Shown here piece after piece: positions 1 to 64,000 of a stretch of 64,000 nt of DNA (positions are counted from its first letter, which is position 1; every line of letters begins with the position of its first letter). The stretch is from Asanoa iriomotensis (GTDB lineage: Bacteria > Actinomycetota > Actinomycetes > Mycobacteriales > Micromonosporaceae), in the NCBI RefSeq assembly GCF_016862515.1, contig NZ_BONC01000002.1:186001-250000 (forward strand). Reading direction: 5' to 3'. The notes below the pieces were generated by a model. The model worked only from the letters and a program-made list of their open reading frames with translations. It had not been told where the DNA came from and made no database searches. Both the position numbers and the translations under genes were made by a program.

Positions 1-371
1 CAGCAGCCGGCCTTGGGAAAGAGGAACCCGGTGCCGTACTCGGTGCCGGGCCTTTCCCAACTGCTCGCACCGTGGCCGGTGGGCCCCCAGACCAGCGTGG
101 CCGGGGTGGCGTCGGGGCCGGTGGCGCTCACGGTGAAGTCGCCGGACCCGCCGATCTTCCAGACGATCTTCGTCTCTTTCCCGGACATGACCGGTGCGGT
201 CTGCCCTTCGGTGGGGAAGAACAGCGCCCACAGCGACCCGGTGCCCTGCATCTCCATGTTGACCGGCGTGCCACAGGGTGGTGTGACGTCGGCGTCCCGG
301 TCCCCCGAACAGCCGCCCGCCAGCACCAGCAGCAGACAGGCCAGCACCACACCGGGACGCCGCACACTCAT
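1..371 (-). CDS. Putative lipoprotein, 3' end cut by the window edge
   Basis: Read leftward from ATG at 371 (an in-frame ATG at 377 is also possible); the frame is still open at base 1, so the C-terminus is missing. The first 20 residues are a short basic stretch and a Leu/Val-rich core ending in the lipobox LAGGC, so Cys21 is the likely lipidated residue and the protein should sit on the outer face of the membrane. The visible mature part (about 100 residues) is polar, with several Gly/Thr/Pro-rich strands and two further cysteines, and matches no family I recognise. Its gene lies downstream of the peptide-transporter operon in the same direction, with a gap of about 58 bp, and could be a last member of it. 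The function is unknown. Confidence 0.6.
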   Translation of the reverse strand, partial: MSVRRPGVVLACLLLVLAGGCSGDRDADVTPPCGTPVNMEMQGTGSLWALFFPTEGQTAPVMSGKETKIVWKIGGSGDFTVSATGPDATPATLVWGPTGHGASSWERPGTEYGTGFLFPKAGC

Positions 372-429
372 GACCATGTAGGAGCAGAGCCGCGACGCCG
401 GTCCCGGGTTCCCGCGAGATCGGCGGGCG

Positions 430-1440
430 TCAGGCGATGACCTGGTGCAGTTCCGCGTAGTGGCAGGCGGACGGGTGTGGGTCGACGGCGCGCTGCGACA
501 GTGGGGGTTCCTCGCTCGCGCACCGCGGCTGGGCCTTCCAGCAGCGCGTGCGGAAGCGGCAGCCGCTCGGCGGGTCGGCGGGTGACGGCACGTCGCCGGA
601 CAGGCGGATGATCTGGCGGCGCGCCCGGGCCGTCGGGTCCGGCACCGGCACCGCCGACAGCAGCGCCTGGGTGTACGGGTGGGTCGGGCGCAGGTAGACC
701 TGGTCCGCCGTGCCGGTCTCGACGATCCGGCCGAGGTACATCACCGCGATCCGGTCGCTGATGTGCCGGACCACCGACAGGTCGTGCGCGATGAAGATGT
801 ACGCCAGCCCGAGCTCGTCCTGCAGGCGCTCCAGGAGGTTGACCACCTGGGCCTGCACCGACACGTCGAGTGCCGACACCGGCTCGTCGCAGATGATCAC
901 CTCGGGGCGCAGCGCGAGCGCGCGGGCTATGCCGATGCGCTGGCGTTGGCCGCCGGAGAACTGGTGCGGATAGCGGTTGGCGTGCTCGGGCGACAGGCCC
1001 ACCTGCTCCAGCAGCTCCCGGACCGCCCGGTCGCGGTTGCCCGGCGGGGCGGCGTCCGGGTGGATCTCGAAGGGCTCTCCGACGATGTCGGCGACCGTCA
1101 TCCGCGGGTTCAGCGACGTGTAGGGGTCCTGCATGACCATCTGCATGCTGCGTCGCAGCCGCCGCAGGTCGCCGGCGCGCATCCGGAAGAGGTCGTGCCC
1201 CTTGAGGAAGGCCCGGCCGGCGGTCGGTGACTCCAGCCGCATCAGCAGCTTGGCCAGGGTGGACTTGCCGCAGCCGGACTCGCCGACCAGTCCGAGCGTC
1301 TCGCCCGGGCGCAGGTCGAAGCTGACACCGTCGACCGCTTTGACCGCGCCGATCTTCCGGGGCACCACGACGCCGCGGGTGATGGGGAAGTGCTTGACCG
1401 CGTTCTCGACCCGCAGGATCGGCTCAGGCATGACGGGCAT
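430..1440 (-). CDS. Peptide ABC transporter ATP-binding protein (OppF/DppF type)
   Basis: Second ATPase of a peptide importer; it hydrolyses ATP in the cytoplasm to drive uptake through the paired permeases. Of its 336 residues, Walker [10 protein letters not shown] is at 53-61, Q-loop [10 protein letters not shown] near 104, signature FSGGQ at 161-165, Walker B VIICDEP at 181-187 and the H-loop His near 219. The C-terminal tail carries the oligopeptide-transporter extension with spaced cysteines (CRFRTRC and two later Cys), which in DppD/DppF-type ATPases can bind an iron-sulfur cluster. It is the last transporter gene of the five-gene operon. Two starts are possible: ATG at 1440, which overlaps the upstream gene by 17 bp, or ATG at 1431, overlapping by 8 bp. 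The family call is firm; the transported substrate (di- or oligopeptide) cannot be read from the ATPase. Confidence 0.93.
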
Positions 1441-2620
1441 CGAGCGCCTCCGGCGGGAAGTGGCAGGCGCTCGCCCGGTCCAGGCGGCCGATCCGGAGCA
1501 GCGTCGGCTCGGTCATCCGGCACATCTGCTGCGCGTACGGGCAGCGCGGGTGGAACGCGCACCCGGCTGGAATGGCCACCGGGTTGGGCGGGGTGCCGCT
1601 GATCGAGTGCAGCCCTTGGCCGCGCCGCTCCAGCCGGGGCACGGAGGCGAGCAGGCCACGGGTGTACGGGTGGGCCGGCGCGCCGTACAACGTGTGCACG
1701 TCGGCGTGTTCGACGACCCGCCCGGCGTACATCACCGTGATCCGGTCCGCGACGTCGGCGACCACGCCCAGGTCGTGCGTGATCAGGATGAGCGCCATCT
1801 CCAACTCGGCCCGCAGCGTCGCGAGCAGGTCCATGATCTGGGCCTGCACCGTCACGTCCAGGGCGGTGGTCGGCTCGTCGGCGATCAGCACCTTCGGCCG
1901 CATCGCCAGCGCCATCGCGATCATCACGCGCTGCCGCATGCCGCCCGAGAACTGGTGCGGGTAGTCGTCGATCCGCTGCGCGGCGGCGGGGATCTGCACG
2001 AGATCCATCATCTCGACCGCCCGGCGGCGGGCCTCGGCCTTGCTGACCCCACGCCGCGAGCGCAGCGCCTCGGTGATCTGCCAGCCGACCGGGTAGACCG
2101 GGTTGAGCGCCGACAGCGCGTCCTGGAAGACCATCGCGATCTCCTGGCCGCGCACCTGCCGGCGGCGTTCCGGCGTCATGGTCAGCAGGTCCTCGCCGCT
2201 GAAGAGCGCCTGACCGCTGCGGACCACGGCCGGGGGAGTGTCCAGGATGCCCAGCACGGCCTGCGCGGTGACCGACTTCCCGGAGCCGGACTCGCCGAGG
2301 ATGGCCAGCGTCTCGCCGGGGTCGACGTGGAAGGACACGCCGTTGACCACCCGCGCCACGCCGTCCCTGGTGGCGAACTCGATCCACAGGTCGCGCACGT
2401 CCAGCAGGTGCTCGCCGGACCTCGGCCGCTCCACCCGGGCCCGGGTCGGCGGCGTGGACCAGGCGGCGGTCGGCGTGTCCCAGCCCGTGCGGTCGTCGTT
2501 CCAGCCGGCGACCACGGGCGCCGTCGGCGAGTCGGGGTAGCCGTGGCCGTAGCTCTGGCCCTGGCCGGAGCCCTGGCCGTAGCCCTGGCCCTGGCCGTGG
2601 GACGGGTACTGGTAGGTCAT
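1424..2620 (-). CDS. Peptide ABC transporter ATP-binding protein (OppD/DppD type) with Gly/Gln-rich N-terminal extension
   Basis: First ATPase of the importer, 398 residues. Walker A GESGSGKS is at 109-116, followed by a Q-loop ([10 protein letters not shown]), FSGGMRQR signature and Walker B VLIADEP. The C-terminal region has the CAFHPRC...C...C pattern of the peptide-transporter ATPase tail, a known iron-sulfur ligand set in DppD relatives. Oddly, about 70 residues precede the ATPase fold: residues 9-27 are a low-complexity Gly/Gln/Tyr run ([19 protein letters not shown]), then a Pro/Thr/Trp-rich linker. Standard OppD proteins begin almost directly with the ATPase domain. ATG at 2620 overlaps the stop of the permease gene by 4 bp, which supports this start and translational coupling. 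The role of the extension is unknown. Confidence 0.93.
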
Positions 2621-3561
2621 CGGCGCAGCTTCGGGTCGAAGGCGTCCCGGATGGCGTCGCCCAGCATGATGAACGCGAGCACCGTCAGGGTGAGGAACAG
2701 CGAGGGTGCGATCAGGGGCATGGCCGCCTCGCGGACGTGCTTGCCGGCCGTGGCGATGTCGATGCCCCAGGAGATGGCCGGCGGGCGCAGGCCGATGTTG
2801 AGGAACGAGAGCGTGGCCTCGGTGGCGATGAACGTGCCGAGCGTGATGGTCAGCACGACGATGAACGGCGCGAGGGCGTTCGGCAGGATGTGCCGCCACA
2901 TGATCCGCAGAGGCCCGGCGCCGAGCATCCGGGCCGCGGCCACGTAGTCCTGGCTGCGCGCGGTCAGCACCGACGAGCGCATGACCCGGGCCGCCGTGGT
3001 CCAACCGAGGATGCCGAGCACGATGACCACGGTCGCGATGCCGGAGCCCTGCCGGTCGGCGGCGAGCCGCTTGCTCAGCACGATGGCGGCGAGCAGCAGC
3101 GGGATGCCGAGCACGACGTCGACCACCCGGGAGAGCAGCGCGTCGAGCCAGCCGCCGAAGTAGCCGGCCAGCATGCCGAAGACCAGGCCGATCACCCCGG
3201 TCAGGAGCACGGCGAACAGGCCGACCAGCACCGAGGCGCGGGCGCCGTGCACGGTGCGCGAGAAGACGTCGCAGCCCTGGAAGTCGTAGCCGAGGATCGC
3301 GCCGCCGGACGGGCCGGCGAACTGCCGGCGGGTGTTGCAGGCGGTCGGGTCGGCCCCGCTGAACAGGCCGGGCACGACCGCCATCAGGATCACCAGCACG
3401 ACCAGGGCGGCCGCCACCCAGAAGATCCAGTTGCGGCGCAGGTCGTACCAGGCGTCCGCGGCCAGGCTGCGGGTCTTGGGTGGCGGCGTCGCGCCGGCCG
3501 GCGGGGTGTCCGCCGCGTGGGTGCCGAGCTCGGTCGTCGCCGCCATCTCGAGGTCACTCAT
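2617..3561 (-). CDS. Peptide ABC transporter permease (OppC/DppC type)
   Basis: Inner-membrane permease of 314 residues. The N-terminus is a cytoplasmic tail of about 40 residues, rich in Ala/Pro/Thr, before the first membrane helix (WIFWVAAALVVLVILMAVV). The OppC-specific segment with two cysteines follows (DPTACNTRRQFAGP, then GYDFQGCDVFSR), then the binding-protein-dependent transport domain with about five more helices. The EAA-type loop that docks the ATPase is YVAAARMLGAGPLRIMWRHILPN. It ends in the usual DAFDPKLRR. The gene overlaps its upstream partner by 8 bp and its downstream partner by 4 bp, so it is mid-operon. It pairs with the OppB-type permease to form the pore. Confidence 0.93.
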   Translation of the reverse strand: MSDLEMAATTELGTHAADTPPAGATPPPKTRSLAADAWYDLRRNWIFWVAAALVVLVILMAVVPGLFSGADPTACNTRRQFAGPSGGAILGYDFQGCDVFSRTVHGARASVLVGLFAVLLTGVIGLVFGMLAGYFGGWLDALLSRVVDVVLGIPLLLAAIVLSKRLAADRQGSGIATVVIVLGILGWTTAARVMRSSVLTARSQDYVAAARMLGAGPLRIMWRHILPNALAPFIVVLTITLGTFIATEATLSFLNIGLRPPAISWGIDIATAGKHVREAAMPLIAPSLFLTLTVLAFIMLGDAIRDAFDPKLRR

Positions 3562-4480
3562 ACCGGATCCTCGGGTCGAGTACGGCGTAGAGCAGGTCGA
3601 CGAGCAGGTTCGTGACCAGGAAGACGATGACCAGCACGCTGACGAAGCCCACCACCAGCGGGCCGTCCTCGGTCTGGATGCCGAGCAGGAGCTTGGAGCC
3701 GACCCCGGGAATGTTGAACACGCCCTCGGTGACGATCGCGCCGGCCATCAGCGTGCCGAGGTCGACGCCGATCAGCGTGATCACCGGGATCAGCGAGTTG
3801 CGCAGCACGTGCACGGCGACCACGCGGCGGGCGGAGAGCCCCTTGGCGCGCGCGGTGCGCACGTAGTCGGCGCGCACGTTCTCGGCCACGGAGGCGCGGG
3901 TCAGCCGCATCATGGTCGCCGTCGACGCGGCGCCGAGCACCAGCGCGGGCAGGATCAGCCCGTAGAGGCTCGGCCGGGCGCCCGCGGTGGTGGGGAACCA
4001 GCCCAGCTTGACGCCGAAGACGAGCTGGGCGATCGGGGCCAGCACGATGATCGGCAGGCCGACGACCACGAGCGTGAGCGCCAGCGTGGTGTTGTCGAAG
4101 ATGCTGCCGCGGCGCAGGCCGGCGACCAGGCCGGCGGTGATGCCGAACAGCGTGGCGAAGAAGAGCGCGAGCAGGGCCAGCTTGATCGTGTTGGGCCAGG
4201 CGTCGGACATCACGTCGCCGATCGGCCGGCCGGTGAGCGTCCGCCCGAGGTCGCCGGTGAGCAGGCCCTGCATGTAGTAGCCGTACTGCACCAGGAACGG
4301 CTCGTTGAGGTGGTACTGCTCGGTCAGCACCTGCCGGACGTTGTCGCTGACCGGCCGGTCGCCCGCGAGCGCCTGGAGGGGGTCGTTCTGGTTCGCGAAC
4401 ATCAGCGCATACACCACGAAGGTCGTCCCGATGAAGGTGACGACCATCTGGAGGAGACGCCTGATGATGTAGCGAGCCAT
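3554..4480 (-). CDS. Peptide ABC transporter permease (OppB/DppB type)
   Basis: Inner-membrane permease of 308 residues. It starts with the typical OppB N-terminus MARYIIRRLLQM followed by helix 1 and the external segment LTGDLGRTLTGRPIGDV. Five more helices follow. The EAA loop ADYVRTARAKGLSARRVVAVHVLRN contacts the ATPases, and the protein ends with the family signature DLLYAVLDPRIRYE. It is the first permease gene of the operon, 110 bp downstream of the binding-protein gene. That gap holds a strong stem-loop that may lower expression of the membrane components relative to the binding protein. Confidence 0.94.
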   Translation of the reverse strand: MARYIIRRLLQMVVTFIGTTFVVYALMFANQNDPLQALAGDRPVSDNVRQVLTEQYHLNEPFLVQYGYYMQGLLTGDLGRTLTGRPIGDVMSDAWPNTIKLALLALFFATLFGITAGLVAGLRRGSIFDNTTLALTLVVVGLPIIVLAPIAQLVFGVKLGWFPTTAGARPSLYGLILPALVLGAASTATMMRLTRASVAENVRADYVRTARAKGLSARRVVAVHVLRNSLIPVITLIGVDLGTLMAGAIVTEGVFNIPGVGSKLLLGIQTEDGPLVVGFVSVLVIVFLVTNLLVDLLYAVLDPRIRYE

Positions 4481-4543
4481 GCGTGCCAGTCTCTGTGCGC
4501 CGGGGTCAGGGGGATGAACTTACCTCGCGTCCCCGGATGGGCC

Positions 4544-4577
4544 GCGACCGCCGGTACCGTGCGGAACCGGCGGTCGC
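4544..4577 (-). terminator. Stem-loop between binding-protein and permease genes (attenuator or mRNA 3'-end stabiliser)
   Basis: Two 12-base arms (GCGACCGCCGGT at 4544-4555 and its exact complement at 4566-4577) flank a 10-base loop. No run of T follows on the minus strand. Such hairpins between a periplasmic or lipoprotein binding-protein gene and its permease genes commonly give a higher level of the binding protein, by partial termination or by blocking exonuclease decay. That role is inferred from position. Confidence 0.55.
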
Positions 4578-4590
4578 GCCGCGCGCCAGG

Positions 4591-6228
4591 TCAGTTGCCG
4601 AGCACCTCGATCTGGTTGAGGTCGATCCGGCTGAACAGGTCGACCACCACGTTCTGCACCCGGGTCGAGAAGCCGTAGTTGTTCTGCGCGAACCGCAGCG
4701 GGATGACCGGCAGGTCGCGGGCCAGGATGTCCTCGGCCTGCTGGTACTTCTCGATCGACTTCTCCGGCGTCTCGGCCGCGCTGCCCTCTTGGACCAGCTT
4801 GTCGAACTCGGTGTTGCTGTAGCCGTAGTAGTTCGACGAACCGGTGGTCGTGTAGAGCGGGCCCAGGTAGCTCTCCATGGACGGGTAGTCCATGATCCAG
4901 CCGAGCCGGAAGATGCCGACGTTCTGCTTCTCCTCGACCTTGTTCAGCAGGTCCGCGATCTTCGCCTCGGGCACCGTGGTGCACTGCACGCCGAGGTTCG
5001 CGTTGAGCTGGTTGCAGGTCGCGTCGATCCAGTCCTTGTGCGGACCGTCGGCGTTGTACGAGAGCTGGATCTTCTTGGGACCGCCGGCCTGGTCGTACAG
5101 GGTCTTGGCCGCCTTCGGGTCGTACTCGCACGCGTCGCCGCACGCGTTCTCCCGGTAGCCGGCGACCACGGGCGAGACGAACGAGCGGGCCGACTGCTGC
5201 GAGCCCTTGAAGACCGAGCGGACGATCTCGTCGCGGTCGATCGCCTTGGAGATCGCCTTGCGGACCTGCGGGTTGGCGAAGTCCTGCTCGAAGGTCGGGA
5301 ACGCGAGGAACTGGAACTGCGACGCCGAGCTGCGCTGGAAGCGGTCACCGAGGTCGTCCGGAGCGGTGGGGATGCTCTCGGTCGGGATCTGCGGGATCAC
5401 GTCGAGGTTGTCCGAGAGCACGTCGGCGTACGCGGCGCTGGGCTGCAGGTAGATGCGGAACTCGACGCCGCCGACCTTGGGCTTGGTGCCCGGGTACGCG
5501 TCGTACTTGGCTACCTCGACCTTGGCGTCGTGCTCCCACTTGCCGTTCATCATGAACGGGCCGTTGCCGATCGGGGCGCTCTCGAAGTCTTCCTTGAGCA
5601 CACCCTCGCTGGCGAAGGCGGCCTTGGGCAGCGGGTAGAACGCGCTGTAGCCGAGGATCGTCTCGAACTCGGTGAACGGCTGCGAGAGCGTGACCTGGAA
5701 GGTCAGGTCGTCGACCTTCTTCAGGCCGCTCATGGTCTTGGCCCTCGGCGCCGGGGGCTTCTCGGGGCCCTCCGGACCGTCCGGGTCGCTTTCCTGCTGG
5801 GTGGCGCCGTAGCCGGCGATCCGGCTGAAGAAGAAGCCGTTGTTCTGCGCGTTGGGGCCGTAGGCGGCGTAGTTCCAGGCGTCGATGTAGTTCTGCGAGG
5901 TGACCTTCTCGCCGTTGTGGAACGTGTAGCCGTCCTTGAGCTTGATCGTCCAGACCTTGTGGTCCTTGGACTCGATCGAGGTGGCCGCGTCCGGCACGGG
6001 CTTGAAGTTGTCGTCGTAGTTGACCAGTGGGGCGAACAGCGCGGAGAGCACCTGGATGCCGCTGGCGTCGTTGCTGTTGCTCGGCGTCATGTGCTGAGGC
6101 TCGGCGATCTGGATGCTGACCACGCCGTTGGGATCGACCTTCGCCGAGTCACCGCTGTTGCATCCGACCAGACCCGCGGTCACGGCCAGGGGTACGACGG
6201 TTCCGGCGATCAGCCTGCGAACCTGCAT
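4591..6228 (-). CDS. Peptide ABC transporter substrate-binding lipoprotein (SBP family 5)
   Basis: Extracytoplasmic receptor of the importer, 545 residues. The signal peptide ends in the lipobox LVGC (Cys23). The mature protein has the family 5 layout of OppA/DppA: VWTIKLKDGYTFHNGEKVTS near the N-terminus, the hinge segment with a failing-ligand lobe (FQVTLSQPFTEFETILGYSAFYPLP), and IGNGPFMMNGKW. The C-terminal part includes RKAISKAIDRDEIVRSVFKG and PVIPLRFAQNNYG. The start at 6228 is fixed by the lipobox and by a very good ribosome site: AAGGAGG lies six bases upstream. It is the promoter-proximal gene of the operon. Ligand specificity (di-, oligopeptide or other) cannot be assigned from sequence alone. 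Confidence 0.95.
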   Translation of the reverse strand: MQVRRLIAGTVVPLAVTAGLVGCNSGDSAKVDPNGVVSIQIAEPQHMTPSNSNDASGIQVLSALFAPLVNYDDNFKPVPDAATSIESKDHKVWTIKLKDGYTFHNGEKVTSQNYIDAWNYAAYGPNAQNNGFFFSRIAGYGATQQESDPDGPEGPEKPPAPRAKTMSGLKKVDDLTFQVTLSQPFTEFETILGYSAFYPLPKAAFASEGVLKEDFESAPIGNGPFMMNGKWEHDAKVEVAKYDAYPGTKPKVGGVEFRIYLQPSAAYADVLSDNLDVIPQIPTESIPTAPDDLGDRFQRSSASQFQFLAFPTFEQDFANPQVRKAISKAIDRDEIVRSVFKGSQQSARSFVSPVVAGYRENACGDACEYDPKAAKTLYDQAGGPKKIQLSYNADGPHKDWIDATCNQLNANLGVQCTTVPEAKIADLLNKVEEKQNVGIFRLGWIMDYPSMESYLGPLYTTTGSSNYYGYSNTEFDKLVQEGSAAETPEKSIEKYQQAEDILARDLPVIPLRFAQNNYGFSTRVQNVVVDLFSRIDLNQIEVLGN

Positions 6229-6694
6229 GGAGCCTCCTTGGTGGCACTTGCTCGTGCTCGCGCGCGGTCGACGCGCCACCGGTCGGGTGACGCAGTGCAA
6301 CGACGGCAAAGGTAAGTCAACCGACTGCCTCAGCCAAAACCGGCCGATCACGACGAGGTCACGACGCCGGTCCGCCAGGTGTTGCGGGTCAAGCTCTTCG
6401 TCTGTTGTGGAACGGCCACTCTGGGCAAGGTCACGAGTGGGCCGGGGAAAATTATGCCCTAGGATTCGGAGCAAAACGGCCCGTCCATAAGACGGATAAG
6501 TCCGACATGGCGGGCGGCGCGCGGCGAGCGGACGACTACCCACTGTGAACAGCCTCTGGTGAGCTGGCCAACGACCGGAGCGACCGGGTCCAGGTGCTGC
6601 GACGGGCGGCGCCGAAGGCGGCGGGAACATGTCGAAAGCCGCTCGACCGGCGTGGCGGCGTGACCGAGATGCCCCAATTTCCGATCATCGTGTT
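6229..6694. promoter_or_regulatory. 466-bp divergent intergenic region between peptide-importer operon and M23 peptidase gene
   Basis: No supported gene lies here. It must hold the leftward promoter of the importer operon and the rightward promoter of the secreted peptidase. The segment 6300-6500 is clearly lower in G+C than its surroundings (for example ggaaaattatgccctaggat around 6447-6466), as expected of promoters in a high-GC genome. I could not pick a convincing -35/-10 pair or a palindromic operator. That a wall-hydrolase gene and a peptide importer share this region is suggestive of wall-peptide recycling, but is only an inference. Confidence 0.4.
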
Positions 6695-7858
6695 ATGCGA
6701 CTCCGTATCGCAATAGCCGCATCTGCCGTCCTAACCGCCCTCATCGCATTTTCCGGAGTCGCCGGCAGCGCGCACGCCGGCCCGAGATCGGACCTTGCCG
6801 ACGTGGTCCGGCAGATGCTGATCGCGCGCAGCAAGGCGAGCGCCGTGCCGACGCCCGAGCCGCAGGTGAACATCGCCTCACGGACCACGGGCACCTGGGG
6901 CTTCGGCACCGCGGTGCTGGCCGCCGCCAAGGTGGCGGGAGCTTACCCGGAGGGCTGGCTCTTCATCGCCCATCGCGACGACAACGGCTGGACGGCCGCC
7001 CTGGAGGGTGAGCGGGCGTTCGCGAATCTGGCGAGCCGGTCACCGATCCTCAGCTCCGAGGAGCGCAAGGTCCTGGGCGTCGACCGCAGCCGGACCGAGG
7101 CCCTCGACCGGCGCACCGGCCTGCGGCTGCCCTACGCGAACGGCCAGACCTGGACGCTGACCGGCGGGCCGCACCCGATGAGCACCAGCGTGCGCAGTTC
7201 GATCGACCTGTCGGGCGGTGACGGCAAGGTGCTGTCGGCGCGCGCCGGGCTCGCGTACACGATGTGCTCGTCCGGAAAGGGGTGGATCCGGGTCATCCAC
7301 GACCGCGGCTGGGCGACCGACTACTACCACCTGTCCGGCAACATCAAGGTCAGCGGCAAGCGGATCGGCGACGGGGTCTTCCTAGGCAACATCGGCAACG
7401 ACGTCTCCTGCGGCGGCTCCTCGACCGGCGCGCACGTGCACTTCTCGCTGCGCTACAACAACAAGTACGTCGCCATCAACGGGCACGCGATCGGCAAGTG
7501 GGTGATCCGGCAGACCGGTGCGTCCTACGAGGGTTACGCGCTGCACGGCTCGGAGCGGGCCGACGTCGGCGACGGGCTCTACAACTACGGCCGGCTCGGC
7601 TTCCGCCAGGGCATCGTCGACACGGACGGCGGCACCTACACGATCCGGCGGGCCGGGCCAGCCACTAGCTACGACCAGGTCGGCGAGGTCGCCGACGGCG
7701 AGACGGTCGACATCGCGTGCTCCGTCCGGGGCGAGACGCACACCGGCCGGGACGGCGTCAGCACGAACCTCTGGACCCGGCTGCGGGACGGCAGCTACAT
7801 CAGCGACGCCTACCTCTGGACCGGCCGGAGTGACCCGCTGAACGGCTGGTGCCCCTAG
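6695..7858 (+). CDS. Secreted M23-family (LasA/beta-lytic-like) metallopeptidase with C-terminal SH3-like domain
   Basis: Predicted exported wall hydrolase of 387 residues. Residues 1-28 are a signal peptide ending AHA. The middle holds an M23 (LytM-fold) domain. The zinc ligands appear to be His160 (in GGPHPMS), Asp171 (in RSSIDLSGG) and His249, with His247 the second catalytic His (HVHFS). The 11-residue spacing between the first His and Asp is the longer one seen in the LasA/beta-lytic branch, not the HxxxD spacing of LytM. The C-terminal 65 residues (GGTYTIRRAGPATSY...) look like an SH3-type wall-binding domain. The start ATG at 6695 is chosen because it begins the signal peptide. Monocistronic; upstream divergent to the peptide importer. 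Cleavage of a peptidoglycan cross-bridge is inferred. Confidence 0.8.
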   Translation: MRLRIAIAASAVLTALIAFSGVAGSAHAGPRSDLADVVRQMLIARSKASAVPTPEPQVNIASRTTGTWGFGTAVLAAAKVAGAYPEGWLFIAHRDDNGWTAALEGERAFANLASRSPILSSEERKVLGVDRSRTEALDRRTGLRLPYANGQTWTLTGGPHPMSTSVRSSIDLSGGDGKVLSARAGLAYTMCSSGKGWIRVIHDRGWATDYYHLSGNIKVSGKRIGDGVFLGNIGNDVSCGGSSTGAHVHFSLRYNNKYVAINGHAIGKWVIRQTGASYEGYALHGSERADVGDGLYNYGRLGFRQGIVDTDGGTYTIRRAGPATSYDQVGEVADGETVDIACSVRGETHTGRDGVSTNLWTRLRDGSYISDAYLWTGRSDPLNGWCP

Positions 7859-7927
7859 GTAAGGAGACCCTGACCGGCGCTGATACGGTCGCGGGAAATC
7901 TGCCGGTAACAGGGAGTTGAGGCGACC

Positions 7928-8878
7928 ATGGGCAAGAAGGTCACCGTCGTCGGTGCCGGTTTCTACGGCTCGACGACGGCGCAGCGGCTGGCCGAGTACG
8001 ACGTCTTCGAGACCGTCGTGCTCACGGACATCATCGACGGCAAGCCCGAGGGTCTCGCCCTCGACATGAACCAGTCGCGGCCGATCGAGGGCTTCGAGAC
8101 CCAGGTCGTCGGCGTCACCACCGGCACCGACGGCTCAGGCTACGAGCAGATCGCCGGCTCGGACATCGTGGTGATCACCGCCGGCCTGCCGCGCAAGCCC
8201 GGCATGAGCCGGATGGACCTGCTGGAGACCAACGCCAAGATCGTCCGGGGCGTCTCGGAGCAGGTGGCCCGGCACGCGCCCGACGCGGTCGTGATCGTGG
8301 TGTCCAACCCGCTCGACGAGATGACCGCGCTGGCCCAGATCGCCACCGGCTTCCCGAAGAACCGGGTGCTCGGCCAGGCCGGCATGCTCGACACGGCCCG
8401 CTTCAGCAACTTCGTCGCCGAGACCCTGGCGGTCCCGGTCGGCACGGTCAAGACGCTGACGCTCGGCTCGCACGGCGACACGATGGTGCCCGTGCCGTCG
8501 CAGTGCACCGTCAACGGCAAGCCGCTGTCGGAGCTGCTGCCGGCCGACAAGATCGAGGAGCTGGTCGTCCGCACCCGCAACGGCGGCGCCGAGGTCGTGG
8601 CGCTGCTCAAGACCGGCTCGGCGTACTACGCCCCGTCGGCCGCCGCCGCCCGGATGGCCCGCGCGGTCGCCGAGGACAGCGGCGCGGTGCTGCCGGTCTG
8701 CGCCTGGGTCGACGGCGAATACGGGATCAACGGCGTCTACCTGGGCGTCGAGGCCGAGATCGGCGCCGGCGGCGTGAAGCGGGTCGTCGAGACCGACCTC
8801 ACCGAGTCGGAGCGGGCCGCCCTGGGCGAGGCCGCCGAGGCGGTCCGCGCCAAGCAGGGCGACGTCGCGAACCTCTGA
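7928..8878 (+). CDS. mdh: Malate dehydrogenase (LDH-like type)
   Basis: Catalyses NAD-dependent interconversion of malate and oxaloacetate in the TCA cycle, in the cytosol. The 316-residue protein has the NAD-binding loop GAGFYGS at residues 9-15 and Asp34 in TDI for the adenine ribose. The substrate loop GLPRKPGMSRMDLL has Arg89 in the position that makes the enzyme malate- rather than lactate-specific, and Arg95. Asn in VSNPLDEM and the catalytic His182 in LGSHGDTMVP are both present. The length and motifs place it in the short, LDH-like MDH group. A GGGAG site precedes the ATG. The gene stands alone and ends at a large hairpin terminator shared with the convergent hydrolase gene. Confidence 0.95.
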   Translation: MGKKVTVVGAGFYGSTTAQRLAEYDVFETVVLTDIIDGKPEGLALDMNQSRPIEGFETQVVGVTTGTDGSGYEQIAGSDIVVITAGLPRKPGMSRMDLLETNAKIVRGVSEQVARHAPDAVVIVVSNPLDEMTALAQIATGFPKNRVLGQAGMLDTARFSNFVAETLAVPVGTVKTLTLGSHGDTMVPVPSQCTVNGKPLSELLPADKIEELVVRTRNGGAEVVALLKTGSAYYAPSAAAARMARAVAEDSGAVLPVCAWVDGEYGINGVYLGVEAEIGAGGVKRVVETDLTESERAALGEAAEAVRAKQGDVANL

Positions 8879-8880
8879 TC

Positions 8881-8935
8881 TGAAAGGAACGGACCGTTAT
8901 TAACGCATAGCGTTAATAACGGTCCGTTCCTTTCA
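8881..8935. terminator. Bidirectional terminator: 26-bp perfect inverted repeat with 3-base loop
   Basis: Arms 8881-8906 and 8910-8935 are exact reverse complements of 26 bases separated by ATA. The stem starts with TGAAAGGAACGGACCG and its inner ten base pairs are A+T-rich. There is no downstream T-run beyond the TTTC already in the arm. It begins three bases after the mdh stop and includes the stop codon of the convergent MBL-hydrolase gene (8933-8935), so it can end both transcripts. The length and perfection are unusual for a simple terminator. Confidence 0.85.
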
Positions 8936-9730
8936 CCGCAGCTTGACGAAGGGGTCACCCAGGTGGGGAACCGCCAGGGTGGCCCCTTTCTCGCGCGCCT
9001 CCCGCAGGAGGGCGACGCGGGTCGCCCGTGCCAGCTCCGGGTCCATTTCGTGGGTGTACGCCGTCTCCGGTGCGACCAGTTGCACGGCGTGCACCAGGAG
9101 GTCGCCGGTGACCAGCACGGTCTCGTCGCCGGTCTCCAGCAGGACGGACTGGTGGCCGGGCGTGTGGCCGGGGGTGTGGATGACCCGCAACCCCGGCGCC
9201 AGCCGGTGTTCGCCGTCGATCGCGTCGAGCTGGCCCGCGGCCCGCAGCGGCTCCAGCGCGTAGGGGCCGGCCGGAGCCTCGTACTCCTCGATGGCCTTGA
9301 TCTCGGTCTGCTGCATCAGATAGCGGGCGTTGCGGAAGAACGGCGCCCCGGCCGCGACCGCCCAGCCGATGTGATCGGTGTGCAGGTGCGTCAGCACGAC
9401 GGTGTCGATCTCGTCGGCGCGGATGCCGGCCTCGTCGAGCGCGGCGGGGAGCCGGCCGGGGACCGGGGCCCAGGAGGCGGCGGGCGAGTCGGCCGGGCCG
9501 ATGCCGGCGTCGACGAGCACGGTGCGGTTGCCGAGCCGGATCGCGAAGCAGCGGAAGCGCAGGAGCCAATCGCCGCCGGCGGTTACGGAGGCCGCATCGG
9601 CTTCGTCCGCTTTGCGCCAATCATCCGGTGTTGCCGTGGGGAATGCCTTCGTTCGCGGCTCGAAGAAAGGACCTTCGCCGTCGGACAGGGCGATGATCGT
9701 GGCTTCTCCGGCCTGGTACTGGAGGGGCAT
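8933..9730 (-). CDS. MBL-fold metal-dependent hydrolase
   Basis: Metallo-beta-lactamase-fold hydrolase of 265 residues. The metal-binding motif HLHTDHIGW fits HxHxDH. Further ligands are in HTPGHTPGHQSVLL (His) and TGDLLVHAVQL (Asp), followed by a late His near PHLGDPF. The N-terminal region resembles the lactonase/arylester-hydrolase branch of the fold (similar to AHL lactonase-like proteins of actinomycetes), so ester or lactone hydrolysis is possible, but specificity cannot be read from the sequence. The protein has no signal peptide and should be cytosolic. It is convergent with mdh; its stop codon is the last triplet of the shared terminator stem. Confidence 0.85.
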   Translation of the reverse strand: MPLQYQAGEATIIALSDGEGPFFEPRTKAFPTATPDDWRKADEADAASVTAGGDWLLRFRCFAIRLGNRTVLVDAGIGPADSPAASWAPVPGRLPAALDEAGIRADEIDTVVLTHLHTDHIGWAVAAGAPFFRNARYLMQQTEIKAIEEYEAPAGPYALEPLRAAGQLDAIDGEHRLAPGLRVIHTPGHTPGHQSVLLETGDETVLVTGDLLVHAVQLVAPETAYTHEMDPELARATRVALLREAREKGATLAVPHLGDPFVKLR

Positions 9731-9836
9731 CGCCTGATGGTCCCACGGTGAGGGGGGCGGTGAGGTCCCTCATCGGGCCTGTTAGGTCTTGATCTGCGCC
9801 GTCCGGAGGACCAGGTGCCAAGGACGAATTCCCTAT

Positions 9837-9854
9837 GCAGTACGCTCGTACTGC
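9837..9854. promoter_or_regulatory. Short inverted repeat upstream of icd (possible operator)
   Basis: GCAGTACG and its exact complement CGTACTGC flank a CT dinucleotide, 30 bp before the icd start. The neighbouring sequence (GAATTCCCTATGCAG) is A+T-richer than its surroundings, as in a promoter. The size and spacing fit a dimeric repressor or activator site. No regulator gene is adjacent, so the binding factor is unknown. Confidence 0.4.
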
Positions 9855-9884
9855 TAACGAGAAGTCCGAGAGGAGCGCCGGCCG

Positions 9885-11099
9885 ATGGCCAAGATCAAGG
9901 TAGCGAACCCGGTCGTCGAGCTCGACGGCGACGAGATGACCCGGATCATCTGGAAGCAGATCCGCGAGCAGCTGGTCCAGCCGTACCTCGACCTCGACCT
10001 CGAGTACTACGACCTGTCGATCCAGCACCGCGACGCGACCGACGACCAGGTCACCGTCGACGCCGCCAACGCGATCAAGCGGCACGGCGTGGGCGTCAAG
10101 TGCGCGACCATCACCCCTGACGAGGCGCGGGTCGAGGAGTTCGGCCTGAAGAAGATGTGGCGGTCGCCCAACGGCACCATCCGCAACATCCTCGGCGGCG
10201 TCGTGTTCCGCGAGCCGATCGTCATGTCCAACGTGCCGCGGCTCGTGCCGGGCTGGACCAAGCCGATCGTGATCGGCCGTCACGCGCACGGCGACCAGTA
10301 CAAGGCGACCGACTTCGTGGTGCCCGGCCCGGGCCGCGTGACGATCACCTACACCCCGGCCGACGGCTCGGAGCCGATGGAGTTCGAGATCGCCGACTTC
10401 CCCGGCGGCGGCGTCGCGATGGGCATGTACAACTTCGACGACTCGATCCGCGACTTCGCCCGGGCGTCGTTCCGCTACGGCCTCGAGCGTCACTACCCGG
10501 TCTACCTGTCGACCAAGAACACGATCCTCAAGGCGTACGACGGCCGGTTCAAGGACCTGTTCCAGGAGGTCTTCGACGCCGAGTTCAAGGACGAGTTCGC
10601 GGCCGCCGGCATCACCTACGAGCACCGCCTGATCGACGACATGGTCGCCGCGGCGCTCAAGTGGGAGGGCGGCTTCGTCTGGGCCGCCAAGAACTACGAC
10701 GGTGACGTGCAGTCCGACACCGTCGCGCAGGGCTTCGGCTCGCTGGGCCTGATGACCTCGGTGCTGATGACGCCGGACGGCAAGACCGTCGAGGCCGAGG
10801 CGGCGCACGGCACGGTCACCCGGCACTACCGGCAGTGGCAGAAGGGCGAGAAGACGTCGACGAACCCGATCGCGTCGATCTTCGCCTGGACCCGCGGCCT
10901 GGCCCACCGGGGCAAGGTCGACAACACCCCCGCGGTCACCGACTTCGCCACCAAGCTCGAGCAGGTCTGCATCGAGACCGTCGAGGGCGGCCAGATGACC
11001 AAGGACCTCGCGCTGCTGATCGGCCGGGACGCCCCGTGGCTGACCACCGACGAGTTCATGAACGCGCTCGACGAGAACCTGGCCCGCAAGCTGGCCTGA
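9885..11099 (+). CDS. icd: NADP-dependent isocitrate dehydrogenase (homodimeric, eukaryote-like type)
   Basis: Oxidatively decarboxylates isocitrate to 2-oxoglutarate in the TCA cycle, making NADPH. The 404-residue protein begins [20 protein letters not shown], which is diagnostic of the mitochondrial/cytosolic-type IDH subfamily, not the E. coli Icd type. The substrate segment [19 protein letters not shown] contains the phosphorylation-site-equivalent Ser and Arg residues that bind isocitrate. Metal ligands lie in [10 protein letters not shown], and the NADP loop is in [20 protein letters not shown] lies about nine bases upstream of the ATG. It is monocistronic: an inverted repeat precedes it and a 12-bp-stem terminator follows it. 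Confidence 0.95.
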
Positions 11100-11113
11100 T
11101 CTCTTTCTGTCCC

Positions 11114-11148
11114 GAGGCCCACCCGCCGCTGCCGTGCGGGTGGGCCTC
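11114..11148 (+). terminator. Hairpin terminator downstream of icd
   Basis: Arms GAGGCCCACCCG (11114-11125) and CGGGTGGGCCTC (11137-11148) are exact complements around an 11-base loop, 15 bp after the icd stop. Only TT follows the stem. Because it ends just before ATG 11154, the next gene more likely starts at ATG 11166. Confidence 0.75.
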
Positions 11149-11165
11149 TTGGCATGCTGGGCGGC

Positions 11166-11771
11166 ATGGATGCGGGGGCGACCTTCACCGGAGAGCGGTT
11201 CGCGGTCGAGGACTGGGCGCTCGACCCGTTCGAGCGCGTGACGTTCGAGGGCTGCGCGTTCGACGACGTCGACCTGACCGAGGCCGAGCTGACCGGCTGC
11301 CGGTTCGTGGAGTGCGACCTGTCGCTGGTCAAGTTCAGCAGCGCCGTGCTCACCCGGTGCGCGCTGCTGCGCTGCACGATCCGCAAGTCACCGTTCTTCA
11401 ACGCCCGGCTCGACGACTGCAAGCTGACCGGCACCACGTTCGCCGACTGCGACCTGCGCCCGCTGACCGTCACCGGCGGCGACTGGTCGTTCGTGGTGGC
11501 CCGGGGCGCGAAGCTGGCCGGCGTATCGCTGGCCGGGGTCAAGCTGCGCGACGCCGACTTCGCCGACGCCGATCTGACCAAGTGCGACCTGCGCGGCGCC
11601 GACCTCGCGGGCGCCCGGCTGCGCGGCGCGGTGCTGAAGGGCGCCGACCTGCGCGGCGCGGATCTGAGCGGCATCAACGTCACCGAGCTGGACCTCACCG
11701 GCGCGCGGATCGACCTTGCCCAGGCGGCCCTGGTGGCGGCCGGCTACGGCGCGATCGTCGAAGCCAGTTGA
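11166..11771 (+). CDS. Pentapeptide-repeat protein
   Basis: A protein of about 201 residues with a right-handed quadrilateral beta-helix predicted from A(D/N)LXX repeats. The clearest run is in the second half: DADFADADLTKCDLRGADLAGARL, then LKGADLRGADLSG. The first half has weaker repeats rich in Cys (CAF, CRFVECDLS, CALLRC, CDL). The closing part ends in LTGARIDL and a short tail. Some members of the family (MfpA, Qnr) mimic DNA and protect gyrase; most are uncharacterised, and no gyrase-specific feature is visible here. The start at 11166 rather than 11154 is chosen because the icd terminator ends at 11148. The stop overlaps the start of the next gene (TGATG), so the two are probably co-translated. 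Confidence 0.85.
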   Translation: MDAGATFTGERFAVEDWALDPFERVTFEGCAFDDVDLTEAELTGCRFVECDLSLVKFSSAVLTRCALLRCTIRKSPFFNARLDDCKLTGTTFADCDLRPLTVTGGDWSFVVARGAKLAGVSLAGVKLRDADFADADLTKCDLRGADLAGARLRGAVLKGADLRGADLSGINVTELDLTGARIDLAQAALVAAGYGAIVEAS

Positions 11772-12409
11772 TGGTGCCGCTGCCCGCCGGGGTGGTGACG
11801 CTGGCGGACCGGCGCACCCAGCGGCGGTGGTCCGTCTCGGTCGCCGCGTTCCGCCTGGCTTCGGTTCCGGTGACCCAGGCCTCCTACGGTGCCGTCACCG
11901 GCGCTTGGCCCAGCGCGGCGCGCGGCGATCGCCTGCCGGTGGAGAGCGTCTCGTGGTTCGACGCGGTCCGCTACTGCAACGCCCTTTCCCTCGTCGAGGG
12001 ACTGGCGCCGGCCTACGCGGTCGAAGGGGAGCACGTCGAGTGGGATGTCACCGCCGACGGCTACCGGCTGCCCACCGAGGCGGAGTGGGAGTACGCCTGC
12101 CGCGCCGGCACGACCGGGCCGCGTTACGGGCCACTCGACGAGATCGCCTGGTACCGCGGCAACTCCGGCGAGCGGATCCACGAGGTGGGCTCGCTGCGGC
12201 CGAACGCCTGGGGGCTGCACGACATGCTCGGCAACGTGTGGGACTGGTGCTGGGACGTCTACGACGCGGAGGTCTACGGCAGCTACCGGGTGCTGCGCGG
12301 CGGCGGGTGGTTCGACGAGCAGTGGAGCTGCCGCGCGTCGGTGCGGCGGCGCAGCCACCCGACCTTCCAGGTCGACGACGTGGGCTTCCGACTCGCACGA
12401 AATGCGTAG
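11771..12409 (+). CDS. SUMF1/formylglycine-generating-enzyme-fold protein lacking one active-site cysteine
   Basis: A 212-residue protein of the SUMF1 (FGE-sulfatase) fold: VPVTQASYGAVTG, LPVESVSWFDAVRYCNALS, YRLPTEAEWEYACRAGT, VGSLRPNAWGLHDMLGNVWDWCWD and VLRGGGWFD are all characteristic. True formylglycine-generating enzymes have two catalytic cysteines five residues apart near the C-terminus. Here the first position is Asp (GWFDEQWSC) and only the second Cys remains, so sulfatase activation is unlikely. It is closer to the many non-FGE members of the fold. It is shorter than usual at the N-terminus. It starts inside the stop codon of the pentapeptide-repeat gene. The role is unknown. Confidence 0.82.
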   Translation: MVPLPAGVVTLADRRTQRRWSVSVAAFRLASVPVTQASYGAVTGAWPSAARGDRLPVESVSWFDAVRYCNALSLVEGLAPAYAVEGEHVEWDVTADGYRLPTEAEWEYACRAGTTGPRYGPLDEIAWYRGNSGERIHEVGSLRPNAWGLHDMLGNVWDWCWDVYDAEVYGSYRVLRGGGWFDEQWSCRASVRRRSHPTFQVDDVGFRLARNA

Positions 12410-12440
12410 TTTGCGCTGTTTCTCCTGAAATGATCCCCGG

Positions 12441-13919
12441 GTGCAGCGTCGGTTCGTGCTGAGTTCCGTGGGTCTGTTGCTCGCGGCGGCACTCACACCG
12501 TTGTCGGCGGCCGCTCGGCCGGACTCGGCCGGTGAAGGCTACGGAAACCCGTCCCTGCCACCCCCGGTCGCCTGGGCCTGGACCCAGCTCGTCCCGCCCG
12601 GCCAACAGACGCGGGGCGGCACGCAGGTCCGGTTCGCCACGCCCGCCGCTCAATGCCCGTTCGTGGAGATCACCACGGGTACGCAGACCGTCCGGCACCA
12701 GATGGTCCCCAACGGCGTGGTGACCGTCTATCCGACCACGGCCACCCTCTGCTCGTTGCTGGTCGAGGACAACGCCACCCGGGCCCGGGTCGACGTCTCG
12801 ACCACGCAGGGAATCCCGGTGCGCCCCAGCGCCAACGGCGACGTCCCGCTGCCGGACTGGACCCAGACCGGCGCGACCAAGCGCCGGCCCGGCAACATCG
12901 CCCTGATCGGCGACACCGGCTGCCGCGTGCCCGCGGCTCCGGCGCAGATCCAGCGGTGCACGCCGCAGCGCTGGCCGTTCGCGGACGTGTCCGACAGCGC
13001 CGCCCGCGAGCCGGCGCGGCCCGATCTCGTCGTCCACGTCGGTGACTATCTCTACCGCTCGGCGCCGCAGCGCTGGCGTGAGCCGTTGTGCGGCGCGCCG
13101 GGCCTCGGCAACAACGCGCACACCTGGGGCTGCCTGGTCACGGACTTCTTCGAGCCGGCCGCCCGCCTGCTGGCGACGGCGCCGTTCGTGTTCGTCCGCG
13201 GCAACCACGAGAACTGCGGCCGCGCCGGCGCGGTCTGGTTCCGCTACCTGGCGGCCGCACCGAGCTCGACCGCCTGCGACCCGCAGCACCCGCAGGACTA
13301 CACCCCACCGGCCCGGATCGACGCCGGCACGCTGAGCCTGCTGCTGATGGACACGTCCTGCGCCGCCGACGAGGAACAGCCGGCGAGCTGCAACCACACC
13401 GACCTGGAGCGCCGGTACCGCGACCAGTTCAACGAGATCAACAACAACCTGGTCCGCGGTGGCGACAACCTGCTGCTCAGCCACTCGCCGCTGTGGGCGG
13501 TCAACGGGCAGACGCCGGCCGCCAACCCGGAGTGGATCGACCACACCCTCGACGCGGCCCTGGCCACGAGCACGCTCGGCCGGCTCGACCGGCGGATCAC
13601 GTTCGTGCTCTCCGGGCACGTGCACCTCTACCAGATGCTCGCGGTCACCAGCGGCACCGCGGACCGCCGGCCACCGCAGCTGACCGTCGGCTCGTCGGGC
13701 ACGGAGCTCGATCCACAGACCTGGGTCGACAGCCAACTGATCAACAAGCCGGTCAACGGCCTGAACATCGCCCAGCTCGTCACCCGGCACGAGTGGGGCT
13801 ATGCGGTGCTCCGGGACCGTACGACGACGTGGAACGTCCGCTTCTTTAGCCGCTCGGGCAACGCGGTGAAAGGCACCGACTGCGACCTCGTCGGCACGGT
13901 GTTCCCGAGTTGCCGATAG
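12441..13919 (+). CDS. Secreted calcineurin-like metallophosphoesterase
   Basis: Exported phosphoesterase of 492 residues starting at GTG 12441. Residues 1-25 form a signal peptide (LSSVGLLLAAALTPLSAAA). An Ig-like N-terminal domain of about 120 residues precedes the catalytic domain. The metallophosphoesterase motifs are in order: GDTGC (Asp), VVHVGDYLYR (Asp), VRGNHENCG, LLLSHSPLW (His) and SGHVHLYQM. Eight or more cysteines in the mature part suggest disulfides. The substrate is not predictable; relatives include purple acid phosphatase-like enzymes. It follows the SUMF1-like gene by 31 bp with no clear ribosome site. The last 53 codons are repeated twice, in decayed form, immediately downstream. 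Confidence 0.87.
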   Translation: MQRRFVLSSVGLLLAAALTPLSAAARPDSAGEGYGNPSLPPPVAWAWTQLVPPGQQTRGGTQVRFATPAAQCPFVEITTGTQTVRHQMVPNGVVTVYPTTATLCSLLVEDNATRARVDVSTTQGIPVRPSANGDVPLPDWTQTGATKRRPGNIALIGDTGCRVPAAPAQIQRCTPQRWPFADVSDSAAREPARPDLVVHVGDYLYRSAPQRWREPLCGAPGLGNNAHTWGCLVTDFFEPAARLLATAPFVFVRGNHENCGRAGAVWFRYLAAAPSSTACDPQHPQDYTPPARIDAGTLSLLLMDTSCAADEEQPASCNHTDLERRYRDQFNEINNNLVRGGDNLLLSHSPLWAVNGQTPAANPEWIDHTLDAALATSTLGRLDRRITFVLSGHVHLYQMLAVTSGTADRRPPQLTVGSSGTELDPQTWVDSQLINKPVNGLNIAQLVTRHEWGYAVLRDRTTTWNVRFFSRSGNAVKGTDCDLVGTVFPSCR

Positions 13920-13930
13920 GGCCTGTCCGG

Positions 13931-14088
13931 CTGAACGTCGCGGGTTCGTCACCCGGCACGATTGGGGCTACGCGGTGCTCCGGGACCGCACGACGACGTG
14001 GAACGTCCGCTTCTTCAACCGCTTCGGCGGCGCGGTGAAGGGCACCGACTGCGTCCTCGTTGGCACGGTGTTTCCGAGTTGCCGATAG
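13931..14088 (+). pseudogene. Decayed tandem copy 2 of the phosphatase gene 3' end
   Basis: This is a second copy of the segment that encodes the C-terminal 53 residues of the phosphatase upstream. It begins CTGAACGTCGC (13931), exactly 170 bp after the matching point in the gene (13761), and ends at an in-frame TAG equivalent to the true stop. One base is missing near 13942 compared with copy 3, which shifts the frame, and there is no start codon or upstream domain. From VTRHDWGYAVLRDRTTTWNV to FPSCR the peptide matches the intact gene closely. It cannot encode a phosphatase. Confidence 0.85.
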
Positions 14089-14099
14089 GGCCTTTCCGG

Positions 14100-14258
14100 C
14101 TGAACGTCGCCGGGTTCGTCACCCGGCACGATTGGGGCTACGCGGTGCTCCGGGACCCCGCCCCGACGTGGGACGTCCATTTCTTTGACCGCTCGGGCAA
14201 CACGGCGAAGGGCACCGACTGCGTCCTCGTCGGCACGGTGTTTCCCAGCTGCCGATAG
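14100..14258 (+). pseudogene. Decayed tandem copy 3 of the phosphatase gene 3' end
   Basis: Third copy, 169 bp after copy 2, running from CTGAAC at 14100 to TAG at 14256-14258. It keeps the frame through LNVAGFVTRHDWGYAVLRD to GTVFPSCR but has several substitutions (DPAPTWDVHFFDR instead of DRTTTWNVRFFSR), so it is older or faster-diverging than copy 2. A frame open from ATG 13962 runs through it, but its first half is read out of frame with the gene and is not credible protein. Together with copy 2 this is a relic of two rounds of unequal duplication. Confidence 0.83.
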
Positions 14259-14343
14259 GGCCCATCCGGCGTGGATCGTCCGTGACGCGGGCCGGTCTTT
14301 CTTGATCGTGTGCGGCGGACCTGCTCGGGTCCGGGTTGTGTGC

Positions 14344-14448
14344 TGATCGTGTGCAGCCGGTCTGTGCGACACGCCGCGGAAGACGCGGACGGGACGCACC
14401 CGATCATGAGTATCGCGTGGCGGGTGCCCGACCGGCTGCACTCGATCA
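14344..14448. repeat. 105-bp element bounded by 19-bp near-perfect inverted repeats
   Basis: Arm 14344-14362 (TGATCGTGTGCAGCCGGTC) and arm 14430-14448 are reverse complements with one mismatch, around a 67-bp centre. A partial direct repeat of the left arm (TGATCGTGTGCGGCGGA) lies about 45 bp further left, near 14300. It sits in a gene-free stretch (14259-14575) between the phosphatase relics and the aldo/keto reductase gene, in which I see no coding frame or tRNA. It could be a non-autonomous mobile remnant or a structured RNA; nothing inside encodes a transposase. Confidence 0.5.
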
Positions 14449-14575
14449 CTGCCCCACCCGGGTCGCTCCCGGGTCTCGACCCTGCCGCGCCAGGCCCACC
14501 GACTCGGTGCCGCACTCGAGCCGGCGGGGTGTCACCACCGCTTACCCCGCCAGGCGCTGCCGCGCCTACAGAGCA

Positions 14576-15601
14576 CTACTGGGGCAGGAGGCGGCCGCGC
14601 TGGTCGATGCCGGCGCGGCCGTAGGGGTAGTCGGCGACCCGCGGCTCGCTGACCTTGTCGAGGCGCTCCCGCTCGGCCGGGTCGAGCACCAGGTCGCCGG
14701 CGGTCAGGTTGTCGTCGAGCTGCGCGGTCGTCCGGGCGCCGAGGATCACCGAGGTGACCGCGGGCGCGTCGGCGAGCCAGGCCAGCGCGACGGCGGCCAT
14801 CGAGACGCCGCGCGCCAGCGCGATCTCGCCGAGCGCCTCGACCACCTGCCAGGTCTGCTCCGACGCGTTGCGGCCCGCGTACGCCTCGACGCCCCGGTTG
14901 GGGTTCTCGCCCAGCCGGGTCGCGCCGGTGGGCAACTCGTCACGGCGGTACTTGCCGGTCAGCCAGCCGCCGCCCAGCGGCGACCAGGGCAGAATGCCGA
15001 CGCCCTCGTTGACGCAGACCGGCACGACCTCGTGCTCGATGTCGCGCGCCAGCAGGTTGTACTGCGGCTGCAGGGTGACGATCGGCGGCAGCCCGCCGAA
15101 CCGCGCCAGCAGCACGGCCTTCTGGAGCTGCCACCCGACGAAGTTGCTGACACCGACGTAGCGGATCTTCCCCGCGCGCACGGCGTCGTCGTAGAAGCGC
15201 AGCGTCTCCTCGATCGGGGTCAGCGGGTCCCAGGCGTGCGCCTGGTAGAGGTCGATCGTCTCGACGCCGAGCCGGGACAGGCTCGCGTCCAGCGCGCGGG
15301 AGAGGTGGGTCCGGGACAGACCGGCGTCGTTGGCGCCGTCGCCCATCGGGAACCGGCCCTTGGTCGCGATGACCAGGCGATCGCGTACGCCCGGCCGCGC
15401 GCTCAGCCAACGCCCGACGATCTGCTCGGAGACGCCGCGCGTGTAGACGTCGGCGGTGTCCAGGAAGGTGCCGCCGGCCTCGACGAACCGGTCGAGCTGC
15501 GCGTGCGAGCCGGGCTCGTCGGTCTCCGCGCCGAACGTCATCGTGCCGAGGCACAGCGTGGAGACGATGGTTCCCGTGGAGCCGAGCCGGCGATAGCGCA
15601 T
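14576..15601 (-). CDS. Aldo/keto reductase
   Basis: NADPH-dependent carbonyl reductase of the AKR superfamily, 341 residues, (beta/alpha)8 barrel. The catalytic tetrad is visible: Asp and Tyr in FLDTADVYTRGVSE, Lys in IATKGRF and His in LYQAHAWDP. The NADP-binding end has the RxxLDDNL-like segment GARTTAQLDDNL. The pattern (LCLGTMTFG near the N-terminus, YVGVSNF, PLGGGWLTGKYRR) places it with the YajO/YakC-like bacterial group. Physiological substrate unknown. It is preceded by a weak GAGGAG ribosome site and lies downstream of the sigma-factor pair in the same direction, separated by a small stem-loop, so it is probably its own unit. Confidence 0.92.
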   Translation of the reverse strand: MRYRRLGSTGTIVSTLCLGTMTFGAETDEPGSHAQLDRFVEAGGTFLDTADVYTRGVSEQIVGRWLSARPGVRDRLVIATKGRFPMGDGANDAGLSRTHLSRALDASLSRLGVETIDLYQAHAWDPLTPIEETLRFYDDAVRAGKIRYVGVSNFVGWQLQKAVLLARFGGLPPIVTLQPQYNLLARDIEHEVVPVCVNEGVGILPWSPLGGGWLTGKYRRDELPTGATRLGENPNRGVEAYAGRNASEQTWQVVEALGEIALARGVSMAAVALAWLADAPAVTSVILGARTTAQLDDNLTAGDLVLDPAERERLDKVSEPRVADYPYGRAGIDQRGRLLPQ

Positions 15602-15636
15602 TTGTCTCTCCTCACCGCGAAGCGGCGCCCAATCTA

Positions 15637-15655
15637 ACCCGAGGCCGGCTCGGGT
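15637..15655 (-). terminator. Small stem-loop after the sigma-factor operon
   Basis: ACCCGAG and CTCGGGT pair around a five-base loop in the 75-bp gap between the membrane-protein gene and the aldo/keto reductase gene. There is no T-run. It may end the leftward sigma-factor transcript, but seven base pairs is little evidence in DNA this G+C-rich. Confidence 0.3.
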
Positions 15656-15676
15656 CGGCCGCGCGGGGCCCGCGGA

Positions 15677-16762
15677 TCAGGCCGGCACCGGGAACCAGGT
15701 GCGCGGCTGGTCGACGTTGGCGAACTCGAGGCCGTCGGTGATCGCCGCGACCTCGGCGCCGGACAGGGCGCCCGAGCGGTCCTCGACCTCCGCGTAGAAG
15801 CGGGCGTCGATCGGCCGGTCGCAGAAGTGCTGTCCGGAGGGGCAGGGCGGCTTCACCGGGTGGGCGTAGGGGCCCTCGGTCTCGACCACCGAGACGCGGA
15901 CCGCCACCGTCGGAAGGCCTGTCGCGTAGAGGTCCACCGGCGCCGTGAGTGAGTCGAACCGGGTGCCGGTGCGGACCCAGATGGCCTCCGACACGTCGGT
16001 GGCGCCACTGACCAGGCTGCGCCCGACGCTCGCCAGCTCCCACCCGGCCGGCATGTGCCCGACCCTGACGGGCGTCGTCGCCGGTCGTGCGGCGCCCACG
16101 GTGAACGCCTCGGCGAGCCGGCGCACGTCGTCGGCCGGCAGACCCCGGTTGTCGAGGTTGATCGACTCGAGCGTGGCCCACGCGCCGTCCGCGTACTGCC
16201 ATGCGACGGCGGGGAGCGCGACGGTCTTCCGGACCGTGGCCCTGCGTGTTCCCCGCTCGCCGAAGGTGAACTCGCGGTCGAGCATGGTGGCGAACCCGGG
16301 CCGGCCGCCGACCTCGATCGGGGTGCTGGCCTCGGTGAACCGGTCGGGCCTGAAGACGCCGGGGTTATAAACGGTCAGCTCGCCGGCGTCCACCGTGGTC
16401 AGGCCGCCGCCCGGGTCGATCTCGGTCCGCACGAGCGCCTGCTGGTAGCCGGGTGTGACCAGCATGGGGTCGGTGACCGTGAACGCGCCGACCGCGTAGC
16501 CCGCGAAGGTCAGGCTGAAGGGCTCGGTCGTGGGCCCGACGCCCGCCACGTCCAGTGAAGCGGGCGTCCCGGTCGGCCCGCCGGCCGTCGCCACCAGCAG
16601 CGCGGTCGCGACGGCGACCACGCCCAGGCCGGCACCACTGACGGCCTTGGCGCGGGAGCGCCGCAGGCGTCGGCGTCCGGCGCGGAGGATCTCGTCGACG
16701 CTCTCCGCCGGCGGCGGTGGGTCGGCCTTGGCTGCTTCGAGCAGTTGGCGGATGTCGCTCAT
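15677..16762 (-). CDS. Single-pass membrane protein, probable partner of the SigE-family sigma factor
   Basis: A 361-residue protein. Residues 1-40 are cytoplasmic and basic (RRRLRRSRAKA), one membrane helix spans about 42-61 (GAGLGVVAVATALLVATAG), and the rest is extracytoplasmic and beta-rich with two cysteines near the C-terminus (PPCPSGQHFCDRP). This layout, and the 4-bp overlap with the sigma-factor gene, match the membrane proteins that accompany SigE-family ECF genes in actinomycetes. Whether it acts as an anti-sigma factor is uncertain, as no zinc-binding anti-sigma (HxxxCxxC) motif is present. The start at 16762 (MSDIRQLLEAAKADPPPP) fits the coupling with the upstream stop. Confidence 0.7.
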   Translation of the reverse strand: MSDIRQLLEAAKADPPPPAESVDEILRAGRRRLRRSRAKAVSGAGLGVVAVATALLVATAGGPTGTPASLDVAGVGPTTEPFSLTFAGYAVGAFTVTDPMLVTPGYQQALVRTEIDPGGGLTTVDAGELTVYNPGVFRPDRFTEASTPIEVGGRPGFATMLDREFTFGERGTRRATVRKTVALPAVAWQYADGAWATLESINLDNRGLPADDVRRLAEAFTVGAARPATTPVRVGHMPAGWELASVGRSLVSGATDVSEAIWVRTGTRFDSLTAPVDLYATGLPTVAVRVSVVETEGPYAHPVKPPCPSGQHFCDRPIDARFYAEVEDRSGALSGAEVAAITDGLEFANVDQPRTWFPVPA

Positions 16763-17283
16763 GGCGTGCGCTCTCCTCGCTGCGGTGTGGTGACGGGGGT
16801 TTCGTTGACGTCGAGGGCGGCGCGCAGCGCGGCCAGCCCCCGGGCGGTCTGGCTCTTGACCGTGCCCTGGCTGCGCCCGAGCACCTCGGCGGTCTCCTCG
16901 ACGCTGAGCTGCTCGTAGAAGCGGAGCACCAGGACGGCGCGTTGGCCGGGCGGCACCTGGGCGAGCGCCGCGCGGACGCGCATGGCTTCGTCGACGGCGC
17001 CGAACGGGTCGGGTTCGGGACGGTCGGGCAGGAGGTGGCCGGCGGCCTGTTCGCGTCGCCACGGGCGCCGGGTCTCGTCGATGGCTGCGAGCACCACGGT
17101 GCGCCGGGCGTACGCGTAAGGGGAGGTGATCCGGTTCCAGCGGACGTAGAGCTTGCTCAGCGCGGCCCCGACGGCATCGTCGGCCATCGCCCAGCTGCCG
17201 CAGGTCAGGTAGGCGATGCCGCGCAACGTGTCCCGGGCGTTGGTGACGAACTCACGAAACTCCTCCTCGTCGGGTCCCTTCAC
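16759..17283 (-). CDS. SigE-family ECF RNA polymerase sigma factor
   Basis: An ECF sigma factor of 174 residues. Region 2 is in EFREFVTNARDTLRGIAYLTCG to LYVRWNRI, the characteristic start of the actinobacterial SigE family (FxxFVxxR...LRRxAYLLCGD). Region 4 is in VPPGQRAVLVLRFYEQLSVEETAEVLG to QGTVKSQTARGLAALR, with a clear helix-turn-helix. One departure: the usual DLVQ of region 2 is DAVG here. The GTG at 17283 is preferred because GAAGGGAG lies about ten bases upstream; the frame extends further but without a ribosome site. The next gene in the operon encodes a membrane protein that probably senses the signal or restrains the factor. The target promoters are unknown. Confidence 0.85.
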   Translation of the reverse strand: MKGPDEEEFREFVTNARDTLRGIAYLTCGSWAMADDAVGAALSKLYVRWNRITSPYAYARRTVVLAAIDETRRPWRREQAAGHLLPDRPEPDPFGAVDEAMRVRAALAQVPPGQRAVLVLRFYEQLSVEETAEVLGRSQGTVKSQTARGLAALRAALDVNETPVTTPQRGERTP

Positions 17284-17371
17284 GCGTCCGTGCTCCCTTC
17301 TGTCGGGAGCAAGACGGCGGTCAGCCGGCCCGAGGTTGCACGCGGCGGGCAAACCGTGACCCTGGCCGCGT

Positions 17372-17905
17372 TCAGCGCAGTGCGTTGACCACCATCGCGC
17401 CGTGGCGGCGCCACAGGTCCGGGTCCCACTCGTCCAGCGCGACGAGTTGGCGGGCCGGGCCGCAGAGGAGGACGCGCAGGTCGAGCGCGCTCAGGTCGGT
17501 GCGCGCCTCGCCCGCTGCCTTGGCCGTGTCGACCAGGCCGCTGATCAGGTGCAGCAGGTCCGCGGCGGGCACGAGGCGGGCGTCGAGGAAGGCCTCGGCC
17601 AGGCCGCGGTCCCGGGCCAGGCGGGCGAACAGCTCGGGGACGTAGGCGGACAGCGGCGTGCGGGTGTCGACCGCCGTCCTGGTCCAGGCCGCGAGGTCGG
17701 CGAAGCTGTCCTTTGCGATGGCCAGGACCAGGTCATCCTTGGTGGGATAGCTGCGGTAGACGGTAGCCCGCCCGACGCCGGCGTGCGCCGCGACCTCGGG
17801 CACGGTGACGCGGAGACCGTGCCGGGCGAACAGCTCCCGCGCCGCGGCGACGACGCGCTCGTGGTTGCGACGGGCGTCGGTGCGGCGATGGGTGACCTCG
17901 GTCAT
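17372..17905 (-). CDS. TetR-family transcriptional regulator
   Basis: A 177-residue DNA-binding repressor. The N-terminal HTH is clear: RRNHERVVAAARELFARHG, then VPEVAAHAGVGRATVYRSYPTKDDLV, ending near residue 62. The ligand-binding C-terminal domain is divergent, of the kind in the TetR_C_33-like group (LLHLISGLVDTAKAAGEARTDLS, LLCGPARQL). It lies one base after the stop of the SnoaL-like gene, so both are on one leftward transcript, and it probably regulates that operon. The effector is unknown. Confidence 0.88.
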   Translation of the reverse strand: MTEVTHRRTDARRNHERVVAAARELFARHGLRVTVPEVAAHAGVGRATVYRSYPTKDDLVLAIAKDSFADLAAWTRTAVDTRTPLSAYVPELFARLARDRGLAEAFLDARLVPAADLLHLISGLVDTAKAAGEARTDLSALDLRVLLCGPARQLVALDEWDPDLWRRHGAMVVNALR

Positions 17906-17906
17906 C

Positions 17907-18260
17907 TCAGCGGTCGAAGCCGGTCTCGCTGATGCTCCGGAAGCGCCCGTCGGGGGCGCAGGTCGCGAACACGTACAGCTCCCGGTGCAGCCGGCTGCCG
18001 TCCTTCATCGTGACGTCGTAGACGTGCCGCTCGGCATAGGTCGACCCGGCGCGCAGCTCGTCGAGCACGGTCACCGTCCCGCTGGCAATCTGGTCGCGCA
18101 TCCCCGCGACCATCGCCGCGAACCCGGCGCGGTCGAGCACCTCGCCGTCATTGCGGTGCTCGTAGTCCGGCGCGTAGAACCTGTCCAACGCCTCTTCGAA
18201 CGGCAGCGTCGGCTCGAACGCCAGCTCACGGACGGCCTCGCTGATCCGCGCGTGCCACAT
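17907..18260 (-). CDS. SnoaL-like / NTF2-fold protein
   Basis: A small protein of 117 residues with the cone-shaped NTF2-like fold suggested by FEEALDRFYAPDYEHRND near the N-terminus, the GFAAMVAGMRDQI helix, and the strands HVYDVTMKDGSRLHRELYVFA. The family includes polyketide cyclases, ketosteroid isomerase-like enzymes and binding proteins; no catalytic set identifies which this is. GGGGGAG lies about eight bases before the ATG. It is followed at once by the TetR gene. Its upstream region is the heptanucleotide array described separately. Confidence 0.75.
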   Translation of the reverse strand: MWHARISEAVRELAFEPTLPFEEALDRFYAPDYEHRNDGEVLDRAGFAAMVAGMRDQIASGTVTVLDELRAGSTYAERHVYDVTMKDGSRLHRELYVFATCAPDGRFRSISETGFDR

Positions 18261-18357
18261 CGTCGATCTCCCCCGGTGATCCGGACTCCCAGGTCCGGTT
18301 GGGCTCGACGCTACCGGACCCGGGAGTCCGTTTCCCCGTGAGCCCCCTCACCGCAAG

Positions 18358-18676
18358 CCCCAGGCCTCGGGCCTCAAGCCCCAGGCCTCGGGCCTCAGGC
18401 CTCGTGCCTCGGGCCTCGTGCCTCGTGCCTCGGGCCTCGGGCCTCAGGCCTCGGGCCTCAGGCCTCGGGCCTCAGGCCTCGGGCCTCAGGCCTCGGGCCT
18501 CAGGCCTCCGGCCTCAGGCCTCCGGCCCCGGGCCTTCGGCTTCGGGCTTCGGGCTTCGGGTCTCGGGCTTCGGGCTTCGGGTCTCGGGCTTCGGGCTTCG
18601 GGTTTCGGGTTTCGGGCTTCGGGCTTCAGCTTCGGGCTTCGGGCCTCGGGCTTCAGGCCTCGGGCCTCGGGCCTCA
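18358..18676. repeat. Heptanucleotide tandem array, about 320 bp
   Basis: Dozens of 7-bp units read CCTCGGG or CCTCAGG in the left part and TTCGGGC in the right part, with occasional CTCGTG and CTCCGG variants. The change from CCTC- to TTCG-type units near 18535 shows that subfamilies spread locally, as in slipped-strand expansion. Because the unit has no stop in any frame, long open frames run across it (ASGLRPR-type heptapeptides on the plus strand); I judge these to be chance. It lies between the 3' end of the GATase-like/CysS-tail gene (it covers that gene's last three bases) and the SnoaL-like gene. Confidence 0.9.
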
Positions 18677-19930
18677 GGTCGAAGGCGCGGCTTCGGTGAG
18701 TGACCAGGTGGTGCCGGCGGGGGTGTCGCGCAGCTCGACCCCCGCCGCCGCTAGTCGGTCGCGGACCGTGTCCGACGTGGCGTAGTCGCGGTTGGCCCGC
18801 GCCTGGGCGCGCAGATCGATCAGCGCGTCCACGAATGCCCCGACCGTCTCCGCCGGGTCCGCGGCGCCGCGGCGGGCCAGCTCGCCCAGCCGGACCACCA
18901 TCCCGCGCAGGATCGAGCGCGGATAGTCGGCGCCGTCGCTGGTTTCCGTGTCGCCCGACCAGTCCACGATGGCCTGTTCGAGCGCGAGCATCGCGGCCAC
19001 GCAGGCGTCGACGTCGCGCGCCGCCAGCGCCGCCGCGAAGCGGGCGTCCAGCTCGTCGGCCGCGCCGCGCAGCGACGGCTGGTCGGGCGCCGTGGTCGCC
19101 TCGGACTCCGGTCGCGGCTGCGGCGGCACGCCCACCGGCCCATCTGCCGACGGCCCCGCGGCCAGGTCGGCGAAGGACAGGACCGAGCCGGCCGGGAAGA
19201 CCGCGCTCGCACCGGCCTGGCGCAGTGTCAGCACACCGTTGCCCGACACCGTCGCCGTTTTCGCGTCGAGGTCGAAGGTCACCGCCGTGTGCTCGTCGAC
19301 GCCGATGATCAGACGGCCGTCGGGCAGCTCGGCCTCGAGCGCACGCAGCCGCCCCTCGCCGAGATAGCAGTAGCGGGTGTCGTGGTTGCCGCCCTCGGCA
19401 TTGTCGTAGTGCGGGATCAGCACCGCCGGGAAGCCGATCGCCGCTTCGAGCAGGTTGAGGCCCGGCGCCCAGTGCGGCTCGATGCCCGCCTTGTAGATCT
19501 CGTAGACCGGCACCGTGTGCGTGCCCAGCGTCAGCGCCGCCGCGCTGGCGAACAGCACGACGCCCGACCGCGTCAGCTTGTCGGCCAGCAGCTCCGGGAT
19601 CGCCGTGTCGCGCCACTGGCGCAGCGTGTAGGTCGGGCTCCCCGGGCCCGCGAACACCCAGCCCGCGTCGCGCAGCGCGGCCAGCGCGCGCTCCCGGGCG
19701 ACCGAGTCGTCGGGCGGCCGCCGCCACGAGACCACCGAGACCGGCTGTCCGATGCTCTGGTCGAAGTAGCGGACCGCACGCGCCGAGATGTCGTCGGCGT
19801 TGGACTGGAAGCCATAGGGCGTGTCCAGCAACGCCGCGGGCCCGCTCACCCGCGCGAAGACGGCCCGATGCGGCTTGACCATCGTGGGCGCCGTCTCACC
19901 GGACCCCATCACCACCAGCAGCCGGCTCAT
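18674..19930 (-). CDS. Fusion of a peptidase-S51/GATase-like domain with a CysS-type C-terminal domain
   Basis: A 418-residue two-domain protein. Residues 1 to about 235 are a class I glutamine-amidotransferase-like fold of the S51/cyanophycinase group: LLVVMGSGETAPTMVK, VFAGPGSPTYTLRQWRDT, and a nucleophile elbow VVLFASAAALTLG with Ser in place. After a Pro-rich linker the last 120 residues resemble the anticodon-side helical domain of cysteinyl-tRNA synthetase: ALEQAIVDWSGD, then RANRDYATSDTVRDRLAAAGVELRDTPAGTTWSL. The CysS catalytic domain is absent. Start ATG 19930 has GCGAGG upstream. Similar fusions are known as uncharacterised actinobacterial proteins; function unknown. The stop codon lies at the edge of the heptanucleotide array, so slippage there could alter the C-terminus. 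Confidence 0.75.
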   Translation of the reverse strand: MSRLLVVMGSGETAPTMVKPHRAVFARVSGPAALLDTPYGFQSNADDISARAVRYFDQSIGQPVSVVSWRRPPDDSVARERALAALRDAGWVFAGPGSPTYTLRQWRDTAIPELLADKLTRSGVVLFASAAALTLGTHTVPVYEIYKAGIEPHWAPGLNLLEAAIGFPAVLIPHYDNAEGGNHDTRYCYLGEGRLRALEAELPDGRLIIGVDEHTAVTFDLDAKTATVSGNGVLTLRQAGASAVFPAGSVLSFADLAAGPSADGPVGVPPQPRPESEATTAPDQPSLRGAADELDARFAAALAARDVDACVAAMLALEQAIVDWSGDTETSDGADYPRSILRGMVVRLGELARRGAADPAETVGAFVDALIDLRAQARANRDYATSDTVRDRLAAAGVELRDTPAGTTWSLTEAAPST

Positions 19931-20003
19931 GCCCGTGCCTCGCTTCGCGAGACCCGGCATTCGCCGGCGGCGCTGTGTTGGTTGATTCGCTCGCGGCGGT
20001 CGC

Positions 20004-20840
20004 TCATGGTCGCACCAGCGTCAGCAAGTCGGCGGCTACCCGGGCGGGCTGTTGGGCGTGCAGGTCGTGGTCGCCGCCGGCGTAGGCGTGGACCGTTGCC
20101 GACGGGATCGCCGTGGCCGCCGACTCGACCCGGGAAGCGGCGCCGGCCGGCATCAGCAGCACCGGCATGGTCAAGCGTGGATACCACTGCTGCGGCGGAT
20201 GGTCGTACATGCTCCGGACGATCTCCATGTGTCGGTCGATCGGCAGCCGCCGTGACAACCGCCCGTCGGGGTCGACCCGCAGGTTGGCCAGTGTGGCCTC
20301 GACCGCGGCCGCCGACCAGTCGGGATGGCCCCTGCGCAGGTGCGCGCGCAGGTCGTCGGCGCGCAACCCGTCGAGCTCCGGAGGCCGCAACGCCGCCGCG
20401 CACGCCGCCCACGACCCGAACGACGACGGCAGGTCGATCCACCCGCCGTCGACCAGGGCCAGCGCACCCACCGAAGCGGGATGCAACGCGGCGAACTCGA
20501 CGACCACGTTGCCGCCCCACGACTGCCCGGCCACCACGGGCCGGTCGAGCCCGAGCGAGGAAACCACCACAGCCAGGTCAGCGGCCGCCGTCGCGGTGTC
20601 GAAGCCCCCGCTTGGCAGGTCGGACGACCCGTGGCCGCGTAGGTCGACGGCATAGCTCGGGTGCCCGGCCGCGGCCAGCGCGGCGGCCACCTCGTCCCAC
20701 AGCCGGGCGTTGGAGGCCAAGCCGTGGACCAACAGGAACGCGGGCGCCGACGAACCCGCGCGACCCTGGGCCACCCTGTGTCGCACGCTGAGCGCGACGC
20801 CGTCGGCGACAGTCACCTTCACGGCGCTGAATGTAGCCAC
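20004..20840 (-). CDS. Alpha/beta hydrolase
   Basis: A 278-residue alpha/beta-hydrolase-fold enzyme. The oxyanion region is LLVHGLASNARLWDEV, the nucleophile elbow is AGQSWGGNVV (Ser), and the acid and His lie in LLMPAGAASR and YAGGDHDLHAQQP. The strand-helix order and YAVDLRGHGSSD are typical of carboxylesterase/lactonase-like members. No signal peptide. Three starts are possible (TTG 20852, GTG 20840, GTG 20822); GTG 20840 has a G-rich site just upstream. It lies 27 bp before the leftward glycosyltransferase gene's end and could be co-transcribed with it. Substrate unknown. Confidence 0.85.
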   Translation of the reverse strand: MATFSAVKVTVADGVALSVRHRVAQGRAGSSAPAFLLVHGLASNARLWDEVAAALAAAGHPSYAVDLRGHGSSDLPSGGFDTATAAADLAVVVSSLGLDRPVVAGQSWGGNVVVEFAALHPASVGALALVDGGWIDLPSSFGSWAACAAALRPPELDGLRADDLRAHLRRGHPDWSAAAVEATLANLRVDPDGRLSRRLPIDRHMEIVRSMYDHPPQQWYPRLTMPVLLMPAGAASRVESAATAIPSATVHAYAGGDHDLHAQQPARVAADLLTLVRP

Positions 20841-20867
20841 ACCCCCCGACAAAAACCGAGAGGTCGG

Positions 20868-21785
20868 TCAGATCCCGCGCCCGTAGCGGTGCAGCGTCGA
20901 CAGCACGTTGTCCACCTTGACCGCACCGGTCATCGCGGCCACCGCGATCGCCGTGCGCGGCTCGCGCCAGTTCGCGCGGACGGCCTCCCGGGTCCACTTC
21001 CATGCCTCGGCCCGGTTGCCGGTCGCCGCGTTCCAGCAGGCGAGCTGCCCATACACCCGGGCCGCGCCGGGCGGGCAGCCCCGGATCTCCGGATGCCGCT
21101 CCATCATCCAGCGCAGCGACGAGATCTTCGTCTGGTACTCGTACACGTAATGCGACGACCGCCCCCACAGCACCTGCACCAGCGGCTCGTCGACGTGCGC
21201 GATCGGGTGCCGGCGCGCGGCCCGCAGCAGCAGGTCCCAATCCTCGTTCTGCGAGCCGGGCGCGTCCTCCGCGACCAGGCCGATCCGGTCCGACTCGACC
21301 AGCGCCGTGCGCCGGATAACGAACGTCGACGAGTGCAGCATCGCCATCCGGGAGCGGGCCAGCTCCGCGACACCGACCGAGGCCATCCCGGCCAGCCGCG
21401 GGGTGACCTTTCCCTTGTACGACACCGCGATCGCGCACGTCGAGAACTCGGCCGACGAGGCGAGCAGCGCCGGCACCTGCACCCGCAGCTTGTCCGGCGC
21501 CCACTCGTCGTCGTCATCACAGAACGCGACGAGCTCCGTGTCCAGGGCGAGGATGCCGCTGTTGCGCGTGCCGGCCAGCCCGGAGGTGCGCCAGTTCGAG
21601 ATGACCAGCACGGGTACGCCGTCCGTGGTGGCCAGCAGCAGATCGGGCGCGGTCTGGTCGAACGCCACCACGACCCGCAACGGCCCGGGATAGTCCTGCG
21701 CCCGCACCGCCGCCAACGCCTTCCGGAGCAGCTCCGGCCGGTTCCGGGTCGGTATCACCACGCCGACCGACGGCCACGCGTTCAT
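20868..21785 (-). CDS. Family 2 glycosyltransferase
   Basis: An inverting GT-A glycosyltransferase of 305 residues, acting at the cytoplasmic face. It opens with VGVVIPTRNRPELLRKALAAV, then LRVVVAFDQ and GLAGTRNSGILALDTELVAFCDDDDEW, where the DDD run is the nucleotide-sugar/metal site. EDWDLLLRAARR is the acceptor-side catalytic segment. The C-terminus (about 60 residues) is a helical tail without a membrane span. It is translationally coupled to the sulfotransferase gene (4-bp overlap at 21782-21785). Its place at the edge of the polysaccharide locus suggests that it adds a sugar to the repeat unit; donor and acceptor are unknown. Confidence 0.9.
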   Translation of the reverse strand: MNAWPSVGVVIPTRNRPELLRKALAAVRAQDYPGPLRVVVAFDQTAPDLLLATTDGVPVLVISNWRTSGLAGTRNSGILALDTELVAFCDDDDEWAPDKLRVQVPALLASSAEFSTCAIAVSYKGKVTPRLAGMASVGVAELARSRMAMLHSSTFVIRRTALVESDRIGLVAEDAPGSQNEDWDLLLRAARRHPIAHVDEPLVQVLWGRSSHYVYEYQTKISSLRWMMERHPEIRGCPPGAARVYGQLACWNAATGNRAEAWKWTREAVRANWREPRTAIAVAAMTGAVKVDNVLSTLHRYGRGI

Positions 21786-22729
21786 CGCGTACCCCCGCGG
21801 GAGACCATGACCGGATAGCCGTACGCCCGCAGCAGCGGAGCGCACACCGCACCGACCAGGCGGCGGTCCGTGGCGGGCAACCCGCGCAGCCAGCCGTCGT
21901 CGCGGCGCAGCGGGATCCGACCGACCGAGAAGCGCATCGGGTTGCCGGCCGCGCTGTGTCCGACGCTGAGATCGGCGTGCGCCTCGGAGAGGAAGTCCAG
22001 ATCGGACTCACCGAGGCTGAGCCCGGCGAAGGACGCCAACGACGAGAGCCCCGCCCGCGGATCCGCGACGAACTGCTCGTACCGGACCCGCAGCAGCGGC
22101 ACACCTCGCCGGGCGAGCAGGCCGAAGGCCGCGTTGTGCGCGTTCCAGAGCATCGCCGAGCGGCCGGGGGAGTAGCGCGTCATCTCGCTCTCGCCGTCGG
22201 CCTCGGGTCGGGACACCACCTTGGTCCAGCTGTGCGCGACACCCCGCGGGTCCCGCACGACGTGCGCCACCCGCAGGTCGAGCCCGGTCGACCAGCGCAG
22301 GCAGTGCGCGAGCGCGCTGTGCTTCGACGAGTCCACGAGCACGGACGCCCCGGTCACCTCGGCGGCGGCGCGGTAGACCGCGGTGTAGTAGCCGGCGTAC
22401 TCCCGCACCTGGGCCCGGTAGTCGTCGGGGAGCCGGGGCGAGGCGAGCCGCGGGATGTGCCGAGTGCGTTCCACGGCCGCTTGCAACGCCAGCACGCGGT
22501 AGACGTCGACGTTGGCCCAGCCGCCGAACGCGACCTCACCCACCCGGGTCCAGAACTCGCACGCGGCGAACCGCTCCCCGCACCCGCACCGCTCGTTGGC
22601 GCGGATGTCGCGTTGCCAGAGGTGCACGACCTCCCCGAGCGCGCAGACCCCGGGCAGCTCACCGAGCAGCCGTTCGACCAGCGTGGTGCCGCTGCGGCCC
22701 AGCCCGCCGACGAAGAGAAGCCGTGCCAC
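21782..22729 (-). CDS. PAPS-dependent sulfotransferase
   Basis: A 315-residue sulfotransferase. The 5'-phosphosulfate loop is FVGGLGRSGTTLVERLL (residues 6-22) and the 3'-phosphate motif is VAHVVRDPRGVAHSWTKV. The segment LVDSSKHSALAHCLR lies between them as in bacterial Sulfotransfer_1/3 proteins. Two cysteine pairs (CGCGERFAACEFW) in the N-terminal third are like those of a group of actinobacterial sulfotransferases. It starts at GTG 22729, with GGTGGG upstream. It transfers sulfate from PAPS to an acceptor hydroxyl, here probably a sugar of the locus's glycan, inferred from its coupling to a glycosyltransferase gene. Confidence 0.88.
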   Translation of the reverse strand: MARLLFVGGLGRSGTTLVERLLGELPGVCALGEVVHLWQRDIRANERCGCGERFAACEFWTRVGEVAFGGWANVDVYRVLALQAAVERTRHIPRLASPRLPDDYRAQVREYAGYYTAVYRAAAEVTGASVLVDSSKHSALAHCLRWSTGLDLRVAHVVRDPRGVAHSWTKVVSRPEADGESEMTRYSPGRSAMLWNAHNAAFGLLARRGVPLLRVRYEQFVADPRAGLSSLASFAGLSLGESDLDFLSEAHADLSVGHSAAGNPMRFSVGRIPLRRDDGWLRGLPATDRRLVGAVCAPLLRAYGYPVMVSRGGTR

Positions 22730-22779
22730 TTTTACCCACCTTCGCTCGTTTCAACCACATAACGAGCGGGAGAGCCGAA

Positions 22780-23547
22780 GTGTCGCTTCATTATGGATTT
22801 GCCCGAGTTCACCTGGACGGCTCGCGGCTCCACATGATCACCGAGCGCCGAGTGGTGGCCGTGGTGCGGCGTGCCCTCGCGAGGGGGCACGGCGGCCGCA
22901 TCCTGACCCCGAACGTGGACATTGTGCGGCGGGCCCGATCGTGCCCCGAGGTGCAGTCCTTTCTGGAGGATGCCACCCTGGTCGTCGCCGACGGCATGCC
23001 GCTGGTCTGGGCCAGCCGGCTCGCCCGCAACCCGCTGCCCGAACGGGTCACCGGATCCAACCTGATCTGGTCGCTCTCCGCCGGTCTGGCCGCCGACGCC
23101 CGGTCCGTGTTCGTCCTCGGCGGCGACACCCCGGACATCGCCGAGCGGGCCGCCGACCGCCTCGCCACGGAGTTTCCCGGCCTGTCCGTCGCCGGCCACC
23201 GCTCGCCACCGTTCGGCTTCGACGCCGACCCGGGCGCGGTGGACGAGGCGGTCACCGCGGTCGCCGAGGCCGGACCGGACCTGGTCTTCGTCGGCATCGG
23301 CTTCCCCCGGCAGGAAAGGCTGATCGGCCGGCTGCGGGCGGCGCTGCCCGCAGCCTGGTTCCTCGGCTGCGGGATGGCCGTCAACTTCGTGGCCGGGCAC
23401 CAGCACCGCGCCCCGGCCTGGATGCAGCGCGCCGGCCTGGAGTGGGCACACCGCCTCACCCGCGAGCCCCGCCGGCTGGCCCGCCGCTACCTGCGCCACG
23501 ACGCCCCGTACGCGCTGAAGCTCCTGGCAACCGCGACGAAACGCTAA
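22780..23547 (+). CDS. WecG/TagA/CpsF-family glycosyltransferase
   Basis: A GT26-family enzyme of 255 residues that adds the second sugar to a lipid-linked monosaccharide. All family motifs are present in order: TPNVDIVRRA (Thr and Asn), VVADGMPLVWASRL (catalytic Asp), ERVTGSNLIW, VFVLGG, FVGIGFPRQERLI, GCGMAVNFVAG and the C-terminal membrane-binding tail RAPAWMQRAGLEW...RLTREPRRLARRY. The GTG at 22780 is chosen because GGGAGAG precedes it; an in-frame GTG at 22723 would overlap the divergent sulfotransferase start. It is the only rightward gene inside the locus; its stop overlaps the stop of the convergent GH26-like gene by three bases. No priming phosphoglycosyltransferase for it is in the window. 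Confidence 0.93.
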   Translation: MSLHYGFARVHLDGSRLHMITERRVVAVVRRALARGHGGRILTPNVDIVRRARSCPEVQSFLEDATLVVADGMPLVWASRLARNPLPERVTGSNLIWSLSAGLAADARSVFVLGGDTPDIAERAADRLATEFPGLSVAGHRSPPFGFDADPGAVDEAVTAVAEAGPDLVFVGIGFPRQERLIGRLRAALPAAWFLGCGMAVNFVAGHQHRAPAWMQRAGLEWAHRLTREPRRLARRYLRHDAPYALKLLATATKR

Positions 23548-24542
23548 GGCTTGCCACCGGACAACTCCGACGCCAGTTCCTGGAACGCGCCGAACGCCGG
23601 CTCGTCGTCGGAGATCTTGAAATGCAGGGTGCGCGGGTTGTCGTCCGGGTCGGAGTCGAAGTACGCGACCGCGCGGATCTGCGGGTTGGCCTTGAAGACC
23701 CGCGTGGCGTCCCTGATCCACTCCGCCCGGCGCTGCGGACCCCACTCCCGCGCCACGCCGAACTCACCCACGATGATCGGCTTGGGCCGCTGCGCCGCCC
23801 ACTTGAGGAAGTTGCCCATGAGCTCGTCCAGCGGCCGGTACTCGCTGCTCGCGTACACGTCGACGCAGGTCCAGTCCACCTGGTCGTCGCCCGGGTAGAA
23901 CAGCGGCGCGTCACCCCGGTCGAAGCCCTCGGCCGTCGGGCACCAGACCCACGACGCGTTCGTCGCGCCCTCCGCCTTGAAGATCTGCCGGGTGTACTTC
24001 CACGCCGCGATGTAGTCCTCCGGCGACCACATCGTCGCGCGCAGGTTGGGCCGGTCCATCTCCCAGCGGAACCGCATCATCACCGGCTGTTTCGCCTTGG
24101 CGACCCGGCGGGCCTGTTCGCGGATCGTGTCGTCGTGCTGGCCGTCCAACATGGACCGCGTGTCGCCGGAGGCCCAGCTGACCATCACGATGCTGCCGCG
24201 CTTCACGTACTCCTTGTCGGTCTCGGTCCAGAACTTCTCGTCGAACGTGCGGTAGGTGTTGATGACGTCGAACCGCCGACCCAGCGACTTCTCCACGCCG
24301 GCGACCGCCTCCCTGCGCCCCGCCTGTCCCCACACCGACGGCTTGACCCACGCGCCGACCCAGACCTTGTCGCCCGGCGCCTTGACCGGCCCGCTGTCGA
24401 ACGGTCCGGTCTTCGTCGCCACGCCGGCCGGGCGCCGGCCGAAATCGGCCGAGGGCGCGGGCTTCGGGGTGGTCGCGGTGCAGGCGGCCAGTGCGGCCAC
24501 GACGACGACGGACACAACGGCGGCAGGGATACGCGCGACCAC
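23544..24542 (-). CDS. GH26-like glycoside hydrolase, lipoprotein
   Basis: A 332-residue predicted surface-anchored hydrolase. The signal peptide ends in the lipobox LAAC (Cys21). The catalytic barrel resembles GH26 (beta-mannanase/related): the likely acid/base is Glu161 in MMRFRWEMDRPN and the nucleophile Glu260 in PIIVGEFGVA. WVWCPTAEG, VDWTCVDVYAS and YFDSDPDDNPRTLHF are other GH26-type features. GTG 24542 follows AAAGAGGAG by four bases. It is the last gene of the polysaccharide operon (41 bp after the flippase gene) and probably trims or releases the chain; the linkage is not known. Confidence 0.85.
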   Translation of the reverse strand: MVARIPAAVVSVVVVAALAACTATTPKPAPSADFGRRPAGVATKTGPFDSGPVKAPGDKVWVGAWVKPSVWGQAGRREAVAGVEKSLGRRFDVINTYRTFDEKFWTETDKEYVKRGSIVMVSWASGDTRSMLDGQHDDTIREQARRVAKAKQPVMMRFRWEMDRPNLRATMWSPEDYIAAWKYTRQIFKAEGATNASWVWCPTAEGFDRGDAPLFYPGDDQVDWTCVDVYASSEYRPLDELMGNFLKWAAQRPKPIIVGEFGVAREWGPQRRAEWIRDATRVFKANPQIRAVAYFDSDPDDNPRTLHFKISDDEPAFGAFQELASELSGGKP

Positions 24543-24583
24543 GTTTCTCCTCTTTCGTCGGACGGGCCGTAAACCCGTGGCTG

Positions 24584-26164
24584 TCAACGCCGGCGACCGG
24601 GACGCAGCGCCCGCAAAGCGTCCAACGCCAAAGGCCGGCGCAGGAGGCGGAGACCAGCCAGATAGGTGACGCCCGCGACACCCAGCGCGACAACCGTCGC
24701 GAGTGGACCACCACCGAGGACGAGCCCGACCACCCGCGGCGCGACGCCGAAGCTGACCACCGTGACGGCGGCCGCGGACAGCCAACCCGCACCGAACGGG
24801 TGGAGCCGCAGCCCGAACCCGACCTGAGCGAGCGGCAGCACGTTGTTGGCCACGACGGCCGCCGCGAGCCCGATCGCCGCACCGAGCGCGCCGAGCCGCG
24901 GGATCAGCGCCAGGTCCAGCGCGATCGTCAGGCCGAGCGCGACCAGCACGTTGCCGAGGTTCCAGGACGTCCGCCCGGCCATCGACAGCACGATGTCGAC
25001 CATCCCGCAGCCGGTCGCGACCAGCATCGCGGCCGCCAGCACCAGGACGATCGACCCGCCGTCCCGGAAGGCCGGGCCGAAGACGCTCAGATAAGCGGGC
25101 GCGTACGTCATCACCAGCAGATACAGCGGCCAGGTCAGCAGGATCAGCCACCCGGTCGCGGTCTGGTAGAGGGTGTTGGCGGCGGCCCGGTCCTTGACCG
25201 CGAGCGCCTCGGCCAACCTCGGCTGGACCGCCTGCGTGATGCCCTGGTTGGCGAACTGCCCGAGCACCACGAACCGCCCGGCGACCGCGTAGAGGCCGGC
25301 GGCGCCGAGCCCGGCCAGCGCGGCGACCAGCAGCACGTCGACCCGTTGCAGGGCGAGTTGCGCGACCGAGGCGACCGAACGCGGCCCAGTGAACCGCCAG
25401 AACGCCTTGCGCATGCTGGCCCGGTGCGACCGCTTCACCCGGGTCGGCACGATGTCGGCCATGGTCTGCGCGTGAGCCCGGCGCAACGCGTAAGCCGCCA
25501 GGAGCGCGGTCGGCACGTACGGCAGCGCCCAGGCGAGCGCGAACAGGCTCGGCCCGGCCGCACCGCTGAACGCGACCGCCGCGACGCCGAGCGTCTGCAG
25601 CCCGGGCCGGACCAGCTTGTCCAGCAGCACGGTCGGCCGGATCAGCCGGTAGCCGCGGGTGGCGGCGAGCAGCGTGTCCGACAGCACCGCCAGCGGCACG
25701 AACGCCGCCAGCAGGTGCAACTGCCGGACCAGTTCGGCGCGTACGGCCGGCGACGCGTCGCCCGCGGTCAGCCGGGCTAGCTCCGGCGCGGCCGCGAACA
25801 GCACCACGCCGACCGTGAGGGCGGCGCACGCCACGGGCGTGAACGCGCTGCGCAGGCAGGCGCCGAGCAGGAAACCGTGGCCGCGCGCCCGCAACCGGGC
25901 CGGCCAGTAGACCAGCCCGGTCTGTGTGCCCAGCTTCGCCAGCGTCGAGGTGAGCACGAACGCCGCGGTCGCGGCGAAGAACGCGCCCGCGTGCTCGGGG
26001 CCGAGCCGGTGCGCGACCAGCCAGGTGACCGCGAGCCCGGCGAGCCCGGCCACGCCGGCGCCGAGGATCCCCGCGACCCCGCCCCGCGCGACTCCGCCGA
26101 TCGCCTTCTTCGTCTCGGCGGCGTCGGTGGGCGCGTCGGCGAGGAAGGCGGGCGGGGCGGTCAC
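24584..26164 (-). CDS. Polysaccharide flippase (MATE/MurJ-like oligosaccharidyl-lipid exporter superfamily)
   Basis: An integral membrane protein of 526 residues with about 12-14 helices. It begins, after about 20 residues, with GGVAGILGAGVAGLAGLAVTWLVAHRLGPEHAGAFF, typical of Wzx-like/polysaccharide-synthase proteins. Features include LDKLVRPGLQTLGV, the conserved basic loop RVKRSHRASMRKAFWRFTGPRSVAS, and LYAVAGRFVVLGQFANQGITQ. The basic C-terminal tail is RALRPGRRR. It probably flips the lipid-linked repeat unit to the outer face. GTG 26164 overlaps the stop of the upstream sulfotransferase gene by 4 bp. Some membrane segments are read open far upstream, but that part is antisense-like and not included. 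Confidence 0.9.
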   Translation of the reverse strand: MTAPPAFLADAPTDAAETKKAIGGVARGGVAGILGAGVAGLAGLAVTWLVAHRLGPEHAGAFFAATAAFVLTSTLAKLGTQTGLVYWPARLRARGHGFLLGACLRSAFTPVACAALTVGVVLFAAAPELARLTAGDASPAVRAELVRQLHLLAAFVPLAVLSDTLLAATRGYRLIRPTVLLDKLVRPGLQTLGVAAVAFSGAAGPSLFALAWALPYVPTALLAAYALRRAHAQTMADIVPTRVKRSHRASMRKAFWRFTGPRSVASVAQLALQRVDVLLVAALAGLGAAGLYAVAGRFVVLGQFANQGITQAVQPRLAEALAVKDRAAANTLYQTATGWLILLTWPLYLLVMTYAPAYLSVFGPAFRDGGSIVLVLAAAMLVATGCGMVDIVLSMAGRTSWNLGNVLVALGLTIALDLALIPRLGALGAAIGLAAAVVANNVLPLAQVGFGLRLHPFGAGWLSAAAVTVVSFGVAPRVVGLVLGGGPLATVVALGVAGVTYLAGLRLLRRPLALDALRALRPGRRR

Positions 26165-27033
26165 CGGCGCCAGACCGGCGGGTGGCCGAGCCACTCGGTC
26201 AGGCGCTCGTCGTGCGCCGCGAAGTGTGCGGTGAGGTCCCGCCGGGTGCGCGCGTCCATCGCGGACTCGCGCGGCCGGGCGTTGTGCCGCTCGAACGGTG
26301 GGTAGCCGAGGTTCGGCAGCCCGAGGAACCCGAGTACCTCGTCGTAGACCGCCTCGGGGGTGGCGAAGAACCGCTCGCTCTCCACCACCAGGATCTGGTC
26401 CCGGCCGACCCGGGTCGCCATGGCGGCCAGGTACGACGCGTACTCGCCGCGCGCCCGGTAGGCGTGGTGTTGGTGGGCGAAGCTGTAGTAGGTCGGGTCG
26501 TCCGCGAGCCGTTCCTCCTGCCCGTGCAGCCGGCCCGGCTCGAGCGCCAGCGCGCGGGCGAACGACGGCTCCGCCTCGAACCCGCGGGCCAGCTCGTGCG
26601 CGTGCTGCGAGTAGGCCCGCTCGACCGGGTCGCGGACCAGCGTGACGAGCTTGACGCCGGGCAGGTCGCGGGCGATCCGGGCGGCCGCGTGCGGGTGGTA
26701 CATGTAGTACGGGCTCGACTCGAAGGTCTGTGCCGGCACGCCGAAGCGTTCCTCGACCTTCGTCGCGGTGCGCTGCAACGGGAAGTGCCCGCGATACCAG
26801 GCCAGGCCGTGCTGATACGAGGTGTCGAAGTAGTGCACGCCCTTGTGCAGCACGGCTTTGAGCACCACCGGATGCGCGGCCAGCGCGCGGTAGAGCGAGG
26901 TCGTGCCGCACCGCTGGCCGCCGCAGATCAGGAACGACGGCAACATCCGGGCTGGCGCGGTGATCCGCCCGTACGATCGCGATCCGAAGTGGACGACCCG
27001 CTTTACCGGGTTCGGGACATGTGACGACTTCAC
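26161..27033 (-). CDS. PAPS-dependent sulfotransferase (second in locus)
   Basis: A 290-residue sulfotransferase. The 5'-phosphosulfate loop is FLICGGQRCGTTSLYRAL (34-51) and the 3'-phosphate motif VKLVTLVRDPVERAYSQHAHE. KGVHYFDTSYQHGLAWYRGHFP is the segment seen in heparan N-deacetylase/sulfotransferase-like and carbohydrate O-sulfotransferase relatives, so a glycan acceptor is plausible. GTG 27033 lies in a GTGA overlap with the kinase gene stop. It sits in the middle of the polysaccharide operon between kinase and flippase, which argues that sulfation happens on the cytoplasmic repeat unit before export. It is not closely similar to the sulfotransferase at 21782. Confidence 0.9.
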   Translation of the reverse strand: MKSSHVPNPVKRVVHFGSRSYGRITAPARMLPSFLICGGQRCGTTSLYRALAAHPVVLKAVLHKGVHYFDTSYQHGLAWYRGHFPLQRTATKVEERFGVPAQTFESSPYYMYHPHAAARIARDLPGVKLVTLVRDPVERAYSQHAHELARGFEAEPSFARALALEPGRLHGQEERLADDPTYYSFAHQHHAYRARGEYASYLAAMATRVGRDQILVVESERFFATPEAVYDEVLGFLGLPNLGYPPFERHNARPRESAMDARTRRDLTAHFAAHDERLTEWLGHPPVWRR

Positions 27034-28289
27034 CGGAACGCCTCCACGCGGCGGACGAGTACGGGCAGCAGCCAGGTGCCCAGCACGCCGAGCCGGGCGC
27101 CGGCCTCGGCCTGCCGGTCGGCGAGATAGCGGGCGGCCAGGTCGATCAGGTAGAGCAGCGCGGTCAGCTCCGCCGCGGCGGCCGGCACCTCGAACGGTGC
27201 GAGCAGCACCGGGGCCCGGGAGACCGTGCGCTCCACCGCGGCTGCCGCGTCCGGGTCGGTCTGGATCCGCCGCTGCAGCTCGTAGTGCAGCGCGTCGAAG
27301 CCCAGCGGGACACCCAGGGTGAACCGCTCCCAGTCCCAGACCAGCAGCGAGCCTGCCAGCGGTGCCATGTTCCACGGCGACCAGTCACCGTGCCAGGCGC
27401 CGTACCGCAGATCCGTGTCGCCGGCCCGGGTCGCCAGGTCGCGGGCCGCCGCGGCCAGCGCGGCGCCGTCGGGCCGGTCGGCCACCGAGCCCAGCCGCTC
27501 GCGCAGCTCCGACCAGTAGGGGCTGGTCGACAGCCAGCCCTTCGAGGTGCCGCAGCACAGCGCGACGGCCCGCATCGCGGCGGCGAGCCGGTCGGCGGCC
27601 AGCGGCGCGCGGGGCTGCCAGACGGGCAGCGCGCTCTGCACCAGCACCTGGTGGCCGCGCCACTGTCCACTGTGCAGCACCTGCGGGATCGTGACGTCCG
27701 CGACGACGGCGTGGGCGAGCGCGTTGAGCGCGGCGGTCTCCGCCCGCACCAGCCGGCGGGTCAGCGGTCCGGTGCCCAGCTTGCCGAAGCCGACCGTGCG
27801 CCCGTCGCGGGAGATGAGCTGCAGCACGGGCTTGCGGTTGGCCCGCGCCGGTCCGATATGGATGCTCAACGCGACGTCGGCGCCGAGCACGCGGTGCAGG
27901 TAGCCGTCGATGGTCTCGGCCGCGGGCCCGTACACCCGGACCCGGTCCCGCAGCAGCAGCCCGCTCGCGCCGGTGCGCAGGGCGGTGACCACCGCGTCGC
28001 GCTTGAGCTTGGCGACCCGGCCCTGCGGCTCGGCGTACCGGCGCACGGCGGCGGCGGCGATCCGGCGGGAGCGGGCGGGCACCAGCAGCCGGGGCCGGCG
28101 CACGTCCGGGACGACCAGGTAGTCCGCGACCGCGGCGCCGGCCACCCGGCCGTCCGGGTCGTCGCCCGGCGCACCGTCGCTGAAGCACGGCGGGGGATAG
28201 AGCAGGTCGAGCACCTCACGGAGGTACGCCGCGCGCAGCTTGGCGTCCTGCGCGCGCAGGTGGGCCGGCGCCGTGGCAACAGGGCTCAA
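27030..28289 (-). CDS. Aminoglycoside-phosphotransferase-fold kinase in polysaccharide operon
   Basis: A 419-residue protein. The C-terminal 300 residues have the APH/choline-kinase fold: nucleotide-site Gly/Lys region FGKLGTGPLTRRLVRAETAAL, catalytic loop HGDWSPWN (His300, Asp302, Asn307) and metal Asp in LLVWDWERF (Asp319). The N-terminal 120 residues are an additional domain with no assigned family. The TTG at 28289 is chosen because it overlaps the upstream stop by 4 bp (TTGA), like its neighbours. The position between polymerase and sulfotransferase genes suggests that it phosphorylates a sugar or a lipid-linked intermediate; antibiotic resistance is unlikely. No close characterised relative is recognised. 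Confidence 0.75.
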   Translation of the reverse strand: MSPVATAPAHLRAQDAKLRAAYLREVLDLLYPPPCFSDGAPGDDPDGRVAGAAVADYLVVPDVRRPRLLVPARSRRIAAAAVRRYAEPQGRVAKLKRDAVVTALRTGASGLLLRDRVRVYGPAAETIDGYLHRVLGADVALSIHIGPARANRKPVLQLISRDGRTVGFGKLGTGPLTRRLVRAETAALNALAHAVVADVTIPQVLHSGQWRGHQVLVQSALPVWQPRAPLAADRLAAAMRAVALCCGTSKGWLSTSPYWSELRERLGSVADRPDGAALAAAARDLATRAGDTDLRYGAWHGDWSPWNMAPLAGSLLVWDWERFTLGVPLGFDALHYELQRRIQTDPDAAAAVERTVSRAPVLLAPFEVPAAAAELTALLYLIDLAARYLADRQAEAGARLGVLGTWLLPVLVRRVEAFR

Positions 28290-29677
28290 GGGGTCACCTT
28301 TTCTCCGGGGAGCTGGGGCCGCACGTCGTTGCGCCAGAGCAGCGCGTACGCCAGGAACATGAACGCCAGCGGGGTGACCAGCGTGTTGTACCAGAACATC
28401 GCGGCGAACGAGCCGACCAGCGCGCAGCTTCCGGCGATGCCGACCGGGCTGCGGTCGCGCCGGAACCGCCAGATCCCGTAGCCGAAGAAGCCCAGGTAGC
28501 CGATCGTGCCGATCAGTCCGTGCGCGAAGATCAGCTGCCAGAACTGGCCGTTGCCGCCGATTGTGAAGTTGCCGCAACGCTCGCAGTCGTGGCTCTCGCC
28601 GACCGTGATCGAGTTGCGCCCGCCGATCGTGGTGCGGGTCGACCCGAAGCCGATCAGCGGCGACTCGGTCGACCCGGTCACGGCCCGCTCGACCAGGTAC
28701 GAGCGGACGCCGTTGGACTTGCCGTTGTCGAGCCGCGCGGAGACGACGTCGCCCAGCGGGGTGACCGCCAGCGCCGCGCCGACCGCGGCCAGCCCGGCGA
28801 TCAGCACACCGATCACCCAGATCCGGCCGGCCACGGCGAGGCGTACGGCCGCGTACAGGGCCGCGACCCCCAGCCCGATCCACAGCCCGCGGTTCAGCGA
28901 GATCACCACGGGGATCACCGAGACCGCGAGGCAGGCGACCGCGAGCAGCCGGGTGCGGCGCCGGGTGGCCGCGCCGAACACCGCCGCGCAGAACCAGACC
29001 ATCAGCAGGCAGAAGTTGTTGCCCCAGGTGTTCGTGTAGCCCCACGGCGCTGCCGGCCGGGGCCGGTCGTCGCCGAGGATGTCGTGGATCTGGGCCGCGT
29101 AAGGGTGGACCAGGCTGCGGATGAAGCCCTTGTCCCGGATGTGCTCGGGCAGCAGCAACTCGATCGGCGATGTGAACTCGAACGTGCCCGCGAACACACC
29201 GAGCAGTCCGCCGGCGACGGTGACCACGAACAGCCACGCGAGCTGCTTGACCAGCCTGGCCAGGGGAAGCTCACGCTCCGTGAGGTTGCCGGCGTAGAGC
29301 AGCAGGACGGTCAGCGCCGCGTACTCGCCGAGCCGGAACAGCGCCCCGGGGATCCGGGACAGCCCGCGCTCGGGCACGGTGCCGGTCGGGTCCGCGCCGA
29401 GCACGGCGACGCCGATGACCAGCACGGCCAGGAACACGACCCAGAACAGGAAACCGGGCGGCAGCCGTACGCTGCGGCCTGCGGCTTGGGCCTTGACCAG
29501 GTACCAGGCCATCGGCACCGCGGCCAGCGGGAAGATCAGCACGCCGAGGCCGAGCGCCCACCACAGGGGATAGAGCAGCAGGATCCCGGTCAGGGGCCAG
29601 GCCGGCAGCCAGGCCTCGGGTGTGAGCGGCCGCCACGCCCGGGCGTGACGGCGGCGCTCACGAAGCGCTGTGACCAT
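28286..29677 (-). CDS. Wzy/O-antigen-ligase-like membrane protein
   Basis: A polytopic membrane protein of 463 residues with about ten to twelve helices. The arrangement fits the Wzy polymerase/WaaL ligase group: helices throughout, and a large extracytoplasmic loop (about residues 300-380) with SESPLIGFGSTRT and a Cys pair (CERCGNF) before the last three helices. LNRGLWIGLGVA is typical of the Wzy_C domain. It should join exported repeat units into a chain or ligate them to an acceptor. ATG 29677 overlaps the upstream Wzc-like gene by 20 bp; the alternative ATG at 29701 is less likely. Its stop overlaps the kinase start. Confidence 0.85.
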   Translation of the reverse strand: MVTALRERRRHARAWRPLTPEAWLPAWPLTGILLLYPLWWALGLGVLIFPLAAVPMAWYLVKAQAAGRSVRLPPGFLFWVVFLAVLVIGVAVLGADPTGTVPERGLSRIPGALFRLGEYAALTVLLLYAGNLTERELPLARLVKQLAWLFVVTVAGGLLGVFAGTFEFTSPIELLLPEHIRDKGFIRSLVHPYAAQIHDILGDDRPRPAAPWGYTNTWGNNFCLLMVWFCAAVFGAATRRRTRLLAVACLAVSVIPVVISLNRGLWIGLGVAALYAAVRLAVAGRIWVIGVLIAGLAAVGAALAVTPLGDVVSARLDNGKSNGVRSYLVERAVTGSTESPLIGFGSTRTTIGGRNSITVGESHDCERCGNFTIGGNGQFWQLIFAHGLIGTIGYLGFFGYGIWRFRRDRSPVGIAGSCALVGSFAAMFWYNTLVTPLAFMFLAYALLWRNDVRPQLPGEKVTP

Positions 29678-31490
29678 TGTTGGTCGAGCGGTCCATGTCA
29701 CGGAGCGTCTCGTTGTCGAGCCGGCGAAGCACCGCGGTGTCCGGGTCGGTCTCGTGCTTGGTGCGGGCCGCCGCCGGCCGGTTGCGGACCCGGGCCTGGC
29801 CGGCCAGGTTGATGCCCGCGACGCTCAGGTCGCCGGAGTCGTCGACGCCGGCGCGAGCCCGGGCCCGGGGCAGTTCGCGCGCCAGGTCGCCGGACTCGTC
29901 GAGGTCGCGCAGGTCGTCGAAGTCCGGTGCGTCGTCGTCCTGGTTGAAGTCGGCCTCGTCGTCGCCGTGGCGGTTCTCGACGCCCGGTGCCAGCTTCGGG
30001 ATGACCACCGTGCCCAGCAGCGGAGTGCCGACCCGGGTGAGCTGGGCGACCGCGTCGACCACCTCCGGCCGGCGGGTGCGGCGCAGCTCGACGGTGAGGA
30101 TCGCGGCGTCGGCGAGCCGGGCGAGGCTCTGCGCGTCGGCGCTGCTGGCCGTTGAGGGCGCGTCGATCACGATGTACCAGTCGCGGCGGCGGAGCTGGGC
30201 GAGCACCTGGCGCAGCGCCTGCGACTGGAGCAGACCGCCGGCGCTGCCGGTGCCGCCCGTGGTGACGACCCGCAGCGACGGCACGCGCGGCGCCCGCTGC
30301 ACGGCGGCGCGCAGCGCGACCTTGCCGGTCAGCACGTCGCCGAGCCCCGGCGTCGCACCGACCCCGAACAGCCGGGCCAGCGGCGCGGCGTCCACCAGGC
30401 TGTCCGGCAGGTGGGCGCCGAGCAGCACGACCTCGCTGCCGCTGCGGGCCATGGCGGCGGCCAGGTTCGCGGCGACCAGGGTGGAGGCGACGCCCCGGCT
30501 GGCACCCGCGACCACCACCACCCGGTCCTCGGTGCGCAGGCTGGCCAGCACCTCGTTGCGCAGGCGGTTGAAGGTGCGGCCGCCGGCGGCGTACGGCTGG
30601 AAGATCTCGTCGAGCTGTGGTCCGGAGGCGATGGTCAGCTCGGCCAGCACCGGCACGCGGGCGACCCGCTCGACGTCACCGGCCGCACGGACGCGGCGGT
30701 CGAGCCGCTCCCGGACCACCGCGATCGAGAGGCCGAGCAGCAGACCCAGCATCGCGCCGGTGGCCAGGTTGAGCTTCTTGTTGGGCTTGCTGGGCGTGTC
30801 CGGCAGCTGCGCGTCACTGATGATCTTGCCGGCGCTGACCGTCTCCGTGGTCAGGTCGTTCAGCTTGCCGCTGATCGAGTTGAGCTGGCTCTGGTTGGTG
30901 CTGCGCTGGCTCTCCAGGCTCGGGCGCGACGCGCTCCCGTCGGACAGCCCGGCCAGCTTCGAGTTGATCTGGGTCAGGTTCTGGTTGAGCTGCTTGACCT
31001 TGGTGGTCAGCGCCGAGATCTGTGCGTCGATGCCGGCCTGGGCGCTGGCCTCGCGGTTGCGCAGGTACGCCTCGGCGAAGGCGTGCGAGCCGGCCTGGGC
31101 GCGGGCCGGGTCCGCCGCCTTGTAGGTGATCTCCAGGACCGCGGTGTTCGCCGGGACCGTCACCGAGACGCCCTTGGCCAGCACGTCCGGCGCGTCGCCG
31201 GCGCGGAGGAGCTCGGCGGCGCCTACCGCGATCTGGGTCGAGCCGACGAGCTGCGCCTCGGTGTCGAGGTTGATGTCGCCCTTGGTGCGCCCGCCGGCCA
31301 CGTTGGTGTCCTGGCCGGCCGGCTGCACCAGCACCGAGGTGACCGACTCGTAGGTCTTCGGCATGGCCTGGGTCGCCCCGAACCCGCCGCCGATGCCGAG
31401 CGCGCATCCGAGCACCACCAGCCACCACTGCCTGCGCAGCAGGCCGAGGTAGTCGGACAGGTCGGGTGCGGTGGGGCCGGTGGTTTCCAC
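29658..31490 (-). CDS. Wzz/Wzc-like chain-length protein with degenerate tyrosine-kinase domain
   Basis: A 610-residue protein controlling polysaccharide length. Residues 10-40 carry the first membrane helix, the extracytoplasmic Wzz loop with coiled-coil heptads runs about 150-225, and the second helix is at 243-258. The cytoplasmic domain has the P-loop tyrosine-kinase fold, but Walker A at 329-337 reads GASRGVAST (no Lys), Walker A' at 354-361 is VVLLGAHL (no Asp) and Walker B at 439-446 is YIVIDAP. There is no C-terminal tyrosine cluster; the tail is acidic and then basic. It is therefore likely an inactive scaffold. GTG 31490 has no Shine-Dalgarno sequence. It is the first gene of the operon. 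Confidence 0.85.
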   Translation of the reverse strand: METTGPTAPDLSDYLGLLRRQWWLVVLGCALGIGGGFGATQAMPKTYESVTSVLVQPAGQDTNVAGGRTKGDINLDTEAQLVGSTQIAVGAAELLRAGDAPDVLAKGVSVTVPANTAVLEITYKAADPARAQAGSHAFAEAYLRNREASAQAGIDAQISALTTKVKQLNQNLTQINSKLAGLSDGSASRPSLESQRSTNQSQLNSISGKLNDLTTETVSAGKIISDAQLPDTPSKPNKKLNLATGAMLGLLLGLSIAVVRERLDRRVRAAGDVERVARVPVLAELTIASGPQLDEIFQPYAAGGRTFNRLRNEVLASLRTEDRVVVVAGASRGVASTLVAANLAAAMARSGSEVVLLGAHLPDSLVDAAPLARLFGVGATPGLGDVLTGKVALRAAVQRAPRVPSLRVVTTGGTGSAGGLLQSQALRQVLAQLRRRDWYIVIDAPSTASSADAQSLARLADAAILTVELRRTRRPEVVDAVAQLTRVGTPLLGTVVIPKLAPGVENRHGDDEADFNQDDDAPDFDDLRDLDESGDLARELPRARARAGVDDSGDLSVAGINLAGQARVRNRPAAARTKHETDPDTAVLRRLDNETLRDMDRSTNNGHSAS

Positions 31491-31676
31491 GGGAGGTTCA
31501 ACGGGCGTGACGGGTAACGCGTAACTCGCCCGTGGGGGGATGAATGGTACAAAAGGCCAGGCCGTCAGTAACCCAGAAAAACGGCTAATGCCCCCAAGTA
31601 GCTAATTTTGGTTAAAGTCGGTCTTGTGCACCATCCGCCACGCCGGCCGCCAGGCGTCACGATGGAGGGAATCTTT
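31491..31676. promoter_or_regulatory. Divergent promoter region of the polysaccharide locus
   Basis: 186 bp between the Wzc-like operon (leftward) and the GH26-like gene (rightward). The central part (31535-31620) is rich in A+T compared with all surroundings, with the stretch AAGTAGCTAATTTTGGTTAA. An inverted CGGGCG...CGCCCG repeat frames ACGGGTAACGCGTAACT at 31503-31532. These fit promoters and an operator, but no exact -35/-10 can be assigned. The right gene has GGAGGG seven bases before its ATG; the left gene has no ribosome site and may be leaderless. Confidence 0.5.
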
Positions 31677-33683
31677 ATGGCCAGACCACTCGGAGCGCGT
31701 GCCGCGCTCGTCGCCGGGCTGACCGGCTTCGCCGTCCTGCTGGGTGTCGTCGGGGGCGCCCTCGGTTCTGACCCGGACCTGCGGCTGACGGCCAGCGCCG
31801 ACGGCTACGCGACGACGACCGGTGAGAGTCCGAGTGGGAGTCGCGTCCAGTTGGTCGCGGGCGGGCTGGGCGCGGGTGCCGCGGTGACCTATCTGAAGTT
31901 CGACGTGACCGGCAAGCGGGCGTCGCGGAAGCCGGCGCGGGCCGAGATCACACTGACCCGGCGGGCCGGCGCGCTGCCGGGGCTGCTGGAGATCAGCGAG
32001 GTGCCGGGCACGTCCTGGCGCGAGGACAGGCTCGACAAGCTGAACGCGCCTCGGCTCGGCTCGGTGATCGCCGCGGCCCGGCCCGGGCGGTCCGACAGGT
32101 CGGTGCGGTTCGACGTTTCCTCGGCCATCAAGGGGCGGGGGACCTATGCGTTCGCCGTGACGGCGGCGGGTGGCGGGCTCGGGGACTTCTACGACGCCGA
32201 CGGTGTGACGGCGGCGCGGGAGTTGGACGCGCCGACGCTGCGGGTGTCGTGGCAGGACGCGGTGCGGCCGTGGGCCGGGATGCCGCAGCCCCCCGTGCCG
32301 CCGGCGATGCCGTCGTTCCCTCGGCCCAGCCTGCCGCCTCCGCCGGACCTGCCAGACCTGCCCGACCTTCCTGGGGTGCCGGACCTGCCGGACATGCCTG
32401 ACCTCCCGGATCTCCCTGACCTGCCGGACCTGCCCGATCTGCCTGGGCTGCCTGGGACGCCGACCGACGATCCGACGGACCCGCCCAGCCCGGACCCGAC
32501 GGACGACCCGACCACGCCGCCGCCGACCACTGCTCCGACGACGCCGCCGCCGACCACTGGTCCGACGACCCCGCCGCCGACCGCTGGTCCGACGACGCCG
32601 CCGCCCACGACGAACCCGACGACGACGCCGCCGACCGCCAACCCGACCACGCCCGCGCCGACGACGCCGCCCACCACCGGGCCGACCTCACCGACGCCGA
32701 CGACCAGCCCGACCGGGCCTGGCGATCCGCGCTGCACGCTCGGGCCGAAGCTCGTACCCACGTGTGGGGCGCTCTGGGGTGTCGCCCCTGGTGCGCACAC
32801 CGACCAGCCGCGTGACGAGGCGCTCGCCGACTTCGAGTCGGACACCGGCCGCACGCAGGCGATCTATCACGCCTACCACCGGGGCACCGAGATCTTCCCG
32901 ACCTCGATGGAGATGCGGATCGCCCGCGACCCCGCCAAGCCGCGCCTGCTCTTCCTCAACTGGAAGCCGACCGGCGCGAGCTGGGCCCAGATCGCCCGCG
33001 GCGACGAGGACACCGACAACTATCTCGATCGGCTGGCCGAGCACATCCGCGACAACTTCACGGAGCCGTTCTTCTTCACGGTGCACCACGAGCCGGAGAA
33101 CGACGTGCGCCCGGCCAGCGGCTCCGGCTACACGGCCACCGACTATCGGAACATGTTCCGGTACGTGATCAACCGGCTGCGCGCCCAGGGCGTGACCAAC
33201 CTGGTCTCGGTGATGGTGCACATGGCGTACATCCCGTGGCTGACCCAGTCGTGGTGGGAGGCGCTGTATCCCGGTGACGACGTGGTCGACTGGCTGGCCT
33301 GGGACGTCTACGCGCACAGCGAGCCCGGGGAGTACGGCTACGGCGACTTCGAGGAGATGATGAACCGCACGTCGAGCAGCGCGCCGAACTGGCCGGGCTT
33401 CTACAACTACGCCGCGGCGAAGCATCCGACCAAGCCGTTCATGCTGGCCGAGTGGGGCGTCTGGTACTCGTCGCGGAACCCCGGTCACATGGCCGAGTTC
33501 TACGACTCGGTGGCCAAGCAGATGTCGCTGTTCCCGCGGATGAAGGCGCTCGTCTATTTCGACACGCCGGCCGACCAGAGCGGCAAGGACTCGCGGGTGA
33601 CCCGGACGTCGGACGGTCTGGCCGCGTACCGCCGGCTGGGTCAGGAACCGACCTTCCAGGTGGACCTGACCCGCAAACCGTGA
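31677..33683 (+). CDS. Secreted GH26-like glycoside hydrolase with DNRLRE-like domain and Pro-rich wall-spanning linker
   Basis: A 668-residue exported protein. Residues 1-33 are a signal sequence or anchor. Residues 35-195 resemble a DNRLRE/CBM96-type beta-sandwich (ADGYATTTG..., YLKFDVTG...). Then comes a linker: about 45 residues of LPDLPD repeats, and about 100 residues of PTTPPPTT/NPTTP repeats. The C-terminal 300 residues form a GH26-like barrel with likely catalytic Glu472 (TVHHEPEN) and Glu592 (MLAEWGVW), and WDVYAHSEPGE and VYFDTP as in the lipoprotein paralogue. GGAGGG seven bases upstream fixes ATG 31677. It could process the glycan outside the wall. It is divergent from the operon and followed by a strong terminator. 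Confidence 0.87.
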   Translation: MARPLGARAALVAGLTGFAVLLGVVGGALGSDPDLRLTASADGYATTTGESPSGSRVQLVAGGLGAGAAVTYLKFDVTGKRASRKPARAEITLTRRAGALPGLLEISEVPGTSWREDRLDKLNAPRLGSVIAAARPGRSDRSVRFDVSSAIKGRGTYAFAVTAAGGGLGDFYDADGVTAARELDAPTLRVSWQDAVRPWAGMPQPPVPPAMPSFPRPSLPPPPDLPDLPDLPGVPDLPDMPDLPDLPDLPDLPDLPGLPGTPTDDPTDPPSPDPTDDPTTPPPTTAPTTPPPTTGPTTPPPTAGPTTPPPTTNPTTTPPTANPTTPAPTTPPTTGPTSPTPTTSPTGPGDPRCTLGPKLVPTCGALWGVAPGAHTDQPRDEALADFESDTGRTQAIYHAYHRGTEIFPTSMEMRIARDPAKPRLLFLNWKPTGASWAQIARGDEDTDNYLDRLAEHIRDNFTEPFFFTVHHEPENDVRPASGSGYTATDYRNMFRYVINRLRAQGVTNLVSVMVHMAYIPWLTQSWWEALYPGDDVVDWLAWDVYAHSEPGEYGYGDFEEMMNRTSSSAPNWPGFYNYAAAKHPTKPFMLAEWGVWYSSRNPGHMAEFYDSVAKQMSLFPRMKALVYFDTPADQSGKDSRVTRTSDGLAAYRRLGQEPTFQVDLTRKP

Positions 33684-33691
33684 CACGCGCG

Positions 33692-33720
33692 CGGGCCCGG
33701 TCCTTTGTGGACCGGGCCCG
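33692..33720. terminator. Bidirectional hairpin terminator
   Basis: 12-bp exact arms (CGGGCCCGGTCC at 33692-33703; complement at 33709-33720) with loop TTTGT, eight bases after the GH26-like stop and 11 bp before the end of the convergent AHSA1-family gene. It can end both transcripts. Confidence 0.8.
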
Positions 33721-33731
33721 TTCGCGTCTGC

Positions 33732-34196
33732 TCAGGACAGCTTGGCCAGGTAGTCGGCCAGGGCGTCGTAGGACTGACCGGCGCCCTCCGACATGCCGGA
33801 GGCGATCATGCCGTCGCGCTCCTCCTTGGTGTCGAACCGGGTGACGCTGGTGACGGTGGTCTTGCCGCCCTCCTCGGTCAGCTCCAGCGTCTCCTCGCAG
33901 ATGTGGCCGGGCATGCCCTCGAACTCGAAGGTCTGCACGATCCGGTCGGGCGCCTGGATGTCCCGGTATTCACCCCGGAAGGCCCAGTCGCCATCGGGCG
34001 CGTGCTCGACGAAGCGCCAGTTGCCGCCGACCCGAAAGTCCATCTCGACGTCGAGCGGATTGCCCCGGCCCCACCAATGCTTGACGTGCTCAGGCTCGGC
34101 ATGCGCCGCGAACACCAAGGCCTTCGGCGCGTCGAACACGCGAACCATCTTGACCTCGAGATCGGACGGCGTGGTCACGGTCAGGTTGTTGGGCAT
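33732..34196 (-). CDS. SRPBCC/AHSA1-family protein
   Basis: A 154-residue START/Bet v1-like protein of the AHSA1 group. The N-terminal VKMVRVFDAPKALVFAAHAEPEHVKHWWG and the central RFVEHAPDGDWAFRGEYRDIQAPDRIVQTFEFEGMPGH are diagnostic. The family binds hydrophobic ligands in a deep cavity or stabilises partner proteins; no specific ligand can be named. It is read from the same transcript as the ArsR-type regulator just upstream (1 bp between stop and start), a pairing that is very common in actinobacteria. Confidence 0.92.
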   Translation of the reverse strand: MPNNLTVTTPSDLEVKMVRVFDAPKALVFAAHAEPEHVKHWWGRGNPLDVEMDFRVGGNWRFVEHAPDGDWAFRGEYRDIQAPDRIVQTFEFEGMPGHICEETLELTEEGGKTTVTSVTRFDTKEERDGMIASGMSEGAGQSYDALADYLAKLS

Positions 34197-34197
34197 C

Positions 34198-34521
34198 TCA
34201 GTTCTCCTTCTGGATCTGCTTCAGGTATGCACCCAGCTCGTCGTAGCGCTCTTCCCAGAACCGCTGGTACGTGGTCACCCAGTTGGCGACCTCACGCAGG
34301 GGAGCCGCATCGAGCCGGCACGGCCGCCACTGCGCTTCCTTGCCCCGAGTGATCAGGCCGGCCTTCTCGAGCACCTTCAGGTGCTTGGAGACGGCCTGCA
34401 GGCTGATCGGAAACGGCTCGGCGATCTGGTTGACCGTCGCCTCCCCCTCCGCGAGCCGAGCCAGAATCGCCCGCCGCGTCGGATCAGCGAGAGCGCCGAA
34501 CACCTCGCTCAGCCGGTCCAC
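34198..34521 (-). CDS. ArsR/SmtB-family transcriptional regulator
   Basis: A winged-helix regulator of 107 residues. VDRLSEVFGALADPTRRAILARLAEGE, INQIAEPFPISLQAVSKHLKVLEKAGL-type recognition helix (here VNQIAEPFPISLQAVSKHLK) and RGKEAQWRPCRLDAAPL are classic. No metal-binding CxC pair of ArsR sensors is present, so it is of the AHSA1-linked class, not a metal sensor. GTG 34521 has GAGGAAGG eight bases upstream; a TTG at 34539 lacks one. It probably represses its own two-gene operon. Confidence 0.9.
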   Translation of the reverse strand: MDRLSEVFGALADPTRRAILARLAEGEATVNQIAEPFPISLQAVSKHLKVLEKAGLITRGKEAQWRPCRLDAAPLREVANWVTTYQRFWEERYDELGAYLKQIQKEN

Positions 34522-34536
34522 GTCCGCCGCCTTCCT

Positions 34537-34566
34537 CAACCACTCGGTTAATTAACTCCTAGGTTG
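34537..34566. promoter_or_regulatory. Candidate operator of the ArsR-AHSA1 operon
   Basis: CAACC at 34537 and GGTTG at 34562 are an inverted pair framing the perfect 10-bp palindrome GTTAATTAAC (34547-34556). It lies immediately before the regulator start and is strikingly A+T-rich for this genome. ArsR proteins bind such imperfect palindromes over their own promoter. The assignment is by position and symmetry only. Confidence 0.45.
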
Positions 34567-34607
34567 AATATGCGCCTCAGGCGGGCCGATGTCAACCGAT
34601 CCTCGGG

Positions 34608-35357
34608 CTAGGCCGCTTCGGCGGCCTCCGTGCGGGCGGTCCAGTCCGGCATCGTGCCGTGGCGGCCGTGCTGGGTGCGGAGCACGTGCTCGTATTCCGC
34701 GCAGACCTCGTCGCCCAACAGCGTCATCCGGTGCTCGAAGGTCCCGGGCACGACGACTCGGCCGCGCACGCCGCCGGTCATGATCCAGTATTCCCTGATG
34801 ATCGGGCTGGAGAAGAGATATCTGAATGTGCTTTGCAGCTCGGTTTCGCTGAAGTCGCTGATCTGAAGCTGGAGCCAATTGTGCTGGAGGATCAGGTTCG
34901 CATAGAGGTACTGCCGGTGTCGCTCGATCGAGTCCGTCACCTTTGGCCACACGCTGGCCAGATCCGGGTCGGCGATCGACATCTTCACCAGATCGACGTG
35001 CAGCCGGCGAAGGTCGGCCTCGGCACTTCGGTGCAGTTCTGCCTGCGTCCGCACGAGTGAATCGCGCTGGACCGCCAACTCGGCCCGCTGCGACCGCAGT
35101 TCCGTGAATTGCATCCAGAAGGTCACCACAACGGCAGCCAGCGCCAAGCCGGAAAAGATCGCGTTCAGCAGACCGAAGGCCTCTCCGACATTCGCCCGGA
35201 CCGTCCAGTCCGCGTCCGTCGCGGTGCCCGCGATCGCGCTGGAAGCCGCGAGGCCGACGACGAGCGCACCGGCGACGCCGGCCAGCAGCAGGACGGCCCA
35301 GGACAGGAGCCGGCGGGCCCGCCAGAGCGCTCTCTCGCCCATCACTGGTTCGCCCAT
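34608..35357 (-). CDS. DUF6082-family membrane protein
   Basis: A 249-residue protein with two membrane helices (about 18-42 and 60-83), a coiled-coil segment (FTELRSQRAELAVQRDSLVRTQAELHRSAE, about 84-115) and a C-terminal soluble domain. The region from HVDLVKMSIADPDL to FSSPIIREYW is characteristic of DUF6082, a family frequent in Streptomyces and Micromonosporaceae and of unknown function. The end is GTMPDWTARTEAAEAA. ATG 35357 is preferred; TTG 35369 is also in frame. No co-transcribed partner is visible. Confidence 0.75.
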   Translation of the reverse strand: MGEPVMGERALWRARRLLSWAVLLLAGVAGALVVGLAASSAIAGTATDADWTVRANVGEAFGLLNAIFSGLALAAVVVTFWMQFTELRSQRAELAVQRDSLVRTQAELHRSAEADLRRLHVDLVKMSIADPDLASVWPKVTDSIERHRQYLYANLILQHNWLQLQISDFSETELQSTFRYLFSSPIIREYWIMTGGVRGRVVVPGTFEHRMTLLGDEVCAEYEHVLRTQHGRHGTMPDWTARTEAAEAA

Positions 35358-35658
35358 GTCGTCGTCCAATGTCTAGGCAAGGCGAAAAGAACGAAAGGGC
35401 AGCAGCGTTTTGCGGATCGTCATACCTAGATGTTGACAGCACGATGCTAACCTGCGCCACAGCGTTGACGTGGGCGCCCGTGAATGAATGGAATGATCGC
35501 CATGTCGCAGTCGGCTGGTCGGCATGGAGCGGCACCCCGTTCTGCCACCTGGCATCGAGAAATTGCAAGCGGGATGCGTCGCCCTGCAAACGCTATACCG
35601 CGCTATCGCCTTTGGCGAGCCTTGCAATATTTCTCGTCGCGTTCTTTCGGGGCGGCGG
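35358..35658. other. 301-bp gap without a supported gene
   Basis: Lower in G+C than the rest of the window, particularly 35370-35460 and 35570-35650. It should carry the leftward promoter of the DUF6082 gene. A TTGACA-like string lies at 35414, but no matching -10 lies at the right distance on that strand. Short open frames cross it in several directions, none with a ribosome site or a recognisable product. No RNA gene is seen. Confidence 0.4.
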
Positions 35659-35946
35659 TCACTTGCCGATCCCGAGCTCCTGCCGATCTATATCGCGCAG
35701 AGCGGCCAACATGACCTCGCGGGGGAGCACCACGATCCGTTCCTCGGCGGCCCGGGCGGCGCGCAGCGCCCGGAGTTCGTGGTCGAGGTGGGCGGTGGCG
35801 TCCAACCCCATGACGGCGAACCGTCCGTCGGCGAGCTCGAACACGTCGGGGCAGGTCACGTTCGTGCCGCAGCGCTCCGCGGGGGCCGAGCCGTGGCGGC
35901 GAACGATCTTCATCGACTCGCCGGCAACCATGTCGGTCACGCCCAT
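35659..35946 (-). CDS. Small conserved hypothetical protein
   Basis: A protein of up to 95 residues. The core SAPAERCGTNVTCPDVFELADGRFAVMGLDAT looks like a group of small actinobacterial proteins with CPxVxELxDGxFAVxG, often found near XRE/DUF397 regulator pairs, though no such pair is adjacent here. The C-terminal half is helical and charged (HLDHELRALRAARAAEERIVVLPREVM). The start is uncertain: ATG 35946, 35931 or 35913 are all possible and none has a strong ribosome site. Its function is unknown. Confidence 0.6.
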   Translation of the reverse strand: MGVTDMVAGESMKIVRRHGSAPAERCGTNVTCPDVFELADGRFAVMGLDATAHLDHELRALRAARAAEERIVVLPREVMLAALRDIDRQELGIGK

Positions 35947-36104
35947 GCCCCCAGGGAAAGAGTCAAAACGGACAAATCCATACTTCCACAGCGCACCGGT
36001 ACCAACGCGTCCGCTGTCAGGCGTGTCGGCCCGGCATCAGACCATGGTAACCACTAAAAGTGTTTGCGGACGCCCGGGGCAGGGAGATCAGCCCTTGAAG
36101 CGAG

Positions 36105-37649
36105 TCAGAGCTTGGGCTCGACCCAGCCTGTTTCGGTGAGGTGGTGGAGGACCGCGTCCACGGCCTCGTCGACGCTCAGCTGGCTCGTGTCGATCGTGAG
36201 TTCCGCGTCGACCGGGGCCTCGTACGGGTCGTCGATGCCCGTCATGCCCTTGATCAGGCCCGCCCGTGCCTTCGCGTACAAGCCCTTGCGGTCCCGGCGC
36301 TCGCAGACCTCCAGTGGCGTCGACACGTGGACCAGCACGAAGCCCGCCCCCGCGTCCGTCGCCATCTGGCGGGCCGTTTTCCGGGCCGACGCGTACGGTG
36401 CGATCGGGCAGCAGATCGCCATCCCCCGGTGCCGGGCCACCTCGGCCGCCACCCAGCCGATGCGGCGGATGTTCAGGTCGCGGTCTTCCTTGCTGAAGCC
36501 CAGGCCGGCCGACAGCTCCCGCCGCACCACGTCACCGTCGAGCAGCGTCACGGTGCGGTCGCCGGTCTCGCGCAGGTGGTCGGCGACGCCCCGCGCCACC
36601 GTCGACTTGCCCGAACCCGACAGGCCGGTCATGAAGACCACCAGGCCCCGATGGCGGCGCGCCGGCCGTGCCCGGGCCAGTTCCTTCGCCACCGCCGGCG
36701 GGGTGTGCCACTCCGGGAGCGGGAAGCCCCGGTCCAACAGGTCGTCGATCTCGTCGTTCGTGAGCGCCAACCGGCGGTTCCGCGGCGGGATGTCGTCGCG
36801 CCAGCGCCACTGGCCGTCGCGGTTGTCGTAGGCCAGTTCCCGCGGCACCAGGACCCGCGGGCCGCCGCCCGAGAGCATCTCGCCCGTCGACAGCAGGTGG
36901 GTCACGCCGTAGGCCGAGGCCACCCGGGCCCGCAGCAGCGCGTCCCGGATCTCGTCACCGCGGCGCACCAGCGGCACCGCGACCAGCGTCGCCGGGGGCA
37001 TCCGGTCGCGGGCCGCGAACACCGTGCGGACCAGCACCTCGGGTGACAAACCACCGGGGCCGGCATCGCCGACCGGGATCAGGACCAACAGATGTGCGGC
37101 GAGGGTACGCGCCGCGTGCGCGATCTGCGCCAGCTGCGGCCGGTGCAGCGGGCGGTCGGCGACCACGCCCAGCACCCGGCCCGGTGGCAGCAGGTCGCGG
37201 ACCTCGGCCGGTGTGCGTCGCAGCCGCTGGAACGGGCCGTGCCGGCCGTCGCCGAGCTGGCGGACCGTGCCACCCACCCCGTAGCGGCCGTCGCGCGTCG
37301 GCCACGCGTCGTTGACCTCCAGCGCCGCGATCGGGGCGCCCTCCTGGTCGGTCAGGACGACCGACCGCTGCGCCGGATCCGACAGCTCCAGGCCGAGCGC
37401 CAAGCCCTCCGGGATCTCCAGGGTCACCGGTAGGGGCCACGGCGTCCCGTCCTCCAGGCGCCCCCGCCGCTGCAGCGACAACAGGTCGATCCGACCCAGG
37501 AAGCCGGTGAGCGGGGCGTACGCGCCGGAGAGCAGCAGCTCAAGGTCCGCGAGCTCGGACGGCCGGGGGTTGTACGCCGGCGCGTCGCGCAGCATCTCGT
37601 CGGGCATCAGCCACCCGCGCTCGCTCAACCCCAACCCCCTCTTGTCCAT
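36105..37649 (-). CDS. cysC: Adenylyl-sulfate kinase with degenerate ATP-sulfurylase-like N-terminal domain
   Basis: Makes PAPS from APS and ATP. The C-terminal 180 residues of 514 are a complete APS kinase: P-loop GLSGSGKST (342-350), DGDVVRRELS, FSKEDRDLNIRRIGWVA and CPIAPYASARK, then the FVLVHVSTPLEVCERRDRKGLY lid. The first 330 residues have the layout of ATP sulfurylase (PUA-like domain, then catalytic domain), but the HxxH-type site that should read QxRNPxHxxH reads VADRPLHRPQ (163-172), and the GRDxAG motif is replaced by VGDAGPGG. Sulfurylase activity is therefore doubtful. ATG 37649 is used; ATG 37607 is an alternative. It may supply the two sulfotransferases of the polysaccharide locus. 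Confidence 0.87.
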   Translation of the reverse strand: MDKRGLGLSERGWLMPDEMLRDAPAYNPRPSELADLELLLSGAYAPLTGFLGRIDLLSLQRRGRLEDGTPWPLPVTLEIPEGLALGLELSDPAQRSVVLTDQEGAPIAALEVNDAWPTRDGRYGVGGTVRQLGDGRHGPFQRLRRTPAEVRDLLPPGRVLGVVADRPLHRPQLAQIAHAARTLAAHLLVLIPVGDAGPGGLSPEVLVRTVFAARDRMPPATLVAVPLVRRGDEIRDALLRARVASAYGVTHLLSTGEMLSGGGPRVLVPRELAYDNRDGQWRWRDDIPPRNRRLALTNDEIDDLLDRGFPLPEWHTPPAVAKELARARPARRHRGLVVFMTGLSGSGKSTVARGVADHLRETGDRTVTLLDGDVVRRELSAGLGFSKEDRDLNIRRIGWVAAEVARHRGMAICCPIAPYASARKTARQMATDAGAGFVLVHVSTPLEVCERRDRKGLYAKARAGLIKGMTGIDDPYEAPVDAELTIDTSQLSVDEAVDAVLHHLTETGWVEPKL

Positions 37650-37777
37650 CCGCGCCCAAAGTGTCTCAGCACCGTACCGTCAGGGTCGAGCGGACCCACA
37701 CAACCCGCACCCCTTAATGGCGGGATCGGGGGTGCGCCGGATCCCCGGCAGTGACGTTGGGTCATACGCTGAGGCGC

Positions 37778-38692
37778 GTGACACTCATCGCGACCGAGTC
37801 GCTCACCAAGACGTACGGCGGCCGGGTGACCGCGCTGTCCGACCTGACGGTCAGCGTCGAGCCGGGGATCATCGGGCTGGTCGGCGCCAACGGCGCGGGC
37901 AAGTCCACGTTGATCAAGATCCTGCTCGGCCTGCTGCCGCCGACTTCTGGGCGGGTCCAGGTGCTGGGGCTGGATCCGACCGTCGACCCGATGGGCGTCC
38001 GGGCCCGGGTCGGCTACATGCCTGAGCACGACAGCCTGCCGCCCGACCTGTCCGCCGCCGAGCTGGTGACCCACCTCGGCCGGATGAGCGGGCTGCCCAA
38101 GACCACAGCGCGTGAGCGCGCGTCCGAGGCGCTGCGCCACGTCGGCCTCTACGAGGAGCGCTACCGGCAGGTCGGTGGCTACTCCACCGGCATGAAGCAG
38201 CGGGTCAAGCTGGCCCAGGCCCTCGTACACGATCCCGATCTTCTGCTCCTCGACGAGCCGACCAACGGCCTCGACCCGGCCGGCCGCGACGCGATGCTCA
38301 CGCTCGTGCAGCGGATCGGCACCGAGTTCGGCATCTCCGTCGTGGTCTGCTCCCACCTGCTCGGCGAGGTCGAGCGGATCTGCGACCACCTCATCGCGAT
38401 CGACGGCGGCAAGCTGCTGCGCTCCGACAACGTCTCCGCGATGACCACCTCGACCGACGTGCTGGTCGTCGAGGTGAGCGAGGGCGACGGGGAGTTGGAG
38501 GCCCGGCTGCTCGAGATGCGGCTGCCGGTCACCCGCGACGGGCACGCGCTGCTCATTCCACTGGAAGACGACCTGACGTACGACCGCATCCTGACCGCGG
38601 TGGCCGATCTCGACCTGCCGCTGCACCGACTCGACCAGCGCCGCCACCGGGTGGCCGAGCTCTTCGCCGACCGGGAGGCCGCGCATGTCTAG
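37778..38692 (+). CDS. ABC-2-type transporter ATP-binding protein
   Basis: Cytoplasmic ATPase of an exporter, 304 residues. Walker A is GANGAGKST, Q-loop YMPEHDSLP (Q replaced by E, as in many of this subfamily), signature YSTGMKQRVKLAQAL, Walker B LLLLDEPTNGLDPAGR and switch His in VVCSHLLGEVE. The last 80 residues are a small accessory domain. GTG 37778 is chosen because the frame upstream is short and unlike the family. It overlaps the following permease gene by 8 bp and begins a four-gene operon with two ATPases and two permeases. Related pairs serve in drug or lipid export; substrate unknown. Confidence 0.9.
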   Translation: MTLIATESLTKTYGGRVTALSDLTVSVEPGIIGLVGANGAGKSTLIKILLGLLPPTSGRVQVLGLDPTVDPMGVRARVGYMPEHDSLPPDLSAAELVTHLGRMSGLPKTTARERASEALRHVGLYEERYRQVGGYSTGMKQRVKLAQALVHDPDLLLLDEPTNGLDPAGRDAMLTLVQRIGTEFGISVVVCSHLLGEVERICDHLIAIDGGKLLRSDNVSAMTTSTDVLVVEVSEGDGELEARLLEMRLPVTRDGHALLIPLEDDLTYDRILTAVADLDLPLHRLDQRRHRVAELFADREAAHV

Positions 38693-39551
38693 CCCCGCGG
38701 GTGTCATTCACGACATCGGATATCAGCGGTACGACGGCGAACGGCTCGGCCGCGGCGACACGTTCCTCGCGCTGTACAGCCAGAGCTTGCGCACCGTGTT
38801 CGGCCTGGGTCGCAGCTTCAAGGCCAAGATCTTCCCGTGGCTGGTCGTCGCCGTCGTGGCGATCGTGGGCATCGTGGTGATGGCCATCCGGTCGCAGACG
38901 GGCGAGGTCGTCCTCACGTACGCGATGTTCCCGCAGGTCCTGAGCACCCTTCTCGTGCTCTTCGTGGCGATCGCCGCGCCCGAGCTGGTCTCCCGCGACC
39001 TGCACAGCGGGGTCCTGCCGCTCTACTTCTCCCGACCCCTGCGCCCGGCCGACTACGCGATGGCGAAGCTCGCCGCGCTGGTCACCGGCATCGTGCTGGT
39101 CTTCGGCGGCGGCCAGATCCTGGTCTTCATCGGCGCCGCGTTCTCGGTCAAGGGCTTCGGCAACGTGATGAACGAGTTGGCCGACATGGGGCTCGGGATC
39201 ATCTACACGGCGCTGTACGCGCTGGTCTTCGGCAGCATCGCGGTCCTGATCGCGTCGCTGCTCAAGCGGCGCGCGGTGGCCGCGGCCGCGATCGTCGGCT
39301 CGTTCCTGGTCACCGCGCCGATCGTGGGGGTGCTCAGCATCCTGCCGTCGGAGTCGGTGCGCGAGCTCGCCGGGCTGGTCAACCCGGTCAGCCTGGTCAG
39401 CGGTGTCGGCGACTGGCTCTTCGAGCCGTCCAACGAAGCCGGCTTCGGTGTCGGGTCGTTCGGGCCGCTGTACGCCCTGGTCACCATCGGCCTCATCGCG
39501 GCGTGCGCCACGCTGCTGGTCACCCGCTACCGGAAGGTGTCGCAGTCATGA
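38685..39551 (+). CDS. ABC-2-type transporter permease
   Basis: Membrane subunit of 288 residues with six helices. The N-terminal cytoplasmic segment GVIHDIGYQRYDGERLGRGD is a recognisable mark of one actinobacterial ABC-2 permease family. PELVSRDLHSGVLPLYFSRPLRPADYAMAKL is the conserved amphipathic segment that contacts the ATPase. Helices follow to the end (LVTIGLIAACATLLVTRYRK). Its stop overlaps the next ATPase start (ATGA), so the four genes are coupled. Confidence 0.9.
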   Translation: MSSPAGVIHDIGYQRYDGERLGRGDTFLALYSQSLRTVFGLGRSFKAKIFPWLVVAVVAIVGIVVMAIRSQTGEVVLTYAMFPQVLSTLLVLFVAIAAPELVSRDLHSGVLPLYFSRPLRPADYAMAKLAALVTGIVLVFGGGQILVFIGAAFSVKGFGNVMNELADMGLGIIYTALYALVFGSIAVLIASLLKRRAVAAAAIVGSFLVTAPIVGVLSILPSESVRELAGLVNPVSLVSGVGDWLFEPSNEAGFGVGSFGPLYALVTIGLIAACATLLVTRYRKVSQS

Positions 39552-40456
39552 GCGTCGAAGTAACGGGGGTTTCCCGCTGGTACGGCAACGTGGTGGCCGT
39601 CAACGACGTGACCATGTCGCTCGGCGCCGGCGTGACCGGGCTGCTCGGCCCCAACGGCGCGGGCAAGACCACGCTGCTGCACATGATGGCCGGCTTCCTG
39701 CCGCCGTCGCGCGGCACGCTGACCGTCGACGGGGAGTCGACCTGGCGGAACCCCGCCGTCTACCGCAAGCTCGGCCTGGTCAGCGAGCGCGAGTCGGTGC
39801 ACGCGTACCTCAGCGCCGAGGAGTTCGTGCTCGTCAGCGCCAAGCTGCACGGCCTGCCCGACCCGGCCGCGGCCACGGCGCGGGCGCTCGACCTGGTCGA
39901 GATGGCGCAGTTCAAGGACCGCCGGATCGGCACCTACTCCAAGGGCATGCGGCAGCGCACCCGGGTCGCCGCCGCCCTGGTGCACGAGCCCGACGTCCTG
40001 CTGCTCGACGAGCCGTTCAACGGCATGGACCCGCGGCAGCGGATGCACATGATGGACCTGCTCAACCGGCTCGGCCAGGACGGGCGCACCATCCTGTTCA
40101 GCTCGCACATCCTCGAAGAGGTCGAGCAGTTGTCGGGGATCGTGCAGGTGATGGTCTCGGGCCGGCTCGCGGCGTCCGGCGACTACCGGACGATCCGCCG
40201 GCTGATGACCAACCGGCCGCACGTCTTCGCGGTGCAGTCCACCGACGACCGGCGGCTGGCGGTCGCACTCATGCACCAGCCGTCGGTCAACGGCGTCGAC
40301 CTGACCCGCGAGGGTCTGACCGTGCGCGCCGGCGACTACGGCAGCTTCACCCGGGCGCTGCCCCGGATCGCGCTCAAGGAGGGCATCCGGGTGCGCCGGT
40401 TGCTGCCCTCCGACGAGTCCCTGGAAAGCGTCTTCTCTTACCTGGTGGAGGCCTGA
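39548..40456 (+). CDS. ABC-2-type transporter ATP-binding protein (second)
   Basis: A 302-residue ATPase. Walker A GPNGAGKTT, Q-loop/E in LVSERESVHAYL, signature YSKGMRQRTRVAAAL, Walker B VLLLDEPFNGMDPRQR and switch His SSHILEEVE are all intact. The C-terminal domain ends DESLESVFSYLVEA, typical of ABC-2 ATPases. It differs clearly from the first ATPase of the operon, so the two probably form heterodimers, each with its permease. The stop and the start of the next gene share bases (TGATG). Confidence 0.92.
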   Translation: MSVEVTGVSRWYGNVVAVNDVTMSLGAGVTGLLGPNGAGKTTLLHMMAGFLPPSRGTLTVDGESTWRNPAVYRKLGLVSERESVHAYLSAEEFVLVSAKLHGLPDPAAATARALDLVEMAQFKDRRIGTYSKGMRQRTRVAAALVHEPDVLLLDEPFNGMDPRQRMHMMDLLNRLGQDGRTILFSSHILEEVEQLSGIVQVMVSGRLAASGDYRTIRRLMTNRPHVFAVQSTDDRRLAVALMHQPSVNGVDLTREGLTVRAGDYGSFTRALPRIALKEGIRVRRLLPSDESLESVFSYLVEA

Positions 40457-41166
40457 TGTCCACGGTCGCCTGGATCACCACGCGCGGCCTCCTCGGCCGG
40501 CGGCGGTTCCTGTTGCTGCTGCCCCTGCCCATCCTCATGGTCGGCATCGCGCTGATCCCGCGGTTCAACGGGATCAACGCGTCGGACTGGACCCAGCCCG
40601 TCATCGTGGCGCTCGGCTTCACGACGCTGCTCCCGATCGTCGCGCTGATCGTCGGCACGGGCGTGCTCGGCGCGGAGATCGACGACGGCACGATCACGCA
40701 CATCCTGTCGAAGCCGCTGGCCCGCTGGCGGATCGTCGTGCCGAAGCTGCTGGTCGCGATCGGGGTCACGGCGGCCACCGCGGCTGTTCCCTTCTACATC
40801 GTGGGCGCGCTGGCGTCGGGTCCCCGGCTGGGGCTCGGCCTGATCGTGGGCTCCACGGTCGGCGCGGTGCTCTATTCGACGATCTTCGTCGCGTTGAGCC
40901 TGATCTCCCGCCGGCCGGTGCTGCTCGGCCTGGTCTACGTGATCGTCTGGGAGGGCCTGCTGTCGAACCTGGTCAGCGGCACCCGGGTGCTCTCGGTGCA
41001 GCAGTACGCGCTGACCATCGCCGACAAGGCATCCTCTTCGCCCCTGCTGAGCGGCAACGTCTCCTTCACGGTCGCGGTCGTGATGAGCATCGTGGTCGCG
41101 GTCGGCTTCCTGGCACTGGCGATCCGCCGCCTGGAGTCGTTCTCGGTGACGGGCGAGACGAGCTAG
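40456..41166 (+). CDS. ABC-2-type transporter permease (second)
   Basis: A 236-residue membrane protein with six helices: ATTRGLLGRRRFLLLLPLP-type start (TTRGLLGRRRFLLLLPLPIL), then GVLGAEIDDGTITHILSKPLARWRIVVPKLLVA, the conserved contact segment of ABC-2 permeases, and four more helices. It ends with IRRLESFSVTGETS. It is the last gene of the operon. Downstream is a G+C-rich tandem repeat rather than an ordinary hairpin terminator. Confidence 0.9.
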   Translation: MSTVAWITTRGLLGRRRFLLLLPLPILMVGIALIPRFNGINASDWTQPVIVALGFTTLLPIVALIVGTGVLGAEIDDGTITHILSKPLARWRIVVPKLLVAIGVTAATAAVPFYIVGALASGPRLGLGLIVGSTVGAVLYSTIFVALSLISRRPVLLGLVYVIVWEGLLSNLVSGTRVLSVQQYALTIADKASSSPLLSGNVSFTVAVVMSIVVAVGFLALAIRRLESFSVTGETS

Positions 41167-41198
41167 GGACGGGCTGCATCGCGTCGACCACCGCGACG

Positions 41199-41272
41199 CC
41201 GCGGTGAGGCGCGGCCCGCCGCGGTGAGGCGCGGCGCCGCGGTGAGGCGCGGCCCGCCGCGGTGAGGCGCGG
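41199..41272. repeat. Four tandem copies of a 16-bp unit
   Basis: CCGCGGTGAGGCGCGG occurs at 41199, 41219, 41237 and 41257, spaced 20, 18 and 20 bp. The copies are identical in the core; the spacers are CCCG or CG. It lies in the 157-bp gap between the convergent ABC permease and membrane-protein genes. The gap holds no gene. The array may act as a structured 3' end, but this is unproven. Confidence 0.85.
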
Positions 41273-41323
41273 GCCAGCCGACGGCACACCCTCGCCCAGC
41301 CCGGCCAGCGCGTCGAGGCGTCC

Positions 41324-42061
41324 CTAAGGCAGCGCGCTCGGCACCAACCACTCCGGTAGGCCGCGTCGGAGCGCGACCAGGAGCGAGATGACGATCCCGC
41401 CGAGGATCATCAGACCTAGACCGGTCAGCCCGCCGTAGCGGCTGGGCTGGCCGGTCTTTCTGTCCGGTGCCGGGTCCTCGGGCTCGGCCCACGGGCGTTC
41501 GGCGCGTAGCCACAGCAGCACGCCGAGCCCGAACGGCAACCCGCCCAGGAAGAACCAGAACCATCGGGTGCCGAGCTTCGGCGCCGGCCCCTGGATCAGG
41601 ATCGCCAGGCAGATCAGGGTGATCACCACGGCCAGGACCGGGGCGAAGTAGGGCAGGACGGTGCCGCGCTGACTGTCCGGCATCGCCGCGCGGAGATCGT
41701 CGGCCGGGTTGGGCTCCACCACCACGTCGCCGCGCGGGCCTGGCTCGGTGACGACGTCGGGGATGAGCGTGTAGTGCACCCGCCCAAAGCCGGTGCGCCA
41801 GACGAGCACCGGGTCGACCCCGTCGGCGTCGAGCGAAAACCGTAGTCGCCCGAACCAGAGCGTCTCGCCGAACGAGTCGGCCCACTGGTGCGCGACGATC
41901 CGGCCGGCCGCCGCGTCGGCCCGCGCCTCGTCGAGGGTCGCCGCGCGCGGTGCCGTCCACCACGCGGCGACCGCCCACACCAGCCAGAGCAGGGCCAGCG
42001 CGACCCGCGTCGCCGGAACCACCTGCGGCCTGACCCGCCGCAACACATCAACCCCCGTCAT
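41324..42061 (-). CDS. Conserved membrane protein of unknown function
   Basis: A 245-residue protein. One helix near the N-terminus (VALALLWLVWAVAAWWTA, about 20-37), an extracytoplasmic domain of about 85 residues with WADSFGETLWFGRLRFSLDADGVDPVLVWRT, then three helices (LPYFAPVLAVVITLICLAILIQG; FWFFLGGLPFGLGVLLWL; LGLMILGGIVISLLVAL). No catalytic motif is visible. Start ATG 42061 (MTGVDVLRRV) is chosen over 42097 because it places the helix at a usual distance. It is leftward, after ppc by 36 bp, and may share the ppc transcript. Confidence 0.7.
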   Translation of the reverse strand: MTGVDVLRRVRPQVVPATRVALALLWLVWAVAAWWTAPRAATLDEARADAAAGRIVAHQWADSFGETLWFGRLRFSLDADGVDPVLVWRTGFGRVHYTLIPDVVTEPGPRGDVVVEPNPADDLRAAMPDSQRGTVLPYFAPVLAVVITLICLAILIQGPAPKLGTRWFWFFLGGLPFGLGVLLWLRAERPWAEPEDPAPDRKTGQPSRYGGLTGLGLMILGGIVISLLVALRRGLPEWLVPSALP

Positions 42062-42097
42062 GGTGCTGATGGTCGCAGGCGGGTCCGACAGAAACAA

Positions 42098-44890
<2,793 letters not shown>

Positions 44891-45013
44891 GGGTGCGCTC
44901 CTTACGGCGGTGCAGGGCGGACAGCGCTGTCCCGTGCTTGATGATGCTACCTGCGCCGGCTGGGCAGGCGTGCGGTGTGGGCCGCGCGAATTGCGTGGTT
45001 AATCCCGTTTGCG

Positions 45014-45027
45014 AGGCTAGCTAGCCT
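45014..45027. promoter_or_regulatory. 14-bp perfect palindrome just before the S66 peptidase start
   Basis: AGGCTAGCTAGCCT reads the same on both strands and ends six bases before the ATG at 45034, where a Shine-Dalgarno would be expected and none is seen. It may be a repressor site or part of a leaderless promoter. The rest of the ppc/S66 gap shows no other strong signal. Confidence 0.4.
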
Positions 45028-45033
45028 GCTTGC

Positions 45034-46062
45034 ATGGATTACCCAGCCAAGCCGCGACCCGGGTCGCGCGTCGCGGTGATCTCACCCTCCGCGGGCCTGC
45101 CCGCTCTCTTCCCCACGGTGTACGAGCTGGGGCTGCGCCGCCTGCGGACGGAGTTCGGGCTGGAGCCGGTGGAATATCCGACGACCCGGGTCATGGGCGC
45201 GTCCCCGGCCGACCGGGCCCGGGACGTCATGGCGGCGTTCGCGGACCCGTCGATCTCCGCGGTCCTGTCCACGATCGGCGGCGACGACCAGTTGCGCCTG
45301 CTGCGGTTCCTCGACCCGGAGGTGCTGCGGGCCAACCCGAAGCCGTTCCTGGGCTATTCGGACAACACCACGCTGCTCAACTACCTCAGCGGCCTCGGCA
45401 TCGTCAGCTACCACGGCGGCTCGATCCTGGTGCACTTCGGCCGGGCCGGGGCCATGCACCCCCTGACCGCCGAGTCGCTGTCCGCGGCGCTGTTCACTTC
45501 CGACTGGTACGACCTGACGGAGTCGCCGGACTACACGGACGAGTCCATCTCGTGGCAGACGCCCGACTACGAGTCGCAGACGCAGCCGATGTTCCCGTCG
45601 TCGGGCTGGCAGTGGCACGGCGCGGGCGGCGCGGCCGGCGGCCGCCTGTGGGGCGGCAACATCGAGGTCCTGACGTGGCTGCTCGCGGCGGACGTGGTCG
45701 CCGCACCACCCCCGAACGCGATCTTCTTCACGGAGACGTCGGAGGACATGCCGCCGGCGACGGAGGTCTACTACATGCTCCGCAACCTGGGGGAACGCGG
45801 CTGGCTGGGCCAGTTCCCGGCGATCCTGGTCGGCCGGGCGAAATGCTGGGAACTGCTCGACAAGCGACTGTCCCCGGACGCCAAGCGCGCGTATGCGGAA
45901 GAACAACGGGCGGCGGTGCTGCGCGCGGTAGGCGAATACGCCCCGAACGCGATCGTGGTCCTGGACCTCGACATCGGCCACACAGACCCGCAACTGGTCC
46001 TCCCCTACGGCGGCGAGGCCGAGGTCGACGCAGACGCGCGGCGGATCCGGGTGCACTACTGA
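45034..46062 (+). CDS. S66-family carboxypeptidase (MccF/LdcA-like)
   Basis: A serine carboxypeptidase of 342 residues. The S66 nucleophile Ser109 lies in PFLGYSDNTTLLNYL, the Glu in RLWGGNIEVL and the His in LDLDIGHTDPQLVLPYGG; together they form the Ser-Glu-His triad of this family. The length and LDIGHTDPQ are closer to MccF (which cleaves microcin C-type adenylates) than to the LD-carboxypeptidase LdcA. It might recycle muropeptides or detoxify peptidyl-nucleotides; no microcin genes are nearby. No signal peptide, so it is cytosolic. It is convergent with the NYN nuclease gene with only 7 bp between them. Confidence 0.88.
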   Translation: MDYPAKPRPGSRVAVISPSAGLPALFPTVYELGLRRLRTEFGLEPVEYPTTRVMGASPADRARDVMAAFADPSISAVLSTIGGDDQLRLLRFLDPEVLRANPKPFLGYSDNTTLLNYLSGLGIVSYHGGSILVHFGRAGAMHPLTAESLSAALFTSDWYDLTESPDYTDESISWQTPDYESQTQPMFPSSGWQWHGAGGAAGGRLWGGNIEVLTWLLAADVVAAPPPNAIFFTETSEDMPPATEVYYMLRNLGERGWLGQFPAILVGRAKCWELLDKRLSPDAKRAYAEEQRAAVLRAVGEYAPNAIVVLDLDIGHTDPQLVLPYGGEAEVDADARRIRVHY

Positions 46063-46069
46063 CCGCGGG

Positions 46070-46684
46070 TCAACTCCAATAGGCGGGACGCGTGAGCACG
46101 GGCCCGCTCGGCCGCCCGACCCTGGGCGGCAACTGGGCCCGGCGCAGCTTCGCGTCGCCGATCGTGAAAGATCCGTCGGCCAGTCGGCGTAGCGCATCCG
46201 ACCGCCGTCGTGGCGGGAACGCGGCGACAACCCGCTTCCCGCCGCCGAGCTTCCGGATTTCGTTGATCGCCGGTGCGAGATCCGCGTCCGCGGAGATCAG
46301 TAAGGCCGTGTCGAACCGGTCCAGCAATGCGTCCCGCACCATCGCAACAGCCAAGTTGACGTCACTTTCCTTCTCCTCGTAAGACCGTCGCCGCGACCCG
46401 CAGGTATTGCAAACGATCATTCGTTCCTGGAACCGCCCTTCGACGATCTCCAGCACCGACGAGTGCGCGGCGAGCGCGGCCAGGTATTTCTGCTGACGAT
46501 CAGCACTCCGCGGCTGGTCACGAACCCGGGCGGTGAAGTAACGAACCCCGCGGAGTCGCTGGTCGGGCCGCAGCAGCGAGGTGGCGAGTGCTTCCAGGTC
46601 GAGCCAGTGCAACTGCCGTCCGAAGCGCTCGCGCAAGCCGTGGTAGAGGTTGAAGCCATCCACATACGCGATTACGCGGTGCAC
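46070..46684 (-). CDS. NYN-domain (PIN-like) putative ribonuclease
   Basis: A 204-residue protein. Conserved acidic residues of the NYN/PIN nuclease fold are present: Asp9 in IAYVDGFNLYHGL, Glu/Asp in EEKESDVNLAVAMVRDAL and Asp in ALLISADADLAPAI. The motif order fits LabA/DUF88-type NYN proteins. A CNTCGSRRR pair of cysteines precedes the second motif, a variant seen in some members. A degradative role on RNA is inferred from the fold. AAGGGAGGAAG lies close before ATG 46684. Upstream there is a two-hairpin segment on the opposite strand. Confidence 0.87.
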   Translation of the reverse strand: MHRVIAYVDGFNLYHGLRERFGRQLHWLDLEALATSLLRPDQRLRGVRYFTARVRDQPRSADRQQKYLAALAAHSSVLEIVEGRFQERMIVCNTCGSRRRSYEEKESDVNLAVAMVRDALLDRFDTALLISADADLAPAINEIRKLGGGKRVVAAFPPRRRSDALRRLADGSFTIGDAKLRRAQLPPRVGRPSGPVLTRPAYWS

Positions 46685-46705
46685 CGCTTCCTCCCTTGTT
46701 CCGCT

Positions 46706-46774
46706 ACACTTGTCTCACCCCGCCAGGGCTTCGCCGCCCTGGCCCGACGGCCCCCGCAAGGGGGCCGTTTCTTT
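46706..46774 (+). ncRNA. Candidate small RNA with intrinsic terminator, antisense/upstream of NYN gene
   Basis: A -10-like TACACT lies at about 46706. Two hairpins follow: GCCAGGGC (46722-46729) pairs with 46736-46743, and CGGCCCCC (46748-46755) pairs with 46760-46767 around GCAA, then TTTCTTT. The second is the only textbook intrinsic terminator in the window that has a T-run, and it points rightward although no rightward gene lies just before it (the S66 gene ends 680 bp earlier). A short transcript of 60 or so bases would explain it. The alternative is read-through termination of S66 antisense transcription into the NYN gene. The remainder of 46775-46984 holds the mfd promoter and no gene. 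Confidence 0.4.
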
Positions 46775-46984
46775 GCCAACGTGGCGGGACGCTAGCGACG
46801 GTCCCGCGCGGGCGCTGCCCCGATGCGGCCATCTTGCGGAACAAATCGGGCACCAGCACCGTTCAAGCGCCCGGAGAAACGCAGACGCGTCGTGTCGTAC
46901 CCCCGGCGTACGCTTGAACCCGCACGTCGCACCCCCCTGCCTACCCGGCTGGGGGGCCGTCCTGCGTGCCCGAGAGGATCATCC

Positions 46985-50563
<3,579 letters not shown>

Positions 50564-50601
50564 GAACCGGCCGGCGAGAACGGCGTGAGAGAGTGTCGAC
50601 C

Positions 50602-51342
50602 ATGCTTCGTGCCCGCCGCATCGCGTCGATCGTGGTCGTCGCCGCCCTCGGTCTGGGCGGCCTGGCGGCCTGCCGCTCCGAGCCGTCCGTCGCCGCCTAC
50701 CTGGGCGACCGGAAGGTGACCGAAGACCAGGTCACGCAGATCTTCGACGGGGCGCAGGCGGCCGCGTCCGCGACGCCGGCGGCCGAGGAGCAGCAGCAGC
50801 CGGGCACCGAGCCGACCAAGTCGCCGGGCCCGGCGGTCAGCCGCCAGCAGGTCGTCGACCTCGAGGTCAGCCTCGACCTGGGCCGCAAGGTCGCCGCCGA
50901 GCAGGGCGTGCAGCCGATGAACGCGGTCACCGCCGACCAGGTGGCGGCCGAGCTGGGCGTCCCGGCGACCACCCAGTACGTCAAGGACTACACCGAGTGG
51001 GTCAACCTCTCGCAGGGCATCTTCGCCAAGATGGGCAGCAACGTCCCGGCCGTCACCGAGGACCAGTTGCGCGGCGTGTACGACGCCCTGGTCAAGGTCG
51101 AGGCGATCGAGGCGGGCTTCGACCTGGCGCAGATCAAGCAGGCGTTCGGCAACGGTGAGTTCGTCGCGGCCGCGTACCAGCTCACCGGCATGCTGGAGAA
51201 GGCGGCGTCGGCCAGCGACACCACAGTCAACCCCCGTTACCTGCCGCTGTCGGCCCCGATGGTGGTCTCCTCGCAGCAGGGCGCGGTCTTCTACGACCTC
51301 CCGTACCTCGACGGCAGCGACGCGGTCTCCGACCGCGCCTAG
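50602..51342 (+). CDS. SurA-like lipoprotein (parvulin-less)
   Basis: A 246-residue lipoprotein with lipobox GLAAC (Cys23). The mature part has the SurA/PrsA N-terminal chaperone helices: SVAAYLGDRKVTEDQVTQIFDG and a long helical domain. A PPIase (parvulin) domain is absent. A low-complexity Ala/Pro/Gln/Thr segment (residues 48-75) separates two parts. Similar proteins lie between mfd and mazG in many actinomycetes. It probably assists folding of exported proteins at the membrane. ATG 50602 follows GAGAGAG; an in-frame GTG is at 50593. It ends eight bases before the GTG of mazG, so the two are probably one transcript. Confidence 0.78.
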   Translation: MLRARRIASIVVVAALGLGGLAACRSEPSVAAYLGDRKVTEDQVTQIFDGAQAAASATPAAEEQQQPGTEPTKSPGPAVSRQQVVDLEVSLDLGRKVAAEQGVQPMNAVTADQVAAELGVPATTQYVKDYTEWVNLSQGIFAKMGSNVPAVTEDQLRGVYDALVKVEAIEAGFDLAQIKQAFGNGEFVAAAYQLTGMLEKAASASDTTVNPRYLPLSAPMVVSSQQGAVFYDLPYLDGSDAVSDRA

Positions 51343-51350
51343 CCAGCACG

Positions 51351-52289
51351 GTGCGCATCCTCCTGCTGGTCACCTCCCCGCGGCTGCCCGCGGGGCTGCT
51401 GACCGCCGAGGCCTGGGACGCCGTGCGGGCGCAGCCCGTGCTGGCCGCGGCCGAGAGCCCGCTGACCGACGCCGTGCGGGCCGCCGGCGGCGCGGTGACG
51501 ATCGTGCCGCCACGGGTCGACGCGCTGCTGGAGCACGCCCGGGAGTCCGACGTCATCTGGCTGGCCGGGCCGACCGGCGACCCCGACCTGGCCCGTGAGC
51601 TGGGCGTACGCCTGGCCCGCCAGCCCGGTCTGGCCGAGCTGGAGGTGACCTACGGCTCCTGGGACCCGGCCGGCGCCCGCCTGCTCGACGCGGTCGCCGT
51701 GATGGACCGCCTCTACTCGCCCGGCGGCGACCCGTGGAAGCGGGCACAGACCCATCAGTCGCTGGCCCAGTTCATGCTGGAAGAGGCGTACGAGGCCTAC
51801 GACGCGATCGAGGCCGAGGACCTCGCCGGGCTCCGCGAGGAGTTGGGCGACGTGCTGCTCCAGGTGGTCCTGCACGCCCGGCTGGCCGAGGACCTGCCCG
51901 AGGACCAGCGGTGGTCGGTCGACGACGTCGCCGCCGGCCTGGTCGACAAGATGATCCGCCGGAACCCGCACGTGTTCGCGGGCACCGAGGTCGGCTCGAT
52001 CGACGAGATCATCAAGAACTGGGAGCAGATCAAGAAGGCGGAGAAGTCCCGCGACTCGGCGATGGACGGGGTCGCGCTTTCGCAGCCGGCGCTGGCGCTG
52101 GCCGCCAAGTTCCTGCAGCGGGCGGAGCGGGCGCACCTCGACGTGGCCCTCCCGGAGGGCGACGACCTGGGCTCCCGGCTGCTGCGGCTGGTCGCGGCGG
52201 CCCGGGCCGCGGGCGAGGACCCGGAGGCCGCGCTGCGGGCCGCCGCACTCCGCTATGCCGAGGCCGTCAGGGCCGCCGAGCGCTCCTGA
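51351..52289 (+). CDS. mazG: MazG-family nucleoside triphosphate pyrophosphohydrolase
   Basis: House-cleaning enzyme that hydrolyses nucleoside triphosphates to monophosphates. A 312-residue protein: the first 110 residues are an N-terminal domain typical of actinobacterial MazG; then RLYSPGGDPWKRAQTHQSL and the all-alpha catalytic helices EEAYEAYDAIE (144-154) and LREELGDVLLQVVLHARLAE with the metal-binding Glu/Asp set. GTG 51351 is the start, right after the SurA-like gene. The last 37 bp overlap the end of the convergent EamA-transporter gene. Confidence 0.93.
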   Translation: MRILLLVTSPRLPAGLLTAEAWDAVRAQPVLAAAESPLTDAVRAAGGAVTIVPPRVDALLEHARESDVIWLAGPTGDPDLARELGVRLARQPGLAELEVTYGSWDPAGARLLDAVAVMDRLYSPGGDPWKRAQTHQSLAQFMLEEAYEAYDAIEAEDLAGLREELGDVLLQVVLHARLAEDLPEDQRWSVDDVAAGLVDKMIRRNPHVFAGTEVGSIDEIIKNWEQIKKAEKSRDSAMDGVALSQPALALAAKFLQRAERAHLDVALPEGDDLGSRLLRLVAAARAAGEDPEAALRAAALRYAEAVRAAERS

Positions 52290-53176
52290 TCAGGGGATGC
52301 CAGGCCGAAGGCCAGGCCCGCTGCGACGATCAGCACCCCCAGTGCCGGGCCGAACCCGGGCAGCGCCGTCGCCATCACGGCGGCGGTGACCAGCGTGGCG
52401 ACCGGCATCAGCCCGACCAGGATGCCGGCCCGCTCGACGCCGAGCCGCTCCAGCCCGATGAACCAGACCACGAACGCGGCGACCGTCATCAGGCCGGCGA
52501 GGTAGACCAGAGCGCCGGCCTCGGCCGCCGTCGGCAGGCGCCACGCCGCGGGTTCGCCGGCCACCAGCGCACCCACCAGCAGCAACGGCACCGCCAGCGC
52601 GCAGGAGTAGGCCGCCACCCGCACGGCACCGAGCCGCGGCAGGACGACGGCGGCCAGCAGCGAGAACAGGATCTCCCCGACCAGCGCCCCGCCCGCGCCG
52701 AGCAGCCCGATCGGCGTCGCCCGGCCGGTGCCCTCGACCAGCGCCGTGCCACCGACGACCACCACCGCGGCGGCCACGATCCGCGCGCTCGGCCGCGCCC
52801 GCGACCCCGCCACCAGCGGCCCGAGCAGGGCCAGCCCGAGTGGCGCGACCCCGATGACGGTGCCGACCACCGCCGGTTCGGTGTCGTGGTGCAGGGCCAG
52901 CATGATGCACGCGTTGAAGCCGGCCATCCCGGTCGCCGCCACGACGAGCAGGATGCCCAGCTCACGCGGGGTGGGGCGGACGCCGGGGCGGGCACCGCCG
53001 AGCTGGGGAAACCGGTGCGCGATCAGGAAGAGCACGGCGGCCGCGGCTGTGTAGCGCAGCGCCTGCGCGGTCAGCGTCGGGTAGTCCAGCAGCAACTGGC
53101 TCACCGCGACCGAGCTGCCGACGAGCGTCATGCCGAGCACGCAGAAGCCGACGGCGGTGCCCTTGGAGATGGTCAT
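52253..53176 (-). CDS. EamA-family (DMT) transporter
   Basis: An inner-membrane permease of 307 residues with ten helices in two EamA repeats: AVGFCVLGMTLVGSSVAVSQLLL...AQALRYTAAAAVLFLIAHR in the first, GLLGAGGALVGEILFSLLAAVVLPRLG in the second, each with the expected Gly-rich helices. The family exports amino acids, metabolites or drugs. ATG 53176 is used. It is divergently transcribed from the adjacent MocR regulator (67-bp gap), a pairing that suggests the regulator controls it in response to an amino-type metabolite. Its 3' end overlaps mazG by 37 bp on the opposite strand. Confidence 0.9.
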   Translation of the reverse strand: MTISKGTAVGFCVLGMTLVGSSVAVSQLLLDYPTLTAQALRYTAAAAVLFLIAHRFPQLGGARPGVRPTPRELGILLVVAATGMAGFNACIMLALHHDTEPAVVGTVIGVAPLGLALLGPLVAGSRARPSARIVAAAVVVVGGTALVEGTGRATPIGLLGAGGALVGEILFSLLAAVVLPRLGAVRVAAYSCALAVPLLLVGALVAGEPAAWRLPTAAEAGALVYLAGLMTVAAFVVWFIGLERLGVERAGILVGLMPVATLVTAAVMATALPGFGPALGVLIVAAGLAFGLASPDQERSAALTASA

Positions 53177-53199
53177 GGGACCGACGCTATGAGCAGAAT

Positions 53200-53217
53200 G
53201 GTCCGCTAGACAGGTCC
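53200..53217. promoter_or_regulatory. Candidate MocR operator (direct repeats)
   Basis: GGTCC occurs at 53200 and 53213, thirteen bases apart, in the 67-bp divergent gap between the transporter and the MocR gene. MocR regulators bind direct or inverted repeats in such gaps. GAGGAG before ATG 53244 is the ribosome site of the regulator. The assignment rests on spacing and position only. Confidence 0.35.
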
Positions 53218-53243
53218 ACTCGCAACCCCGTTGAGGAGACCAC

Positions 53244-54635
53244 ATGGAGGCGCTGCTCGACCTCGACCGGTCCAGCCCGGGCCTCGGCGACCAACTCGCC
53301 GCGGCGCTGCGGGCGGCGATCGCCGACGGGCGGCTGGCGCCCGGCACCCGGCTGCCGTCCAGCCGCCAGCTCGCCACCGACCTGCGCGTCTCCCGAGGGG
53401 TGGTGGTCGGCGCATACGAGCAGCTCATCGCCGAGGGCCGGCTACTCGCCGAACGCGGTTCAGGCACCGCCGTCAGCTCTGCACCCAGATCCGCACCTTC
53501 CAATGCGGGTGGTGCGTATCTGGATGCAGAGCAAAGCCACGGCGGAGCGTTCGGCGGGAACCTGCCCCCCGATCTGCGACCCGGCCAGCCCGACCTGGCG
53601 GCCTTCCCCCGTGCCGCCTGGCGTCGTGCCTACGAGCGCGCACTCGCGGAGGCCACCGCGCAGGATCTCGGCTACACCGGTGTGACCGGCGCGCCCCGGC
53701 TGAGGCAGACCCTCGCCGACTATCTCGGCCGCGTCCGGGCCGCCCGGCTGACCGCCGGCGACATCGTGGTCACCACCGGCGCCGCGCAGGCGTTCGCGCT
53801 GGTCGCCCATCATCTGCGGCAGGCCGGCGCCACCCGGTTCGGTGTCGAGGAGCCGGGCAGCCCCAGCATCCGCACGCACATGCTCGCGCAGGGTCTGACC
53901 CTGGTGCCGATCCCGGTCGACGGCGACGGCCTGGATGTCGCCGCGCTGCGGGCCGGCGACGTGCAGGCCGTCATGGTCACGCCCGCGCACCAGTACCCGA
54001 CCGGTGTCGTGCTGGCGCCACACCGGCGGGCGGCGCTGATCGACTGGGCCAGGGAGACCGGCGGGCTGATCGTCGAGGACGACTACGACGCCGAGTTCCG
54101 ATACGACCGTGACCCGGTCGGCTGTCTGCAGGGTCTCGCGCCGGACGTGGTCGCGCACCTCGGCTCGGCCAGCAAGGCGCTCGCACCGGCGCTGCGGCTC
54201 GGCTGGCTGTGCCCGCCGCGCGACCGGCTCGTGTCGATCGTCGCCGCCAAGGCGGCCGCGGACTACGGCGGCCCGACCCTCGAACAGCTCGCGTTCGCCG
54301 ACCTGCTGGCCACCGGCGGCTACGACCGCCAGCTCCGGCACGCCCGCCGGGCACACCGGCGACGCCGGGACGCGCTCGTCGCCGCGATCGGCACGTACCT
54401 CCCGGGTTGCCGGGTGCACGGTGTCGCCGCCGGCCTGCACCTGGTGGTCGAGCTGCCGCCGGGCACCGACGACGCCGCGCTGGGCGCGAAAGCCCATGCC
54501 GCGGGCCTCGGACCGGTGCCGCTGTCCGCGACGCGGCTCACCCCGGGCGGACCACCCGGTTTGGTCATCGGGTACGCGGGGCAGACACCGGACCGCCTCA
54601 CGGCCTGCGTACGCCGGCTGAGCGAACTCGTCTAG
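53244..54635 (+). CDS. MocR-family regulator (GntR winged helix fused to aminotransferase fold)
   Basis: A 463-residue protein. The winged-helix domain covers residues 1-75: GLGDQLAAALRAAIADGRLAPGTRLPSSRQLATDLRVSRGVVVGAYEQLIAEGRL. The aminotransferase-like domain follows from about residue 105: the PLP-binding Lys is in GSASKALAPALRLGW, Asp in VEDDYDAEFRYDR, and TPAHQYPTGVVL is the usual MocR motif. PdxR is one member of the family, but PLP-synthesis genes are not adjacent here, so the name is not applied. The linker between the domains contains a palindromic insertion (separate entry). It probably regulates the divergent EamA-transporter gene. Confidence 0.92.
   Translation: MEALLDLDRSSPGLGDQLAAALRAAIADGRLAPGTRLPSSRQLATDLRVSRGVVVGAYEQLIAEGRLLAERGSGTAVSSAPRSAPSNAGGAYLDAEQSHGGAFGGNLPPDLRPGQPDLAAFPRAAWRRAYERALAEATAQDLGYTGVTGAPRLRQTLADYLGRVRAARLTAGDIVVTTGAAQAFALVAHHLRQAGATRFGVEEPGSPSIRTHMLAQGLTLVPIPVDGDGLDVAALRAGDVQAVMVTPAHQYPTGVVLAPHRRAALIDWARETGGLIVEDDYDAEFRYDRDPVGCLQGLAPDVVAHLGSASKALAPALRLGWLCPPRDRLVSIVAAKAAADYGGPTLEQLAFADLLATGGYDRQLRHARRAHRRRRDALVAAIGTYLPGCRVHGVAAGLHLVVELPPGTDDAALGAKAHAAGLGPVPLSATRLTPGGPPGLVIGYAGQTPDRLTACVRRLSELV
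53476..53532. repeat. 57-bp palindromic insertion within the MocR coding region
   Basis: Arm 53476-53497 and arm 53511-53532 are 22-bp reverse complements with two mismatches around a 13-bp loop. The DNA could fold into a long hairpin. It is translated in frame as part of the interdomain linker (residues 78-97), keeping the gene open. The linker is where an insertion would be tolerated, and the arms look like a REP-type or MITE-type repeat that landed in a gene. No second copy is visible in this window. Confidence 0.7.
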
Positions 54636-54645
54636 GTTGGACTCC

Positions 54646-56259
54646 ATGCCCGACTTCGTGCCTCTCGCCGAGCGGATCGTCGACGCGCTGCTCGACAGCG
54701 ACCCGCACCTCGCCGCGTCCGCCGGCGACCATCGCCTCGACGGCGAGCTGCCCGACCTGTCCGCCGACGCGGTCCTGGCCCGGTTCGCGATGCTGCGCGA
54801 CGCGAGCGGCGCGCTGGCCGAGGTCGACAGCGACGCGCTCGACACGCAGGAGCAGGTCGACCACGCGATCCTCGCCGCCCGCGTCGAGCGTGGCATGTTC
54901 GAGCTGTCCGAGGTGCGCGAGCACGAGTGGAACCCGCTCACGCACAACCCGGGCGACCTGATCCACGAGCTGATCGCGCGCCCGTTCGCCCCGGTCGACG
55001 TGCGCCTGGAGAGCCTGACCCAGCGCCTCGAAGCCGTGCCCGACGCGCTGGCCACCGCGCGCGCGGCGCTCAAGGACATGCCGCGGATCCACGTCGAGAC
55101 CGCGATCGGCCAGTTCGCCGGCACCGCCGCGCTGGTCCGGGACGAGGTGCCGGCGATGCTCGACGAGGCGCCGCCGATGCGGGCGACCGTCGAGCCGGCG
55201 GCGGCCCGGGCGGTCGCGGCGCTCACCGAGTTCGCCGACTGGCTGCGCGAGCAGTTGCCGGCCGCCGAGCGCGACCCGCGGCTGGGTCGGCGGCTCTGGG
55301 AGGCCCGGCTCTGGCACACCCTCGACACCGAGCTGACCGCCGACCAGGTGCTGGCCAAGGCCCGGGAAAATCTGGTGCGCGTCGGCGAGGACCTGCGCCG
55401 CGCCGCCGCCGAGCTGACCGGTGGGCCGGCGACCGACGAGACCGTGCGCGAGGCGCTCGGCCGACTCGGCGCCGAGCACCCCGACAACGACACGATCGTC
55501 GAGCTGGCGAAGGCGACGATGGTCGAGACCACCGACTTCGTACGCGAACACGACCTGGTCACGCTCGTCGACGACCCGTGCGTGATCCAGGAGATGCCGG
55601 AGTTCGCCCGCGGCGTCGCCGTCGCCTACTGCGACTCGCCGGGCCAGCTCGAGACCGCGGAGCTGCCGACGTTCTACTGCATCTCGCCGACGCCGGCCGA
55701 CTGGTCGCCGGAGCGGGTGGAGTCGTTCTACCGCGAATACAACAACCACATGATCCGCAACCTGACCGTGCACGAGGCGATGCCGGGCCACTACCTGCAG
55801 CTCGCCCACTCGCGCCGGTTCCAGGGCACCACCCGGGTCCGCAAGCTCGGCGTCTCCGGCCCGTTCGCGGAGGGCTGGGCGGTGTACGCCGAGGAGGTGA
55901 TGGCCGGGCTGCGCTTCGGCGGCCTGCCGATCCGCCTCCAGCAGCTCAAGATGCAGCTGCGGATGACCATCAACGCGATCCTCGACCAAGCCGTCCACTG
56001 TGACGGGATGACGCAGGACGCGGCGATGGCGCTGATGACCGGCCCCGGCTTCCAGGAAGAGGGCGAGGCGGCCGGCAAGTGGCGCCGCGCGCTGCTCACC
56101 TCGACGCAGCTGTCCACGTACTTCGTCGGCTACCAGGAGATCCTCGACACCGCGCTGCGCCGCCCGGCCGGCACGTCCACGCGGGCCTGGCACGACGCGA
56201 TGATCGCCCACGGCTCGCCGCCGCCGCGTCACCTGCCCCTGCTGCTGGGTGTGTCGTGA
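54646..56259 (+). CDS. DUF885-family putative metallopeptidase
   Basis: A 537-residue protein of DUF885. The zinc motif is VHEAMPGHYLQLAHS (HExxxGH) in the last third, with downstream Glu in EGWAVYAEEVM. YREYNNHMIRNLT, LPTFYCISPTPADW and AVHCDGMTQDAA are typical of the family, which resembles M3/M32-type peptidases in fold. No signal peptide is seen. Its substrates are unknown. ATG 54646 is chosen; the preceding TTG 54637 is also in frame. The stop overlaps the next gene by 4 bp. Confidence 0.87.
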   Translation: MPDFVPLAERIVDALLDSDPHLAASAGDHRLDGELPDLSADAVLARFAMLRDASGALAEVDSDALDTQEQVDHAILAARVERGMFELSEVREHEWNPLTHNPGDLIHELIARPFAPVDVRLESLTQRLEAVPDALATARAALKDMPRIHVETAIGQFAGTAALVRDEVPAMLDEAPPMRATVEPAAARAVAALTEFADWLREQLPAAERDPRLGRRLWEARLWHTLDTELTADQVLAKARENLVRVGEDLRRAAAELTGGPATDETVREALGRLGAEHPDNDTIVELAKATMVETTDFVREHDLVTLVDDPCVIQEMPEFARGVAVAYCDSPGQLETAELPTFYCISPTPADWSPERVESFYREYNNHMIRNLTVHEAMPGHYLQLAHSRRFQGTTRVRKLGVSGPFAEGWAVYAEEVMAGLRFGGLPIRLQQLKMQLRMTINAILDQAVHCDGMTQDAAMALMTGPGFQEEGEAAGKWRRALLTSTQLSTYFVGYQEILDTALRRPAGTSTRAWHDAMIAHGSPPPRHLPLLLGVS

Positions 56260-56663
56260 ACCTCGACGAGCTGCCCACCGTCGAGTTCGGCTTTCCCGGC
56301 CCGCTGCGCGACAAGTTGGTGGCGGCGATCCTGTCGGGCGCGAAGACCAGCACCTCGGCGCTGCTCGCCGGCTACGTGGACGAGCCGCTGCCGGTCGCGG
56401 GCGAGGTGTCCGCGGTGCTCGACTCGGCCGGCAACCGGGTCGCCGCCATCGAGCTCACCGAGGTGCGCGTGGTCCGGCTCGGCGACGTCGACCTGCGGCA
56501 CGCGATCGACGAGGGCGAGGGCTTCATCTCCGTGGCCGAGTGGCGGGCCGACCACGAGGAGTTCTGGCACAGCCCCGAGGTCCGCGCCGAGCTCGGCGAC
56601 CCCGGCTTCACAGTGGACGACGACACGCCGATCGTCAGCCAGCGGTTCCGCCTGCTGACTTAG
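56256..56663 (+). CDS. ASCH-domain protein
   Basis: A 135-residue protein with an ASCH (PUA-like) RNA-binding fold: VEFGFPGPLRDKLVAAILSGAKTSTSALLAGY, then VAGEVSAVLDSAGNRVAAIELTEVRVVRLGDVD and FISVAEWRADHEEFW. The GxKxxT-type signature (SGAKTSTS) marks the family. Relatives act on modified nucleosides (amidohydrolase activity in YqfB) or as RNA-binding proteins. GTG 56256 lies within the DUF885 stop (GTGA). The 3' end overlaps nudC by 29 bp on the opposite strand. Confidence 0.87.
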   Translation: MNLDELPTVEFGFPGPLRDKLVAAILSGAKTSTSALLAGYVDEPLPVAGEVSAVLDSAGNRVAAIELTEVRVVRLGDVDLRHAIDEGEGFISVAEWRADHEEFWHSPEVRAELGDPGFTVDDDTPIVSQRFRLLT

Positions 56664-57447
56664 CGGCGGCGTCGATCAGCCAGCGGGAGATCGAGTACTT
56701 CGGCGGCAGCGCGTCGGGCAGTTCGCGCAGCGGCCACCAGCGGGCCTCGGCCAGCTCCTTGCCGTCGATCACCGGCTCGGCGCCTGGCGCGGCCGTGGCC
56801 ATGAAGCCCGTGAGGATCACACCCGGGCCGGACATCGCCCACGGCTGACTGCCGAAATAGCGCAGCCCGTCGACGGTCAGCCCGACCTCCTCGGCCACCT
56901 CGCGGTGCACCGCCTCCTCCAGCGACTCGCCGGCCTCGACGAAGCCGGCCACCAGCGCCCACAGCTCGGTCGGCCCGTACGTGTGCTTGACCAGAAGGAT
57001 CTCGTCGCCCCGGCGGATCGCCGTCAGGATCGCGGGGGAGAGCTGCATCGGGACATACAGGTCACAACCCGGACACCGCCGAGCATGCTCATCGGGTACG
57101 TCGGTCAGCTCGGTCGCGCACGCCCCGCAGAACCGGTGGCTGCGTCGCCACGTCACGATCTGTAAGGCCCGCCCGGCCAGCGCGGCCAGCGGCTCGTCGA
57201 GCGTCGCGGCGAGTGACGGCCAGGCCCGCCACCGGCCTAGCGAGTCGATCTTCTCGGGCAGCCCGGCGGCCCAGACGCGTACGCCGTCCAGAGCACCGAG
57301 CGGCACCCAGGTCACGTCGTCGGGCAGCCCGGCGACGTCGGCGTGGCGCGGGAACGGCGCCAACAGGCGGCGACCAGCGACGAGCACGCAGTGGTCAGCA
57401 GGACTGGGTGGCGCCACGCCCACCGCGTCGGGCACGAACCGGCTCAC
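56635..57447 (-). CDS. nudC: NADH/NAD pyrophosphatase (Nudix)
   Basis: Hydrolyses NAD(H) to NMN(H) and AMP, and may remove NAD caps from RNA. A 270-residue protein: an N-terminal domain, a zinc ribbon of FCGACATEL and RRCPGCDLY (four cysteines), then the Nudix box GFVEAGESLEEAVHREVAEEVGL with all catalytic Glu residues. The NudC-specific SQPWPFPxS motif reads SQPWAMSGPG here, a variant. GTG 57447 is preferred; TTG 57456 is possible. The gap to eno (91 bp) is divergent. Convergent overlap with the ASCH gene. Confidence 0.9.
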   Translation of the reverse strand: MSRFVPDAVGVAPPSPADHCVLVAGRRLLAPFPRHADVAGLPDDVTWVPLGALDGVRVWAAGLPEKIDSLGRWRAWPSLAATLDEPLAALAGRALQIVTWRRSHRFCGACATELTDVPDEHARRCPGCDLYVPMQLSPAILTAIRRGDEILLVKHTYGPTELWALVAGFVEAGESLEEAVHREVAEEVGLTVDGLRYFGSQPWAMSGPGVILTGFMATAAPGAEPVIDGKELAEARWWPLRELPDALPPKYSISRWLIDAAAKSAGGTAG

Positions 57448-57535
57448 GGAGTCCAAGGTAGCGCCCGATACCCTTCTTCGGGACGCAGCGTCGCGGCCGT
57501 GAGACCACGACATCAACACACGGCAGGAGTCGTAA

Positions 57536-58825
<1,290 letters not shown>

Positions 58826-58837
58826 CCCCGCGTGCGT

Positions 58838-58861
58838 CCGGGGCCTCCGCGGAGGCCCCGG
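58838..58861 (+). terminator. 24-bp perfect palindrome after eno
   Basis: CCGGGGCCTCCG and its complement are joined without a loop, 12 bp after the eno stop. A hairpin would form with a small loop. No T-run follows, so termination may be partial. Confidence 0.6.
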
Positions 58862-58895
58862 CGCGCCGGGACCTCGGGGGAGGGGGTGTCGGGTT

Positions 58896-59513
58896 GTGAC
58901 GCAGCGCCGCATGCCGAGCGGTCAGGGGCCCTCCCGCCGCCCGACCGGCAGCGCCGCCCGGGGTTCCACGGGGCGTGGGTCCGCGAGGTCGACCGCACGT
59001 GAGCCGACCGCGGTCGGCACCGCGCGCGCGGCCAACACACCGCGCAAGGCCACGCGGCCGGCCGCCCGCCGGGCCGGCACCGCGGCCGCCACCAGCAGCG
59101 CCCGGCGCACCGCGGCACCACAGCCGCGCCGGCTCACCGGCCGGGCGACCGTGCTCGTCGCGGTGCTGATCGCGCTGGCGCTCGCGTACACGTATCCGAT
59201 CCGGGTCTATCTCAACCAGCAGTCCGACATCGCGGAGATGCAATCGGCGCAGGCCGCGCAGCGCGAGAAGATCAAGGAGCTGCAGGACCAGGCCGCGCTC
59301 TGGAAAGACCCGAACTACATCAAGACCCAGGCGAGGAGCCGCTTCTTCATGGTCCTCCCCGGCGAAGAGCTGCTGATCCTGCTCTCCGACCCGGACGGCG
59401 CCGCCCGCGACGCGGGTCTGCCGCCGCCGGGCGCGACGCCACCGGAGCCCGATCCCTGGTACGACACGCTCTGGTCGAGCGTCGAGGCCGCCAACGCGGA
59501 GAGTGCCCGATGA
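58896..59513 (+). CDS. divIC: DivIC/FtsB-family cell-division protein
   Basis: A bitopic divisome protein of 205 residues. The cytoplasmic N-terminal 85 residues are basic and Ala/Thr/Arg-rich, one helix (TVLVAVLIALALAYTYPI) follows, and then the coiled coil DIAEMQSAQAAQREKIKELQDQAALWKDPNYIKTQARSRFFMVLPGE. The last pattern is the FtsB/DivIC signature. Pairs with FtsL and FtsQ in septum assembly. GTG 58896 follows AGGGGG by nine bases; the later ATG at 58911 has no such site. Position directly after eno matches the conserved order in Streptomyces. The stop overlaps the DUF501 start. Confidence 0.9.
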   Translation: MTQRRMPSGQGPSRRPTGSAARGSTGRGSARSTAREPTAVGTARAANTPRKATRPAARRAGTAAATSSARRTAAPQPRRLTGRATVLVAVLIALALAYTYPIRVYLNQQSDIAEMQSAQAAQREKIKELQDQAALWKDPNYIKTQARSRFFMVLPGEELLILLSDPDGAARDAGLPPPGATPPEPDPWYDTLWSSVEAANAESAR

Positions 59514-60025
59514 TTCCTCCACCTGTGCGCGAGGAGGCTTCCACGCGCGACCGGGCGGCCGTGGCAGCCCAGCTCGGGCGTCCGCCGCGGGCCATCCGGA
59601 ACGTCGCGCACCGCTGCCCGTGCGGGCTGCCCGACGTCGTGGAGACGACGCCGCGGCTCGCCGACGGCACCCCGTTCCCGACGCTGTTCTACCTGACCTG
59701 CCCGCGGGCGACGGCGGCGTGCAGCCGCATCGAGTCCGCCGGGCTGATGAAGGAGATGGCCGCCCGGCTCGCCGACGACCCGGAGCTGGCGGCGCGCTAC
59801 CGGGCCGCACACGAGGACTACCTGGCGCGGCGCGAGGCGGTCGGGCACGTCGAGGAGATCGAGGGGATCTCGGCCGGCGGCATGCCGGGCCGGGTCAAGT
59901 GCCTCCACGTGCTGGTCGCCCACGCGCTCGCCGTCGGCCCGGGCGTCAACCCGTTCGGCGACGAAGCGCTGGAAGAGATCGGGTCGTGGTGGGACGGCGG
60001 CCCGTGCGTCGAGGTCGCCGGCTGA
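59510..60025 (+). CDS. DUF501 protein
   Basis: A 171-residue conserved actinobacterial protein. RCPCGLPDVVETTPRLADGTPFPTLFYLTCP, then SRIESAGLMKEM and GGMPGRVKCLHVLVAHAL are hallmarks of DUF501. Two cysteine clusters (CPCG; CPRATAAC) and a conserved KCLH suggest a metal site. Always found next to divIC and ppx, its function is not established. ATG 59510 overlaps the divIC stop; its own stop overlaps the next start (TGATG). Confidence 0.93.
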   Translation: MIPPPVREEASTRDRAAVAAQLGRPPRAIRNVAHRCPCGLPDVVETTPRLADGTPFPTLFYLTCPRATAACSRIESAGLMKEMAARLADDPELAARYRAAHEDYLARREAVGHVEEIEGISAGGMPGRVKCLHVLVAHALAVGPGVNPFGDEALEEIGSWWDGGPCVEVAG

Positions 60026-60528
60026 TGGCCGAGATCGTCGTCCGCCGGGCCCGGACCGGCGACGTGCGGGCCATCCGCCGGCTGATCGACACGTTCAGCA
60101 CCGGCGGGCGGCTGCTCAGCAAGGCCACGGTGACGCTCTACGAGGACGTGCTCGAGTTCTGGGTCGCGGTCGACGGCTCGACGGTCGTCGGCTGCGGCGC
60201 GCTGCACGTGATGTGGGAAGACCTGGCGGAAATCCGCACGGTCGCGGTCGACTCGGCACACCAGGGCCGCAAGATCGGCGTCGACCTGGTGACCGCGCTG
60301 CTGGCCGCGGCCCGCGACGTCGGCGTCCGGCGGGTGTTCGTGCTCACGTTCGAGACGGAGTTCTTCGGCCGGTTCGGTTTCCGCGAGATCGACGGCGCCC
60401 CGGTGCCGCCCGCGGTGTACGAGCAGCTCCTGCGCTCGTACGACGAAGGTGTTGCCGAGTTCCTCGACCTGGAAAGGGTGAAACCCAACACCCTGGGCAA
60501 CACGCGGATGCTGCTGCACCTCTCGTAG
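60025..60528 (+). CDS. argA: Single-domain amino-acid N-acetyltransferase (ArgA-like, GNAT)
   Basis: A 167-residue GNAT enzyme very like the short mycobacterial N-acetylglutamate synthase (Rv2747 type): VVRRARTGDVRAIRRLIDTF, VTLYEDVLEFWVAVDG, VVGCGALHVMWEDLAEIRTVAVD (acetyl-CoA strand), HQGRKIGVDLV (pyrophosphate loop), FVLTFETEFFGRFGFREIDG and EFLDLERVKPNTLGNTRMLLHL. It would acetylate glutamate (or glutamine) in the first step of arginine synthesis. The kinase-like domain of classical ArgA is absent. It is inserted between DUF501 and ppx, coupled to DUF501 by a 1-bp overlap. Confidence 0.85.
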   Translation: MAEIVVRRARTGDVRAIRRLIDTFSTGGRLLSKATVTLYEDVLEFWVAVDGSTVVGCGALHVMWEDLAEIRTVAVDSAHQGRKIGVDLVTALLAAARDVGVRRVFVLTFETEFFGRFGFREIDGAPVPPAVYEQLLRSYDEGVAEFLDLERVKPNTLGNTRMLLHLS

Positions 60529-60538
60529 TGTCGACCTT

Positions 60539-61456
60539 GTGACCCGGGTAGCTGCCATCGACTGTGGGACCAACTCCATCCGCCTGCTCGTCGCGGACAT
60601 CGGCCCCGACGGCCGCCTCGTCGACGTGACCCGCCGGATGGAGATCGTCCGGCTCGGCCAGGGAGTCGACCAGACCGGCCGGCTGGCCCCGGAGGCGATC
60701 GAGCGGACCCGGGTGGCGCTGGCGGACTACACGGCCCAGATCCGGGCGCTCGGTGCGTCCCGGGTGCGGATGTGCGCGACGTCGGCGTCCCGGGACGCGG
60801 CCAACGCGGGCGAGTTCACCGGGATGGTGCTGACCACGCTCGGGGTCGCGCCGGAGGTGGTGACGGGCGACGAGGAAGCGCGGCTGTCCTACACGGGTGC
60901 GGTGCGCGGCCTGGTCGCGCCGGCGCCGTACCTGATCGTCGACATCGGCGGCGGGTCGACGGAGTTCGTCACGGGCTCGTCGGCCGCGGGCCCGGACGCG
61001 GCGATCTCGATGGACATCGGCTGCGTCCGGATGACGGAACGGCACCTGCACAGCACCCCACCGACGGCCGCGGAGGTGGCGGCGGCGGAAGCCGACATCG
61101 CGGCGGCGGTGGACCACGCGCTGTCCGTGGTTCCGGGCCGGCACGCGGCGACGCTGGTCGGGCTCGCGGGTTCGGTCACGACGGTGGTGGGCATCGCCCT
61201 GGACCTCCCCGGGTACGACCCGAAACGCATCCACCACGCCCGCGTCTCCTACGACGACGTGGCCAAGGTGACGGCGGACCTGCTCTCGAAAACCCCGGCG
61301 GAGCGCCTCGAAAACCCGATCATGCACCCGGGCCGCGCGGACGTGATCGGCGCGGGCGCCCTGGTCCTCCGCGTCATCATGGAACGCGCCGGCATGTCGT
61401 CGGTGGTGGCCTCAGAACACGACATCCTGGACGGCATCGCCTACAGCCTGGTCTAA
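60539..61456 (+). CDS. ppx: Ppx/GppA-family exopolyphosphatase
   Basis: Hydrolyses polyphosphate or pppGpp. A 305-residue protein of the ASKHA fold: AAIDCGTNSIRLLVADI (phosphate 1), YLIVDIGGGSTEFV (phosphate 2) and VGLAGSVTTVVGIAL (adenosine-like motif). It is the short actinobacterial form without the C-terminal HD domain (similar to the mycobacterial Ppx1). GTG 60539 starts 11 bp after the acetyltransferase stop. Role in stringent/phosphate response is inferred from the family. Confidence 0.93.
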   Translation: MTRVAAIDCGTNSIRLLVADIGPDGRLVDVTRRMEIVRLGQGVDQTGRLAPEAIERTRVALADYTAQIRALGASRVRMCATSASRDAANAGEFTGMVLTTLGVAPEVVTGDEEARLSYTGAVRGLVAPAPYLIVDIGGGSTEFVTGSSAAGPDAAISMDIGCVRMTERHLHSTPPTAAEVAAAEADIAAAVDHALSVVPGRHAATLVGLAGSVTTVVGIALDLPGYDPKRIHHARVSYDDVAKVTADLLSKTPAERLENPIMHPGRADVIGAGALVLRVIMERAGMSSVVASEHDILDGIAYSLV

Positions 61457-61486
61457 CGGCCCGGAAATTGCCTGCGTACGGTCCGT

Positions 61487-61690
61487 ATGATCACCACGGT
61501 CGATCTTCCCGACGGATTGCACGAGCGGCTCAAGCAGCTTGCCGAAGAAGACCGTCGCTCGTTGAACGCCACCATCGTCGTGGCCGTAGAGGAATACCTC
61601 TCGGCGCGGAGCCGTCGCGATCGGATCCGGGGCCTGGCGGGCGAGGTGGTCGAGCGCGACCCCGAGCTGTTGCACCGGCTGGCGGAGTGA
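61487..61690 (+). CDS. Ribbon-helix-helix antitoxin-like protein
   Basis: A 67-residue protein with an Arc/MetJ-type ribbon-helix-helix: TTVDLPDGLHERLKQLAEEDRRSLNATIVVAVEEYLSA. The tail RIRGLAGEVVERDPELLHRLAE would be the toxin-neutralising part. The next frame overlaps by 4 bp (GTGA) and is the remnant of a Doc/Fic toxin, so this was the antitoxin of a type II pair. It may still act as a DNA-binding autoregulator. Confidence 0.8.
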   Translation: MITTVDLPDGLHERLKQLAEEDRRSLNATIVVAVEEYLSARSRRDRIRGLAGEVVERDPELLHRLAE

Positions 61691-61900
61691 TCCACTACCA
61701 CGGTTTGCATGAACCATGCCCTCATCGACGGCAACAAGCGCCTCGCGTGGGTGGCCACGGGGATTCTGCTCGCGATCAACGACGTGCCGATCCAGGACGT
61801 CGACGTGGACCAGGCCGAAGCGCTCGTGATGGCGGTCGCCGACGGGTCGATGACCGACGTCCCGGACATCGCGCGCGAGTTCCGCGCGCTCTATCTCTGA
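61687..61900 (+). pseudogene. Truncated Doc/Fic-type toxin (internal deletion)
   Basis: GTG 61687, which overlaps the antitoxin stop, opens VIHYHG, the expected beginning of a Doc protein. The frame then fails and the sequence resumes in another frame at ATG 61709 with the Doc motif HALIDGNKRLAW (normally HxFxDGNKRTA) and the C-terminal half VATGILLAINDVPI to REFRALYL. About 60 residues that should lie between are missing. Without the N-terminal helices the product (63 residues at most) cannot form the active site. The pair is thus a disarmed toxin with an intact antitoxin. Confidence 0.82.
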
Positions 61901-61909
61901 GCGGAAGCA

Positions 61910-61939
61910 AAAGGGGCGCCCCGGTGCGGGCGCCCCTTT
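61910..61939. terminator. Bidirectional hairpin terminator
   Basis: Arms AAAGGGGCGCCC (61910-61921) and the complement at 61928-61939 enclose a six-base loop. A short A-run at the left side gives a T-run on the leftward transcript, so it terminates ndh as well as the toxin-antitoxin relic. Confidence 0.85.
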
Positions 61940-61941
61940 CG

Positions 61942-63321
61942 TTATCTGCGGCCGGACATCGCCGGCTCTCGTTCTGGCGGCAGTGGCACCGATGGTGGCG
62001 GGTCGATGTGTGGTGTCACGTCGACGAACTCGTCCTTCGGCGCGTGCAGCTGGCCCAGGGAGACCACCTCGCGGCGGAGGAAGAAGGCCAGGATCCAGTC
62101 GATCATGACCCGGACCTTGCGGTTGAAGGACGGGATCCGGCTCAGGTGGTACGCGCGGTGCATCATCCAGGCGAGCGGGCCCGTCAGCTTGATGCCGTAG
62201 ACCTGCGCCACGCCCTTGTGCAGGCCCAGGCTGGCCACGCTGCCGACGTGCTTGTGCTTGTAGTCCACCGGCTGACGGCCCCGGATCACCGCGCGGATGT
62301 TGTCGGCCAGGCGGTTCGCCTGCCGCACCGCGTGCTGTGCGCTCGGCGAGCACATCGCTCCGGGCGGGCCGGTCAGGTCGGGCACCGCGGCGCAGTCGCC
62401 GGCGCTCCACGCGCCCTCGACCACCCGGTCGCCGTCGACGACCTGGAGGCTCGCGTTGGTGGTCAGGCGACCGCGCTGGTCCTTCGGCAGGTCGACGAAG
62501 TCGAGCATCGGCGACGGCTTGACGCCGGCGGTCCAGACGATCGTGTTGGCCGGGAAGCTGTCGCCGTCGGAGAGCTTGACCACGCCGTCGACGCACGACT
62601 CCAGCCGCGTGCCGAGGCGGATGTCGAGCTTGCGCTTGAGCAGGACCTGCACGGTGTACGCGCCCATGTCGCGGTCGACCTCGGGCAGGATCCGGTTGGT
62701 GGCCTCGACCAGCACCCAGTGCATCTCGTCGGTGGAGATCTCGGGGTAGTAGCGCCGCACGGCGTCGTGCGCCATGTCCTCCATCTCGGCCAGCGCCTCG
62801 ATGCCGGCGTAGCCGCCGCCGACGAAGACGAAGGTCAGCGCCCGCCGGCGTACCTCCGGATCGGTGGTCGCGGCCGCGACGTCGAGTTGGTCGAGCACGT
62901 GGTTGCGCAGGAAGATGGCCTCACCGATGGTCTTGAAGCCGATGCCGTGCTCGCGCAGGCCCGGGATCGGGAGGGTGCGGGACACCGAACCGGGCGCCAC
63001 GATGATGTGGTCGTACTCGATCTCGCGCGGCGGCCCGACGATGGGCTGCACGGTGGCGACCTTGCGCTCGTGGGAGACGTCCGTGACGGAACCGGCGACG
63101 ATCGTGCAGTGTCGCAGCTCCCGGCGCAGCGGCACGACGGAGTGCCGCGGGGAGATGTTGCCCGCCGAGGCTTCCGGCAGGAACGGCTGGTAGGTCATGT
63201 GCGGCTGCGGATCGACGACGATCACCTCGGCCTCACGGGAACGCAGCTTCTTCTGCATGCGCAGAGCCGCGTAGAGCCCGACGTGCCCGGCACCGACCAC
63301 GAGAATCCGTTGACGTCTCAC
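61942..63321 (-). CDS. ndh: Type II NADH dehydrogenase (NDH-2)
   Basis: A membrane-associated flavoenzyme of 459 residues that passes electrons from NADH to quinone without pumping protons. FAD is bound by RILVVGAGHVGLYAALRMQ and the second dinucleotide site by FVFVGGGYAGIEALAEMEDMA. YDHIIVAPGSVSR, the Asp in AWSAGDCAAVPD and PSAQHAVRQANRLADN follow the NDH-2 order. The C-terminal amphipathic helices (about 395-430) should anchor it to the membrane. It is leftward, 87 bp downstream of another membrane protein and ends at a terminator. In actinomycetes this enzyme often carries most aerobic NADH oxidation. Confidence 0.93.
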   Translation of the reverse strand: MRRQRILVVGAGHVGLYAALRMQKKLRSREAEVIVVDPQPHMTYQPFLPEASAGNISPRHSVVPLRRELRHCTIVAGSVTDVSHERKVATVQPIVGPPREIEYDHIIVAPGSVSRTLPIPGLREHGIGFKTIGEAIFLRNHVLDQLDVAAATTDPEVRRRALTFVFVGGGYAGIEALAEMEDMAHDAVRRYYPEISTDEMHWVLVEATNRILPEVDRDMGAYTVQVLLKRKLDIRLGTRLESCVDGVVKLSDGDSFPANTIVWTAGVKPSPMLDFVDLPKDQRGRLTTNASLQVVDGDRVVEGAWSAGDCAAVPDLTGPPGAMCSPSAQHAVRQANRLADNIRAVIRGRQPVDYKHKHVGSVASLGLHKGVAQVYGIKLTGPLAWMMHRAYHLSRIPSFNRKVRVMIDWILAFFLRREVVSLGQLHAPKDEFVDVTPHIDPPPSVPLPPEREPAMSGRR

Positions 63322-63408
63322 GACATCAACGATCCCCTTCTCGGTGCCGGAATGCGCACTCAGAAGGGCGATTTGTGATGGAGGACAACCATGTGACCTC
63401 CATGACTA

Positions 63409-63975
63409 TCAGGCCCTGCGCTTGACCAGCCAGCCCAGCACCCCGGCGACCGTGACGGCCACCACCAATCCGCCCAGGGCGGCCACGGTGAGCGCCTCGT
63501 CGTCGCCGATGCCGGCGATCGAGACCAGCAGCACGCCGCAGACCGCCGCGGCGAGCACCACGGCCGCCGCCCGGGCCACCCAGCGGGCCAGCACCTCGGT
63601 GGCGACCATCGCGTCGCTGGGCAGCACGGCCGCCAGCGCGGCGAGCGTGTGCGCCAGGTAGAGCGTGGTGGACAGGCCGAGCAGCCGCCAGAGTTGGATG
63701 CCCTCGACGGACTCGGCGGTGACCACCACCCAGCCGACCACGATCGCGACGACGAGCAGCGTGGTGGCCGCTCCCCGCGGCACGAGCGCCGGGATCGCCG
63801 CGACCACGACAAGAACGGCGACGGCGCGCCCGAAGAACAGCGCCGGCGGGAACGCGAAGCCCATCGCGGCCAGGAAGGCGGCGAAGATCCCCACGCGGAC
63901 CAGCAGCGGGATCAGGGTCGCCCGGGCGATCTTGGTCTGCAGCCGGCGCAGCGAGCTCATCATCGCGCCGATCAT
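63409..63975 (-). CDS. Conserved membrane protein of unknown function
   Basis: A 188-residue, very hydrophobic protein with about five to six helices: LIPLLVRVGIFAAFLAAMGFAFPPALFFG, VAVLVVVAAIPALVP, TTLLVVAIVVGWVVVT, LSTTLYLAHTLAALAAVLP, AAAVVLAAAVCGVLLVSIAG and VAALGGLVVAVTVAGVLGWLVKRR. No catalytic or transport motif is recognisable. ATG 63975 has a weak GGCGG upstream; M5 or M6 could also start it. The gene may be the last of a cluster beyond the window edge. Confidence 0.7.
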   Translation of the reverse strand: MIGAMMSSLRRLQTKIARATLIPLLVRVGIFAAFLAAMGFAFPPALFFGRAVAVLVVVAAIPALVPRGAATTLLVVAIVVGWVVVTAESVEGIQLWRLLGLSTTLYLAHTLAALAAVLPSDAMVATEVLARWVARAAAVVLAAAVCGVLLVSIAGIGDDEALTVAALGGLVVAVTVAGVLGWLVKRRA

Positions 63976-64000
63976 CGGCCCACCGCCTTCGGCGCCGAGG

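Follow-up and report, generated by a model that had tools for sequence, protein, structure and literature searches.

The question raised by this locus is what an actinomycete makes with a set of polysaccharide assembly genes that holds two sulfotransferases and has an APS kinase close by. The genes lie at 20868-31490 and 36105-37649 of the window (the whole 64,000-nucleotide stretch of Asanoa iriomotensis DNA that was analysed), and each one named in the initial annotation is an open frame at its coordinates, the frames and Pfam matches together confirming the polysaccharide genes, both sulfotransferases and the kinase. Their arrangement (GT2, two unlike sulfotransferases, WecG, GH26, Wzx, a kinase-like gene, Wzy and Wzz) follows that of wps-1 in Actinoplanes missouriensis (AMIS_7280-7380, with AMIS_7390 as neighbour; PMC13390465, June 2026); the two share the kinds of gene and their order, the sulfotransferase pair and an adjacent APS-kinase fusion, and by gene content and order we take the Asanoa locus to be the counterpart of wps-1. 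We consider it very probable that this Wzx/Wzy locus makes a sulfated cell-surface heteropolysaccharide. The sulfated glycan put forward in the initial annotation is largely upheld, as a supported reading, and has since been published by others, the available text of PMC13390465 proposing a sulfated exopolysaccharide from wps-1 with its chemistry left unproven; the remark that such a glycan was not established in this group was a fair one. A literature search on actinomycete sulfotransferase loci gave, among the matches listed, nothing on this locus besides that paper, and a search for chemistry on any member of the locus family found none, which we count against our explanation. New relative to PMC13390465 are the conservation across orders, the heparan-sulfate kinship of WpsH, the kinase-only reading of the APS-kinase fusion and a candidate priming enzyme linked to cysQDN.

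The wps-1 cluster and the adjoining APS-kinase gene are required for normal sporangia in A. missouriensis, the sporangia being squashed when wps-1 is deleted, wpsD being dispensable and wpsF not, as far as the available text goes (PMC13390465). The Asanoa locus differs in having neither the DUF4262 gene (wpsD) nor the SAM methyltransferase gene (wpsF), for which the gene order leaves no room, and in the GH26-CBM96, AHSA1 and DUF6082 genes that separate wpsK from the kinase. The hosts differ too, Asanoa being, to our knowledge, a genus that does not form sporangia. We made the comparison through Actinoplanes italicus (L090), which also carries the DUF4262 and methyltransferase genes at the right places, and others, the A. 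missouriensis genome being absent from our 80 named loci.

Both the flippase and the chain-length protein expected of a Wzx/Wzy-dependent system were found by Pfam. The WpsG-like Wzx flippase (24584-26164, minus strand) matches PF01943 (Polysacc_synt, 1e-7), and the WpsK-like Wzz/Wzc-type protein (29658-31490, minus strand) matches PF02706 (Wzz) and PF13807 (GNVR) and reaches 4e-29 against TIGR01005, below its cut-off; on reading its sequence, no lysine was seen where we take the Walker A motif to place one. Between them lies a WpsJ-like polytopic membrane protein (28286-29701, minus strand), which matched no Pfam or NCBIfam model and whose predicted structure (helical, pLDDT 79.5) gave no PDB match at E ≤ 0.001; it is presumed to be the Wzy polymerase because of its position and the O-antigen-ligase-like domain given to its counterpart in the same gene order (PMC13390465, available text). 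Two glycosyltransferases accompany these genes: a WpsA-like GT2 enzyme (20868-21785, minus strand; PF00535, 1.1e-17), whose ATG sits within the wpsB stop (ATGA), and a WpsC-like WecG/TagA/CpsF enzyme (22723-23547, plus strand; PF03808, 5.1e-56; TIGR00696, 128.6 bits against a cut-off of 69), which more probably starts at an ATG near 22834 than at the GTG given in the frame list.

Three further genes had been overlooked in the initial annotation. The first encodes a WpsE-like GH26 lipoprotein (23544-24542, minus strand; lipobox LAAC; PF02156, 3.6e-6) that aligns with endoglucanase H in the PDB (2e-16), both glutamates included, and another, at 31608-33683 on the plus strand and divergent to wpsK, encodes a GH26 protein that is probably secreted and carries a CBM96-like domain and a Pro/Thr linker (PF24517, 9e-6; PF02156, 2e-4). 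The third is a WpsI-like kinase gene with a TTG start (27030-28289, minus strand), assigned from motifs and predicted structure to the APH/fructosamine-kinase/maltokinase fold: its APH-like Pfam match (21.0 bits) falls under the 23.2 cut-off, HGD....N and WD.ER are invariant in 23/23 WpsI-type sequences, and the model (pLDDT 87.4) matches 3jr1 in Foldseek (4e-7), with query TM-scores of 0.34-0.45 against fructosamine kinase, APH and maltokinase. As these are the closest predicted folds, we rejected the name 'protein kinase'.

Conservation of the sulfotransferase pair in relatives, proposed earlier as a check, was examined in 80 named loci collected via the second sulfotransferase, WpsH. The first, WpsB, stands alongside it in 62 of them, and 8 of the 18 loci without WpsB are stretches shorter than 15 kb. 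WpsA is likewise present in 62, WpsG in 78, WpsJ in 77 and a match to the divergent GH26/CBM96-like gene in 66. All eight core genes (A, B, C, G, H, I, J and K) occur together in 58/80, and because these loci were found by WpsH and also hold the other seven, the co-occurrence exceeds chance. Among hand-picked family places the full core is conserved in 32/40, nine of the 40 being genomes that are also among the named loci. The association of the two sulfotransferase genes with Wzx/Wzy/Wzz genes is kept across Micromonosporaceae, Glycomyces and Streptosporangiales, groups assigned from record titles, where 'Micromonosporaceae' (n = 38) is the remainder and includes the MAGs L104 (Actinobacteria bacterium) and L121 (Modestobacter sp.).

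The initial annotation had found no priming transferase and concluded that one must be borrowed; there is indeed none in the locus, but a candidate lies elsewhere in the genome, in a PGT-cysQ-cysD-cysN operon, and its PGT is probably the missing enzyme. PGT adjoins cysQ in 36/39 locus-bearing family genomes (the exceptions are G013, G024 and G030) and in 0/16 locus-free ones (Fisher 3e-11, a p-value overstated because the genomes are related). The table was compiled by hand from 61 family genomes (G000-G060), 'with locus' meaning WpsH at ≥56% identity, a group in which the complete core of eight was seen on a single stretch for 22 of the 39, as it was for the window, and 'without' meaning no WpsH match or ≤45% identity or, where identity was not listed, a match with E between 1e-17 and 1e-56; some 'without' genomes contain a locus distantly related to this one, as G003 does with L066. 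In G034 and G060, counted as 'without', a WpsH-like gene (59-61%) adjoins the kinase but the other genes are missing (L314, L064), and moving them gives 36/41 versus 0/14; G023 and G045, left out as having only a divergent locus type (PGT 0/2), would turn the 0/16 of the main table into 0/18 if included. Genomes with CysQ fragments only (G002) or no CysQ match (G027, G038, G059) were dropped. The name CysQ comes from family and place, the protein beside cysD scoring 87.2 bits against the curated TIGR01331 (cut-off 228.8) and being, by sequence, firmly an inositol-phosphatase-family protein only.

The linkage might instead be an inherited neighbourhood without joint function, the glycan being sulfated and its synthesis primed by a WecA-type enzyme. 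WecG/TagA enzymes act on WecA/TagO products and a WecG-family enzyme usually has a WecA-type partner; the Asanoa genome offers two PF00953 places, one of which may be MraY, and four PF02397 places, and the genomes compared are not independent. However, cysD is still beside cysQ in 15/16 of the locus-free genomes from which PGT is absent at this place, both locus and PGT are missing from G053 and present in G022 of the same genus, and the linkage recurs in another order, where PGT-cysQ-cysD-cysN lies within the same fetched stretch as the locus in 13 named Streptosporangiales loci (nine mapped and one, L156, Pfam-checked); in G035 the operon abuts wpsA. We regard a merely inherited neighbourhood as unlikely, while giving it a real share of the probability.

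The case for PGT and cysQDN as partners of the locus also bears on what the sulfotransferases modify. WpsB (21782-22729, minus strand; PF13469, Sulfotransfer_3, 4.6e-13) is a PAPS-type enzyme in which G..GRSG.TL and VRD are invariant in 12/12 aligned sequences, and its profile gives weak PDB matches to polyketide-synthase-associated and tyrosine sulfotransferases. WpsH (26161-27033, minus strand; PF00685/PF13469, Sulfotransfer_1/3) is by sequence related to heparan-sulfate sulfotransferases, its profile matching HS 3-OST-5 at 1.7e-26 and NDST at 2e-25 over nearly its full length. Alignments and profile place in both enzymes what we take to be the 5'-phosphosulfate loop and the 3'-phosphate motif. 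The wpsH gene is flanked on both sides by the 4-bp overlaps (GTGA) described previously. The Asanoa genome has a third sulfotransferase-like place, on contig C26, in a search that covered PF13469 only. Sulfotransferases that act on a lipid or small metabolite, encoded next to genes for a polysaccharide that carries no sulfate, would fit the best, if weak, PDB match of WpsB, to a polyketide-synthase sulfotransferase, and the feeding of mycobacterial PAPS into sulfolipids (PMC4373884, available text); they would also fit the mild wpsB deletion in A. missouriensis, where normal-looking sporangia with roughly tenfold fewer spores indicate that WpsB is not essential (PMC13390465). Against such a target, WpsH is of heparan-sulfate type and overlaps the Wzx gene by 4 bp, its deletion resembles that of the whole cluster (PMC13390465), and PGT, cysQDN and both sulfotransferases co-occur with Wzx/Wzy, so that we hold it to be quite improbable.

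A sulfated polysaccharide would draw on PAPS. The gene at 36105-37649 (minus strand), by place and kind the counterpart of AMIS_7390, had been called an APS kinase; a kinase it is (PF01583, 5.8e-57), though not a kinase alone, being fused to a decayed ATP-sulfurylase domain (PUA_2/ATP-sulfurylase-like N-terminus). The P-loop G[LFY]SG[SA]GKST is present in 78/78 kinase rows (74 distinct), and the sulfurylase motifs QxRNxxHxxH and GRDHA are absent from all 78, on which ground we rejected it as a source of APS. It is the one strong APS-kinase match in the Asanoa genome (195.9 bits), a second being marginal (40 positions, 21.6 bits against a cut-off of 21.1). CysDN is encoded on contig C7, and the motifs of CysH place it with the APS reductases, although its score against the APS-reductase model, 215.0, is below the cut-off of 235.3. 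The link through PAPS drawn in the initial annotation is strengthened by this lone strong kinase, by the CysH type and by the CysDN/CysQ genes that adjoin the locus in Streptosporangiales. With the sulfurylase motifs lost and such a CysH, the kinase probably serves sulfation only, which would account for the AMIS_7390 phenotype published as 'unexpected' (PMC13390465, available text); it occurs also in family genomes without a WpsH match, so the kinase has other uses as well, for which the third sulfotransferase-like place on C26 also speaks. Looking in the literature for measured activities of the Thiobacillus fusion was without yield. The role in cysteine synthesis suggested for AMIS_7390 (PMC13390465), with sulfur starvation as the cause of the phenotype, agrees with the annotated family (sulfate adenylyltransferase/APS kinase) and its presence in 159/160 family genomes, locus or no locus, but has very little probability left beside the missing sulfurylase motifs, the presence of CysDN and an APS-reductase-type CysH, and a mutant visibly unchanged on the agar media used (PMC13390465).

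In M. tuberculosis, too, APS is described as passing either to CysH, for cysteine, or to APS kinase, which supplies the sulfotransferases, the kinase there being fused to CysN and not to a decayed sulfurylase domain (PMC4373884, available text). The capsule loci of Cobetia marina KMM 1449 and Vibrio sp. KMM 8419 likewise combine sulfotransferases with cysN/cysD/cysC, that of Cobetia also with cysQ; their sulfated polymers have solved structures, and the Vibrio authors term PAPS genes with sulfotransferases a hallmark (PMC11766843, PMC11641403, available text). This likeness is one of gene content, and these marine hosts of another phylum export by ABC transporter. Synechan (xss) of the cyanobacterium Synechocystis is a further bacterial sulfated exopolysaccharide with sulfotransferases, likened here by description (PMC8205485, available text).

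From the gene content, conservation, linkage and motif states, which are directly observed, we infer the following chemistry. CysDN would form APS and the kinase at 36105-37649 would convert it to PAPS, while the polyprenyl glycosylphosphotransferase of the cysQDN operon would put the first sugar onto the lipid carrier for extension by WpsC and WpsA. WpsB and WpsH would sulfate the lipid-linked unit at the inner face, before export, with CysQ clearing PAP and WpsI possibly phosphorylating a sugar; WpsG would then flip the unit, WpsJ polymerise it and WpsK control its length, and the lipoprotein and secreted GH26 proteins may trim the polymer outside. The polymer is probably a component of spores or of the structures that bear them.

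More tentatively, and with slightly less than even confidence, we propose that spore-forming actinomycetes inherited from their ancestors a heparan-sulfate-like sulfated glycan as a surface polymer, made by a dedicated line coupling priming of the lipid carrier to sulfate activation (PGT-cysQ-cysD-cysN with the kinase-only APS kinase); it would predate sporangia, and further classes of the phylum would have divergent relatives of it. The comparison names a candidate priming enzyme and offers a testable cause of the AMIS_7390 phenotype, PAPS shortage and not cysteine shortage, and the set of bacterial heparan-sulfate-type sulfotransferases provides candidates for heparinoid synthesis. Bacteria are generally considered to make sulfated polysaccharides only rarely; if the locus works as inferred here, at least two orders of actinomycetes living on land would normally bear one on their surface.

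Pfam assignments bear out the gene content given in the initial annotation, except that the presumed Wzy matches no Pfam or NCBIfam model and its predicted structure no PDB entry at E<=0.001. The Wzz-like (WpsK), presumed Wzy (WpsJ), kinase-like (WpsI), sulfotransferase (WpsH, 26161-27033), Wzx (WpsG) and GH26 (WpsE) genes run in that order from 31490 down to 23544 on the minus strand, the WecG gene (WpsC) is on the plus strand (22723-23547), and downstream of the WecG region the minus strand carries a sulfotransferase (WpsB, 21782-22729) and then a GT2 gene (WpsA), with a divergent GH26 gene at 31608-33683 whose product has a CBM96-like domain and is probably secreted, and the APS-kinase fusion at 36105-37649. 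Junctions J/I, I/H, H/G and B/A are 4-bp overlaps; the first three place WpsH within the Wzx/Wzy operon, as had been claimed from I/H and H/G, and the last, with the gene layout, makes WpsB and GT2 a separate two-gene unit. A stretch of low G+C (0.65) with AHSA1-domain and DUF6082 genes (33732-35369) separates the secreted-GH26 gene from the APS-kinase gene; in relatives such as locus L036 the latter two genes are adjacent, so the segment seems to have been inserted in the Asanoa lineage.

The WpsH profile matched a heparan-sulfate 3-O-sulfotransferase (3bd9, 1.7e-26) and an N-sulfotransferase (1nst, 2e-25), both nearly full length, its top match being a chain named only 'Sulfotransferase' (3rnl, 5.8e-35); WpsB gave weak PDB matches only. 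Key residues of both nucleotide loops were invariant in the alignments of WpsH (14 rows) and WpsB (12 rows), with some loop columns varying among the remotest sequences. The 8.57 Mb, 187-contig genome has one more sulfotransferase-like place, its third (G000:C26:57625-57957), possibly another PAPS user. In WpsI the HGD....N and WD.ER residues are invariant (23/23), the predicted model is closest to fructosamine kinase, APH and maltokinase (modest TM-scores to query, 0.34-0.45), and the acceptor is likely a sugar or lipid-linked sugar. Two glutamates of the lipoprotein WpsE align to PDB endoglucanase H, and we take these to be both catalytic glutamates; a loose lipobox pattern occurs in 19/32 WpsE relatives, the remaining starts being uncertain.

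The sulfotransferase pair is conserved with the locus: all eight core genes (A, B, C, G, H, I, J, K) are present in 58 of 80 named loci, the best 80 of 553 confirmed WpsH relatives, and in 32 of 40 family places hand-picked to cover genera. Among these best 80 of 553, the genes found together with H are I (79 loci), G (78), J (77), K (75), a secreted-GH26 match (66), A, B and C (62 each), the APS-kinase fusion (51) and WpsE (33). The full core set is found in 19/29 Streptosporangiales, 11/13 Glycomyces/Stackebrandtia and 28/38 other loci (groups assigned from titles, the others nearly all Micromonosporaceae). Asanoa ishikariensis has the closest of them (WpsH 93%, core genes 85-93%), and on this basis our genome is assigned to Asanoa (Micromonosporaceae). 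WpsH matches at E<=1e-10 occur in 143/160 family genomes, many of the weaker ones probably being paralogs, and at 1e-70 in 44/246 genomes of the class sample, with 0/19 among its listed genomes of the same order and another family. At 1e-40, 27/396 phylum genomes match (our own and one family genome counted in); 25 of the hit genomes belong to other classes, and of 20 stretches examined from these, eight combine matches to B, H, Wzx and a Wzy-like gene, two further ones combine the last three, and the other 10 show no such grouping.

Four of the 40 hand-picked places (L065, L067, L068, L069) hold a divergent form, and with L278 they represent a second locus type, made up of G/H/I/J/K and B-A, sometimes also E, at ~35-56% identity and with no WecG match in any of the five; genomes G016 and G030 carry both types. 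Elsewhere, L231 (G184, another class) has five WpsH-like places and a relative of the APS-kinase fusion within 20 kb, L064 and L314 (genus group g34) have a lone WpsH-like gene (~60% identity) adjoining the fusion, without polysaccharide genes, and in L309 (G021), possibly a remnant or reduced form, the fusion adjoins B and A without the Wzx/H/Wzy part.

By the description in PMC13390465, the gene kinds and order are like those of wps-1 of Actinoplanes missouriensis: wpsA GT2, B sulfotransferase, C WecG, D DUF4262, E GH26, F methyltransferase, G Wzx, H heparan-type sulfotransferase, I kinase-like, J Wzy and K Wzz, followed by AMIS_7390, a sulfate adenylyltransferase/APS kinase. Unlike wps-1, our locus lacks wpsD and wpsF; both are at the expected places in Actinoplanes italicus (L090), where wpsA is followed by genes for a DeoR regulator and for galactose-1-phosphate uridylyltransferase (L090:18827-20688); together with the kinase-like WpsI, this is a possible hint that the polymer contains galactose. 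Deletion of all wps-1 reportedly gave squashed sporangia and ~10^3 vs 10^7 released spores, deletions of wpsH and of AMIS_7390 were severe, of wpsB mild and of wpsD normal (PMC13390465). Its authors, who found the AMIS_7390 result "unexpected", tie it to sulfur amino acids.

On our reading of the sequences, the kinase probably serves sulfation only. The kinase P-loop is kept in 78/78 rows of the fusion (the window's own and 77 found in 120 loci; 74 of the sequences distinct). The motifs QxRNxxHxxH and GRDHA, which we take to be ATP sulfurylase signatures, were each found in 0/78, and sulfurylase activity appears to have been lost. The QTRN part is visible in the Penicillium sequence; the fusion of Nonomuraea jabiensis (L156, 404 aa) gave no match to the sulfurylase model at 0.001, and 3cr8 of Thiobacillus denitrificans (PMC4373884), the relative of known structure closest to the fusion, departs from the motifs as well. 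Our genome has CysD then CysN, and one CysH. The CC..RK and C..C cysteines, presumably the mark of APS reductase, are present in CysH at 30/30 loci examined (27 scored by script, 3 after all frames were read), the CysH hits having come from 44 genomes; our CysH scores 215.0 against the NCBIfam APS-reductase model (cut-off 235.3) and passes only broader CysH models, so its type is assigned by motif. With the sulfate branch taken as in M. tuberculosis, where APS is described as leading to cysteine and PAPS to sulfotransferases (PMC4373884), we infer that the AMIS_7390 deletion would starve WpsB and WpsH of PAPS, which may explain its phenotype. The fusion occurs in 159/160 family genomes, including those without a WpsH match, and within the stretch in 0/13 Glycomyces/Stackebrandtia loci (best 80 of 553), which counts against an exclusive link with the locus; in the class sample 14 genomes have the fusion (E<=1e-110, counting our own and two of the family), and WpsH occurs in 12 of these vs 32 of the 232 others (Fisher 1.9e-8, uncorrected for kinship).

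The initial annotation had the pathway borrowing its priming transferase; none is indeed in the locus, but a linked candidate elsewhere in the genome means that it need not come from an unknown source. One of four PF02397 places is the transferase (PGT) at L241:8075-9649; it ends 22 bases before a CysQ-like gene, and the order on one strand is PGT, CysQ-like, cysD, cysN (CysQ named from inositol phosphatase family and position, its score under the curated cut-off). PGT adjoins cysQ in 36/39 family genomes with the locus (WpsH at least 56% identity) vs 0/16 without (no or remote hit, or in G034 and G060 a lone WpsH-like gene; 36/41 vs 0/14 if these two are moved to the first group), the exceptions among the 39 being G013, G024 (CysQ apart from CysD) and G030; within genus group g22, G022 has both locus and PGT beside cysQ and G053 neither. 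The operon abuts wpsA in G035 and lies within ~5 kb of it in G040, G012 and G050. PGT, cysQ, cysD and cysN all fall within the stretch in 13 of the best 80 of 553 loci, all Streptosporangiales by title (L134 by the PGT edge only); in eleven named Streptosporangiales loci that were mapped, the operon is next to wpsB in 9/11, eight of these nine also having the fusion, and it was not found within the stretches of L113 and L118. For example, ~17 kb of L156 has matches to genes for priming, for sulfate activation and PAPS formation, for two sulfotransferases and PAP removal, and for a flippase, a presumed polymerase and a chain-length protein, the signature called a hallmark of sulfated polysaccharide synthesis by the Vibrio authors (PMC11641403) and described, with cysQ, in Cobetia (PMC11766843); sulfated polymer structures are reported as solved for both.

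The sulfated-glycan reading is well supported, and a sulfated polysaccharide has already been proposed for the close relative (PMC13390465). New here are how widely the locus occurs, the proposal that the APS kinase serves sulfation only, and the linkage of PGT with cysQDN. Genera among the named loci include Actinoplanes, Catellatospora, Longispora, Dactylosporangium, Streptosporangium, Nonomuraea, Microbispora, Planotetraspora and Actinomadura. Several genera with the locus do not, to our knowledge, form sporangia, so the polymer is probably more than a sporangium matrix.
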